From Calothrix sp. PCC 7716 (GTDB lineage Bacteria; Cyanobacteriota; Cyanobacteriia; Cyanobacteriales; Nostocaceae): 64,000 nt of DNA. Below the pieces are notes generated by a model that had not been told where the DNA came from, made no database searches, and saw only the letters and a list, made by a program, of their open reading frames with translations. A program made the translations under genes and the position numbers. The first letter of the stretch is position 1. Each line of letters begins with the position of its first letter. The DNA lies in the NCBI RefSeq assembly GCF_019977735.1, contig NZ_AP025018.1:11350580-11414579 (forward strand). The letters are read 5' to 3'. Shown here one piece after another: positions 1 to 64,000 of this stretch.

Positions 1-63
1 TTTGACATTAAATTGCTGAATCGACCAATTTTTTTGAACAATTTACGCAATTTTATTATGTAA
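1..63. other. AT-rich stretch downstream of the first gene
   Basis: This is the region just past the stop codon of the minus-strand tandem glycosyltransferase. It is very AT-rich. I see no gene, clear hairpin or repeat in it. Confidence 0.4.
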
Positions 64-2388
64 TTATTCATGGTAATCTAGTTGTATTTTTAAAATCAAA
101 TTATCTAAAATATTGTATATGTTTTGCGGTAAAAATCTATTTCTTATACGACACTGTGCTTTGATTATTTTTTCACGTAGCTTTTGATCTCGAACGGTTA
201 GCTTCGCTAATGCTGCTATTTGAGGCAAATCATCTTTACTAGTAAACATGAACGCAGCTTCTCCTAATGTTTCAGGTATAGCAGTGCTTTTATAAGCTAA
301 AATTGGAATATCAAACCACATCGCCTCTACTATTGGTACACAAAAACCTTCATGCTCGCTCATAGACCAGAACAAATGCGCTGTCCGATAATAAGCTAAT
401 AACTCAGCATCGTTTACTTGTCCTGGTAAGATTACAAAATCCCCTAGGTTCAATCGATTAATCGTGTTGATCAAATGTTGGTAGTAAGGGTCACTGATAT
501 CACCATATCCTACGAGAATAATGCGTGCATCACAATCCATTGTTAAATAATGTGCGAATGCTTCCAGCAAATTATCTTGTCGCTTATTGGGAGCTAGACG
601 ACCCACAAACAGCAAATTAGCTTTACCGTCTTGTAGCTTTCGCATCAGTTCAGCATCTGCTAATATATCCCATTTGCTGGGATTTACTATAATTGGCAAA
701 ACCTCTGGTTGAGAAAAACCACTTGCAGCAAGTTCAGCAGCATTATACTCAGAAACTCCAACCGATATCGGGAAGTACTGAGCTAGTGGCTTGAGGTCTG
801 CCCGACCTTTTTCTAAAATTTTTGCAAACTCTGCCCGATAAGGTACAAAAAATTCTGCGGGTGTAATGTTATGGTAAATTAAGCACTTATGACTTGGATG
901 AGCAATCGCAAAATCAGTTAACTCCGAGCCAATGGAATGATGGTAAATTAAGCCCGCTTTACGGTTTATACTCTTTGGGTTAAATATTATTGCTTCATCC
1001 CTAACTTGCTCATCTAGGTAACGAACAAAAATATCCGACTTATAACCGCAATTGCGTAAATAATTTCTAATTGCTATGGCTTGATTTGATATTGCATCAC
1101 CATAGGCAAGATTTGGCAAAAGTTGATGAACTTCTTGAAGTTTTCTAGCTTTTGGCTTTGTTGTAGCAACTGCTGGTTGTAAGAAAACTCCTAATTTATC
1201 TTCATAGCGTTGAATAATTTTATCCCACACTGCATTTTCTTGAGCATAGATATAACCTTTAGTACCTAGGTCAGTCATCTCTTGTTCGCTCTTAGTATCT
1301 ATGTGATAAAATAATTCTGTCCATTCGCTTTCTGCTTTTACTATCCAACCCCCACAAGTAGATGTTACAGCCATTGCAGTTGCTAAACAATCTCCGTGAA
1401 CCGCAACAGGTCGTTTGTAAAACCAAGCTTCCATCATTACGCGCGAGTAGCTTTCGTTTTGACTTGGTTGAAACAACGCAAGGCAGTTTGCTAACAATGC
1501 TTCTTTTTCATGTTCTTCAACCAAACCCAAATCGATTAAGTCTGGAGCAAAACCATTAAAAGATGTACTTCCAGGTCCTGCCAGAACTAATTTGAGATTC
1601 GATTGGTACTGCTGTTTAAAACTTGCAAAAGCTCTAATTAATAAATCTGTATTTTTCGTCGGGTCGCGACGACCTAAACAAAGTATAAAACGTTCTTGTT
1701 TTGGTTGAAAATTTTTTATTGTTATTTCTTGATTATTATACTCGCCTGGTTCTATTCCGGCGCCTACCACAGTACTCTTATTAATAATACCTGGGCCATA
1801 CAACTTGGTTGCTAGCCTAGCTTCTCCCTCACTAATAAATAGTAATGCTTTTGCTAAATGAAAAATATTGGCAACTTGGGGTAAGTAAGCGTAAACTTCA
1901 TTATGCAAACAAGGTTGTAGAAAAGCCTTATTAGCGACAATTGGTAAGCCATTTAATATCACCCCATAAAGATAAGGTAAAAAAATAAAAGCGTGATAAT
2001 TTTTATGTTTATCTTTTAAAAAATTTAGTAGCTCAGTAGAGTTAATATTTTCAGAAACAAATATGGATGATTCCTCTAAACTAACTGGATTAACTCCTGG
2101 CTGTAGTGAAGATGCCAAATTTAACATTAAACCATTAACTTGGTCAAAAGTGTTTTTATCACGAGAATCAACTCGAAATCTACGAATTGTAACACCTTGT
2201 TCTTCTGTAACTCCTGCTCTTAGACTGTTAACGCTCCAATCTTGACTAAAAGCAACGGAGCAAGTTGTTAATACTTCAACTTGATGACCTCGACTTGCCA
2301 GACGTGTTGCCACTTGCCAAGCATGTTGCTCTGCTCCTCCTTTTAAATCCTTGCCAAACCAAGGAGTAACAATTGCGACTATAGTCAT
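64..2388 (-). CDS. Tandem GT4-family glycosyltransferase (two catalytic units in one chain)
   Basis: Predicted retaining glycosyltransferase of 774 residues made of two complete GT4 (GT-B fold) units. The first (about residues 1-405) opens with an acceptor-side GGAEQH motif near residue 17, has the nucleotide-sugar domain start FILCLGRRDPTKN, and an E-x7-E motif in NESYSRVMMEAW. The second (about 430-774) has LLFVGRLAPNKRQ and EHEGFCVPIVEAM, again with the E-x7-E spacing. It probably adds two successive sugars to a lipid-linked glycan at the cytoplasmic face of the membrane. Its ATG overlaps the stop of the upstream methyltransferase gene by an ATGA, so the two are translationally coupled. 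It is the last gene of the polysaccharide transcript visible here. Sugar donors and acceptors cannot be read from the sequence. Confidence 0.88.
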   Translation of the reverse strand: MTIVAIVTPWFGKDLKGGAEQHAWQVATRLASRGHQVEVLTTCSVAFSQDWSVNSLRAGVTEEQGVTIRRFRVDSRDKNTFDQVNGLMLNLASSLQPGVNPVSLEESSIFVSENINSTELLNFLKDKHKNYHAFIFLPYLYGVILNGLPIVANKAFLQPCLHNEVYAYLPQVANIFHLAKALLFISEGEARLATKLYGPGIINKSTVVGAGIEPGEYNNQEITIKNFQPKQERFILCLGRRDPTKNTDLLIRAFASFKQQYQSNLKLVLAGPGSTSFNGFAPDLIDLGLVEEHEKEALLANCLALFQPSQNESYSRVMMEAWFYKRPVAVHGDCLATAMAVTSTCGGWIVKAESEWTELFYHIDTKSEQEMTDLGTKGYIYAQENAVWDKIIQRYEDKLGVFLQPAVATTKPKARKLQEVHQLLPNLAYGDAISNQAIAIRNYLRNCGYKSDIFVRYLDEQVRDEAIIFNPKSINRKAGLIYHHSIGSELTDFAIAHPSHKCLIYHNITPAEFFVPYRAEFAKILEKGRADLKPLAQYFPISVGVSEYNAAELAASGFSQPEVLPIIVNPSKWDILADAELMRKLQDGKANLLFVGRLAPNKRQDNLLEAFAHYLTMDCDARIILVGYGDISDPYYQHLINTINRLNLGDFVILPGQVNDAELLAYYRTAHLFWSMSEHEGFCVPIVEAMWFDIPILAYKSTAIPETLGEAAFMFTSKDDLPQIAALAKLTVRDQKLREKIIKAQCRIRNRFLPQNIYNILDNLILKIQLDYHE

Positions 2389-3695
2389 AACTTATATCCT
2401 ACAACAGCGTAATCTTGTGCCCCGTAAAAATAATCATTAAAACGTTCAGCTTCCGCAGAACCACTCAATTTTAGCGTTTCTGGATAAGGATGAAGTTTTA
2501 AAATATCCACTTTACAAAAACCAATAAATTCAGCAATAAATTTTATTGTAATACTGGGTAGAGGATTGCGATGAGTGGGGTCAATATAAAAATTATGGGT
2601 ACCTACTAATACATTTTCTGGGTTTGGAGTTTCAAAAATAACTAACCCTTCTGGTTTTAAAACCCTTAATGTCTCAGTAAATAACTTCAAAATGTCCTCA
2701 AATGCTAAGTGTTCAATAATATGAAAACCTGTGATGGCGCCTAAACTTTCATCTGGTAAAGACTGTATATACTTAATTACATCTTCTTCTATAACCTCTA
2801 ATCCTCTACTTCTACATTGCTCTAGCATTACACTATTAGTATCTATACCTGTTGCCAAATATCCAGACTCGCGCAATAATTCTAACCATTCACCACGACC
2901 ACATCCAATATCTAAAATATGTGCATCAGACCGACCAATTTTTGCTTGTTCTATTAAAGGTAAATAAATCTTAAATCTATCATAAATTTCTTCACGACTG
3001 CCTCTAAATTTATCTTCAAATGCAACATATAAAGCATCAAGTGAATATTTATTGTCAGTCAAAATTTGCAGTTGAGCTTGCTGAAACTGGTTAGGTAAAA
3101 ACTTTTGTGCTTCTTCTAAAAATCTTGTCATTAAATGCTTTTGTTGAGCTAGTTCACTTTTTAGATAACTATCATTTCTGATATAACGTTCATCCATATA
3201 CTGAGAACGCTTGTCTAAACTCTGACAAAAGTTATCTAGAGTTTGAATTTGATTATCTAATGTTTTAACATTACTTTCGATACTAATTAAGCGAGTTGTT
3301 ATTTCTGCTTTAAGGATATTAACTTCTTCCGCCAACTGCTGATTTAATGCTACTGTTTCTCGCAATGATTGAATTAAATTAAGATTTACTTCTCTTTGAT
3401 CTTTAAAGAGAGTATTAAATGCTTTTAAAAGAAATTTTTCAATTATTTTACCTATATTGAGAGGGATACGACTAAATGTATCGGGTAATTTTGTACGTAC
3501 AGATGCTCTATTACTTGCATTGTTTAGCAAAGCTTCTATATACTTATGCTTGATTAAATTTACTCTTGGTTGAATATTTGTCATAAAAGGCTTAGATAAA
3601 TTTTGCTCAATCCTTGATTTACGTTGAGCCACTTCATTTTCAATTCTTTGCCTTAATTCATCAACATCAATTTCTTTAATATTGGATTCTATCAT
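2385..3695 (-). CDS. Coiled-coil SAM-dependent methyltransferase
   Basis: Class I SAM methyltransferase of 436 residues. The N-terminal half is charged and helical, with coiled coil at about residues 100-190. The catalytic Rossmann domain begins near residue 260 with ILDIGCGRGEWLELL, followed by the acidic ribose-binding stretch in TGIDTNSVML and the post-motif GFHIIEHLAFEDIL. Coiled coil plus methyltransferase is the layout of chain-terminating methyltransferases in ABC-transporter-dependent O-antigen pathways (WbdD type). By analogy it may cap the polysaccharide and act as a length ruler, which is inference. No kinase domain follows, unlike WbdD. It is coupled by a 4-bp overlap to the tandem GT4 gene downstream and separated by about 110 bp from the double methyltransferase upstream. 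Confidence 0.85.
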   Translation of the reverse strand: MIESNIKEIDVDELRQRIENEVAQRKSRIEQNLSKPFMTNIQPRVNLIKHKYIEALLNNASNRASVRTKLPDTFSRIPLNIGKIIEKFLLKAFNTLFKDQREVNLNLIQSLRETVALNQQLAEEVNILKAEITTRLISIESNVKTLDNQIQTLDNFCQSLDKRSQYMDERYIRNDSYLKSELAQQKHLMTRFLEEAQKFLPNQFQQAQLQILTDNKYSLDALYVAFEDKFRGSREEIYDRFKIYLPLIEQAKIGRSDAHILDIGCGRGEWLELLRESGYLATGIDTNSVMLEQCRSRGLEVIEEDVIKYIQSLPDESLGAITGFHIIEHLAFEDILKLFTETLRVLKPEGLVIFETPNPENVLVGTHNFYIDPTHRNPLPSITIKFIAEFIGFCKVDILKLHPYPETLKLSGSAEAERFNDYFYGAQDYAVVGYKL

Positions 3696-3806
3696 TATTT
3701 ACTCCTTATAAACAAAATAATGCTTTACATATATAAAACTTATTTTATACCAAAATAATATATTTAATAAATTATATATAAAATTTGGCGCCAACGAAAT
3801 CTAAAA

Positions 3807-5645
3807 CTAATTACTTATTATATCAATATAAAGGTCTTGATATAATTCAGTCGGTTTGACATCGAACCAGCGCACTCCTTCTTGTACTAGTGTAATTCTT
3901 AACATATAACTACCAGTATTAGACAGTGATTGTACGGTTGCCGAATATGTTCTTTTATTAACTTGATGTCCAAAAAGCTTTATACTCAAACTTTTGTTTG
4001 TATACAAAACAGGAATTATTTTAGTTCTTTTGCCGTCAAAAACAAGATACTCGTTATCTTTACTCATCCAATGGTATGCAATATGAACTGGATTTTGCCC
4101 ACAGCTATTTAAAATAAATTCGCTGGTATTTTGAATCTCTAACTCAATTTCAAACTCGCTATCAACACTAACCATCTTGGGATAAGATTTCACAAGTAAA
4201 TTAATTTTACCTGGCAAGATATCAGGTAAGGGTGACATTTGTAATGTATTCTTTAACTGCTCGTAATTTAGCTGTTGTTGGGAAGCAACTGCAAATAAGC
4301 TAGGAGCTTGACGCATTTCTTTAATAGAAAATTTCTTGATTAAACTGCCACCAGGATTTTCTGGACATCCGAACCATAAATTTACATACTTAAAGTATTT
4401 ACTTAACTGCTTTTTCAAAACAACTGGTGATTGCTCATTAATATGCATGAGTTGCTCGTATCTTGAACGCGGTTCTTTAGGTAAATAAGCTCCTACAGAA
4501 GCTGCAATCTTTCTTCTACGTGAATACTCATACTTGTAATACCAAAGATTTGGAAAAGTATGTACAACAAATAATCCATCAGACTTAAGATTAGTCACGA
4601 CTTTTTGATACAGCTTATCGACTTCTTCAAAAGCTAAATGCTCTATTAAATCGGATGCAACTGCTAAGTCATATTTATGTTGTAATATAATGTTACACAC
4701 ATCATCACATATAAATTCCACGTTTTTTTGTAACTTATCTTCTTTGTCAAAACATTGTTGTGCCAATTTAATCGCACTTGGTGAGTAGTCAACAGATGTG
4801 ACGGCAAAACCTTGACGAGCAAAATAGTAGCTTAGTTCTCCTCTTCCACAACCTAAGTCAAGTACACGACCAGATTTTTTAAAACTGGAAATATTCGCTA
4901 CGGCAATCAATCTTGCATCTTCTAGTCGTTTTCCTTGATTTTTACTATAAGCATCAAAACCTCCACAATCTTGAGTAAAGTATTCATCAGTATAAGTTTG
5001 ACGAATCATTAAACTTGAAGAAGCTTTGCGTGTAAATTTATTAGCTTGGCCTAAATAATTTTCTGATACTTTTATAAGTAATTCTCCAGCATAACCTGGT
5101 ATGACACCATACCAATCTAGTAAATCAACATTGTGAAATAAAAAATCGCTAACTGCCAAAAAATTTGGACGTGTCCAAAAATAACCATCTACAAGTACAT
5201 ACCGTGCTTGCTTAATAGCTAATTTTAAATCATGAAATGAACTATCACCATCTTGTTGCCCGTCAACATGAATTAGATCATACACATCACCGGGAAAAAA
5301 TTCCATGCTTTGTGTATCGGCAACTATAAACTCGGTACTATATTGTTGGGTAATTTGTCTTGCCCAATCAATAGCTCCTTTAACTCCACCGTAAGAATTT
5401 GTGTCTAAATCAATACCAACATACTTAGCTGATGGAGATGCTTCGAGAAAAGCTACTGCGGAATAACCAAAACGTACTCCTATTTCTAAAATACTAGAAG
5501 GATTTAAGACGTTAGCTATTGCCCACTTTAATTTATAGTAATCAATCCAATCTTCAAAAAGATGGCTAAGTGGATCGTTTTTGTTAGCTGTTTTTTTAAA
5601 ATCGTATTCTGTCAACTTTGCTTTTTCTATAATTAAATCAAACAT
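3807..5645 (-). CDS. Double methyltransferase with C-terminal beta-sandwich domain
   Basis: Protein of 612 residues with two Rossmann methyltransferase units. The first (about 1-200) has SILEIGVRFGYSAVAF near residue 52 and an acidic VDGQQDGDSS segment, typical of the cephalosporin-hydroxylase/TylF-like or Methyltransf_24 group. The second (about 230-400) has RVLDLGCGRGELSYYF and SDLIEHLAFEEV, a Methyltransf_11/23-like domain. The last 130 residues look like a beta-sandwich, reminiscent of the carbohydrate-binding C-terminal domain of Wzt ATPases. It probably methylates polysaccharide sugars. Its ATG lies inside the end of the Wzt-type ATPase gene (8-bp overlap), which links it to export. The domain assignment is firm, the substrate unknown. 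Confidence 0.8.
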   Translation of the reverse strand: MFDLIIEKAKLTEYDFKKTANKNDPLSHLFEDWIDYYKLKWAIANVLNPSSILEIGVRFGYSAVAFLEASPSAKYVGIDLDTNSYGGVKGAIDWARQITQQYSTEFIVADTQSMEFFPGDVYDLIHVDGQQDGDSSFHDLKLAIKQARYVLVDGYFWTRPNFLAVSDFLFHNVDLLDWYGVIPGYAGELLIKVSENYLGQANKFTRKASSSLMIRQTYTDEYFTQDCGGFDAYSKNQGKRLEDARLIAVANISSFKKSGRVLDLGCGRGELSYYFARQGFAVTSVDYSPSAIKLAQQCFDKEDKLQKNVEFICDDVCNIILQHKYDLAVASDLIEHLAFEEVDKLYQKVVTNLKSDGLFVVHTFPNLWYYKYEYSRRRKIAASVGAYLPKEPRSRYEQLMHINEQSPVVLKKQLSKYFKYVNLWFGCPENPGGSLIKKFSIKEMRQAPSLFAVASQQQLNYEQLKNTLQMSPLPDILPGKINLLVKSYPKMVSVDSEFEIELEIQNTSEFILNSCGQNPVHIAYHWMSKDNEYLVFDGKRTKIIPVLYTNKSLSIKLFGHQVNKRTYSATVQSLSNTGSYMLRITLVQEGVRWFDVKPTELYQDLYIDIISN

Positions 5646-6927
5646 AAGCTTTTTTTGAAATAGATAGAGATGGATATAAGTTAACTACTCCCGACCAAAT
5701 AATAGAATTTTTATTTCTTAAAACTTTGAAAGCGCTAACATTATGAGCGTAAATTAATGTTCGTTCAAATGACCCCTCTCCATATCCTGTATCTGTAAGA
5801 CCCACAGAAATTGTGTACTCACCTTCAATTAATGGCACGCAAAAATTAAATCGCAAATTTACAAAATTATTGCTTTCGACTTTGCCTATCTTTATTCCCA
5901 TACAATAAGTATTAGTTTCAAAAACAACTTCTCCTGTTTTATTCCTTATTTTAAAACCTGCGTGAGGGTCATCGAATGATTTTAAAAATAATAATCCAAT
6001 TGATATTTCTATTTTATCTTCGCTAATTAATGATTCTATTTCCTGGTTATTTTCATCTAACAAAGTCACAAATTTTAAATCTACTTCCGGTTGGTTAATA
6101 ACGACTTCATTATTAAAACTATTAGCTGAATTGCAGATGGATTCTGGGGAGGAAAGAATTTTAATTTCTAAAGATTTAGAATCTACATCATTTTTCTTTA
6201 AAAGATTTGCTTCATACAAATCAATGACTTGCTTTGGTTTATTATCAAGTATTAATTTACCCGACTCTAACAACAATGCTCTTGTGCAAAGTTTATATAC
6301 CGAAGTAGAATCATGAGAGACAAATAAAATAGTTGTCCCCAAATCCTTGAGTTGTCTTAGTCTTTCGTAACATTTTTGTTGAAAGTAAACATCACCTACT
6401 GCAAGTGCTTCATCTACAATTAAAATGTCAGGATTAACACACACTGCTACAGTAAATGCTAATCTCACGAACATACCACTAGAGTATGTTTTTACAGGTT
6501 GGTCAATAAAGTCGCCAATATCGGCAAAGGCTAAAATTTCATTGAATTTAGCTTCTATATCTTGCTGACTTAACCCCAAAATGCGTGCATTAAAAAACAC
6601 ATTTTGGCGCCCAGTAAATTCAGGGTTAAATCCACTACCAAGTTCTAAAAGCGCCGAAACTCGTCCATTCACCAATACATTACCAGTAGTTGGTGTAAGG
6701 GTTCTGGCAATAATTTGCAGCAGTGTGCTTTTGCCGGAACCATTTTGACCAATAATTCCTACAGTTTCACCAATGTGTACTTCTAAATCAATATCTTGCA
6801 GTGCCCAAAACTCCTGGGCATAATTTTTTGTCGGTAGCAAAACTTCCTTTAACTTATCCACCGGGCGCCCATAGCGCTTGTAACATTTCGATACATTTTG
6901 CAGTGAAATCGCTAACTCGTCGCCCAT
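5638..6927 (-). CDS. Polysaccharide ABC exporter ATPase, Wzt type (copy A)
   Basis: ATP-binding subunit of an ABC-2 polysaccharide/O-antigen/teichoic-acid exporter. It has Walker A GIIGQNGSGKST at about residues 60-70, the ABC signature YSSGMFVRLAF, Walker B ILIVDEALAVGD, and an H-loop histidine in FVSHDS. Residues from about 260 to the end form a Wzt_C-like beta-rich domain, which in family members binds the chain to be exported. The open frame extends 4 codons upstream to a GTG at 6939. I chose the ATG at 6927 because relatives begin with this short MGDELAISL-type N-terminus. No Wzm permease gene is adjacent. The nucleotide-binding half is almost the same as copy B at 23408-24727, while the C-terminal halves differ strongly. 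Confidence 0.9.
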   Translation of the reverse strand: MGDELAISLQNVSKCYKRYGRPVDKLKEVLLPTKNYAQEFWALQDIDLEVHIGETVGIIGQNGSGKSTLLQIIARTLTPTTGNVLVNGRVSALLELGSGFNPEFTGRQNVFFNARILGLSQQDIEAKFNEILAFADIGDFIDQPVKTYSSGMFVRLAFTVAVCVNPDILIVDEALAVGDVYFQQKCYERLRQLKDLGTTILFVSHDSTSVYKLCTRALLLESGKLILDNKPKQVIDLYEANLLKKNDVDSKSLEIKILSSPESICNSANSFNNEVVINQPEVDLKFVTLLDENNQEIESLISEDKIEISIGLLFLKSFDDPHAGFKIRNKTGEVVFETNTYCMGIKIGKVESNNFVNLRFNFCVPLIEGEYTISVGLTDTGYGEGSFERTLIYAHNVSAFKVLRNKNSIIWSGVVNLYPSLSISKKAYV

Positions 6928-6953
6928 GACACCATGCACACGCTTATAAACAA

Positions 6954-7433
6954 CTAAATCATCGCATTAACTAAGCTTTTCCGGATAATAGCATTATCAA
7001 GGGCAGTGGATAACTCACCCCCATCTGGAATTAAGCCTAGTGCCTGTAAATCAGCTTCAACCATTAACTTTACTAGTTGCTCAAAACTGACAGAAGGTTC
7101 CCATTATAACTTTTGCTTTGCTTTAGTTGCATCACCAATTAATAAATCTACCTCAGTTGGGCGCAAATAGCGCACGTCGAACTCAACATAATTTTTCCAG
7201 TTAAGGTTAACATACCCAAAGGCAATTTCCAAAAACTCTTGTACTGAATGGGTTTCTCCAGTCGCTACCACATAATCATCGGGTACATCCTGCTGTAGCA
7301 TCAACCACATTGCCATAACATAATCTTTGGCTGAACTTGCTCAAGAATACGCCGCATCACAGTGCCATCGGTTAAATCTCCATACTGAAGAAACAAACGC
7401 GCCCGTAATTAGCACCCGTTTGCGCTCTGTCAT
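6954..7433 (-). pseudogene. gmd: GDP-mannose 4,6-dehydratase remnant (copy A)
   Basis: Remnant of gmd, which makes GDP-4-keto-6-deoxymannose for deoxysugar synthesis. Reading the minus strand from an ATG at 7433, the N-terminal start MTERKRVLITGA is followed by a large internal deletion, a short piece matching [20 protein letters not shown], another junction, and then an open stretch of about 70 codons (7104-7316) with [16 protein letters not shown] and [19 protein letters not shown]. An in-frame TAA at 7104-7106 then interrupts the conserved K-L-G-W-E-P segment, and the C-terminus continues to a TAG at 6954-6956. An intact family member has about 350 residues, so this copy is dead. It sits just upstream of the Wzt ATPase gene, exactly as the second remnant does near 25 kb. 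Confidence 0.85.
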
Positions 7434-7517
7434 ATTTTTTACCGCTTTCTACAAGCACTATGACATATTACAAGCTTTTTGGTTTCGCAAATAGTGGCGC
7501 CAACGAGTCTTTGCCTT

Positions 7518-8702
7518 TTACACTTCAATCTTCACTCTTGGTTCCACAAGACCCTTGTAAGCTTTTAATGTTTCTTTTGCCGTTCTTTCCCACGTGAATA
7601 ATTTTGCTCTTTCTATGCCTTTGATGATTAAGTTTTGACGCAAATGAGAGTCACTAATAATTTTTAGAATCGATTCAGCTAATTCAAGTGGTTCCAAAGG
7701 ATTAATAAGTAAAGCAGCATCACCCGCAACTTCTGGAATTGAGGAGCAGTTAGAACTAACAACAGGCACCCCTAAAGTCATAGCCTCTAGTACCGGTAAT
7801 CCAAACCCTTCATAATGCGATGGATAAACAAAAACATCAGCTTTAGAATAAAATAGCGCTACCAAATCATCAGATAAATAGTCAAGATGATAAATAGAAT
7901 TGCTCCAAGGAGAATCGTGAATAGCTGTAAATATAGGTTCGTAGTGCCAACCTTTTTTGCCTATTAACACCAAATTATGAGGGATATTATATTTTGACCT
8001 TAAATAGTTAAACGCTTTAATCAAAGCATTAACATTTTTTCTTGGTTCAATATTACTAACAAATAATAAATATGGTCGTGAAAAATCAAAATCAAATCTT
8101 TCTAAAAGCATTTCAGTTTTCCGACCTGACAGACTATTAGAATGATAACGACTCGCAAGTGGCGTGACGTGTATCCTATCTGGGTCTACATGCAAATACT
8201 CAACAATATCTTGCTTCGAGCTTTCAGAAATAGTCATTACTAAATCTGTCCATTTCAAGCAGCGTTGAACTTTTTCTTTATATTTAGCAACAACAGAATC
8301 GACATATTGAGGATATTTTATAAAAGTCAGGTCATACAAATTCATGACCTTTAAGCTTTTACGACAGGGGTACACAGAATAGTTTGTGCCATGAATGATA
8401 TGAGCATTACCAAAATATTTATCAAAGCGAGAAAAAAGAAATTTATTTTCTGTAGCTAACAATAAATCTGATACCCTCACTGGCATCGGGAATAAATTTA
8501 CGTCTGAGTATGACTTAAGAGAATCTGGTAAACTTTTGCTGCCACGTAACCAGCTTTTTAATCCTGGCTGATAAACTAGCCCTAAACTAAAATTCTCAGA
8601 GTATTGTAAATCACTCAAAGAACTAATTAAATTAGCTACAAAAAACCCTACACCACTAGGTTTGGCAGATACTGGAGTAGCATCGATTACAACTTTAAAC
8701 AT
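7518..8702 (-). CDS. GT4-family glycosyltransferase
   Basis: Retaining GT-B glycosyltransferase of 394 residues, a normal single-unit length. The N-terminus MFKVVIDATPVSAKPSGVG is typical of mannosyltransferase-like GT4 proteins of O-antigen clusters. The donor domain starts with LLFVSNIEPRKNVNALIKAF near residue 213, and the E-x7-E motif is in YEGFGLPVLEAM near residue 300. It should act at the cytoplasmic face of the inner membrane on a lipid-linked chain. A long AT-rich leader precedes it (8703-9241). A 3'-terminal remnant of a paralogue lies at about 26124-26312, showing that this gene belongs to the duplicated unit. The sugar specificity is not deducible. Confidence 0.88.
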   Translation of the reverse strand: MFKVVIDATPVSAKPSGVGFFVANLISSLSDLQYSENFSLGLVYQPGLKSWLRGSKSLPDSLKSYSDVNLFPMPVRVSDLLLATENKFLFSRFDKYFGNAHIIHGTNYSVYPCRKSLKVMNLYDLTFIKYPQYVDSVVAKYKEKVQRCLKWTDLVMTISESSKQDIVEYLHVDPDRIHVTPLASRYHSNSLSGRKTEMLLERFDFDFSRPYLLFVSNIEPRKNVNALIKAFNYLRSKYNIPHNLVLIGKKGWHYEPIFTAIHDSPWSNSIYHLDYLSDDLVALFYSKADVFVYPSHYEGFGLPVLEAMTLGVPVVSSNCSSIPEVAGDAALLINPLEPLELAESILKIISDSHLRQNLIIKGIERAKLFTWERTAKETLKAYKGLVEPRVKIEV

Positions 8703-9000
8703 GGAACAATCACTATTAGCTAATTGTTGGCTGGTATAAATTAGTTTTGTTATTCAATCTATAAATTACTAAATATGACATCATAAATAAAGCCTGCTTT
8801 CGTCTGCTTCACCGACTATTTAGCGAGTGCAAGCTAGCTATCATCAGCTTTTAACTTACAATTATAAACGCTTATAAGTACAGACGAATTAACAGCACTT
8901 TTATTAAGTTTACACTTAGATTCAGTATAAGCTAAATTAATATTAACAAAACTTATACATTTTTTACGTATATAAAATTATACTAAGAAGTTAAAAGGAG
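8703..9000. other. AT-rich intergenic region upstream of the GT4 gene
   Basis: No coding frame with a recognisable product is seen on either strand. The sequence is strongly AT-rich and joins directly to the conserved leader that starts at 9001. Confidence 0.4.
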
Positions 9001-9156
9001 TATTAAAACCTATTGTATCAAAATAGCATAGCAGTTTGAGTGACTAATGAATACCGTAACAATACTGTAATTAATTACTCTTTCATAAAGATGTAAATAA
9101 ATTATCAAAAATTACATGTACACTGTTGTTATGATTTGTTAAGCTGATAGCGCTGG
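9001..9156 (-). promoter_or_regulatory. Conserved leader, copy A (candidate promoter region)
   Basis: About 156 bp of non-coding sequence is repeated at 26323-26479 with, by eye, roughly 85% identity and almost no gaps. A perfect 12-bp palindrome GTAATTAATTAC lies within both copies, as does the block AAGCTGATAGCGCTGG. In copy A it lies upstream of the minus-strand GT4 gene; in copy B it abuts the plus-strand metallophosphoesterase. Conservation outside coding DNA suggests a promoter or regulator site carried with the duplication, although simple recent duplication could also explain it. I could not assign convincing -35 and -10 boxes. Confidence 0.5.
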
Positions 9157-9241
9157 AAGTAAAAGTGGTGTCAGTGATTATGTACTAATTAAATTACGAC
9201 TTGATGCATAACTCAACATGAATGCATTATTTGTTCGATTA

Positions 9242-10150
9242 TTACGCTACTAATGTCTCTCTTCTAAACCACGATAGACGTGGAAAAAACCACCAAAAGC
9301 ACATTTTAAGAATAATCAACGGCGAAATAATTTTTTTCCGATGTAAATACTCTTGTAAAGTTGCCCAAATTAAAGCTTTGGTAAAATCTTGAATTTGACT
9401 ATCATCAAATCTATTGAGATTGGTTGTCTCTTCAACTTTAATCAAGGCGTATCCTAAAATCCAACTATCTAGTCTTTTATTGAATTTATGATGTAGCATT
9501 TCATTAATTTCATGATGAGCAGCTAGTCTTTGACCTAAAGTTTTGTTGCTCGCATACATTCGAGAACCCGCTACCTTTAAAGGTAGATGATGAAATGCTA
9601 CGTTCTTTCCATAACGTAACCAGAGTTCGTAGTCCATACAAAAGTCTAAGCTATCGTCCAAGTTTCCAAATTTTTCAACTAAACTGCGCTTGAAAAATGT
9701 TGCAGGTTGACAAATATAACAATTCTCAAACAGATACTGATAATTCCAAGGTTCTGTTGGGAAAGGACGAATAATTTTATCGTGTTCATCAATCCAGTCA
9801 GCATCACCATATATAGCTTCTATATGCGGATTAGCTTCAAAAATTGCTCGAACAGCTTGAAATGCTCCTTTGTAGTAAATATCATCTGAGTTAATCCAGG
9901 CAATAATTTCACCTGAAGTCATGGATATACCTTTATTTACAGCATCAGCTTGTCCTTTGTCTGGTTCTGATATCCAGTGAATTTTTTCATCGTATTTTTT
10001 TAATATTTCTAGTGTTTCATCATCACTTCCAGCATCACAAATTACGTATTCAATATCTGAGATATTTTGGGAAAATACACTTTGTATAGTTCTTTCAATA
10101 AAGCGTCCTTGACGAAAAGAAGGCGTAATTACACTAAATTTTAAACTCAT
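9242..10150 (-). CDS. GT2-family glycosyltransferase
   Basis: Inverting GT-A fold transferase of 302 residues. It starts with FSVITPSFRQGRFIERTIQSVFSQ, followed by the nucleotide-binding CDAGSDDET near residue 40 and the metal-binding DxD-type WINSDD near residue 86. The later WLRYG segment is typical of WsaE/rhamnosyltransferase-like GT2 proteins. It likely transfers a sugar to the growing cell-surface polysaccharide in the cytoplasm. It is the last gene of the cargo lying between the two duplicated Wzt units. The next gene upstream is a membrane acyltransferase only 27 bp away, so the two are probably co-transcribed. Confidence 0.88.
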   Translation of the reverse strand: MSLKFSVITPSFRQGRFIERTIQSVFSQNISDIEYVICDAGSDDETLEILKKYDEKIHWISEPDKGQADAVNKGISMTSGEIIAWINSDDIYYKGAFQAVRAIFEANPHIEAIYGDADWIDEHDKIIRPFPTEPWNYQYLFENCYICQPATFFKRSLVEKFGNLDDSLDFCMDYELWLRYGKNVAFHHLPLKVAGSRMYASNKTLGQRLAAHHEINEMLHHKFNKRLDSWILGYALIKVEETTNLNRFDDSQIQDFTKALIWATLQEYLHRKKIISPLIILKMCFWWFFPRLSWFRRETLVA

Positions 10151-10177
10151 AAATATTTACCATTATTTTAAATTGAT

Positions 10178-11224
10178 TCAACTAACAAACTTACTTAAGC
10201 CAACTAACTTAAACAAATATATTGAAAATATAGTCCCAAGTATAACTACAGGTGCTTGAATAATATATACAAAAATTAAATTTATTTCAGAAAATAGTAT
10301 ATTACTATTATCTATACCTAAATTTCTAATTAACAATAAAAATAAGCATTGCCAGTACTTATGAAATGCAAATACCCCAAGAGTATATTTAGCTATTGTT
10401 TGCAGTAAAGAGTTATATTTTATTTTTAAAATGCAAGTAAAACAGAAAATAGTCAATGCTCCAAAAACTATCGATATTCTTGCATAAATGCTTAAAGGAT
10501 AATCATCTGCACGCAAGTAGATATCATGAATAGAAGAAAGTATATATAAGAGCAAAAATATCAATTTAAATTTAATTATTTTATTTTTATAATTAGCAAA
10601 ACCAAAAGCGATAGGAATATAAATAATAAAATTTCTTAAATCATAATGAGGCAAATTTAGTTTTTGAATACACAAAAGTTCAAAATAGGCAATAAAAAAT
10701 AATATAAATCCAAAATTTATTATTTTCATGACAGTATTTGAATTAATTAATTGATATATAAATGCAATAATTATTAATATTATTAAATCAAATAAAAAAT
10801 AGAATACTGAACCACCGAAAAGTGGTAAATCAGGTTTAGCACCCATGATATTATCCCAAGATAAAGGAGGAGCTTGCTTTGTTACTAAAACAAAAAATAT
10901 ATTTTGAATAAGTTGCCAAAACACAAATATTTTAATTAAATTAAGTATTCGTTTTTGTAAATATTCTATATTAGGCTTTTTTTGAAAGTACAAGTATAAA
11001 GAAACAATATAAAATATTGGAACTGCTGTCAAAGATAATTGAACCTCAAAAATTTTGACAATTTGATCAGCAATCTTCATAAGTACATGTGTATTTGCAC
11101 TAATAACAAATTTAATTGGCTGTAAATGCCAAAATAAAACGAAAATAATACTAATTGCTTTTAAAGCATCTAAGCTCTCATCTCTTTCTATATTCACACT
11201 TTGTATTAGTTTATTATTATTCAT
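10178..11224 (-). CDS. Acyltransferase 3 family membrane protein (sugar O-acetyltransferase-like)
   Basis: Integral membrane protein of 348 residues with about ten hydrophobic segments. It begins with RDESLDALKAISIIFVLFWHL, the signature of acyltransferase family 3 proteins, with the conserved R...D/L-KAI and the H of FWH that serves in acyl transfer. Members O-acetylate exopolysaccharides, O-antigens or Nod factors using cytoplasmic acetyl-CoA. Its place among glycosyltransferases suggests that it decorates the polysaccharide. Very low GC even for this locus (long A/T codon runs) suggests a foreign origin. Which sugar and which acyl group are unknown. Confidence 0.82.
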   Translation of the reverse strand: MNNNKLIQSVNIERDESLDALKAISIIFVLFWHLQPIKFVISANTHVLMKIADQIVKIFEVQLSLTAVPIFYIVSLYLYFQKKPNIEYLQKRILNLIKIFVFWQLIQNIFFVLVTKQAPPLSWDNIMGAKPDLPLFGGSVFYFLFDLIILIIIAFIYQLINSNTVMKIINFGFILFFIAYFELLCIQKLNLPHYDLRNFIIYIPIAFGFANYKNKIIKFKLIFLLLYILSSIHDIYLRADDYPLSIYARISIVFGALTIFCFTCILKIKYNSLLQTIAKYTLGVFAFHKYWQCLFLLLIRNLGIDNSNILFSEINLIFVYIIQAPVVILGTIFSIYLFKLVGLSKFVS

Positions 11225-11263
11225 AAAGCATGTATAACCAAGATTTGCTGTGTTTTAAATTAT

Positions 11264-13084
11264 TTACATTTTTTCTAAGCAAGCATAAAGGCAATCACCT
11301 CGAAGAAATTTATCAAAAAATAGCCAAGAAAACACATTTGCCCCCTTGGCGCCGTTCCAAATTTCGGTATCTAAATTAATAATATTGTGTGAAGCATAAC
11401 CGCCTAACCCTCGCATTGCTAATTGGTCGCTTAAATATGCCCAATGAATGGGTGTGGATGTTTTAAACCAGCGCGTGCGGAATCCATTTGCTCGTGCAAG
11501 ATAACGTAAGGAACGGGGACTAAAAGCTACTGCATGAAAGGGAATATGCCAATGTGCCCAAGTTGGACCGTAATACTGCCACAGCCAAAAACTGGCTAAG
11601 TTAGGAACAGAAACATAGATTCTACCTCTAGTAACTAATTTTTGTGCGAGTGTTTGTAGTGTTTTACCTGGGTCTTCAAAATGTTCTAAAGCTTGATTTA
11701 AAACAATCGCATCAAATAATTTTCCATCTAACTCTGGTTGAGTTACATCGCCTGTATAGATTGTAAAACCTTTTTCTTGAGCTTTTTTGGCAGCGATACT
11801 ATTTAACTCTGTACCAGATAAATTTTGATAACCTAAATGTTTGTACCATTCTAAAACTCGTCCTTCAAAGCAACCTATTTCTAAAATGGCTGCTTGCTTA
11901 TTTTCTGAAAGCGGTACTATATCATCGTAAGGAGCTTTAAATAGTTTGTGTAAGATGGAGAAACTCTTACCTAACAATTTAAAAAACTTTCTTTTCAGTA
12001 AGCTTTTACGTTGAAAAGGACTATATTTACCATTCGATAAGTCACCGTCATCATTAACTTGGTTAGCGGCGGAGTAGGTCGTTTCATACAGTCCTTGTAA
12101 AGTTTCTGGCGCCGGGAAAGGAAAAGTGTAGACGGATTGGCAGTTTTGACATTCATACATCCTATAAATATTACGATTACCAAATCTAGTATCGGGAGTA
12201 GAAAACAGTAAGCGTTTCGGCGCCGATTTACAAACGGGGCATTTATTCTCTTGTAGTGATTTTTCTTCAGGAACAATAACTGGCGCCCAATCTAAAGCTT
12301 CATTTTCTAGCTGCCAAACGGGACGCTCAGTTGTAGAGAGGTAAATATTTTTTAACTTACATGTGGCGCCATTAACAAAAATTTTTATTTTATCTTTTTG
12401 ATTGAGATATTGTAGAAAGCCTTGCCGAACTTGACTAACTTCCTCCATATAATCTAGCCAACTACCAGAAAGTTGCCCCGAACGAATACGGAAACAACTA
12501 GCATGACCAGGAAGTAATTCTAGTTTGAATTGCATCGATAATTTCAGCCAAAGTTCGTAATCTCCTGCTAATTTAAGATCTCGATTGACACCTCCTACTT
12601 GTTCATAAGCTTTGCGAGTAAAAAAGCAGCCATCCTGGTATATTATATGACCTTGTAATAATTGCTGAGTGCTAACATGTTTCTGCGGACGATTGGATAC
12701 TCGCCACCCATCCTTTAAAACTGTATCTGTAAAATAAATTACATGCGAGTTTTGATGATTATTAAAATAAGTTCCTACTCTTTGAAGAGCATTAGGTTCA
12801 TACAAGTCATCACTATTTAACCACGCGAATATATCTCCTGTTGCAGCTTCAAATCCTTTGGCAACAGCATCATACATCGTTTTATCTTTACCAACGATGA
12901 CTTTTGCAAAGTGCAACCTGTAAGCATTAATAATATCGATAGAAGCATCAGTTGAGCCGCCATCGACAATAATATATTCCAGGTTGACATAATTTTGGTT
13001 TATTACTGATTTAATTGTTTCTTCTAAAGTAGAAGCTTGATTTAAGTTGGGAGTTACTATACTAATTCGTGGAAGCTGATTCAT
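11264..13084 (-). CDS. GT2 glycosyltransferase fused to a zinc-ribbon methyltransferase
   Basis: Bifunctional protein of 606 residues. Residues 1-230 form a GT2 domain: ISIVTPNLNQASTLEETI, VDGGSTDAS and the DxD-like WLNSDD. Near residue 275 a four-cysteine knuckle follows (CPVC ... CQNC), and then a class I methyltransferase domain with AAILEIGCFEGRVLEWY near 395 and NQALEHFEDPGKTL. The knuckle-plus-methyltransferase part resembles C-methyltransferases of deoxysugar pathways (NovU/TylCIII type, with an N-terminal zinc-binding motif), so C-methylation of a ketosugar or methylation of a transferred sugar is possible. The ATG at 13084 sits in a 68-bp gap after the upstream GT2 gene. Several GGCGCC sites cluster here, unlike the rest of the locus. 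Confidence 0.85.
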   Translation of the reverse strand: MNQLPRISIVTPNLNQASTLEETIKSVINQNYVNLEYIIVDGGSTDASIDIINAYRLHFAKVIVGKDKTMYDAVAKGFEAATGDIFAWLNSDDLYEPNALQRVGTYFNNHQNSHVIYFTDTVLKDGWRVSNRPQKHVSTQQLLQGHIIYQDGCFFTRKAYEQVGGVNRDLKLAGDYELWLKLSMQFKLELLPGHASCFRIRSGQLSGSWLDYMEEVSQVRQGFLQYLNQKDKIKIFVNGATCKLKNIYLSTTERPVWQLENEALDWAPVIVPEEKSLQENKCPVCKSAPKRLLFSTPDTRFGNRNIYRMYECQNCQSVYTFPFPAPETLQGLYETTYSAANQVNDDGDLSNGKYSPFQRKSLLKRKFFKLLGKSFSILHKLFKAPYDDIVPLSENKQAAILEIGCFEGRVLEWYKHLGYQNLSGTELNSIAAKKAQEKGFTIYTGDVTQPELDGKLFDAIVLNQALEHFEDPGKTLQTLAQKLVTRGRIYVSVPNLASFWLWQYYGPTWAHWHIPFHAVAFSPRSLRYLARANGFRTRWFKTSTPIHWAYLSDQLAMRGLGGYASHNIINLDTEIWNGAKGANVFSWLFFDKFLRGDCLYACLEKM

Positions 13085-13152
13085 TTAGTTATACAAGTAT
13101 TAAAAATAAAGTTAGCTAGTTGTGAACGTCATTAGTCTTTCGACATTGTGTC

Positions 13153-14451
13153 CTAAGACGTACTCGCTTTCAATAATAACTTCAGTTTATTCTTGATTTT
13201 TATTAAAATATTGAAACCAGTAATTTTTTTCACTATCTGTTTATAACTATAAATTTTTTTCGCTAAATTTATTTCATTACGTAATGTTGTTAAATGCCCT
13301 TCAATATCCTGATTTACTAACTTTAATGATTGGGAATCGTAACTTTGTGCAAAAAGTTGTTGACTTTCTAAATATTCATTCAGCCAACTATTCACTCGTG
13401 CTGGAACGCTAAAAAAGCTTGGTAAATTTTTTCGATAATATTTTTTGGCTAGTTCTTTAAATTCTTGCCTACAAGCTAACCAGTGTGTCATTGAAAATAA
13501 AAACTCCAATCTCACACCGTAATCTAAATTTTCCATAAAATATCTTGTCGTCCAGCTAGAAGGATGAACTCGATAATAAATAAGCGGTTCTTTTATTACA
13601 GAAATTGACCATTTGAGTGAAATTCTAGCAAATAAAACCCAATCTTCTGCTTGATGAGCAATAAATTCAGGTAGTAAACCTGACCATAACAAAACATCAC
13701 GGTGAGTAAGGAAAGTTGAGTTAACTATCGGGCAACCTTTCTGGAGAGAATCAAAGGTATATGGTTCTGCAATCCTGTCCTTGAGGTCAATTGTTTGATA
13801 ATCTCCCGCTATCTGATTAGTGTTCCAACCAGTTAAAGGTTTATTGTCAGAGTCCACATTGTATCCGTAACTACAAACGCATAAAGAATCAGGATTCTGC
13901 TTGAGCCAAGTTACCTGTACTAATGTTTTATTAGGCAGAAACGCATCATCTGCATCTAAAAACGATATCCACTCTCCTTTTGACTCAATAATCCCCAAAT
14001 TACGGGATGCAGCTACTCCTTTGTTTGCTCTGTCTGGGTGAGTTAGCACTTGCATTGGGATTGGTGATTTTTGTGCCAGTTGATTTGCTACCTCATATGT
14101 ATTGTCAGAAGAGCCATCATCAATTATAATAACTTCCACGCGTATCTCGCCGTTAGTTTCTTGGTTCCATACTGATTTGACTGCGTTTTCAATGAACTTT
14201 TCAGCGTTGAAAGCAGGTATAATTACTGTAACAAGCTCTGCTTCGTATGGATATTTAAATAAAGTCGGTTTTTCAACGCTTTTGGTTTGAGTTAGTAAAA
14301 GCCAGCTAATAGGGTCTTCTGCAATATCTTGCAATTGCTGGGTAAGGCGCGTGCATGTTTCTTGCAAAACTTGGTTTTCAGAGCGAAGATGCTTTAAGTC
14401 ATCTAAGCTCAAGGAATTTGCGACTTCTTTGGTATGTCCTTCACTAACCAT
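13153..14451 (-). CDS. GT2-family glycosyltransferase with flanking coiled coils
   Basis: GT-A transferase of 432 residues. A short helical segment (DLKHLRSENQVLQETCTRLTQ) precedes the catalytic domain, which begins near residue 65 with VTVIIPAFNAEKFIENAVKSVW and continues with IIDDGSSDNTYE and the DxD motif FLDADDAF. The C-terminal third is helical and lysine-rich. The open frame extends upstream to a TTG at 14475. I prefer the ATG at 14451, preceded by a GAGAA-type ribosome site at 7 nt. It likely adds a sugar to the same polysaccharide as its neighbours. Acceptor and donor cannot be named. Confidence 0.87.
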   Translation of the reverse strand: MVSEGHTKEVANSLSLDDLKHLRSENQVLQETCTRLTQQLQDIAEDPISWLLLTQTKSVEKPTLFKYPYEAELVTVIIPAFNAEKFIENAVKSVWNQETNGEIRVEVIIIDDGSSDNTYEVANQLAQKSPIPMQVLTHPDRANKGVAASRNLGIIESKGEWISFLDADDAFLPNKTLVQVTWLKQNPDSLCVCSYGYNVDSDNKPLTGWNTNQIAGDYQTIDLKDRIAEPYTFDSLQKGCPIVNSTFLTHRDVLLWSGLLPEFIAHQAEDWVLFARISLKWSISVIKEPLIYYRVHPSSWTTRYFMENLDYGVRLEFLFSMTHWLACRQEFKELAKKYYRKNLPSFFSVPARVNSWLNEYLESQQLFAQSYDSQSLKLVNQDIEGHLTTLRNEINLAKKIYSYKQIVKKITGFNILIKIKNKLKLLLKASTS

Positions 14452-14601
14452 GTTGTAATTCTCATTAAAGAACAAATGAACTATTGATTATTGTATTTAA
14501 GCCTAAAAGCATTTCCTAGTATAGAATATTGGGTACGACTTAAAGGCATCTCTAGTAGTAATAGCTAGTTGGGCAAAAATTAGGTAATATTGTTAAGTTC
14601 G

Positions 14602-15672
14602 TTAAGATAGTATAGGCTTCAGGATAGTTTCGTACTTAAGAATCCAATCATATATATCTTTGAGAGTTTGCTCTGGATTAATATTGGGACTCCATCCTGT
14701 CCTAGAGGTTATCTGAGAAGAATCTGTAATAAAAAGAGGTATATCACCTGGTCTAGCTTCTTCTACTGTTTTAATAGAAATAGATTTACCAGTAATCGCC
14801 TCGCATAATTGCGTAGTTTCCAACAAAGATAAGCTGTTATCACAACCACCACCGACATTTAAAATATCCCCATCTAATTCAGAGAAATGGCCTAACTGAT
14901 AATCAACAAGCCTTAGCAAATCATCAATATGTAGTAAATCTCTAATCTGTTTTCCTGTACCACCGTACCCTATATAACTTAGAGGTTTTTCAAAGTAGTG
15001 TGCGGCCACCCAAAGAACAAAAACACCTTGATCTACCTTACCCATCTGCCAAGGACCGCTAATTACTCCACAGCGGTTAACTATTGATTGTACATTATAA
15101 GCTTGACGATATTCTTCAATAAGCATTTCAGAGGCAAGCTTAGTTGCACCATATAGAGAACGATGGCCTTTAAGGGGAAAATTTTCTGATATGCCAAGTT
15201 GTGATATTCCAAGTATTAATTGTTCAGAAGCAATAGTAAAACGAGTCGCTTCCTCTATTAAATTAATCGACTTAAGAGTTTCAATTGGGTATATGCGACT
15301 AGTAGAGAGAAATAGTAAACTAGCTTGGATTTGTCGAGCTAATTCAAGAACATTTATAGTACCTAACAAGTTTGTTTGTAAAACGTATTGTGGAGAAGTA
15401 AATCCTGCTAGTACAGATGGTTCGGCAGAACAATCAATAATTGTATCTACATAACTAAACGTTGCAGGTTCTAAATCACTAGCAGAGCGAATATCTCCAT
15501 GAATAAACTCAATATCAAATTTTTGAAATCTTGGAATATTTAATTCTGAACCACGCCTGCGTAGATTATCAAAACAAATTATTCTCCAATCAGGATGATA
15601 CGTTTTTAAGCCAATCGCTAATGAACTCCCAACAAAACCGGCGCCTCCCAAAATTAAGATATTTTCAGACAT
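14602..15672 (-). CDS. NAD-dependent nucleotide-sugar epimerase/dehydratase
   Basis: Extended short-chain dehydrogenase/reductase of 356 residues. The NAD-binding glycine motif GGAGFVG stands near residue 9, followed by CFDNLRRRGSELN. The catalytic pair is in SLYGATKLASE (YxxxK), with a serine in the upstream LSTSRIY segment. The FDNLRRRGSE segment resembles CDP-paratose/CDP-tyvelose 2-epimerases. The start at 15672 was chosen over a frame open to 15726 because AAGGA lies 8 nt upstream and the extension would overlap the preceding gene. The distance to that gene is then 1 bp, so the two are coupled. A second epimerase lies at 18934-19995. The exact sugar nucleotide is uncertain. Confidence 0.85.
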   Translation of the reverse strand: MSENILILGGAGFVGSSLAIGLKTYHPDWRIICFDNLRRRGSELNIPRFQKFDIEFIHGDIRSASDLEPATFSYVDTIIDCSAEPSVLAGFTSPQYVLQTNLLGTINVLELARQIQASLLFLSTSRIYPIETLKSINLIEEATRFTIASEQLILGISQLGISENFPLKGHRSLYGATKLASEMLIEEYRQAYNVQSIVNRCGVISGPWQMGKVDQGVFVLWVAAHYFEKPLSYIGYGGTGKQIRDLLHIDDLLRLVDYQLGHFSELDGDILNVGGGCDNSLSLLETTQLCEAITGKSISIKTVEEARPGDIPLFITDSSQITSRTGWSPNINPEQTLKDIYDWILKYETILKPILS

Positions 15673-15673
15673 T

Positions 15674-16996
15674 TTATTTTTCCTTATTGGTGACAAGTAT
15701 CTTATTACTATAATGGTAATCTCCACGGGACAAATGTTTTTCTAACCATATAGAGAGGACGATAAATAAGTATCGACTGCCCATCTCTTTTAGTTTGAGC
15801 TTTGAAACCCCAGTAGTTCTATTTCTCCAAACAATCGGAATTGTAGTGTAAGAATACCCACGTACTATAGCTTTAAGCGGTAGTTCTACCGTTAAATTAA
15901 AATGATGGGAGATTAAAGGAGAAGTACCTTGAATAACTTCTCTACGATAAATTTTAAATGCGTTAGTAGTATCGTTTAATTCTAAACCAAACAAAATTTG
16001 AATGAATAAATTAGCTAGACGATTAATAATAAGTTTATAGGTGGGATAGTCAATAACTTTACCACCTTTAATAAACCGAGAACCAAAAATACAATCGTAA
16101 CCACTTTGTAATTTATAGTAATAAGATACTATATCCTCTGGAGCATCAGAGCTATCTGCCATGACAATAGCTACTGCATCTCCTTTAAAATTTTCTAATC
16201 CACAACGAACAGCAAAGCCAAAACCATTAGGATAATAGTTATTGATGTAATTCACTTTATGGTTCGTCGCGTTTAGCTGCTGTAATATTTCTGCTGTATT
16301 GTCTTTGCTATTATCGTTTACAACTAAAATCTCATAATCTATATTTTCACTTTCCATTACTTGACTGATTGTGTGAACAGTTTGTGCAATACAACCTTCC
16401 TCATTATAGGCAGGAATAACTATTGATAATGATTTGACTTCATTTGCCAAAACTGTTTTGTTTTTTATAACACTGTTAGAGTTAAAAGAAAATGCAGGAG
16501 CTAAAGCTTCTGGATAATCTACCTTTTGCTGAGTTTTTCTTAAACGCTGATTTTGAGCGTAATTTTGCTTATTTTTAAATACAAATCTATCACTAATAAA
16601 ATAATTGATAGATGCACTAATTATCACGCCAATCAATGTATTGACTGCGTAGTTTATTCCCAACCAATCCAATACAGGGAAAATCAAAAATATCCTGATT
16701 ATAACAGCACTTCCAGCAGAAACATGGTAAAGAGGTATTTGTCGTAATATGACATCTTTTACATTCCAATTACCTCCAGTCCAAACCCAAATTCTATATA
16801 CAAAAAAACTAAACACTAGTGAGATTTCAATTGATATGAGGTTCGCAGCATTACGTAATAAATATGTCTGAAATCCTAATTTTTCAATTAAGATGTATAT
16901 AAGTAAAATATTTAATAACGCTGATAAGCCGCCACCCAGGAAAAACTTTAGTATCTTGAATGTGAGTATTTTTCTTAACATAGGTAGTATATCCAT
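15674..16996 (-). CDS. GtrA-GT2 fusion (polyprenyl-phosphate glycosyltransferase with flippase-like domain)
   Basis: Protein of 440 residues. The N-terminal about 140 residues form a GtrA domain with four membrane spans (FFLGGGLSALLNILLIY, then VFSFFVYRIWVW, and the NYFISDRFVFK end motif). From about residue 195 comes a DPM1-like GT2 domain: SLSIVIPAYNEEGCIAQT, VVNDNSKDNT, VMADSSDAPED and RFIKGGKVIDYP. GtrB-type transferases load a sugar onto undecaprenyl phosphate, and GtrA is thought to flip it. Having both on one chain suggests a one-protein donor system for periplasmic sugar addition, possibly used by the polytopic protein encoded just upstream. GtrA placed at the N-terminus is the less common order. 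Confidence 0.88.
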   Translation of the reverse strand: MDILPMLRKILTFKILKFFLGGGLSALLNILLIYILIEKLGFQTYLLRNAANLISIEISLVFSFFVYRIWVWTGGNWNVKDVILRQIPLYHVSAGSAVIIRIFLIFPVLDWLGINYAVNTLIGVIISASINYFISDRFVFKNKQNYAQNQRLRKTQQKVDYPEALAPAFSFNSNSVIKNKTVLANEVKSLSIVIPAYNEEGCIAQTVHTISQVMESENIDYEILVVNDNSKDNTAEILQQLNATNHKVNYINNYYPNGFGFAVRCGLENFKGDAVAIVMADSSDAPEDIVSYYYKLQSGYDCIFGSRFIKGGKVIDYPTYKLIINRLANLFIQILFGLELNDTTNAFKIYRREVIQGTSPLISHHFNLTVELPLKAIVRGYSYTTIPIVWRNRTTGVSKLKLKEMGSRYLFIVLSIWLEKHLSRGDYHYSNKILVTNKEK

Positions 16997-17019
16997 AATT
17001 TACAATATTATTCAATTCT

Positions 17020-18816
17020 TTAACTTTTCTGAATGTTTAATTCTCCATCTAATTTCAAAAACTGTTTTGACTCTGAACTATAAACCCAAGCTTTAACTAC
17101 TGTACTATCTAATGGTATTGATTTTACTGGCAAACTAATATCCCATTGATAGCGCTTAGAAAAATTTTGATTAGAAGTTTTTATATAACCAAACCTATTT
17201 AATTTCACAGATGCATTGGCAAAAAAAGATCGGTTATTCCCATAACTGAATAGTACAATATTTGGTTGTTTTTTACCTTGAAATGAAGTTATCCAACCAG
17301 ATATTTTAATGCTACTATTTCGAGATAAAAGAACTGGTTTATCCACAGTAGACTTGACATTTATAGAACCATACGCCTGAGTATCCTGACTAATAAATTT
17401 AATATCTTTAGCAAACTCTCTTAATTTCAATTCTTCCAAAGTCAAAAATATTTTTTTATCATTGACTGGTTGAAAAAAGAGAGAATTGATACAACTATTA
17501 GATTGCTCTAATACAGATTTATCTAGAAAGGCAACAATTTCTAGACATGTTTTACCTTGGCTTCTTTGTAACCATATTTCTTCTCCTTTAGCAAAAGCAT
17601 TAATAGTACTAGGAATAAGAGAACAAATTAAAATAGTAGTAAAAAAACAAATATAAAAATAACGATATATATTCTTAGTCAATGGTTGCCAATGATGAGA
17701 ATAATGAGAAATATATATTCTCCATATCTGTAATAAAGAAATATATAGCAAAACAGTGGTAGTTGTATATCTAGAGGTTGTAGCTACATAAAAAGTCCAA
17801 CCTGCTCTGCCAATAGTTATCATCAAAGCATATAAAGTTGCAAACCACCCCAGAGAAAACCAAGGTGCCGCTTCATAGGCAAATGAGGAATTATAGTTTT
17901 TGATAAACAATATATTAAATATTAGCCAGTTAAATAATATTATAGCTCCAATAATTATGGAAGGAATAACTAGACTCCCAAATGGTGCAGCTAAAAAAAT
18001 TAATAGAAATTGAAATGCAATAAATGGCTCTTTCCAAAAGTAAAAAACATCAGGCGAAAAGCTAGGCTTTTCATATCCTATCAGATAAATACTAATAGAT
18101 AATATAAATAATATCATCCAGACGATAATTCTACTTATTCTTTCTTTTTTATTACCTTCAATTAATACTAAATTAGGAATAAGAGCAATCCAAGATAGTA
18201 AACCATGAGCAGAAGAAAAACTTGCAATAAAACAGCAAGCTGCTGCAAAAACTATTTTTTTATTTATGGACATTTTTTGAGGAATACTCAAAAATGAAAT
18301 AGCTGAGATAATGCATGTATTTACTATTATAAATGCTACTTGAAAACCCCATAGCCAATTTTCCCACTGAGTAAGAGAAAATATAAAAAAAGATGTACCA
18401 ATATTAGTCAAGTAAAATAAACTTTGACGCTTATTCTTTATTTTTGACGAAATTAAATACAAATTGCCAAAAGATACAAAGACTAATAATATGCTCAAAT
18501 ACATTTGTATTTTTACATCCCACTTTGAAATAAAACTATTTAATAAAAATAGAATTCGTGGAAAAAATATACGATGTTCATTATGTTGAGCAAAAAAATC
18601 TAAGATATTTGCATGACCCGAAATTACTTTTTGAAAAAAAGACGGTAAAACCCATTCATCCCAAAAGGGAACATTGACGCCAAAAATATATACAAAGAAC
18701 AAAACGCTAATCAATGGAAATAAATAGGTAAGCGTTATAAAATATTTTTTTGTAAACAAGGTAAATGCTCTACTAATTGTCATATATTTAAATGTGTTAA
18801 TGTTTTTGAAAAACAT
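17020..18816 (-). CDS. Polytopic membrane protein, possible GT-C-like glycosyltransferase
   Basis: Protein of about 598 residues with roughly ten to eleven membrane spans up to about residue 430 and a soluble beta-rich C-terminus. The first extracytoplasmic loop carries the acidic motif VPFWDEWVLPSFF followed by AQHNEHRIFFPRI. An acidic residue in this loop is the position of the catalytic aspartate in GT-C glycosyltransferases. I do not recognise a named family. Its place next to a GtrA-GT2 protein fits the Gtr scheme, where a serotype-specific polytopic protein transfers the lipid-linked sugar. That role is inference. The ATG at 18816 is used; the frame is open to a TTG at 18831. Confidence 0.6.
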   Translation of the reverse strand: MFFKNINTFKYMTISRAFTLFTKKYFITLTYLFPLISVLFFVYIFGVNVPFWDEWVLPSFFQKVISGHANILDFFAQHNEHRIFFPRILFLLNSFISKWDVKIQMYLSILLVFVSFGNLYLISSKIKNKRQSLFYLTNIGTSFFIFSLTQWENWLWGFQVAFIIVNTCIISAISFLSIPQKMSINKKIVFAAACCFIASFSSAHGLLSWIALIPNLVLIEGNKKERISRIIVWMILFILSISIYLIGYEKPSFSPDVFYFWKEPFIAFQFLLIFLAAPFGSLVIPSIIIGAIILFNWLIFNILFIKNYNSSFAYEAAPWFSLGWFATLYALMITIGRAGWTFYVATTSRYTTTTVLLYISLLQIWRIYISHYSHHWQPLTKNIYRYFYICFFTTILICSLIPSTINAFAKGEEIWLQRSQGKTCLEIVAFLDKSVLEQSNSCINSLFFQPVNDKKIFLTLEELKLREFAKDIKFISQDTQAYGSINVKSTVDKPVLLSRNSSIKISGWITSFQGKKQPNIVLFSYGNNRSFFANASVKLNRFGYIKTSNQNFSKRYQWDISLPVKSIPLDSTVVKAWVYSSESKQFLKLDGELNIQKS

Positions 18817-18880
18817 TTGCTTTTTCAACAAACCTCTTAATTTGAAGCAGATAAAAAAATAGTAGGTTTTACTTACGTTA

Positions 18881-18917
18881 AGGCTAATTAAAAAGCTATA
18901 GGCTTCTTAATTAGCCT
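18881..18917. terminator. Strong intercistronic hairpin
   Basis: Two 16-nt arms, AGGCTAATTAAAAAGC and GCTTCTTAATTAGCCT, pair with one mismatch around a 5-nt loop (18897-18901). It lies between the epimerase and the polytopic protein genes, which are both on the minus strand. There is no clear U-tract after the stem on the minus strand, so it may attenuate transcription or stabilise mRNA rather than fully terminate. Confidence 0.5.
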
Positions 18918-18933
18918 GTTAATTTCAGCTTAA

Positions 18934-19995
18934 CTAATACTTGTTAATTTGCAAAGTGTAAATTTCTTCCAGTATTCCACGAAGATTGTATTTATATTGC
19001 CACTCTGGGTAATGAGTCTGAAATTTTCTAACATCTGAAATATACCAGATGTGGTCGCCAGAACGGTTGCTATCGGTGTAGGTGTACTCAAGTTTCTTAC
19101 CAGCAAGTTGCTCACAAATGCTAATAGCTTCTATCATTGAACAGTTACTGTGTCGAGAACCGCCGATATTATATACTTCACCGCATTTAGGATTTTGATA
19201 GAAATGGTAGAATGCGTTGACTAAATCAAAACTATGAATATTATCTCGAACCTGTTTACCTTTATATCCAAATATTGTGTACGGTTCGGATAAAATTGTG
19301 CATTTCATTAAGTAAGAAAGAAATCCATGTAATTGTGCCCCTGAATGAAAAGGACCAGTTAAGCATCCTCCTCTAAAGCTTGCTGTCTTCATGTCAAAAT
19401 ATTTACCATATTCTTGAACTAAAATATCAGCAGCTACTTTAGAAGCTCCAAACAACGAATGTTTAGAACTATCGATTGACATTGATTCATCAATACCAAT
19501 GGTATAGAAATGGCTTGGATCAATTTCCCAGCGTGCTTCGAGTTCCTGAAGAGGTAAGTAATTTGGGCTATCTCCGTAAACTTTATTTGTGGAGGTAAAT
19601 ATAAAAACTGCATTTGGACAGTACTGGCGAGTTGCTTCTAGTAGAACTAATGTTCCATTAGCATTGACAGTAAAGTCAATATGTGGGTCTTTAGCTGCCC
19701 AATCATGAGATGGTTGTGCTGCTGTATGAATAATTAAGGCAATATCAGAGGAGTATTCCTGAAAAATACTCTCGATTTTTTCGCGATCCCGAATATCGAA
19801 ATCATAATGTTTATATTTATCGGCATACCTTTCTTTTAGAAGGTCGCGGTTCCATAATGTAGATGCAGATTCACCAAAAAAAAATGCGCGCATATCATTG
19901 TCGATACCCACGATATTAAAACCGCGTTCGGCAAAAAAGCGAACTGCTTCTGAACCAATTAAGCCTGCGGAACCTGTAATAATAACAGTAGACAT
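18934..19995 (-). CDS. CDP-paratose/CDP-tyvelose 2-epimerase-like protein
   Basis: Extended SDR protein of 353 residues. [10 protein letters not shown] (residues 7-16) binds NAD, and [12 protein letters not shown] follows. [14 protein letters not shown] and the [13 protein letters not shown] segment are features of CDP-tyvelose/paratose 2-epimerases (RfbE type), which invert C2 of a CDP-3,6-dideoxyhexose. At the YxxxK position the sequence reads LFGASK, so residue 182 is Phe where a catalytic Tyr is usual, while Lys186 is kept. 2-Epimerases use a distinct mechanism, so this need not mean loss of activity. The start is supported by GAGGAG 5 nt before the ATG. No CDP-sugar synthesis genes lie in the window. 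Confidence 0.82.
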
Positions 19996-20022
19996 TTACA
20001 CTCCTCACACTTTGTTAAAAAT

Positions 20023-21225
20023 CTAGATGTTAACGAAAGAAGACGGTTGCTTGACAAAAAAGCAGTCTTGAGAAACTAATATCCCACGTTCGTCACGGTA
20101 ATTACCAGAAAAATCAAACAGGAAGAAACCGTGTTGTGCCAACCACTGTGATAATTCTAGAAGAAGAGGTGTCTTTGAACCATAGCCTCGCACCAACCAA
20201 GATTCTACAAGTATTACTTCGACGTGCTTAAGTACGGACGTGGCGCCTTTAAGAATTTCCAACTCATATCCTTGGACATCAAGTTTAAGTAACTGAGGAT
20301 ATGGAATTGCTGATTCTTTGACAACTTTGTCAAGAGAAATTACATCCACAACAGTAGAAGAGGGGAAATAGTTACTATTTTCTTCTACTAAGAGAGAACT
20401 CCCTAGTGGATTATGAGAAATGCTTAACGAGAGTTTAGCGGATTCAGAACCTAAAGCAAAAGGATGAAGCTTGCACTTAATATTACTATTTAAAATTTCT
20501 GCCAAACCTGCTTTATATTCAGGATTTTCAGCTTGCGGTTCAAACATGTGAAAACTTGCGTCAGGAAAAACTTCGGCAATACTTTTTGTCCAGGAACCAT
20601 TACTCGCTCCAATATCGCAAATGCAAGTAGGCGAAAATCCAAGTTGTTTGATTCGTGTTAGCTTTTCTTTATCTTTATAAGTAATATCTCCAGTTGTCTT
20701 TTTATATTCCGTTTCAATACTTTGACGCAATACATCAACCCGATGATGTAATTGTTCTATACGTTTTTCTACAAAATCTATATCATTTTTGCTCAAATTA
20801 TTTTGCAGCAAACTTTCGGTTTGTTGCTTCAAAGTGTCTGTTTTTTCCAATAAACTATTGAAAAGCTGCTGATTTATCAATTGTGCTTGCTGACACAATA
20901 TATTTACTTCATGGTAACAATTTTTAATTAACTCTCTGTCATCTAACTGGGCTTGTTGTAACTTTTTTAAATATCGACTAATAATCTGAAATTCTTGCTT
21001 GTTATTATCTTGCATTTGCTGCAATGTTTGTACTAAATATATTGAACTTTGAAGTAGAGATGTATCATTATGCATTAAAGATTGAATAGATTCTTTATTC
21101 TTATAATCGTTCTCTTTAAACTGTGAAATATTGTTATCAATTTTTGTTAATCGCCAAACAATATTATCTAACTTTTCCAGTATAAGTTCTTTGACAATTT
21201 TTGCTCTTTGTAAAATTTGAATCAT
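20023..21225 (-). CDS. FkbM-family methyltransferase with long N-terminal coiled coil
   Basis: Protein of 400 residues. The first 190 or so are almost wholly helical, rich in Q, L, N and K, and predicted coiled coil. The FkbM domain follows: TCICDIGASNGSWTKSIAEVFP, the acidic FHMFEPQAEN, then LLKLDVQGYELEILKGA and VILVESWL. FkbM enzymes are SAM-dependent O-methyltransferases that often act on sugars. A frame-open TTG lies 6 codons upstream at 21243. I chose the ATG at 21225, with GGAG further upstream. The coiled coil may tether the enzyme to other cluster proteins, as proposed for the methyltransferase at 2385-3695. The substrate is unknown. Confidence 0.85.
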   Translation of the reverse strand: MIQILQRAKIVKELILEKLDNIVWRLTKIDNNISQFKENDYKNKESIQSLMHNDTSLLQSSIYLVQTLQQMQDNNKQEFQIISRYLKKLQQAQLDDRELIKNCYHEVNILCQQAQLINQQLFNSLLEKTDTLKQQTESLLQNNLSKNDIDFVEKRIEQLHHRVDVLRQSIETEYKKTTGDITYKDKEKLTRIKQLGFSPTCICDIGASNGSWTKSIAEVFPDASFHMFEPQAENPEYKAGLAEILNSNIKCKLHPFALGSESAKLSLSISHNPLGSSLLVEENSNYFPSSTVVDVISLDKVVKESAIPYPQLLKLDVQGYELEILKGATSVLKHVEVILVESWLVRGYGSKTPLLLELSQWLAQHGFFLFDFSGNYRDERGILVSQDCFFVKQPSSFVNI

Positions 21226-21388
21226 AATATTCTTTTTCTCCAATTTTTAATACACTTATTCTGTGTTTTGTATTGTTTATGTGATATATTTATGGTCATT
21301 TAATTGGACAATAGTGATCAAAGTATTTGACCTATCCATATAAGTTTCATAAGAAACTAACATGCAAATTAAATGTTCAACAACTTAA

Positions 21389-23329
21389 TTACTTATTAAA
21401 GAGGTCTTTGCGAACAAAAACTCCATCTTTTTGTACTAGGCTTCCATCTTCTGGGTGTCTCCATTCACCAACCTCATCATAGTAACGAAACCCAAGCTTA
21501 TCCATTATTTCAAGCATTTCTAAAAATGTTTTAGCTTCTGGACACAACCTGGTAAGTGTTAACTCCAGAATGACCACATCTACTTGCTCTAAAAAATTAG
21601 CTCCTCCCTCTAAAACTAAATGTTCAACTAGCTGTACATCTACTTTCAAAAGTCCTCGACCAAAAATTTGCTTCTCTTTTGCTAAAGAATCTAAAGTTTT
21701 AACTTCAACATTAACAACTTCTGATGCTTGGAAGTCATCGATAGGAAGTAAGGAACTACGATACAAGTCAGAAAACACTTGTAATGACAGTTGGCCTACT
21801 TGATTAGAGATAGCCACTTCGACCATTTCAAAATTGGAATGGCTGTTTATATGATAACTTCTAGCGGACTCATCATACCTAGAGGCCAATGGATCGACTA
21901 GAACAAAACGTGCGTTTGGAAAAAGCATATTGATGTAATGTGACCAAACTCCTGTTGAAGCTCCTACGTCGATAACAAAATCTGGATTAAAGCCTTTTTT
22001 CTTGAGTCGTCGAACGGCTTGATAAACAGGTACAAAATCTTCAAAAATATCTTGTGGAGCAGATGGTTCAATGTAATACACTAAATCGCTAGGAAGTGGA
22101 GGCATTAATTTTTCAAATTTCATGTCAGCAGGTTCTCCTCGTTCGAGAGACTGCCAAATCCATTCTGCAATTCCCTCAACTCCAAAGTTTTCAGCTAGCG
22201 TCGCTGCGTTTTGGCGCATTAAAAATTGATTATCGCTGTTAGTGACATAATTGACAGCTTCGCCAAAACTAGAGGAACTATATTCCGCTACTGTCCCAAT
22301 TTGGAACCTTTCAACAAAACGAGCAACCGCAGTTTTTTTATTACCTAAAACAATTATGGGTGTGTTCGATGTTGCAAAAATAAATGGTATGCGACTAGGT
22401 AAGCTCAATTCAGCAATAAATCGACGATCATCGTTTGCATCTAAAGTACCCGAAGGAATAACAGCGAAGGAACACTTTCTCAACAAGGGAACCAATTCGA
22501 CTTCTGGTAATGGATTGTGGAGAAAAATTCCATCTTGTTCTAATTCATTTATGTCAAAAGAAAGCCACTGACAATTAGAAGCGTTATTACAATACCAATC
22601 TAATTTGACTCCTGAACCTCTTACAGATTCACGTAACAAGTCTAACCAACTTTGATCCCAAATATTACCTACTAAAATTCCAGATATTTTATGTTCTCTT
22701 GCAAGTGCTGATTCACTGACTTGTAGTTGTAATAACTGGTTTGAAACTACAGGAGGTAATACCCAAAATTTCAAACGATATTTACCTTCATAAGCTTGTC
22801 TCATTTCTGGAGAAATTGCTAGACGAAGCGAAGACTTATCCAATAACTCTCGCATTAATGAGTCAGGAATACCATTTGAACAAATGTTTTGGTCGTCCAT
22901 TATATAAGTACATAATGGTATATTAAATAATTCTTTGATAGCTATAGCCACTAAAACATCACTTGGGTAATAGGGAATGCACAAAATACGCCTAACATTC
23001 TGATATTCAAACGTTTGTAAAACATAGGCAAATATATCTGCTTTTGATAGCATTACTTGAGGTAAACAAGCGCTTTCTTCGCCAAAATCGTGTTCGCCTT
23101 CATAATGATTACAAGAACGAATTGAAAAAATATTTGGACTATCTTTGAATATTCGACGTAGAAGAACTCCCGTACCATGTCTTTCGTTGACTTCGTTGCA
23201 TGTAATAATTACATCAAAAGTTTGAGAGTAATTATCGCTACGTGGGACATAGTTATAGGAAATCAAAGAAAGTAGTTGCTCGCGTAATTGAGCCTGTAAT
23301 GCAAATGTATTGTTGAGGTCATTGCCCAT
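21389..23329 (-). CDS. Glycosyltransferase fused to FkbM methyltransferase
   Basis: Bifunctional protein of 646 residues. The first 420 residues look like a GT-B type glycosyltransferase: TCNEVNERHGTGVLLRRIF at the start, a central YIMDDQNICSNG segment, and a donor-side domain with GILVGNIWDQSW and CSFAVIPSGTLDANDDRRF. From about 450 an FkbM domain follows: FVIDVGASTGVWSHYINMLFP, FVLVDPLASRY, LLKVDVQLVEHLVLEGG. Addition and methylation of a sugar may therefore be linked on one chain. The gene begins 79 bp after the Wzt-type ATPase copy B, so it is probably in the same transcript. The glycosyltransferase half is divergent and is assigned with less confidence than the methyltransferase half. 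Confidence 0.78.
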   Translation of the reverse strand: MGNDLNNTFALQAQLREQLLSLISYNYVPRSDNYSQTFDVIITCNEVNERHGTGVLLRRIFKDSPNIFSIRSCNHYEGEHDFGEESACLPQVMLSKADIFAYVLQTFEYQNVRRILCIPYYPSDVLVAIAIKELFNIPLCTYIMDDQNICSNGIPDSLMRELLDKSSLRLAISPEMRQAYEGKYRLKFWVLPPVVSNQLLQLQVSESALAREHKISGILVGNIWDQSWLDLLRESVRGSGVKLDWYCNNASNCQWLSFDINELEQDGIFLHNPLPEVELVPLLRKCSFAVIPSGTLDANDDRRFIAELSLPSRIPFIFATSNTPIIVLGNKKTAVARFVERFQIGTVAEYSSSSFGEAVNYVTNSDNQFLMRQNAATLAENFGVEGIAEWIWQSLERGEPADMKFEKLMPPLPSDLVYYIEPSAPQDIFEDFVPVYQAVRRLKKKGFNPDFVIDVGASTGVWSHYINMLFPNARFVLVDPLASRYDESARSYHINSHSNFEMVEVAISNQVGQLSLQVFSDLYRSSLLPIDDFQASEVVNVEVKTLDSLAKEKQIFGRGLLKVDVQLVEHLVLEGGANFLEQVDVVILELTLTRLCPEAKTFLEMLEIMDKLGFRYYDEVGEWRHPEDGSLVQKDGVFVRKDLFNK

Positions 23330-23407
23330 GAATTCAATCCTGATTAAAGCTAAAGTTGTTTATTGGAATCGATTGAAAAAATTTTGGATATTCAAATTTT
23401 TGAATAT

Positions 23408-24727
23408 TTAGTGAGAGATGACGGCAATCTCAGCAAAATGAATACCTGCTTGCTTCGATTCCCCATCTGCCACCACATCGATAACTTGCACAAAATTAAT
23501 CCAGTCATATACAACTTTTGGGTTATTTTGATACTCTGTTATCGCGACATGAATAGTATACTGTTGGGGAATGATAGAAAGTTTAAACCGAAACTGGCAA
23601 ATAAAACCTTCACCTGTTCTGTCCTGTTCGAGTAAGACAGATAACATGCTAGTATTAGTGCCGATGATTATTTGCCCAAATCTGTCGTTAAGCTGAAACC
23701 CAATATTTAAGGGACATAGTTCGATTGAATGGGAATTTACCTTGACAGATAAAATTATTTCCTCCCCAACTGAAAACACCGTTTGAGATTCTCCATGCTT
23801 GTTAGTAATTGCAATCCCTGCAATCATTCCGACTGTAGAACCATATCGATGTTTTGAAGGAAAATTACAACGAAACTCATCGGGTAATATTACATTCTCT
23901 GAATTATATATATCATCATTTACTAAACTTATTTCTTTTTCTACTAACTCCTCAATCTCAGTCTTATCTTTTTCTGTTAACTGATTACTATATTGACTTA
24001 AGTGTATTTCTGTATATTTAGTAACCATCTCTGATGGAATACCAGAGTGCGTTAAATATCCGTACTCTAAAATTGCCGCGCGCTCGCAAAGTCTTAATAT
24101 TGCTTGTGTATCATGGCTAACAAATAAAATAGCCGTTCCTTGAGACTTTAATTTTTCCAAGTACTTATAACACTTCTGTTGAAAGAAAATATCTCCAACA
24201 GCTAAAGCTTCATCTACAATCAATATTTGAGGATGTGAATTTGCCACAACAGCGAACGCTAACCTTACAATCATTCCACTCGAATAAGTTTTAACTGGCT
24301 CGTCAATAAACTCGCCTATATCAGCAAATGCTTCTATTTCATCAAACTTATCTTCTATTTCCTGTTGGCTTAACCCTAAAATCCGCCCATTGAAAAATAC
24401 ATTTTGGCGCCCAGTAAATTCAGGATTGAATCCACTTCCAAGTTCTAGTAAAGCAGATACTCGCCCATTCACATGTACAGTACCAGTAGTTGGCGTAAGA
24501 GTTCCAGCAATAATTTGTAGCAAGGTACTTTTTCCGGAACCATTTTGCCCAATAATTCCTACAGTTTCACCAATACAAACTTCTAAATCAATATCTCGCA
24601 GTGCCCAAAACTCAGCCGCATAGTTCTTCCCTGGTAGTAAAACTTCCTTAAGCTTGTCTACCGGTCGCCCATAGCGTTTATAGCACTTCGAGACATTTTT
24701 GAGTGAAATTGCTAACTCCTCGCCCAT
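23408..24727 (-). CDS. Polysaccharide ABC exporter ATPase, Wzt type (copy B)
   Basis: Second ATP-binding subunit for an ABC-2 polysaccharide exporter. Walker A GIIGQNGSGKST, signature YSSGMIVRLAF, Walker B ILIVDEALAVGD and the H-loop FVSHDT are all intact. The first 240 residues are nearly the same as copy A at 5638-6927, differing at scattered positions. The C-terminal Wzt_C-like domain (about 290-439) is clearly different, and in this family that domain selects the exported glycan. The ATG at 24727 is preferred over the GTG at 24739. No permease gene is next to it; a decayed gmd lies immediately upstream, as in copy A. Confidence 0.9.
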   Translation of the reverse strand: MGEELAISLKNVSKCYKRYGRPVDKLKEVLLPGKNYAAEFWALRDIDLEVCIGETVGIIGQNGSGKSTLLQIIAGTLTPTTGTVHVNGRVSALLELGSGFNPEFTGRQNVFFNGRILGLSQQEIEDKFDEIEAFADIGEFIDEPVKTYSSGMIVRLAFAVVANSHPQILIVDEALAVGDIFFQQKCYKYLEKLKSQGTAILFVSHDTQAILRLCERAAILEYGYLTHSGIPSEMVTKYTEIHLSQYSNQLTEKDKTEIEELVEKEISLVNDDIYNSENVILPDEFRCNFPSKHRYGSTVGMIAGIAITNKHGESQTVFSVGEEIILSVKVNSHSIELCPLNIGFQLNDRFGQIIIGTNTSMLSVLLEQDRTGEGFICQFRFKLSIIPQQYTIHVAITEYQNNPKVVYDWINFVQVIDVVADGESKQAGIHFAEIAVISH

Positions 24728-24767
24728 GACACCATACACACGTTTATAAACAACTAAATCCGCAGCT

Positions 24768-25159
24768 TTAACTAAAGTTCTCTAGAGCAGGAGCATTATC
24801 AAACGCACTTGATAACCCCTCTTGATTCGGAAGACTTAAACCATTAGCCTGTAAATCAGCTTTAATTTTCAACTTTACTAGTTGCTCCAAGCTAACGGAT
24901 GGTTTCCATGACAAATTTTGCTTTGCTTTAGTTTCATCAAAAATTAATAAATCGACCTCAACTGGTTGCAAATAACGAGCTAATGAGCGTCTTCATTATG
25001 GAAACCATTATAAAAATGGTTGATACGGTCGGTATTAAAAGTCTATGTCTTCCGTATAATACCATCAACTTCATAGCCTTTTTCCAACAGTTGCTCACTT
25101 GAGTAAGAACCGTCTTGACCTGTAATACCCTTAAAAAGCACCCCCTTACACTCTGTCAT
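24768..25159 (-). pseudogene. gmd: GDP-mannose 4,6-dehydratase remnant (copy B)
   Basis: From the ATG at 25157-25159 the minus strand reads an N-terminal Gmd segment with [20 protein letters not shown] and GIIRKT, a TAG, then TFNTDRINHFYNGFHNEDAH, after which the frame is lost. It resumes at the C-terminal part with QPVEVDLLIFDETKAKQNLSWKPSVSLEQLVKL and ends at 24768. About two thirds of the roughly 350-residue enzyme is missing, including the active-site YxxxK. The inactivating lesions differ from those in copy A, so the two copies decayed at least partly independently. GDP-deoxymannose synthesis, if used, must be encoded elsewhere. Confidence 0.82.
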
Positions 25160-25581
25160 ACTCCCTCACCACTTTACTAAGTAAACATCAAGCTAGCTGA
25201 CGTTTGGTTTTATTTATTACACAAGTCTATTTATGTAATCAGTTCAATATCAATAAATATTTACCTCAAACCTTAACGATAGGTTATATCACATCATCTC
25301 ACGCTAGGCGTAGTCTTCTATACACTCATAATCCTTCAGCACAGATTCCAGTAGATATAATCGACGCAACAGCCAACTTTGCTCAGTGCTTGACCTCCCC
25401 ACTAAAATGACATCACGATAAAATTTGGCAATTGCAGTGATTGGATTTTACCAAAAAATCCAAGCCTGCCATTATTCCGGAATTGCTAATCCCGGATAGA
25501 TTCTCGGTCAAGTAAAACCAAATGTTTAATAATACTCCTAACTAGTATAAATGTCACGCAAAAACATTGCTAGACCTGCCG
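25160..25581. other. Intergenic region with a hairpin, absent from copy A
   Basis: No convincing gene. At 25441-25463 a 9-bp perfect stem TTGGATTTT/AAAATCCAA with a 5-nt loop is present. Together with the small frame that follows, this stretch has no equivalent between gmd and the GT4 gene in copy A, so it was inserted here or deleted there. Confidence 0.4.
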
Positions 25582-25824
25582 CTAAGTAGCCCAAGCCTGC
25601 CTACTAATAATTGCGTAATCCAAATAAACTTCAATAAACGTTGATAGAATAGGCACTAGCGGTAATAATATCAAAATAAATACTACTTTTTTAACCAAAT
25701 TAGGTTGCCTGACCACGGTGCCAATTCTTAATAAATCGTATTTTGCCCACCATACCTCGTTTACTGGTTGTAAACGCCTTAATTTTCTAGTTTTGTGAAA
25801 CACACTTTGTATTTGCTCTATCAA
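25582..25824 (-). CDS. Small hypothetical membrane protein
   Basis: Short protein of about 80 residues from a TTG that follows GGAG by 7 nt; a GTG five codons upstream is also in frame. The N-terminal half is basic and soluble (FHKTRKLRRLQPVNEVWWAKYDLLRIG) and is followed by one strongly hydrophobic segment (VVFILILLPLVPILSTFI), so it may be a single-span membrane protein. I do not recognise the family. It lies on its own in the decayed copy B of the duplicated unit. Residue pattern and a plausible ribosome site argue for a real or recently lost gene, but the case is moderate. Confidence 0.4.
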   Translation of the reverse strand: MIEQIQSVFHKTRKLRRLQPVNEVWWAKYDLLRIGTVVRQPNLVKKVVFILILLPLVPILSTFIEVYLDYAIISRQAWAT

Positions 25825-26123
25825 CGCACGTCTCCTCACTCCTTATTTAGCCGTTGGTCATTTGTGATTACATTAAAGCGAGACAATAAGCACTATGACA
25901 TCTTACAAGCATTTTGGTTTCAAAGGTAGTGGCGCCAACAAACCATCCACACCAATTTTCTTAATTCAAAGCTATGTATATTGCGGGTGGGTAACTGTTT
26001 CGTTTTTTAGTACGTTAATACTATTGATGCCCACTTTAATAAACTATCAGTCGTGCTGTAATGCTACCCTGCTCTTAAAGCTGCGCCTTACACTACGAGA
26101 CTTATGACAACATTTAAAGTTTT

Positions 26124-26312
26124 TACACTTGAATCTTAACCTTGGTTTTATAAAACTCCTATAAGCTTTTAACGTTTTTCTTACCGTTCTTTCCCACGTA
26201 AATAATTTAGCTCTTTCCTCTCTTCATAAATCAACTCTTGACGCAGATGATAATCATCAAGGATTTTAAGAATAAATTATGCTAATCCAAGTGTTTCTGA
26301 AGTGAGACTAAT
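26124..26312 (-). pseudogene. 3' remnant of GT4 glycosyltransferase (copy B)
   Basis: The minus strand reads the C-terminal end of a GT4 protein, including ELFTWERT-like and LKAY-like segments matching the end of the gene at 7518-8702, with frameshifts. DNA identity with 7525-7712 is obvious by eye. The remnant joins directly to the conserved leader at 26323, so about 1 kb of the gene was deleted. This proves that the duplicated unit once included the transferase. Confidence 0.75.
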
Positions 26313-26322
26313 AATAAATTAG

Positions 26323-26479
26323 TATTAAAACTTATCGTCTCAAAATAACACAGCAGTTTAAGTTACTGAATGAATACCGTAACAGCACTGTAATTAATTA
26401 CTCTTTCATAAAGATTTCAAGAAATTATCAAGGATTATACGTAAATAACGGTCACGATTTGTTAAGCTGATAGCGCTGG
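26323..26479. promoter_or_regulatory. Conserved leader, copy B
   Basis: Second copy of the 157-bp non-coding block at 9001-9156, including the palindrome GTAATTAATTAC and the terminal AAGCTGATAGCGCTGG. It ends 22 bp before the ATG of the metallophosphoesterase gene on the plus strand, whose ribosome-binding AGGAGGAG follows it. It may therefore act as a two-way promoter region here. Confidence 0.5.
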
Positions 26480-26501
26480 TAGGAGGAGTAAGGTTAACCT
26501 T

Positions 26502-27335
26502 ATGCGCGTGTTGTTTTCTGGACCGTTGAGCGTTGAGAGAATAACGGTTAATATTGCAAATCTACCGATATCGTTAGATGGAACTATATTAGTACATCTG
26601 TCTGATTTGCATTATGACGGTTTGCGCTTGTCAGATGAAATGCTTGAACAGGCGATTAAAGTTAGTAATGAAGCAGAACCTGACTTGGTTGTGCTTACAG
26701 GCGATTATGTCACCGATGACCCATCACCAATTCATAAATTAGTACAGCACCTCAAGCATTTACAAACGCGCGCTGGAATTTGCGCTTGTTTAGGAAACCA
26801 TGATTTGTACTATAAATACTCGCGTTCCACAATCACCGATGCTTTTACTAGTATCGGTATTCAAGTTTTATGGGACGAAATTGGTTATCCCTTGGGATCA
26901 GAGTTGCCTTTTGTTGGTCTTGCTGATTATTGGTCAGGAAAATTTGACCCAACAATACTTGACCAACTCGACCCGAATATACCGCGCATTGTTCTCTCCC
27001 ACAATCCAGATACGTTTGAATTCGTACAAAAGTGGCGCGTAGATTTACAGCTTAGTGGTCATACCCACGGTTCACAAATCGTAATTCCTGGGGTTGGGCC
27101 ATTAGTTGTGTACTACTACAAGGTTATTCGCAAAATACCACGCAAAATCCGTAAATATATACCTTTTCTACGTGGTGGTTGTGCTAAAGTTGTACGACAT
27201 TGGGAATGGGCACAAGGTTTCCACCAAGTTGGAAATAATCAACTTTACGTCAATCGTGGTTTAGGAACTTATCCTCCTGGGCGCCTGTTTTGCCCACCAG
27301 AAGTAACTATTATTACTTTAAAGAGTGCTGAGTAG
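26502..27335 (+). CDS. Calcineurin-like metallophosphoesterase
   Basis: Protein of 277 residues of the YkuE/LpxG-like branch of metallophosphoesterases. All metal-binding motifs are present: D-x-H in LSDLHYDG (Asp35, His37), GDYVTD (Asp68), GNHD (Asn99-His100) and GHTHG near residue 187. Such enzymes hydrolyse phosphodiesters or pyrophosphates, often of lipid-linked substrates at the membrane (UDP-diacylglucosamine hydrolysis in LpxG). No signal peptide is evident. The ribosome site is AGGAGGAG with a TAAGG nearer the ATG. It stands at the border between the polysaccharide locus and housekeeping genes. The exact substrate is unknown. Confidence 0.88.
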   Translation: MRVLFSGPLSVERITVNIANLPISLDGTILVHLSDLHYDGLRLSDEMLEQAIKVSNEAEPDLVVLTGDYVTDDPSPIHKLVQHLKHLQTRAGICACLGNHDLYYKYSRSTITDAFTSIGIQVLWDEIGYPLGSELPFVGLADYWSGKFDPTILDQLDPNIPRIVLSHNPDTFEFVQKWRVDLQLSGHTHGSQIVIPGVGPLVVYYYKVIRKIPRKIRKYIPFLRGGCAKVVRHWEWAQGFHQVGNNQLYVNRGLGTYPPGRLFCPPEVTIITLKSAE

Positions 27336-27604
27336 AAAGTGCTGAGTGCTGAGTATAAACTATTAACTCTTCACCCCTAACTCCTAACTCCTAACTCGTA
27401 CAGACACGTTATCCGAAGGATTTCCCGAAGGGATTAATCGTGTCTCTACTCAGCACTCAGCACTCAGCACTCAGCACTCAGCACTCAGCACTCAGCACTC
27501 AGCACTCAGCACTCAACACTCAACACTCAACACTCAGCACTCAGCACTTTCCACTCTTTCAAGATAATATGATGTAAATTCTCGATAATAAGGATAGCGG
27601 ATTC
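27336..27604. repeat. ACTCAGC heptamer tandem array with inverted copy
   Basis: From 27448 to 27548 the heptamer ACTCAGC (with a few ACTCAAC variants) is repeated about 14 times in tandem. At 27330-27354 the reverse complement (GTGCTGAGT) occurs, so the flanks can fold back on each other. Between them lies a broken copy of the GTAGAGAC hairpin family (27399-27453). This fits the short tandemly repeated heptamers known from heterocyst-forming cyanobacteria. It is non-coding. Confidence 0.85.
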
Positions 27605-28600
27605 GTGATAGTACGCTACGATTGGCAACTCGACTCAATACGCGAAATCTACAATACACCAATACTAGAGCTAGTCTATCAAGCAGCTAGCGTCCATCGC
27701 CAGTATCATAACCCTAAGCAAATTCAAGTTTGTAAGCTTATATCTATTAAAACAGGCGCCTGTCCTGAAGATTGTGGTTATTGTGCCCAGTCATCTCGCT
27801 ACAAAACAGAAGTAACACCCCAAGCACTTCTAGAAAAAGAAACAGTTCTTAATATTGCTCAACAAGCTCTAGCTAGTGGTATTAGTCGCGTTTGTATGGG
27901 CGCCGCTTGGCGTGAAGTACGCGATAATAAACAATTTGAGGAAGTTCTTGACATGGTTAAAGATGTCACCTCAATGGGATTAGAGGTTTGCTGCACGTTG
28001 GGAATGCTTACCGAAAACCAGGCAAAGCGTTTAGATGAAGCAGGACTCTACGCTTATAACCATAATCTCGATACTTCTCGCGATTATTACAGCACAATTA
28101 TTACCACACGAACCTACGACGACCGTCTCAATACAATAAATAACGTTCGTCAAACCAATGTAACCGTCTGTTCAGGTGGTATTTTAGGTTTGGGTGAAAC
28201 TGCCGAAGACCGAGTATCAATGCTGCATACTCTTTCAACGTTAAACCCTCATCCCGAATCGGTACCAATTAATATTCTTTCACAAGTTAAAGGCACACCC
28301 CTCGAAAATCAACCCGATGTCCCATTTTGGGATGTAATACGGATGATTTCCACTGCTCGCATTATTATGCCCACATCTGACGTGCGCTTAAGTGCAGGCA
28401 GAGCCAGACTATCTCAAGTCGAACAGGCATTTTGTTTTATGGCAGGCGCCAATTCTATCTTTTCCAGCGACGATGGACACATGCTCACCGTCACTACCCC
28501 CTGTCCTGGTTATGATGCCGATAGCGAATTACTTAACCTACTAGGATTATCCATGCGGGCGCCATTCGTCAAGAAACAAACCATACCCCAAACCATATAA
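27605..28600 (+). CDS. bioB: Biotin synthase
   Basis: Radical SAM enzyme that inserts sulfur into dethiobiotin, the last step of biotin synthesis. The [4Fe-4S] motif CPEDCGYC (Cys53, Cys57, Cys60) is intact, as are the later [16 protein letters not shown] and GGILGLGE segments and the arginine in SAGRARLS that helps ligate the [2Fe-2S] cluster. Its 331 residues are the usual length. The start codon is GTG, with AAGGA 9 nt upstream. A perfect hairpin follows the stop closely. No other bio gene is in the window, which is common in cyanobacteria. Confidence 0.96.
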
Positions 28601-28605
28601 ATGAT

Positions 28606-28633
28606 GTAGAGACGCGATATATCGCGTCTCTAC
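28606..28633. terminator. Perfect palindromic repeat, GTAGAGACG family, between bioB and petL
   Basis: A 28-bp perfect palindrome with arms beginning GTAGAGACGCGAT. It lies 6 bp past the bioB stop and 5 bp past the petL stop on the other strand, so it can act as a two-way terminator for the convergent genes. Sister copies with different centres are at 42259-42286 and 52137-52164, so it is also a member of a dispersed family. Confidence 0.7.
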
Positions 28634-28637
28634 AAAA

Positions 28638-28730
28638 TTAAATAATTTTAGCCGCGCGTAGCCCAAACAAAAGACCTACAGCCAAAGCAAAAAAGGCGCC
28701 AATATAAAGAACGAAGAAAATAGTACCCAT
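28638..28730 (-). CDS. petL: Cytochrome b6f complex subunit PetL
   Basis: Tiny gene of 30 codons. The product is one hydrophobic helix: it starts MGTIFFVLYIGAFF and ends GLLFGLRAAKII. The GLLFGLR-x-AK ending and the 30-32 residue length match cyanobacterial PetL, a small peripheral subunit of the thylakoid cytochrome b6f complex that stabilises the dimer. GGAG lies 9 nt before the ATG. It converges with bioB across a shared hairpin. The closely similar PetG, PetN and PsbX-like single-helix proteins are alternatives, but the C-terminus fits PetL best. Confidence 0.72.
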   Translation of the reverse strand: MGTIFFVLYIGAFFALAVGLLFGLRAAKII

Positions 28731-29038
28731 TTTAAGTTTCTCCACAAATATTCATCATTCTATATTCAATCATCCCGCACTACACTTGTAAAACCGGGTT
28801 TTTTGGTACAGAGCGTAAAACTACGTAAACTTTACGTTAACTTATTAAAATTTTTAACAGGATTTCGTAATTACTTTATAGTTATAGATTGTATTTAAGC
28901 GATATTGAAGCGAAAATCGGAATCTGGAAAGATTTGAGTCCCGTCCGGAATATCGTTCAGTACACACGTATATCAAAGAAATAACCAGCACTTGCTGTAC
29001 CCTTATTAGATTAAATACACCTACCAAACGAGTTATAG
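28731..29038. promoter_or_regulatory. Divergent intergenic region between petL and the first CAP gene
   Basis: No gene is seen in these 308 bases. At 28823-28837 there is a perfect inverted repeat ACGTAAA-C-TTTACGT, a possible operator. A half copy of an AAACCGGGTTT repeat is at about 28792. Promoters for both flanking genes must lie here. Confidence 0.4.
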
Positions 29039-29578
29039 ATGATTCGACAAACTGCTTTTGGCATAGCTCTAAGTACGATTGTCCTTGCTAGCGGGTTAAC
29101 AAATGCCATACCAACCCAGATTTCAGCAAAAAAAGTTAATCAAGTAAAATCAGTGCCAATTACCAGTCAAGCTGTACTAACTGGTAATTTCAATACCAGC
29201 GAGTTAGAAAAATCTGTTTTTGAGCAAATCAACCGCTATCGAACTTCTAAAGGTTTATCGAGACTGACGCTCAATAGCAGAATTTCAAAGCAAGCAAGGG
29301 TTCACAGTCGAAATATGGCTAGTGGCAAAGTCCCTTTTAGCCACAATGGGTTTGAAAAGCGCGTCAAATCAACAGCAGTTCGTTACCAAAGCGCTGCTGA
29401 AAACGTTGCTTTTAATCAAGGGTACGATGACCCTGTTGCTGAAGCAATTCGCGGTTGGATTAAAAGTCCTGGTCACTTAAAAAATCTTAAGGGCAATTAC
29501 AACCTGACTGGTATCGGAGTTGCCACCAATAAAGAAGGACAGGTCTATCTCACTCAAATTTTTATTCTGAATCGATAA
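29039..29578 (+). CDS. Secreted CAP/SCP-domain protein 1
   Basis: Protein of 179 residues with a signal peptide (positively charged MIRQ followed by a hydrophobic stretch ending before IPTQISAKK). From about residue 55 it is a CAP (cysteine-rich secretory/PR-1) domain: VFEQINRYRTSKGLSRL, the histidine in ARVHSRNMASG, the SHNGFEKRV segment, SAAENVAFN and WIKSPGHLKNL with the second metal-type histidine, ending GIGVATNKEGQVYLTQIF. Bacterial members are extracellular and of largely unknown function. A paralogue follows 152 bp downstream on the same strand. No cysteines support disulfides, as usual in bacterial members. Confidence 0.9.
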   Translation: MIRQTAFGIALSTIVLASGLTNAIPTQISAKKVNQVKSVPITSQAVLTGNFNTSELEKSVFEQINRYRTSKGLSRLTLNSRISKQARVHSRNMASGKVPFSHNGFEKRVKSTAVRYQSAAENVAFNQGYDDPVAEAIRGWIKSPGHLKNLKGNYNLTGIGVATNKEGQVYLTQIFILNR

Positions 29579-29730
29579 TGATTTATAAATAATAAGTGCA
29601 AACACTTAATAAATATCTTTGTATGTGTCAATTTAGAAACTGTCCTCAAACCGATTTTTACGTAAGCAGAGAAAAATTTATCGGTGTAGATTAAAACAGT
29701 GTTCCCTATTAATTGACGAGCTAGATATTT

Positions 29731-30258
29731 ATGAACCGACATGTTATTACTATCGGTGCTATTTTACTCGCAAGCGGACTTGTTTCGCTGCCAAACAGCA
29801 CTTCCGCAAACACGCGGCTATCTTCCAGACAGGCGCCGCGTGCTATCCAGGTTGCACAATCTACCACTGTCAATATTGCTACTATAGAACGATCAATTTT
29901 TGACCAAATCAACCAGTATCGCACATCAAAAGGACTGTCTAAATTAACACGCAATACTAAAATAGATAATCAGGCTAGAACGCACAGCCAAAACATGGCT
30001 AACGGCAAAATTCCATTTAGCCACCAAGATTTTAGTAATCGCGTCAAGTCTATAGGCATTGCTTATAATGGCGCCGCTGAAAATATAGCATACAACCAAG
30101 GTTATAAAGACCCAGCAACTCAAGCTGTTCAAGGTTGGCTCAAAAGTCAGGGTCATAAGCAAAACATCGAAGGCAATTACAGCCAAACTGGAATTGGTGT
30201 AGCAGCTAATAGTAAAGGAGAAATCTACTTCACCGAGATTTTCATCAATAACAAGTGA
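29731..30258 (+). CDS. Secreted CAP/SCP-domain protein 2
   Basis: Tandem paralogue of the preceding gene, 175 residues. A signal peptide with MNRHVITIGAILLASGLVS opens it. The CAP domain has IFDQINQYRTSKGLSKL, ARTHSQNMANG, FSHQDFSNRV, GAAENIAYN and WLKSQGHKQNIEG, ending GIGVAANSKGEIYFTEIF. Both histidines and the ENIAY acidic residue are kept, so the presumed metal cavity is intact. The pair probably arose by local duplication. They share about two thirds of residues in the domain and little in the signal region. Role unknown; possibly cell-surface. Confidence 0.9.
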   Translation: MNRHVITIGAILLASGLVSLPNSTSANTRLSSRQAPRAIQVAQSTTVNIATIERSIFDQINQYRTSKGLSKLTRNTKIDNQARTHSQNMANGKIPFSHQDFSNRVKSIGIAYNGAAENIAYNQGYKDPATQAVQGWLKSQGHKQNIEGNYSQTGIGVAANSKGEIYFTEIFINNK

Positions 30259-30385
30259 TAGTGCTGAGTAGAAAGTGCTGAGTGCTGAGTAGATGATATA
30301 GTGCTGAGTAGAAAGTGCTGAGTGCTGAGTAGAGATAATATAGTGTAATTGTCTTTTTACTCAGCACTCAGCACTCATTACTCTT
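30259..30385. repeat. Heptamer repeats in both orientations
   Basis: GTGCTGAGTAGAAAGTGCTGAGT occurs twice in direct order (30263-30290 and 30301-30328, quoted only by positions and core GTGCTGAGT), followed by the inverse ACTCAGCACTCAGCACTC at 30359-30377. The stretch can form a long imperfect hairpin directly after the CAP gene and before the exonuclease gene. Confidence 0.75.
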
Positions 30386-31015
30386 ATGACCCTACCTGAT
30401 TTCCAAGTTTGCGACAGCGATATAGATGAAGCGACTCTATCGACTTATTTAAAAAGTGATGCGATTGCTGTTGATACAGAAACAATGGGACTATTACCAC
30501 AACGTGACCGTTTGTGCTTAGTTCAATTATGTAATAGTGACGCTCAAGTTACGGCAATTCGGATTTTACGTGGACAAACCGAAGCCAAAAACTTAAAAAA
30601 ACTGCTTGAAGCGACAAATACCGTTAAAATTTTCCACTTCGCGCGTTTTGACCTCGCTGCACTGCGCTACAATCTTGGCATCAATGTCCAGCCTGTTTTT
30701 TGCACTAAAATAGCCAGTAAACTCGCGCGTACCTACACAAACCGTCACGGACTCAAAGAATTAATCCTCGAACTCGAAAAAGTAGAACTTGACAAAAGCG
30801 CACAAAGTTCTGACTGGGGAAACGCAGTTAACCTAAGCGAAGCTCAGTTAAGTTATGCTGCCAACGATGTTCGCTACCTAATTAGCGCACGGCAAAAACT
30901 AATAGATATGCTGAAACGCGAAGAACGCTACGACATGGCAGAGCAGTGTTTTCAATGTTTGCCCACAATCGTAACGTTAGATTTAATGCAGTTCAAAGAT
31001 TTATTTGAACACTAA
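30386..31015 (+). CDS. RNase D-like 3'-5' exonuclease (short form)
   Basis: DEDD-family exonuclease of 209 residues consisting only of the catalytic domain. Exo I is AVDTETMGL (Asp and Glu), Exo II is HFARFDLAAL, and Exo III is YAANDVRYL with Tyr, so it is the DEDDy subtype of RNase D and Werner exonuclease. The HRDC domains found in Escherichia coli RNase D are missing, as is usual for cyanobacterial short forms. It may trim stable RNA 3' ends. It stands between two heptamer repeat blocks. A second, longer relative is at 55630-56541. Confidence 0.9.
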   Translation: MTLPDFQVCDSDIDEATLSTYLKSDAIAVDTETMGLLPQRDRLCLVQLCNSDAQVTAIRILRGQTEAKNLKKLLEATNTVKIFHFARFDLAALRYNLGINVQPVFCTKIASKLARTYTNRHGLKELILELEKVELDKSAQSSDWGNAVNLSEAQLSYAANDVRYLISARQKLIDMLKREERYDMAEQCFQCLPTIVTLDLMQFKDLFEH

Positions 31016-31156
31016 CATAAATAGTTAAAAGTGCTGAGTGCTGAGTTCTGAGTTAGGAGCTAGGAGTTAGAAGTTAGGAATTAATTAGAAATTAGTAGTT
31101 AAAAGTCTCAACTCAGCACTCAGCACTCAACACTCAGCACTCAACACTCAGCACTC
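31016..31156. repeat. Heptamer repeats, inverted pair between convergent genes
   Basis: GTGCTGAGTGCTGAGT at 31030-31045 is mirrored by ACTCAGCACTCAGCACTCAAC at 31111-31155. A TAGGAGTTAG-type repeat lies between them. The fold-back lies between the convergent exonuclease and rhodanese genes and could terminate both. Confidence 0.7.
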
Positions 31157-31609
31157 TTACACTTCTTTATTTTGGGTTTCTGTATGATTCTTAATGCGTG
31201 CTACAACGTTGTAATCATCGGCGCCAGCAGGAGTCATGGATTCAACAATACCTTCAGTTGGTCCACCAATAGCTTTCCATGCTGCCAAACCGCCTCTTAA
31301 TTCTGATATGCTTTCATATCCAGCACTTCTAAGATGTTGTGCTGCTTGTGCAGTTTGCTCTTCACCTTCACCATAAAGGTAGATGTCACGACTTTTTTGG
31401 ATTGTAGCTGCCATTCTTTCCAAATCTTCTAATGGCATTGACATGGCACCCATAATATGCCCTTCATTAAATGCTCTACGCTCACGCACGTCAATAATTG
31501 TGAAAGCTGGCTCACCCCATTCAAGACGTGATTTTAATGCATGAACATCCGAACGGTCATTGGTAGGTGGCTCTTGAGGAATGATATTATCGAAAAGTTT
31601 GTTAGCCAT
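31157..31609 (-). CDS. Rhodanese-like domain protein lacking the catalytic cysteine
   Basis: Single rhodanese domain of 150 residues: FTIIDVRERRAFNEGHIMGAMSMPLEDL, then DIYLYGEGEEQTAQAAQHLRSAGYESISELRGGLAAWK. In active sulfurtransferases the loop after DIYLY starts with the persulfide cysteine. Here that position (residue 80) is Gly, so the protein should not carry sulfur. Cysteine-less rhodanese domains act as binding or regulatory modules elsewhere. GGGGAG upstream supports the start. A separate promoter is likely since the gene upstream is 170 bp away. Confidence 0.85.
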   Translation of the reverse strand: MANKLFDNIIPQEPPTNDRSDVHALKSRLEWGEPAFTIIDVRERRAFNEGHIMGAMSMPLEDLERMAATIQKSRDIYLYGEGEEQTAQAAQHLRSAGYESISELRGGLAAWKAIGGPTEGIVESMTPAGADDYNVVARIKNHTETQNKEV

Positions 31610-31779
31610 ATAATTTTCTCCCCGACATTTAAAGATGCCAGATATTTTTCAGAAATTTGATTACTAACAAGAATTTATCTAACACTAACCAGAATTTAAT
31701 CTTTCCATAGAGTGAAGCGTGAAGATATATATCTTTGGTTATAATATCTCTCCTTCACGCTTATATAACTCAATCTATT

Positions 31780-32289
31780 TTAAGCAAGCACAAAGTCAAC
31801 ATCATTAGTTCCAGCAGCTTGAGATTGACCAGAAGTTAATAATTGTCCATTGACATCAACGGCAAAAGGTGTTCCTGCTAAGTTCAGGTTGTAATCAGTT
31901 TTATCACCTGTATAGCCAACACTGGCAATCATTTTACGTCCAGCATCTGTATACTGAAATGCCATCATTTGGTTTTTATTTTGCTTGTTATCTTGTGCCC
32001 AAATAACCATGTACTGCTGACCTTGGTAGTCAAAAATTTTGGGTGGACGGTTAGGAACATATCGACCTGCATCTCCAAAACTTGCATCTAAAAAGGATTG
32101 TACAGAACTTGGTTCTACAGTAGCATAAGCAACTTCTTCAGGTGATGTTGGTTCCGCATCACCTTGACTTTCATCAACGACTTCTTCTTCTCCACGATTT
32201 TTAAAATAATCTACTGCTGCCTTCGTTCCAATTGCACCAACGGTAGCGATACCCGCACCAACTAATACATTACGAAGTAAATTATTCAT
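31780..32289 (-). CDS. Conserved hypothetical membrane-anchored protein
   Basis: Protein of 169 residues. The N-terminus has one glycine- and alanine-rich hydrophobic segment (LLRNVLVGAGIATVGAIGTKAAV), either an uncleaved anchor or a glycine-zipper helix, followed by an acidic linker (EEEVVDESQGDAE) and a compact soluble domain with FDYQGQQYMVIWAQDNKQNKNQMMAFQYTDAGRKM. I do not recognise the family. AGGAG lies 6 nt before the ATG. No operon partner is obvious: neighbours on the same strand are about 170-200 bp away. Confidence 0.7.
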   Translation of the reverse strand: MNNLLRNVLVGAGIATVGAIGTKAAVDYFKNRGEEEVVDESQGDAEPTSPEEVAYATVEPSSVQSFLDASFGDAGRYVPNRPPKIFDYQGQQYMVIWAQDNKQNKNQMMAFQYTDAGRKMIASVGYTGDKTDYNLNLAGTPFAVDVNGQLLTSGQSQAAGTNDVDFVLA

Positions 32290-32395
32290 CGTTTCTCCTG
32301 ATGGATTTAAAGTATCGTGGATAATACTATCATTAACTCTGTAAAATTATAAATATATTCGATTTTTTTATACATTTGATAATCTAAAATCTTAT

Positions 32396-32473
32396 AAACC
32401 GGGTTTCTTTGTTGATACATTGTGATAAAAACGACAATTTGTCTGCGACAATGAATGCGTAGAAACCCGGTTT
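32396..32473. terminator. Long-loop inverted repeat after pdxA
   Basis: Arms AAACCGGGTTTCT (32396-32408) and AGAAACCCGGTTT (32461-32473) pair perfectly over 13 bp around a 52-nt loop. It lies 13 bp past the pdxA stop. Half copies of the same arm occur near 28792 and 52188, so it belongs to a dispersed family. Confidence 0.55.
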
Positions 32474-32485
32474 CTTTTATTAAGG

Positions 32486-33550
32486 TTATACAAAAAGAGA
32501 TTTTTGCTCTTTGCGCTGAATAGATAAAGATTGGGCTAATTCAATTGCTGCTATCATACTTGTAGCATCGGCAATACCCTTCAAAGCAATATCAAATGCA
32601 GTACCGTGGTCTGGAGAAGTGCGAACAAAAGGTAAACCAATAGAAGTATTAACCGCGCGGTCAAACGCCATTAACTTAACGGGTATTAAACCTTGGTCAT
32701 GGTATAGTGCAAGGTAAGCATCAGCAGGATTAGAGTTTTGATTTCCATACCAACTCTTACCAGGTTTTACCCACATGGTATCTGGTGGAATGGGGCCATC
32801 TAGTTGTAAGTTGCCACGATTTTGTTCTTCTAGCCAAGGAATTAACCAGTCACGTTCCTCAGTTCCCAGTTGTCCTTGTTCACCACTATGAGGATTTAAC
32901 CCAGAAACCGCAATTTTAGGATGTTCAATACCAAAATCTTTTTTTAAGCACTCTACTAATAAATCTAGTTTCTGCGTCATTAACTCTGGAGTTAATACTT
33001 TAGATACTTGACATAACGGAATATGTGTAGTTGCAAGTAATGTCCTAAGTATCCAACCAGTGTGAGGAGAACGCGCGACAAATAACATACCCACACGTTT
33101 GGCGCCAGATTTTTCTTGTAAAAGTTCAGTTTGTCCTGGGTAATTATATCCTGCTGCCTTCCACGCTGACTTTGCTATCGGCGCCGTGACAATAGCATCA
33201 AACTCACCTGCAACCGCACTCTGTATAGCCAATTCTAAAAAAGCAAAACTCGCTCTTCCGCTTGCAGCCGAACCTTCTCCAGGAATAATATTAGCTATAG
33301 TAGCGGCGCCTATCTCAACATCTAAGATTTTTAATTCCGATGGTTCAACTAGCTTACCTATACCGTCAATAGATTTAAGTTTAGTGTACGTGTCAACAAG
33401 TAAACTGCGGGTACCTACAACAGTAATATCAAATTCACGAAATTGTGAATCTGATAAAGCTTTCAAAACTACCTCCGGTCCTATCCCCGCAGGGTCTCCC
33501 AAAGTAATTGCCAAACGAGGACGCTTGGTTGCGTGACTTGATTCAAACAT
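32486..33550 (-). CDS. pdxA: 4-hydroxythreonine-4-phosphate dehydrogenase
   Basis: NAD-dependent enzyme of the DXP-dependent pyridoxal phosphate pathway; it oxidises and decarboxylates 4-phosphohydroxy-threonine to 3-amino-2-oxopropyl phosphate. [20 protein letters not shown] near the N-terminus, [14 protein letters not shown], the metal-site [14 protein letters not shown] and the end segment [12 protein letters not shown] are all present. Length about 354 residues is typical. The frame opens at a TTG at 33583, but the ATG at 33550 matches family N-termini. dxs at 37582 supplies the common precursor DXP, though the two genes are not an operon. Confidence 0.95.
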
Positions 33551-33593
33551 AAAGGAAGCACTTCCAAATAAAAAAATATACAAAATTATCTTG

Positions 33594-33619
33594 TGGAATG
33601 GGCATCCTTGCCCGTTCCA
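33594..33619. repeat. Hairpin repeat, TGGAATGGGC family
   Basis: Arms TGGAATGGGC and GCCCGTTCCA with a 6-nt loop and one mismatch. Related copies occur at about 45316-45400, 58176-58201, 58858-58885 and 63893-63956. It sits between the divergent pdxA and ABC ATPase genes. Confidence 0.75.
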
Positions 33620-33672
33620 AACTTAAGAGCTACATTACAATTTAATGGTTATGAGAGAAGACCGACAAATAA

Positions 33673-34752
33673 ATGGCAAACGTTCGTCTTGAAAATATCA
33701 AACGCCGCTTTAACAATGTTACAGCGATAGAGGATATCACCTTTGAGATACCTGATGGTGAGTTTTGGGTGCTAGTTGGCCCAAGTGGATGCGGAAAGTC
33801 TACAATACTGCGAACAATAGCAGGGTTAGAAAATGCCACATCGGGAAATCTCTACATTGGGGAAACCTTAGTTAATAATGTCCCAGCACGACAACGGGAC
33901 GTGGCAATGGTATTTCAGAATTATGCCCTATATCCCCATATGTCGGTAGGTGAGAATATTGCCTTTGGGATGAAAATGCGGAAGATGGAACCTAGAGTTA
34001 TTCAACAGCGTGTTGCAGAAGTTGCTGCTTCTTTATCGTTAGAACATCTGCTAGACCGTAAACCCAAACAGCTTTCTGGTGGACAGCAACAGCGAGTCGC
34101 ATTAGGAAGAGCTATTGCCAGACAAGCACAAGTATTTTTACTCGACGAACCACTATCAAACTTAGACGCACAACTGCGTGATGACACACGCGCAGAGTTA
34201 AAACAGTTACATCAAAATTTACGTAACACAACAGTATATGTCACCCACGACCAAGTAGAGGCAATGACTCTAGCAGATAAAATCGTGGTATTAAGCCAAG
34301 GGCATATTCAACAAATCGGAGACCCACAAACAATTTACAACCAACCAGCGAACCGAATGGTGGCAACTTTCATTGGTAATCCACCCATGAATATTTTACC
34401 AGCGAAATTTACAGGTGGCGCCTTTGATATTTCAGGTCAAGCACTACCGCTACCTGCTTCCATGAAAAAATTCAATTTTTCAACAGCACAACAACTTGAC
34501 TTAGGCATTAGACCCGAACATATAAATATTTCTTCTGAACCATCAGCTTTAGTAGTTGATGTCAAAGTTGTCGAACCATTAGGACGAGAAACACTAATAC
34601 GCGCGACTATACCCGGTTCACTACAAACCCTAAGCATACAGGCGCCTGGAAACATACGTCCTCACCCTGGTGACAAATTAAATTTAAACCTTGACTTAGA
34701 TTATTTATTCGTATTCGATGCCACCACAGGCAACAAATTATACCCCTTGTAG
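33673..34752 (+). CDS. Sugar ABC transporter ATPase, MalK/UgpC type
   Basis: ATP-binding subunit of a carbohydrate importer of the CUT1 class, 359 residues. Walker A VGPSGCGKST, Q-loop NYALYPHM, signature LSGGQQQRVALGRA, Walker B VFLLDEPLSNLDA and switch histidine VTHDQ are all intact. From about residue 235 a TOBE/OB-like regulatory region follows (FIGNPPMNILPA, LGIRPEHI). No permease or binding-protein genes are adjacent. In several cyanobacteria one such ATPase serves multiple permeases from elsewhere, so that is likely here. Related to GgtA/ThuK-type proteins, but specificity is not deducible. Confidence 0.92.
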   Translation: MANVRLENIKRRFNNVTAIEDITFEIPDGEFWVLVGPSGCGKSTILRTIAGLENATSGNLYIGETLVNNVPARQRDVAMVFQNYALYPHMSVGENIAFGMKMRKMEPRVIQQRVAEVAASLSLEHLLDRKPKQLSGGQQQRVALGRAIARQAQVFLLDEPLSNLDAQLRDDTRAELKQLHQNLRNTTVYVTHDQVEAMTLADKIVVLSQGHIQQIGDPQTIYNQPANRMVATFIGNPPMNILPAKFTGGAFDISGQALPLPASMKKFNFSTAQQLDLGIRPEHINISSEPSALVVDVKVVEPLGRETLIRATIPGSLQTLSIQAPGNIRPHPGDKLNLNLDLDYLFVFDATTGNKLYPL

Positions 34753-34880
34753 CACAGGCATCTTGCCTGTGCATTGATGTTAAGTATGATTACGATTTTA
34801 AATATCTGTACTAATGTTACTGTTATTTTTCTTTAAAAAAGAATATTCCCACAAATAATTACGCTATCCTCAGCAATATA
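34753..34880. repeat. Hairpin repeat of the CACAGGCA family after the ATPase gene
   Basis: GCACAGGCA and TGCCTGTGC pair around TCT directly after the stop at 34752 and may terminate the gene. Similar stems are at about 42174-42200, 44364, 53794-53816 and 59378. Confidence 0.6.
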
Positions 34881-34907
34881 AAGTCAATATCGACTCAATA
34901 TTGACTT
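34881..34907. promoter_or_regulatory. Perfect 10-bp inverted repeat upstream of a hypothetical gene
   Basis: AAGTCAATAT (34881-34890) and ATATTGACTT (34898-34907) form a perfect inverted repeat with a 7-nt spacer. It ends 18 bp before the ATG of the next gene. Position and symmetry suggest an operator or a translation-controlling hairpin. Confidence 0.5.
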
Positions 34908-34925
34908 CTATAGCCAGAGGTGTGT

Positions 34926-35396
34926 ATGAGTAACAAGTCAAAGAAAAATTTCCGCTCCGAGTGGAGAACCCTAACCGAACTAGGCGCCGAGTTTGGAAAA
35001 TCAGCAATAGCCTTCGGTAAAATATTAAAAGAAAACGGGTTACGCGATGCAGAAGGTTTACCCACAGAAGCAGCAAACGGACTCTTCCAGAAAATTGAGC
35101 CGAACCAAGGTAAACCTTACTACCTGTGGAATCATCAAGAAGTCGTTAATTTCCTACAATCCAAAGGAATTAACCCAGTAAATAACGCAGCCGATGCACT
35201 AAAAGATACAGAAGCACGTAAATTAGCGCGCGAGTATATAGAAGCGCAGAAGCTTGACGACGAAGGTTCCAAGCTTGGTTACATGATGTTGTGCGAAATG
35301 GTGGATGATATCAAAAAAATTGGACTAGACAGATTTAACATCGCTTTGAAAGCAGTTGGTTATAAAGGTGAACCTGTGACACTCGAAGGTTGGTAG
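34926..35396 (+). CDS. Conserved hypothetical protein (156 aa)
   Basis: Soluble protein of 156 residues without signal peptide. The N-terminal part (LTELGAEFGKSAIAFGKILKENGLRDAEGLPT ...) looks like a small helical DNA-binding-like domain that ends in a YLWNHQEVVNFLQSKG motif. The C-terminal part is helical (TEARKLAREYIEAQKLDDEGSKLGYMMLCEMVDDIKKIG). I do not recognise a named family. The ATG at 34926 is preferred over a GTG two codons upstream because GAGG lies 5 nt ahead. A perfect inverted repeat just upstream may regulate it. Confidence 0.65.
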   Translation: MSNKSKKNFRSEWRTLTELGAEFGKSAIAFGKILKENGLRDAEGLPTEAANGLFQKIEPNQGKPYYLWNHQEVVNFLQSKGINPVNNAADALKDTEARKLAREYIEAQKLDDEGSKLGYMMLCEMVDDIKKIGLDRFNIALKAVGYKGEPVTLEGW

Positions 35397-35451
35397 TAAT
35401 TTCAATTTGTAACTCTCTAGCAAAGAAAATAAAATAGTTATAGTTAGGGCA

Positions 35452-35712
35452 ATGCCAAAGAAAATAAGAGAATTAAAGGCAAAGGTGGCAAAAGTCGGCT
35501 ATGTCCTTGAACCAGGTCGAGGTAAAGGAAGTCACACGTATTAGAAACACCCTTTGCTGCCTAAAGAACCCTTAACCATTCCAGTTAAAGATGGAGATGA
35601 TGCTCCACTATATTTAGAGAAGAGTATTGAGAGGGTGTTGAAAAAGTTGGAAGAAGTGCAAAAACAAGAACAAGAAAAACAAGAACAAGAAAAACAGGAA
35701 GGTGAAGAATGA
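35452..35712 (+). pseudogene. hicA: HicA-type toxin gene broken by a nonsense codon
   Basis: From ATG 35452 the frame reads a HicA mRNA-interferase start, MPKKIRELKAKVAKVGYVLEPGRGKGSHTY, then TAG at 35542-35544, then the rest of HicA, KHPLLPKEPLTIPVKDGDDAPLYLEKSIERVLKKLEE, with a Q/E/K-rich tail to TGA at 35710-35712. The catalytic histidine (GSH) is before the stop. In relatives the stop position is often Trp, so a single TGG-to-TAG change explains it. Apart from the stop, the frame is intact. It overlaps the antitoxin gene by ATGA, the usual hicAB arrangement. Confidence 0.8.
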
Positions 35713-35939
35713 GCTATCACTACAGTATGGTAATTCAATGGTCGCAAGAAGACCAACTTTTCTTAGTCCACTTGCCCGAATTTCCCTGGCAGGAGTTTCA
35801 TACGCATGGTAGGACTTATGAAGAAGCAGCAAAAAATGGTCAAGAAGTGATTGAAGCTTTTGTTGAAATGCTGAGTGAACAAAATCAACCACTACCTGAA
35901 CCTCGAATGCTTCCTACAAAGCCTTTGCAAGTTGCCTAA
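35709..35939 (+). CDS. hicB: HicB-family antitoxin
   Basis: Protein of 76 residues with the HicB partial RNase H-like fold: MVIQWSQEDQLFLVHLPEFPWQEFHTHGRTYEEAAKNGQEVIEAFVEML. This short type lacks a C-terminal ribbon-helix-helix, so it may need a partner to bind DNA. It neutralises HicA. With hicA carrying a stop codon directly upstream and overlapping, it may be an orphan antitoxin kept by residual function, or suppression may yield some toxin. Expression depends on translation coupling through the ATGA overlap, which the nonsense codon would weaken. Confidence 0.85.
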   Translation: MSYHYSMVIQWSQEDQLFLVHLPEFPWQEFHTHGRTYEEAAKNGQEVIEAFVEMLSEQNQPLPEPRMLPTKPLQVA

Positions 35940-35989
35940 CGTTACTTATATTTCAAAAATCAAATAGTAACTCTATATATAATTTGTGT

Positions 35990-36121
35990 ATGAATATCCA
36001 ATTATATTCCCTACGTCCTGCAACTGGGGATGATTTTGAGTTTGTGTTTCAACTCAATAAAGCTAATATGCGAAAATATGTTGAGTTAGTACGGGGACTA
36101 GGCGCCTCTCTTTATACTTAA
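35990..36121 (+). pseudogene. Truncated GNAT acetyltransferase N-terminus
   Basis: A 43-codon frame starts MNIQLYSLRPATGDDFEFVF and continues QLNKANMRKYVELVRG, the usual N-terminus of GNAT-family N-acetyltransferases, then ends LGASLYT and stops. The acetyl-CoA binding part is wholly missing. A direct repeat follows downstream, so the gene was cut off by deletion or repeat insertion. Confidence 0.65.
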
Positions 36122-36446
36122 CGGGTTAGAACTTTACTTTTAAACAAAGTCAAAATCTTTTAGATGCTTCCCTTCGGGAAAAGCTCCGCTTTACGTTCCT
36201 CAGCATGACATTGAGAGATGCTTCCCTTCGGGAAAAGCTCCGCTTTACGTTCCTCAGCATGACAAGAGGGATACATGACATAAGTTCATATTTTACCCGT
36301 TTGTAGTATAACTCTCTTAATTCTTACCTCTTTGAACTCTGTGTCTGTGTGGTAAATAATTCTTCCTTTGTGTTCTTTGTGACGAGCGTGGTTCATTTAT
36401 TCTATGTGACTGCACAGGCGAGACGCCCGTGCCACAACTGCAAAAT
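36122..36446. repeat. Non-coding region with a 49-bp direct repeat
   Basis: A 49-bp unit beginning AGATGCTTCCCTTCGGGAAA is present at 36162-36210 and again, apparently without change, at 36216-36264, each with an internal CCCTTCGGG hairpin. The remainder holds fragments of dispersed repeats (CTCTGTGTCTGTGTGGTAAA and GCACAGGCGAGACGCCCGTGC). No gene is seen. Confidence 0.75.
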
Positions 36447-37511
36447 TTATACGGTTTGTAGTTGTTTTGATTTTGCTAGGTCTTTGGGAGCAAATACGCC
36501 GTTTTCGGTAATTATCGCTTCTACTAATTCGGCAGGTGTAACATCAAAAGCGGGGTTATAGTAGTCTACGCCGTTGGTTGGTGTAATGATTGTTTCACCG
36601 ATTTGAGAAATTTCTGTAGGGTCGCGTTCTTCGATGGGTATTCCGCTACCGTCTGCTAGGTCAAAATCTATTGTTGAAAGCGGCGCCGCTACAAAGAAAG
36701 GTACATTATGTGCTTTTGCGACTAGTGCTAAACTATACGTGCCTATTTTATTTGCTGTATCCCCATTGGCTGCGATGCGGTCGGCACCTACTACTACAGC
36801 GTGTATTAAGCCTTGTTTCATGCAGTGAGCAGCCATGCTATCAGTAATTACCGTAACTGGTATACCTTCTTGGGCACATTCCCACGCTGTTAATTTGGCG
36901 CCTTGTAATCTAGGACGGGTTTCGTCGGCAAATACTCTTGTTAATCTACCTTCGCGCCAAGCTGAACGTACTACACCTAATGCTGTACCATATCCGGCAG
37001 TAGCTAAGGCGCCTGCATTGCAATGAGTAAGTAAAGTTAATTGATGCGGATTTGCAGGTAGTGCTTTTAACCCATTGTCCCCGATAGCTTGACAAGTTTG
37101 TAAGTCTTCTACTTGAATGGTTTGAGCGGTTTCTAGTAAAGCTTTTCTAATATCGTCAACAGTGCCTAATATTTCATATGCTACTTTCATTGACCGTGAT
37201 ATTGCCCAAAACAAATTCACTGCGGTGGGACGAGTTGCACGTAGCATTGCGGCAACTTTTTCTAACTCAGTTAAAAAGACATCGCGCTTGTCGGTTTTTA
37301 TTTCTCTTGCACCTAAATACATACCATATGCCGCAGCAACTCCAATCGCTGGGGCGCCTCGAACTATCATAGTTTTAATAGCACGTGCCATATCGTCGCA
37401 ACGGTGAATTTCAACAAGTGCGTATTCGTATGGTATGCGGGTTTGGTCGATAAGTGAAACGGCATCGTTATGCCATATAACAGAATATACTTGGCTGTTA
37501 GAAAGATTCAT
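36447..37511 (-). CDS. mtnA: Methylthioribose-1-phosphate isomerase
   Basis: Converts 5-methylthioribose 1-phosphate to methylthioribulose 1-phosphate in the methionine salvage pathway. Family motifs: [34 protein letters not shown] with the catalytic Cys, the substrate-binding [16 protein letters not shown], and [20 protein letters not shown] with the catalytic Asp. It is related to eIF2B subunits, but these motifs specify the isomerase. Length is 354 residues from the ATG at 37511; the frame is open 21 codons further, without family similarity. It lies 70 bp after dxs on the same strand. No other mtn gene is nearby. Confidence 0.94.
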
Positions 37512-37581
37512 AGTTAAAAACTTGGGCTTACGGCGTAAAAATAATATATTAGCGAATTGGTGGGCACCGCCCACCCTACTT

Positions 37582-39489
37582 TTAACTGACTACTGAAAGT
37601 TCCTTTTTAAAGAAAGCTTGCAAGATAGTGTCAGCCATTTGCGGACTAGTTAAACCTAGTTCGGCTTTAGATTCGTTTGGCTCTGCGTGTTCCACTAAAA
37701 TATCGGGGATGCCAATACGTTTAACCGGAACTACAATATCCGCATCTAAAAGCGCTTCGGCAACAGCAGTTCCAAAACCACCCATTGTACAACCTTCTTC
37801 AAGGGTAACAACACGTTTGATTTTCTTAGCTAATGGCAATATCAACTCTGTATCTAACGGTTTAGCAAAACGCGCATTAATTACAGTCGCTTCGATGCCA
37901 TGTTCGCTGAGAACTTCGGCGGTTTGCATGGCTGGGTAAACCATTGTACCGTATGCCACAAGCAGTACGTCATCGCCGTTGCGAAGAATTTCACCTTTAC
38001 CAATTTCCAAAGATTCCCAACCTTCTTCCATTAAAGGTACGCCGTAACCGCTACCACGAGGGAATCGCATTGCAATTGGTCCGCTGGTATGATTTACACC
38101 AGTAACAACCATGCGCTGCATTTCGGCTTCGTCTTTAGGCGCCATCAATACTATATTAGGAATACAGCGTAGGTAAGCGATATCATACATACCTTGGTGT
38201 GTGGGACCATCGGAACCCACAATTCCTGCCCGGTCAAGACAGAAGAACACTGGTAAGTTTTGGATACATACGTCGTGAACAATTTGGTCGAATGCTCGTT
38301 GCAGGAAAGTTGAGTAGATGCAACATACGGGACGTATTCCCTCAGTTGCGAGTCCTGCGGCTAAAGTTACTGCGTGTTGTTCAGCAATACCTACATCTAT
38401 ATATTGATTTGGAAGTTTTTGCTGAAGTTTATCTAATCCCGTACCAGTTGCCATTGCCGCAGTAATACCAATAATTTGTGGATTTTGCTCGGCAAGCTTA
38501 ACAAGGGTATGAGCAAATACTTTATTATAACCAGGTGGCTTAGGTTTAGTTGAAGGAATTGCTTTACCTGTAGTCAGATTAAATGGAGTTTGAGCGTGAT
38601 ATCCAACTTGGTCTTTTTCTGCTAGTTCATAACCTTTACCCTTAGTAGTGGCAACATGAACTAAAACAGGCCCAGGAATTTGATGCGCGCTATTAAACGT
38701 CGATATCAATTCTTCCAAATTGTGTCCATCAACTGGCCCCATATAAGTAAAGCCTAGTTCTTCAAACACTGCTCCTACTTTGGGCACCGCTAACCGCTTC
38801 ATTCCTTCTTTGATGCGTCCAAGCTCTGGGGAAAGGGACTCACCGACAAACGGTAAGTTTTTAACTTGTTCCTCAAAGTTATCAGTGATGAACTGCATTG
38901 GAGGTGAAAGCCGCATTTTGTTTAAGTAGCGGGGAATGGCGCCAACGTTTGGAGAAATAGACATTTCGTTGTCGTTGAGAACTACCAGCAAATTAGTTTT
39001 GGGCAAATGTCCAGCATGGTTAATGGCTTCGAGTGCCATACCCCCAGTCAAGGCGCCATCGCCAATGATAGCAGCAACTTTGAACTTTTCGCCCTTCATA
39101 TCGCGCGCTAACGCCATACCCAAAGCAGCGGAGATCGAAGTCGAAGCATGACCGGCGCCGAAATGGTCAAATTTATTTTCGCCGCGTTTGAGATAACCCG
39201 CGATACCGTCTTTTTGCCGCAACGTATCAAAATTGCTGTAACGCCCTGTAATCAGTTTATGAGGGTAGGCTTGATGTCCAACGTCCCAAATAACTTTATC
39301 GCAGTCTAAATCAAGTGTTTGATAAAGCCCAAGCGTTAATTCAACAACACCCAGTCCAGGCCCCAAATGCCCACCAATTGCCGCCACTGTTTGGAGGTGC
39401 TTGTCACGAATTTGGCGAGCAATTTGTTGCAGCTGTCGAATTGATAAACCGTGCAACTGGTTGGGATGGGTGATATCACTCAGGTGCAT
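37582..39489 (-). CDS. dxs: 1-deoxy-D-xylulose-5-phosphate synthase
   Basis: Thiamine-diphosphate enzyme that joins pyruvate and glyceraldehyde 3-phosphate, the entry step of the MEP isoprenoid route, which also feeds pyridoxal phosphate and thiamine synthesis. Motifs: [12 protein letters not shown] near the N-terminus, the thiamine [17 protein letters not shown] (GDG-x27-NDN type, with [15 protein letters not shown]), [15 protein letters not shown] with the catalytic Glu, and HDGPTHQG-like [14 protein letters not shown]. Length of 635 residues is normal. GAGAGGAAAA lies ahead of the ATG. It provides carotenoid and chlorophyll precursors in a phototroph. Confidence 0.97.
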
Positions 39490-39829
39490 ACTATACGGTT
39501 TTCCTCTCTAATATTTATGCAGTTTGATTTTCCCACGCCCAGGTAGCTTACCGTATCGGTTGTGTCACAACTGTTTTCGTGGGTAAATGTATTCTATCTT
39601 ACATAAACAATATTAAAGACTTGTCGGTTATATAAATTGATTATCACTTGCAAAATAAACAACACTAGCCATTGAATTTACTATGCTTTTTTAAGTATTA
39701 TTATGGATTATATTTTTATTAAAGTAAGAATATTTACACAAAAAAATCTTTCAAAATGCAAAAAATATATTAATAGTTAATAAATATTTTATCTATATGT
39801 AGCGTCTAAGGGGGAAGTCCCCCTTACCA
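39490..39829. other. AT-rich intergenic region upstream of dxs
   Basis: About 340 bases with no supported gene on either strand. It must hold the dxs promoter near its left end. I see no strong palindrome. The right half is extremely AT-rich. Confidence 0.4.
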
Positions 39830-40708
39830 TCACTTGACCTTTACTGGTTGAGGTTGAATATTTTGACCTTCGGGAGGACTAAACCAGAACGCTAAGTCTG
39901 AACCTTCTACCACGATTTCCCCTTCAATCGTTTGAATGTAAAGTCTTCCTTGGTCAATACTCAAAACATTACCAGCAGTTTTTGAACTATTTTTAGTACT
40001 ATTAAGAACAGGAGATTGTTTTACTTGTTCAACTTCTTTAGTAACCTGAGCTTCACTCCATAGCATATTTTGGACAACAAGCTGCAAGTTTTCATGCGCT
40101 GTATCTTCTTCTACAATCGCTGGCACGGGTGGCTTGACAAAAGTAGGGTTTTGTGGAGGTGAATCAAAAGACTCGCGTATCGGCGCCAGCCAAGCGATTC
40201 GGGAACAATTGTGAATTACGACATCTGAAGCATAAGTTTTGATAAAAACAGTTTCATGACTCAGTCCAACATCTTTAATAGGTTGCCAACCTTCAGGGTT
40301 GAAGACAAGTAAATTTAATCTTCTTGTACCATCAGTGTTTTGATTAATATTACGCTGCCAGTACTGCCACAACTGATTAGCTTCAGCGTAATTAATTTGA
40401 TAACCTCTAGGAATTGGGTGATATTCATAGCGCATTAGTTCATTTACCAATTTCCCCGTTGGCATCAAACTATTTTCCAAGAGAATTTTATTAATTAGTT
40501 CCCAATAATTAGAATTTTGGCGTACCAATACAACTTTAAATTGACTTGCAATATTAACAGATGCAAGCATTACACCTTTTTTTGTGAGTAGCTGAATTGT
40601 CTCACCTACAGGCTCCACACGTAGGTTATTATTAAAGCCTAATTTATTTTTACCTTGAATATACTCTTTAATTAACGAAACATCGTCTAATAAATTTACT
40701 GTGTTCAT
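39830..40708 (-). CDS. Hypothetical protein (292 aa)
   Basis: Soluble protein of 292 residues from the ATG at 40708; the frame opens further upstream but without a ribosome site, while the chosen ATG follows GGGAAAGAAG. The central part has NYWELINKILLENSLMPTGKLVNELMRYEY and ANQLWQYWQRNINQ; the C-terminal part has a proline-rich linker followed by a small beta segment (VLSIDQGRLYIQTIEGEIVVEGSDLAFWF). I do not recognise the family. No signal peptide or membrane span is seen. It stands alone, with 340 bases of AT-rich DNA downstream and 240 bases upstream. Confidence 0.65.
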   Translation of the reverse strand: MNTVNLLDDVSLIKEYIQGKNKLGFNNNLRVEPVGETIQLLTKKGVMLASVNIASQFKVVLVRQNSNYWELINKILLENSLMPTGKLVNELMRYEYHPIPRGYQINYAEANQLWQYWQRNINQNTDGTRRLNLLVFNPEGWQPIKDVGLSHETVFIKTYASDVVIHNCSRIAWLAPIRESFDSPPQNPTFVKPPVPAIVEEDTAHENLQLVVQNMLWSEAQVTKEVEQVKQSPVLNSTKNSSKTAGNVLSIDQGRLYIQTIEGEIVVEGSDLAFWFSPPEGQNIQPQPVKVK

Positions 40709-40949
40709 CTTCTTTCCCTGGCAATTATTATATACTTCCAAATTAGAACGGCGCCGCATCTATTTAACCGTTACATAATTTATTTTTTACATCAGGAAAA
40801 AACATGTATAAATTTTGAATTTTAAAAAGTAGTATATTTACGTATAAAATAATTGTTTTTAATATTCATATAAGTATAATCCCCCCAACAGTGAATTCGG
40901 GAGGCTAAGATTATTACTTATTTTCTTTTCCCCCCCTTATCAAGGGGGG
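40709..40949. repeat. Intergenic region with a poly-C/poly-G hairpin repeat
   Basis: At about 40929-40960 CCCCCCCTTATC is followed by AAGGGGGGTTAGGGGGGATC, a hairpin of a type dispersed in many cyanobacterial genomes. It directly follows, on the minus strand, the end of the Rieske remnant. The rest is AT-rich with no gene. Confidence 0.6.
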
Positions 40950-41508
40950 TTAGGGGGGATCAAAATACAATTTTCTCACCCAATTCCAAGGTTGCTCATT
41001 CGGCAAACGCATTATCGGCTCAAATCTAGGATAAAGATTCTCAATTACATGAGCATCTTGCTTTAATATGTCATTACCCGCATTAATTAAGAATTTATCT
41101 AGTATTAGGTTAAATACACCAAATGATTTAGGTCGGTAAATCAGCATAAATGTATGAGTTTTATTTTCAGATTCAGGATAAATCACGAAAACATCACAGA
41201 TATTTCCAAACGGTGTAACAGTATTAAATGCAACAATAGAAGGAAAATAATTTTTAGCAACCGCTTGAATCGATTTTGGATAAGATAACAGCAATGGGAC
41301 ATGCTATAGTATTAGTATTTTTGCAAATCCAACCATCCGAAAGCTTGGCGCCTAAATGCGGGCAAATATTATCTAACGCCGAAACTTCGCCTTTTTCATT
41401 TTTCCATAAAACATAATCTTGCCCACAAACTGTAAACATTTTTGGTTTATTTACAGGCAGCATCGATTTGTGAGCAATTAACCAAGGGGCGCCGGGTAAA
41501 TTCCACAT
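40950..41508 (-). pseudogene. Rieske [2Fe-2S] oxygenase, truncated and frameshifted
   Basis: The 5' frame (41254-41508) encodes a Rieske domain: MWNLPGAPWLIAHKSML and CPHLGAKLSDGWICKN with the first Cys-x-His pair. At the second pair the sequence reads ACPIA, so the Cys-x2-His ligand set is broken, and the frame shifts. A second frame (40950-41294) encodes the last 110 residues of an oxygenase-like C-terminal domain ending NEQPWNWVRKLYFDP. Together they are about half the length of a Rieske oxygenase, so an internal deletion removed the non-heme iron region. The TetR regulator gene lies 24 bp upstream. Confidence 0.72.
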
Positions 41509-41532
41509 ATGATTTTATATTGTATGGGCGGG

Positions 41533-42108
41533 TTATTTACGTTCTATTGCGTTAATTAATGTCTCGACTATCCACTCGAAACTATCGTCAACTGATTGTG
41601 AAAATAAAAATAATCCTGCTTTGTCTGCCAAAACAAATCCGTGCAGCGTACTATTAAACATCCGCGCAGCATGAATCATTTCATCTTGACTCAAAACAAA
41701 TTTCCCAAACACTTTGGCGTAAAATGCTATAAGTCGCTCAATAATGGGCGCAAACTCTGGGTCTTCTAACTGCAATGGGTGATTTGTTACGACTCTATAT
41801 AGTGCAGGACTTTCACGCGCGCAACTTCTATAGGTATAAGCAGCAGTTTTTAATAACTTCCTTTTATCCTCAATACCTTCAGTGTTCTGAAAGTAAATAT
41901 CTAAAAATCGGCGCCAACCTTCCAAGACTACCGCGCGCCGCAATGCTTCGTTTCCAGAAAAGTGATTATATATAGATGGCGCCTGAATTCCTAGCTCTCT
42001 AGCAACCCGGTTCACCCCTAGTCCAGATTCACCCTCTTTGTGTAGACAAGCAATGGCAGCTTCTACAATATCTTTCTGTGTCAGTGTTTGCCCTTTCGGA
42101 CGTGGCAT
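41533..42108 (-). CDS. TetR-family transcriptional regulator
   Basis: Regulator of 191 residues. The N-terminal helix-turn-helix is LTQKDIVEAAIACLHKEGESGLGVNRVARELGIQAPSIYNHFSGNEALRRAVV. The rest is a helical ligand-binding domain of the WHG type. It probably represses itself and the Rieske oxygenase gene that follows by 24 bp, which is now broken. A perfect 16-bp palindrome is found 31 bp upstream of the ATG at 42108. A second in-frame ATG five codons upstream exists, but MPRPKGQTLT fits relatives better. Confidence 0.88.
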   Translation of the reverse strand: MPRPKGQTLTQKDIVEAAIACLHKEGESGLGVNRVARELGIQAPSIYNHFSGNEALRRAVVLEGWRRFLDIYFQNTEGIEDKRKLLKTAAYTYRSCARESPALYRVVTNHPLQLEDPEFAPIIERLIAFYAKVFGKFVLSQDEMIHAARMFNSTLHGFVLADKAGLFLFSQSVDDSFEWIVETLINAIERK

Positions 42109-42129
42109 ATTGTAATTTGGCAATCAAAA

Positions 42130-42168
42130 ACTAACACCATTAGTTTAAACTAATAGCATTAGTTTTGT
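42130..42168. promoter_or_regulatory. Probable TetR operator
   Basis: A perfect 16-bp palindrome ATTAGTTTAAACTAAT is at 42139-42154. Extra half-sites flank it: AAACTAAC on the left and ATTAGTTTTG on the right. The site lies between the TetR gene start and the repeat cluster, where an autoregulatory operator is expected. Confidence 0.6.
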
Positions 42169-42393
42169 CAAGTTGTAGCACAGGCTTCTAGCCTGTGCAG
42201 TGGTAGAGACGCTCCGGTTCCTCGCGTTTTTACCACAGAGGCACAGAGTACACGGAGAGTAGAGACACGATTAATCGTGTCTCTACAGAGGAATGAACCA
42301 CATAATCCGGAGGATTTCCCGCTCTTTAGACACGCTCGTACACAAAGAAAGAGGTAAAAAGAGAGAACTCTTCAAAACTTCTGGTATCAACCA
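42169..42393. repeat. Cluster of dispersed hairpin repeats
   Basis: It contains, in order, a CACAGGCT/AGCCTGTG stem (42174-42200), a CCACAGAGGCACAGAG element (42233-42250), and a perfect 28-bp palindrome with arms GTAGAGACACGATT (42259-42286). No gene is seen. Confidence 0.75.
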
Positions 42394-42684
42394 CTACTCG
42401 CCATTTTGTTGTTCAGGAAGACGATTAAAAATTTGATTAAAACGAGCATCACTATCAATTTTGAGTTGTCTAAGTTCGGCTAGCATAACTTCAAAACGCT
42501 GATCACTCTCAAGTTGCCGTTGACGAAATGTTTGTAACTCAGCACTGACTACCTCAAAATTACGCTGGTGAATTTGGGCTGTTTGTAACAGTGCTTCTGC
42601 GGTTACTCGTAATTCAGTCATATTACGTTCGAGGTTTGCGACTCTGTTTTCTAAAGGGTCAGGTTGTTGAGATGCTTGAGTCAT
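42394..42684 (-). CDS. Small coiled-coil protein
   Basis: Protein of 96 residues, nearly all helical, with heptad spacing across residues 10-90 (VANLERNMTELRVTAEALLQTAQIHQRNFEVV and QRFEVMLAELRQLKIDSDARFNQIFNRL). Proteins of this type are frequent in cyanobacteria and have no known function; they could pair with another coiled-coil partner. No membrane span or enzyme motif is present. It ends 36 bp before the antenna-domain gene on the same strand, so they may be co-transcribed. Confidence 0.65.
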   Translation of the reverse strand: MTQASQQPDPLENRVANLERNMTELRVTAEALLQTAQIHQRNFEVVSAELQTFRQRQLESDQRFEVMLAELRQLKIDSDARFNQIFNRLPEQQNGE

Positions 42685-42720
42685 TTCGTTATATATTTAT
42701 ATATTCTCTATTGTAGTCAA

Positions 42721-43137
42721 TCAATCAAACACGTATTTTTCGGCAACTTTCCAGTAACGCGAGAAGCGCTTGAGGTCGATATAACCGTCGTAGTCAAAGA
42801 AGGGTTCTACTTCAAATACTTCTAGTTCAAGGCTTTTTTCAATTTCGTCACAAATCTTGTTAAACCGAGGACTGGGACTGTCTGTGGTGACAACTTGAGT
42901 GGCGTTGTTTTCTTTGGCAAACGCTAAAACTTCTTTTGCCACGTCACCGCGTCGAATAGTAACGGGTAGTTCCAGCAAGCATTCGTAAATAAACGTAATA
43001 CGCTTGAGAGAAATTTGCCATTCATCAAGTAAAGCATCATCCCATACCCAGATAGCAGGGGCGCCTGGGTATTCTTCGAGTGCAGGGTTTTTAGGACTGA
43101 GACAGTCTCCGTTTACCCAGATTATTGGTTTTGCCAT
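42721..43137 (-). CDS. Photolyase/cryptochrome N-terminal (antenna) domain, stand-alone
   Basis: Protein of 138 residues resembling only the alpha/beta antenna domain of the cryptochrome/photolyase family: PIIWVNGDCLSPKNPAL parallels the family start (W-x-R-x-DLR-x-x-DNPAL), followed by APAIWVWDDALL, SLKRITFIYECLLELPVTIRRGDV and VLAFAKENNATQVVTTD. The FAD-binding half is missing here but is encoded alone at 44403-45254 on the same strand. The two products may form a split enzyme. No antenna-binding residue can be confirmed. Assignment is by pattern recall and needs a profile search. Confidence 0.6.
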   Translation of the reverse strand: MAKPIIWVNGDCLSPKNPALEEYPGAPAIWVWDDALLDEWQISLKRITFIYECLLELPVTIRRGDVAKEVLAFAKENNATQVVTTDSPSPRFNKICDEIEKSLELEVFEVEPFFDYDGYIDLKRFSRYWKVAEKYVFD

Positions 43138-43304
43138 GAGGTCAGTTGAGTATTTGCTACCAGGGCGTTATTAAATTTTAAGCTTGGTGAAAATAAAGTT
43201 CAACGGCGCCGGAGATAAAATATTAAGTAAATGTAAAATTAAAATATGATTTTAGATTTCATCGAAGTAGCCACGAGTGCTTATAATACATATGATATGC
43301 GAAT

Positions 43305-43688
43305 ATGCCCTTGCTTGTTGCTATAATGATTCAAGGAAATGGATTTACAATTAAAGAGAGCAAATTTGATTACTTTTTTGGGCGTGTTACCTCTAACCCT
43401 AGTAATCAAGCGAGGTCTATACAGAATTTACAAGACTTAAAAAAGTTAGGAATTGATGAAGCTACTGATGGGCAAAAGTATTTAATGCAAATTTTTGAGT
43501 TTGGTTTGAATGCTCCGGAAATCAAACGTAAAATTAACGAATATGGAACCACAATTATCAAACAAGCTGAAGTTTCTAGCAATGAGGCAAAAGGAGTGAT
43601 CGAAATCGCATACTTCTACCCGGCTGGAAATTTACTTAATATTCCAGAAGTGACTACTATAATTCCTAAAATATCTAACCAAGAGTAG
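43305..43688 (+). CDS. Small protein resembling a polymorphic-toxin C-terminal domain
   Basis: Protein of 127 residues, or 120 from the second ATG at 43326. The core GNGFTIKESKFDYFFGRVTSNPSNQARSIQNLQDLKKLGI and the end IEIAYFYPAGNLLNIPEVTTIIP resemble a small domain found at the C-terminus of some polymorphic toxins (KFDYFFGRVTS-type motif). Here it is free-standing: an in-frame TGA at 43293-43295 closes the frame upstream. The gene that follows starts 3 bp after its stop, as toxin and immunity genes often do. Function as a toxin is inference; I have no direct evidence for catalysis. Confidence 0.5.
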   Translation: MPLLVAIMIQGNGFTIKESKFDYFFGRVTSNPSNQARSIQNLQDLKKLGIDEATDGQKYLMQIFEFGLNAPEIKRKINEYGTTIIKQAEVSSNEAKGVIEIAYFYPAGNLLNIPEVTTIIPKISNQE

Positions 43689-43690
43689 CT

Positions 43691-44182
43691 ATGAAAATCC
43701 AAAATATTGAAAAATATCAATTCGCTCAAATTGAAAAAGGTAGACAAATTATTGTTCACGAAGATGCACGCCGATTTGCATTAATTGATTTGGGTGAAGA
43801 ATTGGGTTGTTATGGTTTAAGTTGGAGAAGTAATTTGATTGAACCCACTGTTGTATTATCGCCTGATAAACAAGTTTGGATTGGAATTGATCAGCGACTA
43901 GTAGCTCTGAATTTAAATACAGGAAACATTGCTGTCAGCTTACCTTTAATGACAAACGTTTTACAAATTCAGGTAGCTATGGCAGTTATTGTAGTACTTA
44001 CAGAGTCAGAGTTGCTACTTTTCAATTTAGATGGTTCAATTCGATTCACCAAAGGGTTACCCGAATTAGCGTTAGAAATGTCAATTGGCGATTGCGATGT
44101 GAAAATTACTGATATTGAAGGAAACGTTTGGATGATAGATATACAAACAGGCGCCTTCAAACAATCCCCGGTTGCAGCCTAA
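43691..44182 (+). CDS. Hypothetical beta-rich protein, possible immunity partner
   Basis: Protein of 163 residues, mostly short strands of the kind found in beta-propeller or WD-like folds (VVLSPDKQVWIGIDQRLVALNLNTGNIAVSLPL; LLFNLDGSIRFTKGL; KITDIEGNVWMIDIQTGAF). It starts 3 bp after the small toxin-like gene, so the pair must be co-expressed. Its N-terminus MKIQNIEKYQFAQIEKGRQI is repeated, diverged, in a fragment at 47739-47858. I do not know the family. An immunity role is suggested only by position. Confidence 0.6.
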   Translation: MKIQNIEKYQFAQIEKGRQIIVHEDARRFALIDLGEELGCYGLSWRSNLIEPTVVLSPDKQVWIGIDQRLVALNLNTGNIAVSLPLMTNVLQIQVAMAVIVVLTESELLLFNLDGSIRFTKGLPELALEMSIGDCDVKITDIEGNVWMIDIQTGAFKQSPVAA

Positions 44183-44402
44183 TTAAATTATCAATTAGGA
44201 GATTACGGAGACAACTAGTTTGACTTTTTTCAGCATGATAGGCGTATAAAAAAAAGTAATCGCGTCAAATAGTAACGGGTAATTCAAAAAGTAAATTTTT
44301 GTGTAGTTTTAAAAATTACAAGTATATTTCCATGTGACACCTACGATTTATTTTTTGAAGGACAGGCAGGGATGCCTGTTCCACAAGAGTTAATTTGCTC
44401 CC
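44183..44402. other. Intergenic region with a 25-bp fragment of the antenna-domain gene
   Basis: At 44261-44285 the sequence matches 42948-42972, inside the antenna-domain gene, at 23 of 25 positions by eye, in the same orientation (core AATAGTAACGGGTA). A CAGGCAGGGATGCCTG hairpin is at about 44363-44378. No gene is seen. Confidence 0.5.
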
Positions 44403-45254
44403 TTAGCGTTTGCGTTTGCCTTTTTGCCAGCTTTGACTGTTGTCTTTTTGGATAAATTCTCCTTTGGGAAATAGTTTGGTTTCTAGTTTTTCGTAGCTGC
44501 CTTCAAAGTCACATTTTCCGTAGAGTGGGCATTTTTTACAGTAAACTCCTTCGGTGTAACGTTCTAGGTTTTCGCGGTTGAAGAAGTAGGGTTTATGACT
44601 GAAGGTACTTGCTACCCATTGCCATGACATGTTGTTACTTGCTGGGTCTCCATCTAATAAGTGTTCGAGAAACCATTTGGCGCCAGGTTGCCATTTAACT
44701 CGGCGCCAGTGAAGGATATAGGCAGCCAACCACATTCGCATATGGTTATGTAGGTAGCCAATTTCTCGGAGGTCACGGCTAAAACTATCTATACAAACTA
44801 GTCCTGTTGTTCCTTCGCGGATGTCTTGGGGTAATTCTGTGGAGTATTCCGAAGCGCTATATCCGGTTTTATATTCTTCTTGGTCTTTCCAGATACCGTC
44901 ACCAAGTTTCATGTAAAGTCTTTGCCAGTAGTCACGCCAACCTAGTTCGTTAACAAATTTGGCTGCTTCGTCTTGGTTGCGAATTTTACTAAAGGCAAAG
45001 TCTCTGGCTTCGCGTAACCCTAATACACCGTAGCGAATGTAAGGCGACAAACGAGTTACGGCGCCTGTTAAAAAGTTACGTGATTTCGCGTATTTAACAG
45101 GGTCAACTTTTTGAAGTGCTGCCACTGCTGCTTGGCGCCCGCCAATGATTGGACTAATATGGTCATCGCGTTCTGCTGAGTCAGGAAATTGCTCTTTTAA
45201 ATATTTTGCCAACTCTTCGCGGTTGGCAAAGTCGCGTCGCATGTCGTTAGTCAT
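44403..45254 (-). CDS. FAD-binding half of a photolyase/cryptochrome, stand-alone
   Basis: Protein of 283 residues equal to the helical FAD domain of the photolyase/cryptochrome family, without the N-terminal antenna domain. Seen: TRLSPYIRYGVLGLREARDF, FVNELGWRDYWQRLYM, REIGYLHNHMRMWLAAYILHWRRVKWQPGAKWFLEHLLDGDPASNNMSWQWVAST, the most conserved FAD contacts. Near residue 239 a cysteine group YCKKCPLYGKC follows, which could ligate an iron-sulfur cluster. DNA repair or light sensing are both possible. Its likely other half is at 42721-43137. Confidence 0.85.
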   Translation of the reverse strand: MTNDMRRDFANREELAKYLKEQFPDSAERDDHISPIIGGRQAAVAALQKVDPVKYAKSRNFLTGAVTRLSPYIRYGVLGLREARDFAFSKIRNQDEAAKFVNELGWRDYWQRLYMKLGDGIWKDQEEYKTGYSASEYSTELPQDIREGTTGLVCIDSFSRDLREIGYLHNHMRMWLAAYILHWRRVKWQPGAKWFLEHLLDGDPASNNMSWQWVASTFSHKPYFFNRENLERYTEGVYCKKCPLYGKCDFEGSYEKLETKLFPKGEFIQKDNSQSWQKGKRKR

Positions 45255-45500
45255 TAGTTAATAAATTAAATATATTGCAAAGTTTATCTTGTGAGATTAC
45301 AAAATTTTTCTTCTTGTGGAGCGGGCATCCTTGCCCGCCTCTATGGGGGTGTGTATATGGAACGGGCAAGAATGCCCATTCCACAAGATATCCATTCCAC
45401 AAGAGAATTTCCCATTCCACAACAACTGTCATACTGGAACGGCAAACGCTAAAATACGAGTAAATGTGAGTTGACATGGTAATATTTATTACCAAAAGCT
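45255..45500. repeat. Composite of hairpin repeats (GGGCATCCTTGCCCG family)
   Basis: Several copies of the CTTGTGGAATGGGC-type element lie head to tail in both orientations at about 45313-45424, so multiple stems are possible. No gene; short frames across it are repeat artefacts. Confidence 0.75.
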
Positions 45501-46181
45501 GTGAAAAATTACTTTGCGAAAAGTTTTATACTTCGTGTTCTCCTAGCTTTTTCTCCGGTTCCCTTATTATATTTACTGTTGTCGAGGTTTGGTTACGTCA
45601 TTCCAATTACTGAGATTCCAGGAATGTTATGTATAAACGGTTGTGTTTCGCAGTCGTTTGTTCACACACCTTTTCGAGGGTATGAATTACTGAATGTGGA
45701 TAAACCCTTGAAGGAGCTAGTTAACGAAACAATAGATAAGAGCAGAACTTCAATTTTGATTGAAAAATCAAAGTACCGTTTAACGCTTTACTATAACCAA
45801 GTACCTATTAAATCTTATCCAGTGGTGTTTGGCGCCAACCCTATGGGAGATAAATTACACGCAGGAGATAATCGCACTCCCGAAGGATTACTTAAAATTA
45901 AAGACCTATACCCGCATCCGAAATGGTCAAAGTTTATGTGGTTAAACTACCCAAACAGGGAATCTTGGAAAAAACATCTACTCGCAAAATCAGAAGGAGA
46001 GTTTGATTGGTTTTTGCCTATTGGTGGAGAAGTTGGAATTCACGGCGTTCCTCAAGGTAGTGACGGAATTATTGATAAACGCCAAAACTGGACTTTGGGA
46101 TGTCCGTCATTAAAAAACAAGGACGTTAATGAATTATACGAAGTCGTGCAGCAAGGTACTGTAGTAGAAATATTACCCTAA
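45501..46181 (+). CDS. L,D-transpeptidase (YkuD domain)
   Basis: Periplasmic peptidoglycan enzyme of 226 residues that makes 3-3 cross-links or anchors proteins. The N-terminus has one hydrophobic signal or anchor segment (FILRVLLAFSPVPLLYLLLS). The YkuD domain runs from about residue 85 (ILIEKSKYRLTLYYNQ) through GDNRTPEGLLKI to the catalytic IHGVPQG ... TLGCPSLKN with His and Cys nucleophile. The start codon is GTG at 45501. Heptamer repeats follow the stop. It is of the usual length for small cyanobacterial members. Confidence 0.92.
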   Translation: MKNYFAKSFILRVLLAFSPVPLLYLLLSRFGYVIPITEIPGMLCINGCVSQSFVHTPFRGYELLNVDKPLKELVNETIDKSRTSILIEKSKYRLTLYYNQVPIKSYPVVFGANPMGDKLHAGDNRTPEGLLKIKDLYPHPKWSKFMWLNYPNRESWKKHLLAKSEGEFDWFLPIGGEVGIHGVPQGSDGIIDKRQNWTLGCPSLKNKDVNELYEVVQQGTVVEILP

Positions 46182-46243
46182 CTCAGCTCCTCAGCACTCA
46201 GAACTCAGCACTCAGAACTCAGCACTCAGCACTCAACACTATT
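46182..46243. repeat. ACTCAGCACTC heptamer repeats
   Basis: About eight copies of the ACTCAGC/ACTCAGA heptamer fill the gap between the transpeptidase stop and the kinase-like gene. The last copy ends 7 bp before the ATG, so the repeat occupies the 5' leader. Confidence 0.7.
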
Positions 46244-47758
46244 ATGAATTTGTGTATTAACCCGAATTGTGATAAGCCGCAAAATTCTGATTCTAATCGC
46301 TTTTGTGCGAACTGCGGTTCGGAACTGCTACTTGCTGGACGTTACCGGGTATTGAGGCAACTTGATAGCTGTACTTCTGGTGATACATATGAAGTCAAAG
46401 AAGTTGGTAGTGATATATGTAAGGTTTTGCAGGTGTTGACTGTTGACAAACCTCAAGTTGTAGAGTTGTTTGAGAAAACAGCAACAGCACTCAAAGCTAT
46501 AGATTATGCTGGTATTCCAAAGGTTGAGGCAAACGATTATTTTGTTTATTTACCGCGCGATAAAGCTGTTCGGTTACACTGTTTGGTAATGCAGAAAATC
46601 GAAGGTTTAAATTTATATGAATATTTAGCGCAGTCAGATAATAAGCATATAAACGAGCAGCTAGCAGTTAAGTGGTTACAACAAACTGTAAATATTATTC
46701 AGCAACTTCATAATTATAATTTACTGCATTTGCGTATCAATCCATCAAACTTTATAGTTAAAGCCGATGATGACAATTTGGCAATAATTGGTTTTGGTCA
46801 ACCTCATATACAATCTGAAAAGGTAACTTATAAACCGATTATTGCTTATACACCACCTGAACAGTTTTATGGTAATGTTGTTCCACAATCTGATATTTTT
46901 GCCGTTGCGCGCGTTTTTGCTTATCTTGTTACAGGTAAAGACCCTAGCAAAAACCTTGATGTTTACGAACCGACTTCAAACGAACTAAGTTCAAACGAAA
47001 AAACTTGGCGCCATTCTGCATCACAAATATCACCAAAATTATTAGATTTGCTCGATGCGATGATGGACGAAGTGCCTATGCAACGTCCAGATACAGATTC
47101 AATATTAAAAATATTAACATCGCAGCAGGCGCCATATATTGAATTACATAACTCTGTTAAACCATCTTTGGCAATAAAATGGGGAAAGTTTGAAATTAAC
47201 TTTTTACTATCTTGGGTATTGGCAACTATTACAGGTGTAATGATTGGTGGTTTAATTGGTTTTATTCTTGGCTTTGCAACAGAATTTATGGTTGGCGCCA
47301 TTGCCAAAAATGTAACTATTGGGTATGTATCTGGTGGTGCCATATTTGGTTTAATAACTGGAATATTAGTAGGAGCAGCACAAAGTTTAGTATTACACCA
47401 GCATGACTATAAATATAAATTGTGGATGCTGGTAACAATTTTAGGATTTACAGTTGAAGGAATATTGAGTGTGCTGACTGGATATGGCGCCAAAGGTGAA
47501 ATGATTATCATACCAAGTTTTTCAGTTGGAATATTCCAGTGGTTAGTGTTACTACAACATGTGAGACGCGCGTATTGGTGGGTATTAGTGAGTAGCGTTA
47601 GCGGTGCTGTTGGAATTGGTATTTATAAAGGTACACAGTATTTTTTGGGTAATGCTTACAATATATTTGGTGGTATTCTGGGTTTAGTTGGTTTTGGCTT
47701 AATAACAGGAATTTTTATTCTCCTGTCGTGGAGTAGCAATGAAACTAAAAAATATTGA
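46244..47758 (+). CDS. Zinc-ribbon pseudokinase with C-terminal membrane domain
   Basis: Protein of 504 residues. It opens with a four-cysteine ribbon, CINPNC ... FCANCG, typical of many cyanobacterial Ser/Thr kinases, followed by a kinase fold (about 33-290). The beta-3 lysine is present (Lys60), but the glycine loop is degenerate (LDSCTSGDTY), the HRD motif reads HLR (162-164) and the DFG motif reads GFG (183-185). Both catalytic aspartates are thus missing. Residues 310-500 form about six membrane spans with glycine-rich helices. It likely acts as a membrane-bound scaffold or sensor rather than a kinase. Heptamer repeats fill its leader. Confidence 0.85.
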   Translation: MNLCINPNCDKPQNSDSNRFCANCGSELLLAGRYRVLRQLDSCTSGDTYEVKEVGSDICKVLQVLTVDKPQVVELFEKTATALKAIDYAGIPKVEANDYFVYLPRDKAVRLHCLVMQKIEGLNLYEYLAQSDNKHINEQLAVKWLQQTVNIIQQLHNYNLLHLRINPSNFIVKADDDNLAIIGFGQPHIQSEKVTYKPIIAYTPPEQFYGNVVPQSDIFAVARVFAYLVTGKDPSKNLDVYEPTSNELSSNEKTWRHSASQISPKLLDLLDAMMDEVPMQRPDTDSILKILTSQQAPYIELHNSVKPSLAIKWGKFEINFLLSWVLATITGVMIGGLIGFILGFATEFMVGAIAKNVTIGYVSGGAIFGLITGILVGAAQSLVLHQHDYKYKLWMLVTILGFTVEGILSVLTGYGAKGEMIIIPSFSVGIFQWLVLLQHVRRAYWWVLVSSVSGAVGIGIYKGTQYFLGNAYNIFGGILGLVGFGLITGIFILLSWSSNETKKY

Positions 47759-47858
47759 AAAATCTCAATTTAATAAAATTGATGTGGCTAGACAAATCTT
47801 TTTTAATTGCGTAATCTCCAGTAAGGTGGGCACTGCCCACCCTACAATTACTGTTTAA
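47739..47858 (+). pseudogene. N-terminal fragment related to the possible immunity gene
   Basis: From the ATG at 47739, overlapping the end of the pseudokinase gene, the frame reads MKLKNIEKSQFNKIDVARQIFFN, matching the first 22 residues of the protein encoded at 43691 (MKIQNIEKYQFAQIEKGRQI). Similarity stops there; a GGTGGGCACTGCCCACC repeat follows and the frame ends at 47858. It is a relic of a second copy of that gene. Confidence 0.6.
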
Positions 47859-48438
47859 ATCGTTGTACCATATTAGCTACGCGCGTTCCAAGTTTATGGG
47901 CTGTTAACCTGTCACCTGGGTCGAGTTCGGCAGGTTTACCACTCATATCTAAAGTGCTTTGTCCCATTACCCCCATATAAGAACCTAGGCGGTTAATACC
48001 ATCATCTTTACCTAAGAGAAAACTAGATAATTCGCCAGGATTTATCCATGTCATACTGTGTTGTGCAGCATTAACCGCCATGTATAATAAAGTGCTTTGT
48101 TTATCACCACTTGGCGAACTCGAATGTGTAAAACCAGCAGCAAGTTTATCTCTCCAACCTTGTTGAAACCAAATTGAACTTGCCGCATCAACAAAAGCTT
48201 TAAATTGTGCTGCCACACCTCCCATATAAGTTGGTGAGCCAAATATAATCGCATCGGCGCCATTTAACTTCGCTATCATCGCATCATCTTTCCAGCGACC
48301 TTCTTGAATTTGTTCACCTGTAATTCTTAACAATTCAACATTTGTACCACCAACTGAAAGAGCGCCTTCAGCAACAGCTTCAGCCATCAAATGTGTATGA
48401 CCACTACCTGAAAAATAAATAATTGCGACGGTTCCCAT
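47848..48438 (-). CDS. Flavodoxin/NAD(P)H:quinone oxidoreductase (WrbA-like)
   Basis: FMN protein of 196 residues. The phosphate-binding loop is IIYFSGSGHTHLMAEAVAEG, and the ring-binding segment is FGSPTYMGGVAAQFKAFVDAAS. THSSSPSGDKQSTLLYM follows as in NAD(P)H-dependent quinone reductases of the flavodoxin-like group. It probably reduces quinones by two electrons and protects against redox stress. No partner gene is adjacent. Its last codons overlap the relic fragment on the other strand. Confidence 0.9.
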   Translation of the reverse strand: MGTVAIIYFSGSGHTHLMAEAVAEGALSVGGTNVELLRITGEQIQEGRWKDDAMIAKLNGADAIIFGSPTYMGGVAAQFKAFVDAASSIWFQQGWRDKLAAGFTHSSSPSGDKQSTLLYMAVNAAQHSMTWINPGELSSFLLGKDDGINRLGSYMGVMGQSTLDMSGKPAELDPGDRLTAHKLGTRVANMVQRFKQ

Positions 48439-48642
48439 AAAATCCTCGTAACATTTTCTTGAGATAGCCGAAACCGATAATAAAAGTAAACACCAATCAA
48501 AGTAAAGTAGTTACCAAAAAGTAAGTATAGATAACTCTTTCTTCTCTTCCTCTGCGCTCTCTGTGTCTCTGTGGTAAATAAAAAAATGTATCAATCGAAG
48601 CGATAATATAGAAATACCATAATCGCATTATAAAAACCTAAA
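48439..48642. other. Divergent intergenic region
   Basis: Contains promoters for the flavodoxin and cysteine desulfurase genes. A CTCTGTGTCTCTGTGGTAAA repeat is at about 48565-48584, related to elements at 36330, 42233 and 59330. No gene or strong palindrome is seen. Confidence 0.4.
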
Positions 48643-49803
48643 ATGCATCGTCCTATCTACCTAGACAACCATGCCACAACACCCGTAGACAAACGTGTAG
48701 TAGAAGCCATGATACCCTACTTCACCGAACACTTCGGCAACCCATCCAGCATCAACCATCAATATGGATGGGAAGCAGAAGCAGCAGTAAAACAAACACG
48801 TAACATCTTAGCCAAAGCAATAAACGCATCACCAGAAGAAATAATCTTTACAAGCGGCGCCACCGAAGCAAACAATTTAGCAATCAAAGGAGTATCCGAA
48901 GCTTACTTCCAAAAAGGGCAACATATTATAACAGTTGCCACAGAACATAACGCAGTACTAGACCCTTGTAAATATTTAGAAACACTTGGCTTTGAAATTA
49001 CCATATTACCAGTTCAAAAAGACGGAATAATTAACCTAGACGAATTACAAAAAGCCATACGACCCGACACAATATTAGTCTCAATAATGGCAGCAAATAA
49101 TGAAATAGGAGTCATCCAGCCATTAGCAGAAATAGGTAAAATCTGTCACGAACGCGATATTATCTTCCATACCGATGCCGCCCAAGCAATTGGTAAAATA
49201 CCCCTCGATGTCCAAACATCCCAAATAGACTTAATGTCATTAACAGCACACAAAGTCTACGGACCCAAAGGAATCGGCGCCTTATACGTCAGGCGCCGTA
49301 ACCCTCGCGTTAAACTAGCAGCACAGCAACACGGTGGTGGACACGAACGAGGAATGCGTAGTGGCACTTTATATACACCACAAATAGTAGGATTTGGGAA
49401 AGCCGTAGAAATAGCTTTATCTGAACAAAAACAAGAAAATAGGCGCCTCACCCAATTACGTAACCAATTATGGGAACCATTATCAAAAATAGAAGGTATT
49501 CATTTAAACGGACATCCCACCCAAAGATTACCAGGCAACCTCAATATAAGTATTGAAGGAGTTGATGGCGCCGCATTACTTTTAGGGCTGCAATCTATAA
49601 TGGCAGTATCTTCGGGTTCAGCATGTTCATCAACAACAACGGCGCCTTCTCATGTTCTCACAGCATTAGGACACTCAGAAAAGTTAGCTTATGCATCAAT
49701 TCGCTTTGGTATTGGTAGATTTAATACCGCAGAAGAAATTGATACAGTCGCACAACAAGTAATTTCAACAGTGCTTTCCTTACGCCAAACAGTTTTACTG
49801 TAA
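48643..49803 (+). CDS. Cysteine desulfurase (IscS/NifS type)
   Basis: PLP enzyme of 386 residues that takes sulfur from cysteine for iron-sulfur clusters and thiolation. Motifs: IYLDNHATTPVDKRVVEAM, FTSGATEANNLAI, TEHNAVLDPC, HTDAAQAIGK, the PLP lysine in SLTAHKVYGPKG, RSGTLYTPQIVG, and the persulfide cysteine in SSGSACSSTTTAPSHVL on the long mobile loop of group I enzymes. No iscU, iscA or nif gene is next to it, so it is named only by family. Length and motifs are complete. Confidence 0.94.
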   Translation: MHRPIYLDNHATTPVDKRVVEAMIPYFTEHFGNPSSINHQYGWEAEAAVKQTRNILAKAINASPEEIIFTSGATEANNLAIKGVSEAYFQKGQHIITVATEHNAVLDPCKYLETLGFEITILPVQKDGIINLDELQKAIRPDTILVSIMAANNEIGVIQPLAEIGKICHERDIIFHTDAAQAIGKIPLDVQTSQIDLMSLTAHKVYGPKGIGALYVRRRNPRVKLAAQQHGGGHERGMRSGTLYTPQIVGFGKAVEIALSEQKQENRRLTQLRNQLWEPLSKIEGIHLNGHPTQRLPGNLNISIEGVDGAALLLGLQSIMAVSSGSACSSTTTAPSHVLTALGHSEKLAYASIRFGIGRFNTAEEIDTVAQQVISTVLSLRQTVLL

Positions 49804-49805
49804 GA

Positions 49806-51044
49806 CTATCCTTTTTGGTCGAGACGGGTAGCTTGTTCGATGGCAGCTTTTTCTTTTGCCCTGCGTGCGAGTGGTTGTAGTTGTGTAATAGTACAACCTG
49901 TTAAAATACTCAAATTTTCTAAACTCATACCCCGCATTAACATTTCAATGCGCCAAGTTTGCTGTGCTTGATTAATTAACGGCGCCCCTTCGGGTGTTAA
50001 AATGTCTTGCGTCCATTTTTCCCAGCGTTGTTCTATATCTAATTGTGATGCAGGTGCCGCAGTTTCATTTAAAAACATTGCTGTTTCATTATCTTTACGA
50101 CTTTTGAGCCATTTAGTTAAAGGATTATTATTATACGAGCCGTAGCGTTTACCCATTATCCATTGATTAACAGGTACTTGACGGGTAGATTCGTGAGTAA
50201 TTATTTGGAGTATATGAGCTTGGGTATCATAGATTTCGTGTGTACGTTGCAAGCTGATTATTTCATCAACAGATAAACCCGCTGCGAATAGTACATACGC
50301 CGTAGCATAATCTTGTAACCCTGTTTTTTTGGCTTGCTGCAAAATTTGGTGGACTAAGTTTGCTGGTAAGTCCGCAACTTCTCTTGCTGTTGAGTTAGTC
50401 TTGACAATACTCATAGAAACACTATTAACAGAAGTAGTTGGTTTAGACATGGCGCCGTTTAAAAATAGATTTACCGCATTATCTATAAATGTGTCTCGCT
50501 CCCAAAGTTCACTTTGCTCAGTTGTAATAGTGAATTTTGTAACGGCATATCCCAAAATAACTACATTAAGTAAACAAGCAATAGTTTCTGGTGATAAATT
50601 TGTACCTAACTGTTCTTGCTCGATTACACTGGCTAAATACTGTCCCATAGTTTGATTAACGTGCGCTAAACCGTGTCCTAACGCGCGACGATTTTCGATA
50701 GGGTATTGACTTGCTTCCCCCACCAATGAACGTATCAACTCTGGCACACGCTCCAATGCAAGTAACACTTTATTTACATATTCTCTGAGAACTTGGTAAG
50801 TATCGTCAGAAGGACTTCTTGGTAGTACAAGCGATTCTCCCAAACTTTCAAAGGCGCCTGACTCTTCAATTAACGCCAAAACCAGCCCATGTTTATTCCC
50901 AAACTGCCGAAAAAGCGTCACCTCATTGACTTCTGCTAACTCAGCTATCTGCCGAGTCGTAGTATTCGTAACTCCTTGAGCAACAAACAATTCAAGTGCT
51001 GCTTGCACAAGCCGCTGACGGGTAGAACTAGTTTGGGACATCAT
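49806..51044 (-). CDS. TetR regulator fused to a recombinase-like C-terminal domain
   Basis: Protein of 412 residues, twice the usual TetR length. Residues 1-200 are a TetR regulator with helix-turn-helix TTRQIAELAEVNEVTLFRQFGNKHGLVLAL and a helical C-domain. Residues 235-400 resemble the tyrosine recombinase fold (YATAYVLFAAGLSVDEIISLQRTHEI, TRQVPVNQWIM, TWRIEMLMRGMSLENLSILTGC) but lack the R-H-R-Y catalytic set, so they may bind DNA only. It is divergent from a fatty acid desaturase, and three palindromes fill the shared intergenic region. It probably regulates that gene and itself. Confidence 0.75.
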   Translation of the reverse strand: MMSQTSSTRQRLVQAALELFVAQGVTNTTTRQIAELAEVNEVTLFRQFGNKHGLVLALIEESGAFESLGESLVLPRSPSDDTYQVLREYVNKVLLALERVPELIRSLVGEASQYPIENRRALGHGLAHVNQTMGQYLASVIEQEQLGTNLSPETIACLLNVVILGYAVTKFTITTEQSELWERDTFIDNAVNLFLNGAMSKPTTSVNSVSMSIVKTNSTAREVADLPANLVHQILQQAKKTGLQDYATAYVLFAAGLSVDEIISLQRTHEIYDTQAHILQIITHESTRQVPVNQWIMGKRYGSYNNNPLTKWLKSRKDNETAMFLNETAAPASQLDIEQRWEKWTQDILTPEGAPLINQAQQTWRIEMLMRGMSLENLSILTGCTITQLQPLARRAKEKAAIEQATRLDQKG

Positions 51045-51264
51045 AAATTCTCATATTGTAGATAAGTTCGCTCGTTGTAAGCACTCGTTGTAAGCACTTA
51101 AGTGCTTATTACAAAAATCTTCCCAAAGTTTATGCAAGTAGCACTTGCAAAAATTTCAAAGCATTGTTAGTATGAAAATGTAAGTAGCACTTGCACATCT
51201 CCACTGTAGCCCAAAACGCAGAAATTCGAGAGTAATTTGCTACATAACCTACCAAAAGAATTTT
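51045..51264. promoter_or_regulatory. Shared promoter region with three palindromic operators
   Basis: AAGCACTTAAGTGCTT (51092-51107) is a perfect 16-bp palindrome. TGCAAGT-AGC-ACTTGCA (51133-51149) and TGTAAGT-AGC-ACTTGCA (51179-51195) are two copies of one site, 46 bp apart. All share the element AAG(T/C)...CACTT. They lie between the divergent TetR-fusion and desaturase genes and are good operator candidates. Confidence 0.7.
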
Positions 51265-52107
51265 ATGACAACAACATCATCCCCCACCGTCCTACAGGAT
51301 GGGAAATCTGCTACGCCAAGTATTACATACGTATTATTCTTCGCCTCATTTCACGGACTAGCATTACTGGCGCCTTGGTTCTTCTCCTGGCCAGCACTAT
51401 TTACAGCAATATTTCTACACTGGTTATTCGGCAGTATTGGTATTTGTTTGGGATACCACCGACTATTAACACATCGAAGCTTTCAAGTACCTAAGTGGTT
51501 AGAATATATAATCGCGACCATCGGCGCCTTAGCACTACAAGGTGGACCACTATTCTGGGTGAGCGGTCACCGTTTACACCATGCACATACAGAAGACGTT
51601 GATAAAGACCCATATTCTGCTAAAAAAGGATTTTGGTGGAGTCACATGATGTGGCTATTCTACCCACGTCCAGAATTTTTTAGCCGTGAAATTTATCAAA
51701 AAGCGGCGCCTGACTTAGCACGTCAACCTTTCTATCAATGGCTTGACCGTAATTTCTTGTTATTACAAATACCCTTAACATTAGCACTATATTTAATCGG
51801 CGGTTGGTCTTTCGTAATTTACGGAGTATTTGTAAGAGCCGTCGTATTATGGCATTCAACTTGGTTTGTAAACTCAGCAACACACACCTGGGGATATCGC
51901 ACTTTTGACGCCGACGATAACGCACGTAACTTATGGTGGGTATCAGTATTAACATACGGTGAAGGATGGCACAACAACCACCACGCTTATCCAAACGTCG
52001 CAAAAGCAGGGTTCCGTTGGTGGGAAATAGACGTTACCTGGTGGAGTATTAAAGCCTTAAAAAGTCTAGGTCTAGCCAAAAAAGTTGTAATGCCCCCACA
52101 AATGTAA
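51265..52107 (+). CDS. desC: Delta-9 fatty acid desaturase
   Basis: Membrane di-iron desaturase of 280 residues that puts the first double bond into C18 or C16 acyl chains of membrane lipids, using ferredoxin. The three histidine boxes are present: HRLLTHR, HRLHH and HNNHH, with the WW segments and four to five membrane helices expected. Acyl-lipid type DesC is the usual cyanobacterial form. Unsaturation is needed for growth in cold. The divergent TetR-fusion gene and three palindromes upstream suggest dedicated control. DesC subclass (sn-1 or sn-2) cannot be told. Confidence 0.9.
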   Translation: MTTTSSPTVLQDGKSATPSITYVLFFASFHGLALLAPWFFSWPALFTAIFLHWLFGSIGICLGYHRLLTHRSFQVPKWLEYIIATIGALALQGGPLFWVSGHRLHHAHTEDVDKDPYSAKKGFWWSHMMWLFYPRPEFFSREIYQKAAPDLARQPFYQWLDRNFLLLQIPLTLALYLIGGWSFVIYGVFVRAVVLWHSTWFVNSATHTWGYRTFDADDNARNLWWVSVLTYGEGWHNNHHAYPNVAKAGFRWWEIDVTWWSIKALKSLGLAKKVVMPPQM

Positions 52108-52136
52108 AAAAATCTACCTTTAATATTTAAACTACT

Positions 52137-52164
52137 GTAGAGACGTAACATGTTACGTCTCTAC
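52137..52164. terminator. Perfect palindromic repeat, GTAGAGACG family, after desC
   Basis: A 28-bp palindrome with arms GTAGAGACGTAACA and its complement, 30 bp past the desC stop; followed by GGGATTTTTTATT. It can serve as a terminator and belongs to the dispersed family at 28606 and 42259. The centre differs between copies while symmetry is kept. Confidence 0.65.
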
Positions 52165-52196
52165 GGGATTTTTTATTACATAAAGAAACCGGGTTT

Positions 52197-52457
52197 CTAG
52201 TTACTCAAAAGTTGTACCTCTTCTACAGTTAGTGATAGAATCTGAGCAACTTGCTCTATACTCATCCCCATTTGTAACAACTGAGATACTGCGTTTAACC
52301 TGACTTGCCGTGCAGCATCTGCACCTTGCCGTTCAGCATACGCACCTTGCCGTTCAGCATCCGCACGCTGTTTTTCCGCTTCCTCTGGCAGCAAAACCAG
52401 ATTTCCAGCTTCGTCATAAAACCTTAGCCAAACTCTCACTCCAGGTAACGATGCCAC
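52197..52457 (-). pseudogene. C-terminal fragment of a Uma2 nuclease gene
   Basis: The frame encodes about 80 residues homologous to the last part of the Uma2 gene at 52685-53668: VWLRFYDEAGNLVLLPEEAEKQRADAERQ, then a short heptad coil and LNAVSQLLQMGMSIEQVAQILSLTVEEVQLL. The nuclease domain is missing. A frame-internal ATG at 52457 could still yield a small coiled-coil protein. It arose by tandem duplication and deletion. Confidence 0.7.
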
Positions 52458-52684
52458 TTATTTAATATTGTTTAGAACTAATGCACTATAATAGTATCTA
52501 TAAATTTAATTGGATAAAATAAAATATTAAAAATAACATTGACACTAAGTATACTTATGGCAAAAATTTTAGTGTTACTGAAATAGTTTTTATTGCTTGA
52601 CGACTATCGGGAGTTTTGTAATTATTCAGGGAGCAAGTTTAGTTATCAATTGCTCCTTGAATAGTAATTTAGATGTACGCGGCA
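52458..52684. terminator. Intergenic region with a long hairpin
   Basis: At 52621-52665 ATTATTCAGGGAGCAA pairs with TTGCTCCTTGAATAGT over about 15 bp with two mismatches and a 13-nt loop. It lies 20 bp after the Uma2 stop on the minus strand and may terminate it, although no clear U-tract follows. No gene otherwise. Confidence 0.45.
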
Positions 52685-53668
52685 CTACATCAAAAGTTGT
52701 ACCTCTTCTACAGTCAGTGATAGAATCTGAGCAACTTGCTCTACACTCATCCCCATTTGTAACAACTGAAGTGCTCCGTTTAACTTTGTTTGCCGTTCAG
52801 CATCTGCACGTTGCCGTTCAGCATCTGCACGTTGCCGTTCAGCATCTGCACGTTGCCGTTCAGCATCTGCACGTTGCCGTTCAGTATCCGCACGTTGTTG
52901 TTCAGTATCCGCGCGCTGTTGTTGAGCATCCGCACGCTGTTGTTGAGCATCCGCACGTTGCCGTTCGGCTTCAGCATGTTGTTTTTCCGCTTCCTGTGGT
53001 AGCAACACCAGATTTCCAGCCTCGTCGTAAAACCTTAGCCAAACTGCATCATCGTTTTCTATCTTTCCTTGCCAAGTTCCTAACCAAAGCTTCAATGTCT
53101 CGCACCATAGCCACCCGGAAGGGTTTTCTTCGATTGGCTGATAACCTTTATAATTATCCAGGCGCCATCCTTGTAATGAGTTGGCTTTGTAGGGGTGGAA
53201 AACAAAATAATCTTTGGTCTTAAATACTTTTTCGTACAAGTGTTTTTTGGTTCCAAGGTCTGCAACTTCTGTTGTGTCAGAAAGTAACTCGATAATTACA
53301 TCTGGATAACGTCCGTTTTCTTCCCACACTACCCAACCTAAACGTGCTGGGTCTGGTGGGACATCTTGCACTACAAAAAAGTCGGGACCTTTAAAATCTT
53401 TGTTCTTGACTTGTTGACTACTATAGTAAACAAACATGTTGCCACCAACAAAATAGTCGTTTCTTTCTGCAAAGTGATGCCTAATAGAATTAATTAACGT
53501 ATTTATGGCGACACGGTGACGACTGCTTTCCAAGGGTTCTCCATCATCAAATATTAAATCAGTTGGCGGCATCGGGGGTTGCCACTCGTTGGTGCCTGAA
53601 TCTTTTACTAAGTCTTGACTATCACTGACTAACTTTTGATGTGTAGAAGCAACTTGTTGTGGTGTCAT
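52685..53668 (-). CDS. Uma2-family PD-(D/E)XK protein with expanded heptad coil
   Basis: Protein of 327 residues. The Uma2 (DUF820) nuclease-like domain has the PD-(D/E)xK set: GRYPDVIIELLSDTTE (Asp and Glu), then TKKHLYEKVF with the lysine and YFVFHPY. From about 225 the chain reads AEKQHAEAERQ followed by about ten repeats of QRADAER/QRADAQQ/QRADTER, a nearly perfect heptad coil, encoded by 21-bp tandem repeats at about 52795-52980. The end segment LLQMGMSVEQVAQILSLTVEEVQLL looks like a helix-turn-helix. Uma2 proteins are numerous in cyanobacteria and of unknown role. Confidence 0.87.
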   Translation of the reverse strand: MTPQQVASTHQKLVSDSQDLVKDSGTNEWQPPMPPTDLIFDDGEPLESSRHRVAINTLINSIRHHFAERNDYFVGGNMFVYYSSQQVKNKDFKGPDFFVVQDVPPDPARLGWVVWEENGRYPDVIIELLSDTTEVADLGTKKHLYEKVFKTKDYFVFHPYKANSLQGWRLDNYKGYQPIEENPSGWLWCETLKLWLGTWQGKIENDDAVWLRFYDEAGNLVLLPQEAEKQHAEAERQRADAQQQRADAQQQRADTEQQRADTERQRADAERQRADAERQRADAERQRADAERQTKLNGALQLLQMGMSVEQVAQILSLTVEEVQLLM

Positions 53669-53822
53669 AAAATCTCACTTTGGGTAACGGCGCCACCGTG
53701 TTATATTTTAAAAACTTATGTACTATTATATTATCGATAAGTTGAGTTGGATAAGATAACTCAACTACGGCGCCTGACAAAAATACATAATCACACAGGC
53801 AAGGATGCCTGTGCTACAAGAT
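53669..53822. repeat. Intergenic region with a CACAGGCA hairpin
   Basis: A CACAGGCA/TGCCTGTG stem at about 53796-53815 lies 8 bp after the HAD-HerA stop on the minus strand. No gene. Confidence 0.55.
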
Positions 53823-55529
53823 TTACGCGGGCAATGTATAACGTTCTTCTATTGCAGCTTTTATCGCTTGACGACTTTCGCTAGCTGAACCATTAGCATT
53901 TTTTTCGATTTCCTCAACTTCTTCAGCTAAACTATTATCTTTAATAGCTTCACGGAACCAACGTGAGTAATCATTTTGATGTAAATGATGTAACCATGTC
54001 TCATCATCTACACCTTCGCCTATTTGAGTAAATAAAATCAGGTTTTGCGCGCGCAGCTTTAATTTACCTTCTTTACCAGTAAAATAAAAACTCTTATCTT
54101 CTCCTAGTTGCCCTTCCGCATATTTACGTACATGGCGCCGACGTTCGGTTTTTCCTGGAGTAAAACGGAAACGTTGTGGTTCATTACCACGGAACCAAAT
54201 AAGTGCTTCACCTTTTTCTAGTTTTTGAGGTGTGAGTTCAGGTGTCTTATCACCAACAGTTTCACAAAATAGCTTAATGTTATTCTCAGGCGCCTGACCG
54301 ACAGTAAGCATTGTATTTACTAAAGATAATGCCGAAGGTGCCATATGGTCTGGATGAACGGTTATCATCATCACCCCATGTAGCTGTTGCGGAAGCGTAA
54401 ACGCAGCAGTATTCAAAGATGTAGGCAATAAATGATGCGCTTCATCTACAATTATCCAATGCGGGCGCCCAGTACGACTTCTCAATTCAAGTAACGCTGG
54501 TAAAAGTTCAGCAAAGAATTTTGGTCTGTCTTGCAGGCCAACACCTAATAAATTAATAATTAAATTTTGGTTAGGCTGTTCTAATATACTTTGAATTTCA
54601 TCAATACTTGGCGCCCGGTCTGCATCTCCAAGAACTACTGCACCTGCAAAGTTTTCATAGTCCCCTTCTGGGTCAATAATACAAAATTGATATCCTGCTT
54701 CTGCTATACGTTCTAAAATACCTGTCGCTAACGTGGACTTTCCACCACCTGATGTCCCAGCTAATAATGCATTGGTACTATATGGCTTAATACTAACTTC
54801 TACGTCATTTTCGCCTTTACCTACATGGATATTATTACCTTGTAAAGTTTCGTCAACTTCTGATAAATCTGAAGCAATTAATTTATCTATTAACTCAATT
54901 ACACCATCACCACGACTACATTCGGTAACAATATCTACCTTTTCCTTCACCACTGGTAAAGCATTGGCAACAGCAACCGAACATTCGGATATATTTAAAA
55001 AAGCATGGTCGTTTTCTGCGTCACCAACAGCAACAACGTTGTGCAGTGAAAGCTTCATTTCTTCTAATGCAGCTTTGAGTCCTGCTGCTTTATTAATACC
55101 GCTTGGCAGTACCATTACGGCGCCTTTGTTAAAAATAACTTGTAACTCTAGCCCCTGCTCGCGGATAGTTTCGAGTACTTTATTTTCATTGGGATGCCAA
55201 GTTGCGACAATAACTTTACCCACCGAAAGTGGGTCAACGTTTTTTGCTTGCAGTGCCTGAATAAATTCGTCAGGTGGCAATGTACCCAATAACTTTTCTT
55301 GTTTTGTTGCTGGACAGTACAGCACGGCGCCGTTTTCTGCTACAACATAATCAAACAAATCGAGTTCTGGAAATACGCGCTGCAAGTCATCAAGTTCTCT
55401 ACCCGTTACCAAAATTGATTTTCTACCGGAAGTACGTAGACGCTTAAGAGCATCCTTAGTAGCATCATGAACGTGACCATCGGTTGCTAATGTGCCATCA
55501 TAATCAGTGGCTAAGACAAAGTAACGCAT
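53823..55529 (-). CDS. HAD phosphatase fused to a HerA-like ATPase
   Basis: Protein of 568 residues with two unrelated domains. Residues 1-225 form a Cof-type HAD hydrolase: LATDYDGTLATDG with the nucleophile Asp, VTGRELDDL, the lysine in GINKAAGLKAAL, and VGDAENDHAFL. Residues 245-500 form a HerA/VirD4-like ATPase: Walker A AGTSGGGKSTLA, IIDPEGDYENF, Walker B WIIVDEAHHLLP. Substrate and purpose are unknown; HerA relatives pump or unwind DNA in repair and defence, while Cof phosphatases act on sugar phosphates or cofactors. No NurA nuclease gene is adjacent. Confidence 0.85.
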   Translation of the reverse strand: MRYFVLATDYDGTLATDGHVHDATKDALKRLRTSGRKSILVTGRELDDLQRVFPELDLFDYVVAENGAVLYCPATKQEKLLGTLPPDEFIQALQAKNVDPLSVGKVIVATWHPNENKVLETIREQGLELQVIFNKGAVMVLPSGINKAAGLKAALEEMKLSLHNVVAVGDAENDHAFLNISECSVAVANALPVVKEKVDIVTECSRGDGVIELIDKLIASDLSEVDETLQGNNIHVGKGENDVEVSIKPYSTNALLAGTSGGGKSTLATGILERIAEAGYQFCIIDPEGDYENFAGAVVLGDADRAPSIDEIQSILEQPNQNLIINLLGVGLQDRPKFFAELLPALLELRSRTGRPHWIIVDEAHHLLPTSLNTAAFTLPQQLHGVMMITVHPDHMAPSALSLVNTMLTVGQAPENNIKLFCETVGDKTPELTPQKLEKGEALIWFRGNEPQRFRFTPGKTERRRHVRKYAEGQLGEDKSFYFTGKEGKLKLRAQNLILFTQIGEGVDDETWLHHLHQNDYSRWFREAIKDNSLAEEVEEIEKNANGSASESRQAIKAAIEERYTLPA

Positions 55530-55629
55530 GATTTAAGTCGATATTTGCAGGATGTTAATCAAAATTTAATCTTTGTCTACAATTACTATAGTTTTTCAAT
55601 AAATTTATCCAGCTTGGGACATAATCCAA

Positions 55630-56541
55630 ATGCCATACTTAGACTCGCTATCAGAAATTCGTAAATTTATTACAGAATGCACCAAAGCCGAAATTCTGTG
55701 GTTAGATACTGAAGTTGCAGATTTTAGAACAAAAACTCCTAAATTATCATTAATTCAGGTTCTTGATGACCCTAATGATATGAGTGGTGAGAGAATATTT
55801 ATTTTGGATGTACTCGAACAACCTGATGCAGTCAAAGATTTTATCAGTAGCATTATGATAAACGAGAATATCGAAAAGGTATTTCATAATGCCAGCTATG
55901 ACCTAAAATATCTTGGTAGTAGCAAAAAAGCAAAGAATGTTACCTGTACATTAGATATGGCAAAAAAAATTCCTTATCATATATTGCCGTTACGCGATTA
56001 TAAATTACAAACTTTAGCTCGTGAGCTTTGTAATTTTGACGACATTGATAAAGAACTGCAAACTAGTGACTGGGGAAGGCGCCCTTTAAGCGACGACCAA
56101 ATAGAGTATGCTATTCTCGATTGTATTTATTTAGCTCAGATTCACCAAGCATTATTAGAGTTAAATGAAGAAATAAGTCCTGACCCTCAAACAGATAACA
56201 TTGTGTCTTTAACAACAAGATACAAACAAATAGAAGACCAGTATAAAATTTTAAATTCAGAGTACGAGCATTTGCAAGAACGTCTTAAAAAGGCAATGCA
56301 AGCGCAAAATATAACAGAAACTTCAGATTTTAAGTTAAGCAGTTACGAACGTACAACAGTCAAAGTACCACTTGGAGAGCTAGTCAAGTTAGTTGAACAA
56401 GGTATAGAAATAGACTTCCCTATAACTCTTACGAAAGAGATACAGAAAAATTTGGGTGAAAATCTTGAACAATTAAATGTTGATATCGAAAAAATCGCTA
56501 GTTTACGATTGATTCCTCAGAAAAATGAAGATGATTTTTAA
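55630..56541 (+). CDS. RNase D-like 3'-5' exonuclease with C-terminal extension
   Basis: Protein of 303 residues. The DEDDy exonuclease domain (1-185) has WLDTEVAD (Exo I), FHNASYDLKYL (Exo II), the TSDWGRRPLSDDQIEYAILDCIYL segment (Exo III with Tyr). The remaining 115 residues contain a coiled coil (RYKQIEDQYKILNSEYEHLQERLKKAMQAQ) and a small unknown domain in the place of HRDC. It differs clearly from the short form at 30386-31015. It could degrade RNA or DNA 3' ends; the coil may mediate dimer formation. Confidence 0.85.
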   Translation: MPYLDSLSEIRKFITECTKAEILWLDTEVADFRTKTPKLSLIQVLDDPNDMSGERIFILDVLEQPDAVKDFISSIMINENIEKVFHNASYDLKYLGSSKKAKNVTCTLDMAKKIPYHILPLRDYKLQTLARELCNFDDIDKELQTSDWGRRPLSDDQIEYAILDCIYLAQIHQALLELNEEISPDPQTDNIVSLTTRYKQIEDQYKILNSEYEHLQERLKKAMQAQNITETSDFKLSSYERTTVKVPLGELVKLVEQGIEIDFPITLTKEIQKNLGENLEQLNVDIEKIASLRLIPQKNEDDF

Positions 56542-56746
56542 TAATATGTTTTTAATGTAAAATTAAACACTCATAAATTCAATAAAATTTGTTCAAATAT
56601 TTATAGTATATTTATTTAAATAAAATGTAAATAGAACTAAAATTCGATAATGCCTCTAAAGTCAACCAACATTAATACCAAGGATATTAAGTATTTATAC
56701 TCTTTGTAACTATTCGGGATAATCTACTTATTCTTTATACCGACAT
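56542..56746. other. AT-rich intergenic region
   Basis: No gene or strong repeat is seen in these 205 bases; they should contain the promoter of the TPR lipoprotein gene. Confidence 0.35.
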
Positions 56747-57592
56747 ATGAACTTGTGGTTGTTTAAACGAAAGTCATCAAGGGCAAGCAAAACAGGTATT
56801 GTAGTTATCCTGACAGTATTAGTCGTTACTACAATTGCTTCTTGTAGCCAACAAAATAATAATGATGTGTTAGTAACAGAAATTGGGGTTACTTCACCAA
56901 AAAATGCACCAATCAAGCCAACGAAACCTGCTGACTTCTTTGCAATTGGATTGCAACGACAAAGCAAAGGTGATTTACGCGGCGCCATAGCAGCTTACAA
57001 TCAAGCAATCAAACTCAATCCGAAATACGGCGCCGCTTATAATAGTCGTGGTTTAGCTAAGTTTGATTCGGGTGATAAACAAGGCGCCATAGCAGATTAT
57101 AATCAAGCGCTACAAATTAATCCAAACGATGCTCAAGCTTATAACTACCGAGGTAATGCTCGTGCAGCACTCGGTGATAATAACGCTGCAATTTCAGATT
57201 ACAACGAAGCAATTCGGATTAATCCTAATTATGCCGACGCTTATAATAACCGAGGCAACGCGCGTGCAGCATTAGGAGATAGAAGCAACGCTCTTGCTGA
57301 TTACAATAAAGCTTTGGAACTCAACCCTCAATACTCGGTAGCTTATAATAATCGGGGAAATGCTCGTGCAGCCCAAGGTGATACAAACGGCGCCGTTGCT
57401 GATTATGATGAAGCTATTCGTATAAATCCAAATTTTGCCGCTGCATATAATAACAGAGGAAATGCGCGCGCAGCATTAGGAAATAAACAAGGCGCCATTG
57501 CCGATTTACAACGCGCAGCAGATTTATTTCAAAAGCAAGGTTCACAGCAACTTGCCCAACAAGCCACCAATACTTTAAACCAACTTAAATAA
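56747..57592 (+). CDS. TPR-repeat lipoprotein
   Basis: Protein of 281 residues. The N-terminus has a signal peptide with a lipobox (TIASC, Cys about residue 33), so it is probably a lipid-anchored exported protein. From about residue 68 six tetratricopeptide repeats follow, each with the pattern G-D-x-x-GAIADYNQAI-x-x-NPxYAxAYNNRGNARAALG. Repeats are so alike that recent internal duplication is likely. The Gly-Ala pair in GAIA or GAVA is coded by GGCGCC in five repeats. TPR arrays bind partner proteins, so a scaffold role at the periplasmic face is likely. The partner is unknown. Confidence 0.9.
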   Translation: MNLWLFKRKSSRASKTGIVVILTVLVVTTIASCSQQNNNDVLVTEIGVTSPKNAPIKPTKPADFFAIGLQRQSKGDLRGAIAAYNQAIKLNPKYGAAYNSRGLAKFDSGDKQGAIADYNQALQINPNDAQAYNYRGNARAALGDNNAAISDYNEAIRINPNYADAYNNRGNARAALGDRSNALADYNKALELNPQYSVAYNNRGNARAAQGDTNGAVADYDEAIRINPNFAAAYNNRGNARAALGNKQGAIADLQRAADLFQKQGSQQLAQQATNTLNQLK

Positions 57593-57836
57593 TAGTTTTT
57601 AACTATATATAAACCCGGTGTACATAAATGTATTCGGGTTTATTTTTATTATGATTTATTAATTTTATCATTGAAAAATCGTAATTGTAACTACACACAT
57701 ATATATAAAACATAGATAATATTGTATGAATATAATTGGTTGGTTAGTCAGCTAATTCTTCAGTGTACCAGTGGTGTTTAAATATCATTTCAATTAAATC
57801 AAAATTCTGCGTTAAACCCATATCAAGGAGTTTGCC
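57593..57836. other. AT-rich intergenic region
   Basis: No gene supported. A half copy of the AAACCCGG repeat is at 57612-57620 and mirrored by CGGGTTTAT near 57635, forming a short stem after the TPR gene. Confidence 0.35.
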
Positions 57837-58058
57837 ATGCAAGGACGTATGTGCTGGTTATCACGAGATGGCGAAGATAGTGAAAAAATATTGCATTTGC
57901 AAACCGAAACAAGTCATGGATGGCGCCCGTATACAACATTTCCACAATTTGCGGCGCCTGACCATGCTTTACCGGGAAGTTCTAAAGGTTTGGCAACTTT
58001 CCAAAAGTTATTAAAAGCAGGTTGGACTGTAGTTCCTAGTAATATGCCACACCAATAA
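57837..58058 (+). CDS. Small conserved hypothetical protein (73 aa)
   Basis: Protein of 73 residues with a strong ribosome site (AAGGAG 6 nt before the ATG). It reads MQGRMCWLSRDGEDSEKILHLQTET and later GWRPYTTFPQFAAPDHALPG and FQKLLKAGWTVVPSN. No membrane span or signal. I recall similar short proteins in cyanobacteria but no function. An array of 14-bp tandem repeats starts 3 bp after its stop. Confidence 0.65.
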   Translation: MQGRMCWLSRDGEDSEKILHLQTETSHGWRPYTTFPQFAAPDHALPGSSKGLATFQKLLKAGWTVVPSNMPHQ

Positions 58059-58060
58059 TT

Positions 58061-58172
58061 ATCTTGTAGATATCATCTTGTAGATATCATCTTGTAGATA
58101 TCATCTTGTAGATATCATCTTGTAGATATCATCTTGTAGATATCATCTTGTAGATATCATCTTGTAGATATC
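58061..58172. repeat. Eight perfect 14-bp tandem repeats
   Basis: The unit ATCTTGTAGATATC is repeated exactly eight times. The unit holds the palindrome GATATC at the junction with its neighbour. The array runs directly into a hairpin repeat that begins with the same letters (ATCTTGTGG at 58173). The period of 14 is not a multiple of three, so it is non-coding. Confidence 0.9.
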
Positions 58173-58205
58173 ATCTTGTGGAATGGGCATCCTTGCCCGT
58201 TCTAA
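58173..58205. repeat. Hairpin repeat of the GGGCATCCTTGCCCG family
   Basis: A stem from GGAATGGGC and GCCCGTTCT follows the 14-bp array without a gap. It is related to copies at 33594 and 45316. Confidence 0.65.
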
Positions 58206-58239
58206 ACTTGAGGGCAAGCAAATATGTACACCCCACAAG

Positions 58240-58473
58240 CTAGGCAGCAGGCTTATGCTGTTCAAGACGCTCGGCAATCCATACTTTTATAATTGATTGT
58301 CGTGTAACACCAATGCGTGCAGCTTCTTTGTCTAATGCTTCAATTACCCATATAGGAAAATCGACGTTGACTCGTCGTTGCTCATGACCAGGACGACGAA
58401 TTGTGTTCATGTCTAAGTAAGGGGTTATGTCCTCACCCGAATCGAATTTTTCATCAAATTCTTCAGCCTTCAT
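58240..58473 (-). CDS. brnA: BrnA antitoxin
   Basis: Protein of 77 residues with a C-terminal ribbon-helix-helix: RRVNVDFPIWVIEALDKEAARIGVTRQSIIKVWIAERLEQ. Such antitoxins bind BrnT and repress their own operon. The gene overlaps the end of brnT by 11 bp, so the two are translated together. The order toxin then antitoxin is the usual one for brnTA. Confidence 0.88.
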   Translation of the reverse strand: MKAEEFDEKFDSGEDITPYLDMNTIRRPGHEQRRVNVDFPIWVIEALDKEAARIGVTRQSIIKVWIAERLEQHKPAA

Positions 58474-58723
58474 ATATTTTTATCTCCTCATCTCTTGCTC
58501 GTCTTACTGATATAATTCGCACCCGCTCCTCTCTATACGTGATGACGGCAGCCCAAAATTTCGCTTTTATCTGCCCAATCACAAGAAACCTTGACTCCTC
58601 AACAGCACGAGCCGCAACTTCTACCCGGTCTGTATCCTGCCATAGCTTCTGCGCTTCAACAAAATCAATACCGTGTTTTACTTGATTTGAAGCACTTTTG
58701 CGCTCGTCGAACTCAAATTGCAT
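58463..58723 (-). CDS. brnT: BrnT toxin
   Basis: RelE-like ribonuclease toxin of 86 residues. It shows the full family pattern: FEFDERKSASNQVKHGIDFVEAQKLW, VIGQIKAKFWAAVITYREERVRIISVRRARDEEIKIYE, with the conserved catalytic Lys, Arg and Tyr candidates of the C-terminal ISxRRAR-x-EE-x-x-Y motif. Neither frameshift nor stop is visible, so the module looks intact, unlike hicAB at 35.4 kb. It probably cuts mRNA at the ribosome or free under stress. Upstream AT-rich DNA holds the promoter. Confidence 0.9.
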   Translation of the reverse strand: MQFEFDERKSASNQVKHGIDFVEAQKLWQDTDRVEVAARAVEESRFLVIGQIKAKFWAAVITYREERVRIISVRRARDEEIKIYEG

Positions 58724-58918
58724 GGAGGTAAGAGCATTAAAGTCTTTAGGTTAAAAAAGGTATATTTAATATATTCTTTTTAATATACACTACTTCCCAT
58801 TTAAGCGAAGCACACCACAGGCATTTATGTATGTGTATTTATATTAATTCTCTTGTAGAGTGGGCATCCTTGCCCGCCCTACAGGCGAGACACCCGTGCA
58901 AAAAGCTGCGCTTCCCAA
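58724..58918. repeat. Intergenic region with a hairpin repeat
   Basis: A GTGGGCATCCTTGCCCGCCC stem at about 58860-58882 is followed by CAGGCGAGACACCCGTGC. The rest is AT-rich, upstream of brnT. No gene. Confidence 0.5.
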
Positions 58919-59086
58919 CTAAGCATCCCGAATACTACCATCAGGCATTTCAGTGCTACGGAAAATAGCACCTTCCAAAATAGCACCCTCCAAAATAGCG
59001 CCCCGCAAATTAGCGTAACTGAGATTAGCAGCACTCAAATTGGCGCCACGTAAATTAGCATTACTTAAATCAACATCAACTAACAC
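58919..59086 (-). pseudogene. Pentapeptide-repeat protein remnant
   Basis: From a GTG at 59086 the minus strand reads five-residue repeats A(N/I)L-x-x: [20 protein letters not shown], then [18 protein letters not shown], ending [13 protein letters not shown] and a stop at 58919. This is the last 55 residues of a pentapeptide-repeat protein; no ribosome site or normal N-terminus is visible. It may be a relic or an extremely short gene. Confidence 0.6.
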
Positions 59087-59400
59087 ATAAAAAATAATCT
59101 ATTTGACTTTTCGTTTATGCTTTTTGACACTACCAAGCATTTTTACTTAGCCTTTTAAATTGCATTAAAAAGTATATTGATGAAAACTTGAAAGAGTTTT
59201 TAATTGGTTGACTTATTTTAGATAACTTAAATTCTACATTTCCTAGCATAGTGGTCTGTGTTATTAAATTTAAGACGTTATTATTTTAATAACTCTTCCT
59301 TTGTGTCCTTTGTGGTTTATTTCTTTTCTCTCTGTGTTCTCTGTGCCTCTGTGGTAAAAATAATAACATGACTAACAGGCAGGGATGCCTGTTCCACAAG
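59087..59400. repeat. Non-coding region with dispersed repeats
   Basis: At about 59298-59368 TCCTTTGTGTCCTTTGTGG and CTCTGTGTTCTCTGTGCCTC form part of the widespread CACAGAGGCACAGAG-type element, followed by a CAGGCAGGGATGCCTG hairpin at 59378-59396 just past the DhaM-fusion stop. No gene. Confidence 0.6.
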
Positions 59401-62040
59401 TCAGGAGTATTTGAAAGTTCTGAGTAATTCGCGGACTTTGGCAGCAGATTCTTGTTTCAGCGCTTCTGAGACAATTGTTTCTGCTTCAATAAAACTTAAC
59501 TGAGTAATTGCTTTTTTACACCTAGGAATAGCTTGAGGATTTAAGCTGACATCATCTAATCCTAACCCAATTAATATAGGTGTAGCTATTGGGTCAGACC
59601 CAAGCTCACCGCATAAGCTTACAACTATTCCAGCTTTGTGTGCGGCTTTTACTGCTTGTTGTACCATTCTTAGTACTGCTGGGTGTAATGCATCAGCTAA
59701 ACTAGCTACTTGTGGGTTAGTACGGTCACACGCCATTACATATTGACTTAGGTCGTTAGTACCAATGCTGAAAAAATCGACTTGAGGCGCCAGTTGGTCA
59801 GCTATTGCAACTGCAGACGGTACTTCTATCATGATTCCAACTTTAATTTTGTCATTGAAGCGAATATCATGGCGCCGCAGTTCTTCAAAGACTTCTGCTA
59901 AAATAGCTTTTGCTGCTTTTAGTTCTCCAATGGTGGCAATCATTGGAAACATAACTTTGATATTACCCTCAGCCGAAGCGCGCAAAATAGCTCTTAACTG
60001 CGTTTTAAATAATTCTGTCCTATCTAAGCAAAATCTAATTCCTCGCCATCCTAAAAATGGATTATTCTCTGATGGTAAATTTAAATATGGTACTGGTTTA
60101 TCACCTCCAATATCGAAGGTACGAATTATTAAAGGACGTGATTCGAGTACTTGGGTGATACCTTGATAAACTTTTAGCTGTTCTTCTTCACTAGGTGGTG
60201 TTTTGCGGTCGAGATATAAAAATTCTGTACGCAGTAACCCAACACCTTCTGCTCCCATGCTTATTGCGACTTTAGCGTCTGCGACTCCTCCAATATTGGC
60301 ATACACAACCATCCGGCGCCCGTCGGTAGTAATAGCATTTTTATGAGCGTTGCGAAATGCTCTTTGTTCTGAGCTTTGCCATGCAGAACGTTGCGCTTCT
60401 ATGGCTGTAATAATATCTACGCTCGGTTCTACCCATACGTTTCCTGTACCACCGTTGAGCGCAACTATTGTACCATCTGCTACCCTTAATATACCTTCGG
60501 GAACACCTACAACTGCCGGAATTCCTAAACTGCGGGCAATAATTGCAGTGTGTGATGTAGCACTACCTGCTGTCGTACAAATACCTAATACTTTGCTCGT
60601 ATCTAATTGAGCGGTATCTGAAGGAGTCAGGTCTGTGGCAATTAAAATAGATGGTTCGGTTAAATTGAGATGTGCTGCTGCGGTACCAAGTAATAATCTT
60701 AATACTCGTTGTCCTACATCAATAACATCAGCAGCACGCGAGCGTAAGTAAGAGTCGTAATGAGTACGATATTGATTGGTTAGTTCTTCAACTACAGCTT
60801 GCCATGCCGAAGCAGCATTAATATGTCGAACATATATATAGTGTTGTAGTGCTTCTAAAATAACTGGGTCGTTTAAAAATAATAAGTGCGCGTCGAATAT
60901 TGCCGCTTCTGTATCACCTATTTGAGTTGATGTCTGGGATAGTAGTACTTCTATTTCAGTTGCTGCATCACGAAGAGCTTTTTGTAAAAATTCCCATTCT
61001 CTATCTGGGTTATCTATATAATATTGCTGTGACTGAACGCTTGGTAGTTGATGGCGAACTAAAGGCGCCATTGCATAGCGAAGACTAGGAGCAATAGCAA
61101 CACCAGGAGATGCGGGAATACCTCGAAGCGTTGGCGCCGCAGTTGATATAAATGTTTCATCAGGAGTCGCGTGAATTTGTGACTCCTGAAGTGGGGTATC
61201 ACCTTCACCCTTCGGGTTCGCCAGTTTGCTTATGCCGGGGAACCCGTCCACCGCAACTGGCTCACCAAAGTTATTTTCTACCAAAGCTTGTAAAGCAGCT
61301 ATTGCCGCATCAGCATCGGTGCCTGTAGCAGAAATTGCCAGTTCATGCCCATGACGCACCCCTAACATTGCCACTTGGTTAATACTATCTGCACGCACGT
61401 AACCAGTATTCTTGGTTAAATTTTTAACTTTTATTTGGGCTTCAAAACGCGAAGAAGTAGCAACAAATTGTGCCGCAGGACGAGCATGTAGCCCCATACG
61501 GTTACTGACGGCTATATGTATCTCTTTTGTATATTCTTCTTTGAAATATATTTCTGAGGATTCTTCGATATGCTCTGGTTGCTGTGTTGTAGGTACTTCC
61601 ATACCCAACTGTGAAGCTTTAGCAGCTAAGGCGCCGCGTGCTTCAGCCAGAACTTGTTCGATGCTACCACCAGCAGCAGCACAAACAACAGCAGCAACGG
61701 CGCCTTCAACAAGCGGAGCTTCACAAAGACGGATGTTGTTGCGTTGCTCTGGTAATAAAAACTCTAGCGCCATTTCCGCACTAAGAAGAGCGCTACCCAT
61801 ATCCATTAGAACAATAACACCAGCATCGCTGTAAACGGTCTCGATAGCTTGATGCACTTGCATGACATCAGTACCAAGCGGGTTAAGAGCATCGTCTACT
61901 CCACCAGCAACTGCCAGGGGAACTTGACCTTGAACCATCTGTGCTGCTAGTTCCCGCACACCAAGAGCGAGTTGCTTGCTGTGAGAAACAATGACAATTC
62001 CAACCACTGTTTGCGGTAATAAGCACTTTAGTGCTTCCAT
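59401..62040 (-). CDS. dhaM: DhaM-HPr-EI fusion phosphotransferase for dihydroxyacetone kinase
   Basis: Protein of 879 residues with three PTS parts. DhaM (EIIA-mannose-like), residues 1-140, has IVIVSHSKQLA with active His20 and VLMDMGSALLSAEMA. HPr, about 172-262, has MGLHARPAA with His185 and the S219 region. Enzyme I, about 303-870, has LRGIPASPGVA, SATSHTAIIARSLGIPAVVG with His497, the PEP-site FLYLDRK, GVGLLRTEF, FSIGTNDLSQY and the C-terminal CGELGSD. It carries phosphate from PEP through to DhaL-ADP. It follows dhaL by 62 bp. All three histidines are present. Confidence 0.95.
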   Translation of the reverse strand: MEALKCLLPQTVVGIVIVSHSKQLALGVRELAAQMVQGQVPLAVAGGVDDALNPLGTDVMQVHQAIETVYSDAGVIVLMDMGSALLSAEMALEFLLPEQRNNIRLCEAPLVEGAVAAVVCAAAGGSIEQVLAEARGALAAKASQLGMEVPTTQQPEHIEESSEIYFKEEYTKEIHIAVSNRMGLHARPAAQFVATSSRFEAQIKVKNLTKNTGYVRADSINQVAMLGVRHGHELAISATGTDADAAIAALQALVENNFGEPVAVDGFPGISKLANPKGEGDTPLQESQIHATPDETFISTAAPTLRGIPASPGVAIAPSLRYAMAPLVRHQLPSVQSQQYYIDNPDREWEFLQKALRDAATEIEVLLSQTSTQIGDTEAAIFDAHLLFLNDPVILEALQHYIYVRHINAASAWQAVVEELTNQYRTHYDSYLRSRAADVIDVGQRVLRLLLGTAAAHLNLTEPSILIATDLTPSDTAQLDTSKVLGICTTAGSATSHTAIIARSLGIPAVVGVPEGILRVADGTIVALNGGTGNVWVEPSVDIITAIEAQRSAWQSSEQRAFRNAHKNAITTDGRRMVVYANIGGVADAKVAISMGAEGVGLLRTEFLYLDRKTPPSEEEQLKVYQGITQVLESRPLIIRTFDIGGDKPVPYLNLPSENNPFLGWRGIRFCLDRTELFKTQLRAILRASAEGNIKVMFPMIATIGELKAAKAILAEVFEELRRHDIRFNDKIKVGIMIEVPSAVAIADQLAPQVDFFSIGTNDLSQYVMACDRTNPQVASLADALHPAVLRMVQQAVKAAHKAGIVVSLCGELGSDPIATPILIGLGLDDVSLNPQAIPRCKKAITQLSFIEAETIVSEALKQESAAKVRELLRTFKYS

Positions 62041-62102
62041 AAAATAAGGACTGCTTGGATAAGATAAGGACTAAAGTCCTTACAACGAGTATTCTTCCAT
62101 TC

Positions 62103-62723
62103 TTACAAACTATCGCAAAGACACTTCAACATTAAGAAACATGAAGCGGCGCCTGGGTCTTGATGTCCAACACTACGTTCACCCAAATAACTAGCGCGAC
62201 CCTTTTTAGCTTGCAACATCGAAGTCTCTTGAAGCGCTTGTTCTGCCCTATCTATTGCTTGCTGCATTGCCGCACGCATTAGTTTTCCTTCACCTACAGC
62301 TTTTTCATACATTGTTACTGCTGGGTAAAGTACATCAAGCATAGTTTTATCACCTAGCTGAGTTTTACCACGCTCCATAACTCCATCTAAACCAGCTTTG
62401 AGCAGGTCTAACATATCACGCTCATCAAGTTCATCCTTATCAGCCACAGCAGCCGAAGCGCGCAGAAAAAATGTACCATACAATGGACCACTGGCGCCTC
62501 CGATACTAGAAATTAAAGTCATACTCACCGCTTTTAAAATACTGCCAATATCTTTAGATGAGTAAGTTGGCAGTTGAACAAGTAGCTTTTTAAAGCCACG
62601 CTCCATATTAATACCGTGGTCAGCATCACCAATAGCAGCATCTAATTCAGTCAAATATTCTTTATTTTGTTCAATTTTGGTCGCAAATCGCTGCAACCAC
62701 CGTAAAACTTGTTCAGTATTCAT
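62103..62723 (-). CDS. dhaL: Dihydroxyacetone kinase subunit DhaL
   Basis: ADP-binding subunit of PTS-dependent dihydroxyacetone kinase, 206 residues. It holds ADP as a permanent cofactor that DhaM rephosphorylates. The magnesium-binding motif DAAIGDADHGINMERGF is present (three Asp), as are GGASGPLYGTFFLRA, GKTQLGDKTMLDVLYPA and the end GRASYLGERSVGHQDPGAASC. The gene starts 31 bp after dhaK. The order dhaK-dhaL-dhaM is the common one. Confidence 0.95.
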   Translation of the reverse strand: MNTEQVLRWLQRFATKIEQNKEYLTELDAAIGDADHGINMERGFKKLLVQLPTYSSKDIGSILKAVSMTLISSIGGASGPLYGTFFLRASAAVADKDELDERDMLDLLKAGLDGVMERGKTQLGDKTMLDVLYPAVTMYEKAVGEGKLMRAAMQQAIDRAEQALQETSMLQAKKGRASYLGERSVGHQDPGAASCFLMLKCLCDSL

Positions 62724-62754
62724 TCGACCTTTTAGTTATAATTATCTATTTTGA

Positions 62755-63828
62755 TTAAACCCCCCAACAAAAACTTGGAGTTTTTACAGGAGCATCCCAC
62801 AACTTAATCATCTCATCATCTAATTTAAGTAAAGTTATTGAGCAACCTTGCATCTCCAAAGAAGTAATATAAGGACCAATCAAGGTGCGAACGATATGTA
62901 AATCTCTACCAGCACAGATTTGAGCTAACTTTCTATAGATAATATAAAGTTCTGAAACAGGGGTTCCACCCATACTATTAATAAAAGCTAAAAATTTATC
63001 GCCTTTTTGAAAAGGTGGGCTAATCAACTCCACATCAACCCATTTACCATTATCCATATCCCACTCGCGGACAGTACGCTTATACGCTGCATCATCGAGA
63101 ATCGACAAAGCCAACATCGATGTTATTTCATTCGCGGGCAACATATCTATACGCTTTCTGCCAGGTTCGCCGTGAATTCCAATACCCACCTCCATTTCCC
63201 TTGCGCCTAAATTAAAAGTTGGAGACATCCGTACAGGAACAGTACACGAAGACAAAGCTATCCCCATACTGCGTCCATTCAAGCTAACTCTACGACACAA
63301 ATCAGCAACTTGCTGTAAATCATACCCTTCCTGTGCCGCCGCCCCACAAATTTTCTCAGCTAGTACTGTAGTTCCAACACCCCGACGCCCTTGAGTAAAC
63401 AAACTATCCTTAACAGCCACATCATCATCAATCAAAATATTAAGCACGCGCATACCTTCAGAGTAAGCTATCTCAGTAGCCATCTCGAAGTTCATCACAT
63501 CGCCACTGTAATTTTTAACTATATATAAAATCCCGGCGCCGCCATCAACATGCTTCGCAGCTTCAAGCATTTGGTCAGGAGTAGGAGAAGTAAAAACCTC
63601 GCCAGGACAAGCAGCATCAAGCATACCCATACCTACATACCCCCCATGCATCGGTTCATGACCACTACCCCCACCAGAAATAATAGCCACCTTACCCTTT
63701 ACTGGTGCATCCGCACGGTACACATACGTCGGGTCAAAGTTAACTTTTATTAAATCCTCATGGGCAATTGCCATTCCTTCTAGACTCTCGCGTACAAAGT
63801 CTTCAGGTTTATTAATCAGCTTCTTCAT
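62755..63828 (-). CDS. dhaK: Dihydroxyacetone kinase subunit DhaK
   Basis: Substrate-binding subunit of the kinase, 357 residues. It holds dihydroxyacetone as a hemiaminal with a histidine. Present are [36 protein letters not shown] with the first histidine, [14 protein letters not shown], and GIGIHGEPG with the histidine that bonds the substrate. [15 protein letters not shown] follows. AGGAG lies 8 nt before the ATG. It is the first gene of the three-gene operon, which runs to 59401. Dihydroxyacetone phosphate formed would enter glycolysis or the Calvin cycle. Confidence 0.95.
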
Positions 63829-64000
63829 AGCCGTTACTCCTGGTTCTGGGCGCCGAAACCCTCCACTTGTCAGATTACCATGTTGTATCCATCTTGTGGG
63901 GTGGGCATAGAAAGCCCGCCTTGCTTGATGGACGGGCTAGAAGCCCATCCCACAAGAGTAATTGGATATTTTTTATTGGAAGACTTGGGAGAAACGCCTT
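63829..64000. repeat. Upstream region of dhaK with a large inverted repeat
   Basis: CTTGTGGGGTGGGC (63893-63906) and GCCCATCCCACAAG (63943-63956) form a 14-bp stem with one mismatch, enclosing a smaller AAGCCCGCC/GACGGGCT stem. It is a composite copy of the TGGAATGGGC family. The dhaK promoter must lie between it and the gene or beyond. Confidence 0.65.

Follow-up and report, generated by a model that had tools for sequence, protein, structure and literature searches.

Introduction

HIP1 (GCGATCGC) is the frequent palindrome of most cyanobacteria, and how words of this kind persist in thousands of copies is the wider question here. In its passages on exceptional HIPs, Elhai 2015 (PMC4390886) reported GGCGCC from Calothrix PCC 7103 under the name "alternate HIP" and called such exceptions sporadic, "not in clades". 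The same passages treat a second methyltransferase copy as possibly critical and give a ratchet acting up to about one site per 1000 nt. A low HIP1 number has been used to find acquired genes, according to the relevant part of PMC3025956. The phenomenon is already in print for one strain (PCC 7103), and so is, for HIP1, the idea that islands can be recognised by a low density of the motif. New in this study are the genus-wide swap, the apparent deamination scar at the inner C, the estimated 100-fold restoration near steady state, and sister targets that are depleted and unrestored. A word-swapped genus with seven comparable genomes makes gain and loss directly measurable, with the other presumed targets of the enzyme as a built-in control.

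Abundance of GGCGCC in the window, the genome and the genus

The window is the whole stretch of 64,000 nt (positions 1–64,000) of Calothrix sp. PCC 7716 that was analysed. GGCGCC is its top over-represented palindromic hexamer with 99 sites, and both GCGATCGC and CGATCG occur 0 times. The preliminary description had counted about 97 sites and seen no HIP1, which the recount bears out. The excess that it reported is real, but its expectation of about 4 sites at 40% GC has to be lowered to 2.8 from base composition at 37.4% GC. It had placed about 13 sites in 1–26,000 and about 84 in the remainder; the recount gave 15 and 84 (26,001–64,000). The complete genome (12.37 Mb) contains 20,380 GGCGCC, or 105 per 64 kb, and the window as a whole is therefore average. 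HIP1 is found 66 times in the genome and its reversed control 64 times.

All seven genomes of the genus carry 7,475–20,380 GGCGCC and 31–163 HIP1, whereas the other 210 genomes of the family have at most 1,053 GGCGCC and 30–8,803 HIP1. The swap reaches as far as G064, a congener about 17% diverged, and the claim that GGCGCC stands in place of HIP1 holds genome-wide and genus-wide. The counts suggest that GGCGCC is the alternate HIP of the whole genus, a clade that includes Dulcicalothrix desertica PCC 7102 and Calothrix PCC 7103, the latter being congener G061 of our comparison set.

An artefact of composition or codon use is hardly conceivable. Frame 0 (GGC GCC) is indeed the commonest, with 557 of the 1018 sites found in a sample of 559 predicted genes (open reading frames, at least 100 aa) taken from 38 20-kb stretches chosen at random in this genome. 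However, synonymous-codon shuffling of these genes left 76.6 sites (sd 9.3, 30 shuffles), so that a 13-fold excess survives the codon-use correction proposed earlier. Moreover, there are 1.26 sites per kb outside called genes, and the reversed word CCGCGG occurs only 7 times in the whole genome.

The orphan methyltransferase

An orphan cytosine-5 methyltransferase is located at 10,950,497–10,951,489 of C1, and an ortholog was found in seven of seven genus genomes (83–92% to the six congeners). In the congeners, the same RuBisCO-like gene adjoins it in five of six loci and the same hydrolase-like gene in four of six. Relatives of the enzyme adjoin RE_HindVP-family endonucleases in 29 of 30 loci, and HindVP acts on GRCGYC. 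Judged from these relatives, the specificity of the enzyme is probably GRCGYC. No match to an RE_HindVP-family endonuclease was obtained in the seven genus genomes. The solitary methyltransferase proposed for a search in the preliminary description, one that should fit GGCGCC, is thus present throughout the genus. The search covered PF00145 methyltransferases, and the neighbourhood comparison gives the enzyme type without ranking this gene (L002) against a second chromosomal methyltransferase (L004, which entered the comparison as a 119-aa piece with a wrong start).

The methyltransferase alone was rejected as the cause. Close relatives (E <1e-60; some broken or partial) occur in 55 other family genomes, each of which has at most 277 GGCGCC, and therefore the enzyme is not sufficient. 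As for the second copy considered in those passages of Elhai 2015, only one GRCGYC-type match each was seen in G060 and G064 among the best 10 of 21 and 14 candidates scored, respectively, and G060 has 1.7 GGCGCC per kb.

Near misses and conservation

All 18 near misses of GGCGCC together number 686 against 990 expected from base composition. The only ones above expectation are GGTGCC (88 vs 63.5) and GGCACC (90 vs 61.9). The other GRCGYC words are depleted, namely GACGCC (14 vs 61.9), GGCGTC (16 vs 63.5) and GACGTC (6 vs 99.6). Between species, the one-step alternatives at GGCGCC are C3>T or G4>A in 87 of 122 cases, a spectrum that looks like the trace which a 5-methylcytosine at the inner C would leave.

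GGCGCC is far more conserved than matched sequence, synonymous third codon positions included. In G063 the third base was kept in 37/39 CGC codons in the motif against 228/344 outside; the corresponding values are 96/110 and 120/217 for GCC, 46/51 and 181/337 for GCG, and 94/112 and 116/202 for GGC. Noncoding sites are too few to establish conservation by themselves; 12/14 were kept in G060, 14/17 in G061, 4/7 in G065 and 5/7 in G063 (P 0.2 to 0.69).

Gain and loss rates

The rates rest on about 101,000 alignment columns, all from the surroundings of a single chromosomal region. Alignments below 300 nt or 72% identity and columns with fewer than four genomes were dropped, as were columns with a TA state, which numbered 1 among the targets and 3,868 among the any-flank controls. 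The likelihood fit gave a rate from GG[TG or CA]CC to GGCGCC of 52 against 0.49 in controls, and a loss of GGCGCC of 2.4 against 0.81 per path in controls. Freeing the root does not improve on the stationary model, and restoration rates of 30 or less were rejected by the likelihood. Relative to control, loss at positions 1, 2, 5 and 6 is 0.27, 0.08, 0.14 and 0.08, and gain is 33, 11, 28 and 8 times. At positions 3 and 4, loss is 2.9 and 2.6 and gain 306 and 197. The ratio of gain to loss relative to control is 77–202 at each of the six positions. These values suggest that restoration runs about 100-fold above control, that the motif is close to steady state and that each of the six positions is favoured. 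In the pooled fit, gain/loss is 26.4 for GGCGCC and at most 2.5 for the 26 other hexamers, some overlapping the motif, that were eligible with 20 conserved columns. Of the conserved-flank columns of sister targets, 0 of 38 keep CG throughout; their fitted loss is 11.6 and their gain 0.21. Taken by themselves, the 11 GA..TC columns give a degenerate fit.

A net loss of sites was also considered. Parsimony yields 36 single-lineage losses and 0 gains, with 50 near-miss columns as opportunities. This is not proof of decay, because fast restoration yields the same pattern in the likelihood model, and the free root fits no better. Part of the high restoration could stem from recent C>T variants that are not fixed and occur in one genome only, since on a species tree these look like rapid reversal.

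Local density and islands

The 38 random 20-kb stretches have a mean of 32.3 sites (sd 8.3, range 6–45). Positions 1–20,000 of the window hold 12 sites, and one of the 38 stretches is equally low. The densest part, 44,001–64,000, holds 52, and none of the 38 is equally high. In a regression on GC alone, 13 sites stand against 26.9 predicted in 1–24,000 (P 0.004) and 86 against 69.6 in 24,001–64,000 (P 0.05).

The site-poor polysaccharide region (1–26,000; GC 0.34) encodes glycosyltransferases, methyltransferases, epimerases and two Wzt-type ABC ATPases. Its GGCGCC number 15 to 15 other GG..CC words, against 1221:537 in 37 stretches (Fisher P 0.028); stretch L083, inside a polyketide island, was omitted from this sample and from the spacing test. 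Within the region, a variable cassette (9,204–25,637) has 8 GGCGCC to 8 other GG..CC words (P 0.11). Five of its sites lie, as first reported, inside one glycosyltransferase/methyltransferase gene on the minus strand (11,264–13,084), at 11348, 12108, 12219, 12282 and 12365. Among alignments of at least 400 nt, the cassette is complete in one of six congeners (G065, 90–94% identity) and is not present in full in the other five, which at its place likewise have GC-poor, site-poor DNA (by eye, 5-kb bins). All 8 sites are common to G065, and therefore no active spread of GGCGCC is visible in the cassette; the two unshared sites are both in G065. The conserved core (26,314–63,885) keeps the same order in five congeners, the comparison with G064 covering only the part from about 44.4 kb on and a fragment near 26.4 kb.

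Low GC explains part of the deficit of the sugar locus, and the remainder is modest. The suggestion that the motif has not yet spread into a recently acquired sugar locus is thus only partly borne out: a deficit beyond low GC remains, but the shared cassette sites show no spread under way. That scarcity of the motif marks islands applies only partly to this locus; it does apply elsewhere in the genome. A cleaner island at 3.265–3.335 Mb, a polyketide cluster of normal GC with HIP1 present and GGCGCC few, looks like foreign DNA.

Proposed mechanism and alternatives

We give a probability of roughly 0.55 to the reading that inner-C methylation by the orphan enzyme erodes its targets and that a selection-like preference maintains only GGCGCC, as a genus-wide alternate HIP. 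The chromosomal enzyme (GRCGYC) would methylate the inner C of GGCGCC, and every target would become prone to C>T loss. Targets other than GGCGCC would decay away, and GGCGCC alone would persist, favoured about 100-fold at every one of its six positions; the likeliest source of this preference is selection for the methylated mark, read by some protein. More tentatively, and at somewhat less than even odds, GGCGCC may be a genus-fixed epigenetic word in dynamic balance, eroded by the orphan methyltransferase and restored about 100 times faster by a factor recognising exactly this word. Such a factor could be either a selected reader protein or repair guided by methylation, each position of the word being favoured. 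Alternate HIPs would in that case be stable, heritable genome-wide marks rather than passing accidents.

In Elhai's ratchet, G-methylC-directed mismatch repair keeps mutations creating GGmCGCC, and the motif is held without a selected function. It requires inner-C methylation, now suggested by the deamination scar, and a gain bias, which the fit shows, and it needs no function. Sites less than 100 nt from another are kept somewhat less (e.g. 67/92 in G061, 48/69 in G063), as redundancy would give. However, spacing is near exponential (mean 580 nt, CV 1.02, 1184 gaps), with gaps of 1.2–4 kb about as expected, and retention is no better for isolated sites (nearest neighbour beyond 800 nt; only 9 to 20 per genome) than for those at 100–800 nt. 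Neither the gap distribution nor site retention shows any sign of even spacing or of a set point near 1 kb. Short gaps are rarer than expected (below 25 nt, 13 vs 50; 25–50 nt, 31 vs 47.8). Furthermore, GACGCC and GGCGTC, the path of the ratchet to GGCGCC, are depleted four-fold and, with GACGTC, unrestored, and a second methyltransferase was not seen among the best-scored candidates of G060 and G064, the former with its 1.7 sites per kb. A set point of one per kilobase and a requirement for a second methyltransferase both run counter to the data, and we regard the ratchet as unlikely.

Vsr overshoots in restoring C at deaminated Dcm sites and so enriches the methylated word. Similar very-short-patch-like repair of T:G mismatches in GG[T]GCC, restoring deaminated sites and overshooting, would agree with the strongest restoration at positions 3 and 4, and C likewise seems to be restored here at what would be deaminated methyl-C sites. 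Unlike in the Vsr/Dcm case, a Vsr family match was found in 0 of 7 genus genomes (1 of 217 in the family), and the gain and protection at positions 1, 2, 5 and 6, all positions of the word being favoured, are unexplained. Vsr-type repair as the sole cause was rejected on these grounds and repair of this kind is improbable, though a mismatch endonuclease unrelated to Vsr may act. Least probable among these three, and only a slight chance, is a DNA uptake or other protein-binding signal independent of methylation, in which GGCGCC is recognised as a word. Exact-word maintenance and genus restriction would fit it, but near misses are scarcer than expected, not more frequent, and the one-step alternatives are of a kind that suggests methylation of the inner C.

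Comparison with known systems

GGCGCC can be set beside HIP1, for which Elhai 2015 (PMC4390886) likewise describes great abundance and a link to orphan methyltransferases. The word is different, and near misses are depleted here, whereas one-off sequences are common in many cyanobacteria according to the same passages. The alternate HIP of PCC 7103, as described there, shares the motif, the loss of HIP1, the GRCGYC methyltransferases and the depletion of GACGTC. In contrast to the "sporadic" description, the trait is found in seven of seven genomes of one genus. Those passages carry no data on the methylated base, and the present difference spectrum points to the inner C. The scarcity of a genome-wide palindrome marks islands here as HIP1 scarcity does in the relevant part of PMC3025956. 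In the present genus, however, two words are usable. Scarce GGCGCC with HIP1 present would indicate a HIP1-bearing donor, and this two-word test could flag DNA of other cyanobacteria that GC content would miss.

Results

GGCGCC occurs 99 times in the window, where base composition predicts 2.8 copies. Of these sites, 15 fall in 1–26,000 and 84 in 26,001–64,000, and GCGATCGC is absent from the window. GGCGCC ranks first among the palindromic hexamers of the window. The preliminary description had reported such an excess with no GCGATCGC, and few sites in the first 26,000 bases with many beyond; both points were borne out by the counts. The whole genome of Calothrix sp. PCC 7716 (12,367,066 bases in 10 contigs) contains 20,380 GGCGCC and 7 CCGCGG, the reversed control word. 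Its mean predicts 105 sites per window, and the window overall is therefore average. HIP1 occurs 66 times in the genome and its reversed control 64 times.

A sample of 38 spaced 20-kb stretches, 760 kb in all, was taken from the main contig; it contains 1,227 GGCGCC, against 39.5 from base composition and 61.4 from a dinucleotide Markov model. Synonymous-codon shuffling within 559 predicted genes gave 76.6 sites, and 1,018 were observed. Base composition and codon use were thus rejected as the cause of the excess, which withstood both the Markov null and the codon-use correction suggested at the outset as checks. The density is 1.71 per kb within genes and 1.26 outside, and every reading frame is in use (557, 270 and 191 sites). 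In the random stretches, CGCGCG is a second over-represented palindrome (271 vs 55). TTCGAA (1, with 244 from the dinucleotide model), AGGCCT (1), CGTACG (1), GCATGC (2), GAGCTC (2) and TGCGCA (0) are nearly absent there, and GATC and GGCC each reach about a tenth of expectation. This scarcity suggests several restriction systems, past or present.

Among 122 distinct one-step alternatives to GGCGCC between species, 39 are C3>T and 48 are G4>A (87 together), and C>T is rare at C5 (4) and C6 (3). Near misses are scarce in the 38 stretches, the 18 words together occurring 686 times where 990 would be expected; GGTGCC and GGCACC alone lie above expectation. The C3>T and G4>A spectrum is what 5-methylcytosine deamination at the inner C would leave. 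Lone states of this type were found in all seven genomes, most often in Calothrix PCC 7103 (14 of 176 columns), with 7 of 183 in PCC 7716, 5 of 181 in Dulcicalothrix desertica PCC 7102, 4 of 168 in NIES-4105, 1 of 53 in HK-06, and 7 of 133 and 1 of 26 in the metagenome-assembled Calothrix G065 and G064. Lone changes of other kinds number 45, including 22 in NIES-4105 and 8 in G064.

For rates of gain and loss, contig C1 from 11,250,580 to its end, joined to 1–120,000, was aligned to six congeners (16.7–182 kb each, identity 0.83–0.95). Columns reading GG[CG, TG or CA]CC (148) gave a fitted loss of 2.39 per path and a restoration of 52, against 0.81 and 0.49 in 6,058 control columns with other flanks. 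Restoration rates of 30 or less were rejected, and a free root did not improve the fit of the likelihood model. At positions 1, 2, 5 and 6, loss fell to 0.08–0.27 of control and gain rose 8–33 times; at positions 3 and 4, loss (2.6–2.9) and gain (197–306) both lay above control. Gain over loss relative to control was 77–202 at each of the six positions. The positional rates read as one whole-word preference plus faster exchange at the putatively methylated base. In the pooled fit, gain over loss was 26.4 for GGCGCC and at most 2.5 for 26 other eligible hexamers. Synonymous third bases were retained better in the motif than outside it in four of four codons tested; noncoding sites, compared on their own, were too few to show such retention.

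Sixteen PF00145 matches were found in the genome. One of them, an orphan methyltransferase gene (L002; C1 10,950,497–10,951,489), is intact and chromosomal, and is of the type adjoining RE_HindVP endonucleases in 29 of 30 loci examined (fetched out of 50 listed matches; 43 genomes). At 28 of these loci the identity is 54–71% along most of the protein, and at one a shorter match reaches 57%. We take the RE_HindVP family to act on GRCGYC. No RE_HindVP match was obtained in the seven genus genomes, all of which carry an L002 ortholog (83–92% identity to the PCC 7716 gene). At the six congener loci, a RuBisCO-like neighbour is retained in five and a hydrolase-like one in four. PCC 7716 has a second intact methyltransferase copy of 305 aa and a third, GRCGYC-type copy split in two frames on the smaller contig C2 (308,900–309,792). 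PCC 7102 and G064 showed only one GRCGYC-type match each, the 10 best candidates having been scored out of 21 and 14, respectively.

In window 1–26,000 (GC 0.34) lie genes for glycosyltransferases, methyltransferases, epimerases and two Wzt-type ABC ATPases. From 26.3 kb on, the core keeps the same order in five congeners, as it does in G064, compared from 44.4 kb. The cassette at 9,204–25,637 is complete, in the same place, only in G065 among the six congeners, and the DNA of the other species at this place is by eye also poor in GC and in sites. Window 1–24,000 contains 13 GGCGCC against 26.9 predicted from GC, so the deficit of the sugar locus is real but modest. All eight cassette sites of PCC 7716 are common to G065, which has two more; in the core, 54 sites are common, 14 are found only in PCC 7716 and 8 only in G065. 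The cassette therefore does not seem to be a recent acquisition of this strain. The proposal that the motif has not yet spread into a recently acquired locus is only partly supported. Similar sequences (74–80% through relatives) flank the cassette at about 6,320–7,331 and 24,086–25,175, at or near the two Wzt-type ATPase genes, and recombination between them could exchange it. Short multi-copy repeats, present across the genome and congeners, lie at about 45,311–45,422, 46,180–46,240, 59,297–59,400 and 61,208–61,263 of the window, some copies being identical over 56 nt.

Clearer islands were found elsewhere, and the HIP1 sites of the genome are clustered. The GC of C1 3,265,001–3,335,000 is normal, but GATC is raised, HIP1 sites are present, and GGCGCC occurs 25 times against about 113 from the sample mean; GGCGCC and the other GG..CC words stand at 25:47 there, compared with 1221:537 in the sample (P 3e-9). 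In one 20-kb part (L108), the largest of five open frames scanned encodes a type I polyketide synthase, and the six congeners match this part at best with 76% identity along 1.7 kb. This polyketide cluster is likely DNA from a HIP1-bearing cyanobacterium, and here the idea that GGCGCC scarcity marks islands is supported. A glycosyltransferase cluster at C1 ~6,415,000–6,430,000, with HIP1, few GGCGCC and one Wzy match under its cut-off, is similar on a smaller scale and agrees more closely with the idea of islands than the window's own sugar locus. A 5-kb patch at C1 4,915,001–4,920,000 has GC 0.49, 5 HIP1, 48 GATC and 1 GGCGCC.

Discussion

The words GACGCC, GGCGTC and GACGTC should be methylated by the same enzyme as GGCGCC. 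These presumed sister targets stand at 0.23, 0.25 and 0.06 of expectation. Their 38 columns with conserved flanks have CG in all genomes in no case, are mixed in 2 and are without CG in 36, and the fitted loss is 11.6 with a gain of 0.21. Being depleted without restoration, they indicate that methylation alone seems to erode sites, GGCGCC being spared. Past restriction of the three words may be another reason for their depletion.

We infer, with a probability of roughly 55%, that selection for a methylated mark maintains GGCGCC. It is favoured over Elhai's repair ratchet, which we consider rather unlikely. No Vsr match was obtained in the genus genomes. The gaps between sites are near exponential, save for a deficit below 50 nt, and retention is somewhat lower for sites within 100 nt of another than at 100–800 nt; the few sites more than 800 nt from a neighbour were retained no better. 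In the random stretches without L083, the one lying in the polyketide cluster, 13 gaps below 25 nt were counted where 50 were expected, about a fourfold deficit.

Low HIP1 number as a mark of islands has already been published (PMC3025956), and oligomers and transfer are treated in PMC3497702. A search that left most subscription journals outside found no paper later than Elhai 2015 on the GGCGCC motif in cyanobacteria.

All seven genus genomes contain 7,475–20,380 GGCGCC (1.15–1.7 per kb), against at most 1,053 in the other 210 of the family. HIP1 is inversely distributed, with 31–163 in the genus and 30–8,803 in the other 210, where the minimum of 30 belongs to one 3.2-Mb genome. GGCGCC thus stands in place of HIP1, as had been proposed. 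Among 388 genomes drawn from the whole class, PCC 7716 included, no other came near its GGCGCC to CCGCGG ratio (20,380 to 7); the next highest, by eye, is G448 (1,169 to 25). The density of GGCGCC alone is equalled or exceeded in some genomes of the draw with a high control too: G502, for example, has 5,932 sites in 3.3 Mb beside 2,807 of the control, and G435 has 9,489 in 3.8 Mb beside 2,450. G435, G561 (3,074/165) and G448 are other cyanobacteria with GGCGCC above its control, and G435 is sharply unlike its congeners. Elhai 2015 (PMC4390886) described GGCGCC as an alternate HIP in Calothrix PCC 7103, a strain in which two GRCGYC methyltransferases were noted, and presented exceptional HIPs as sporadic and not in clades. 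The genus-wide count of GGCGCC, high in seven of seven genomes, contradicts this sporadic, non-clade view.
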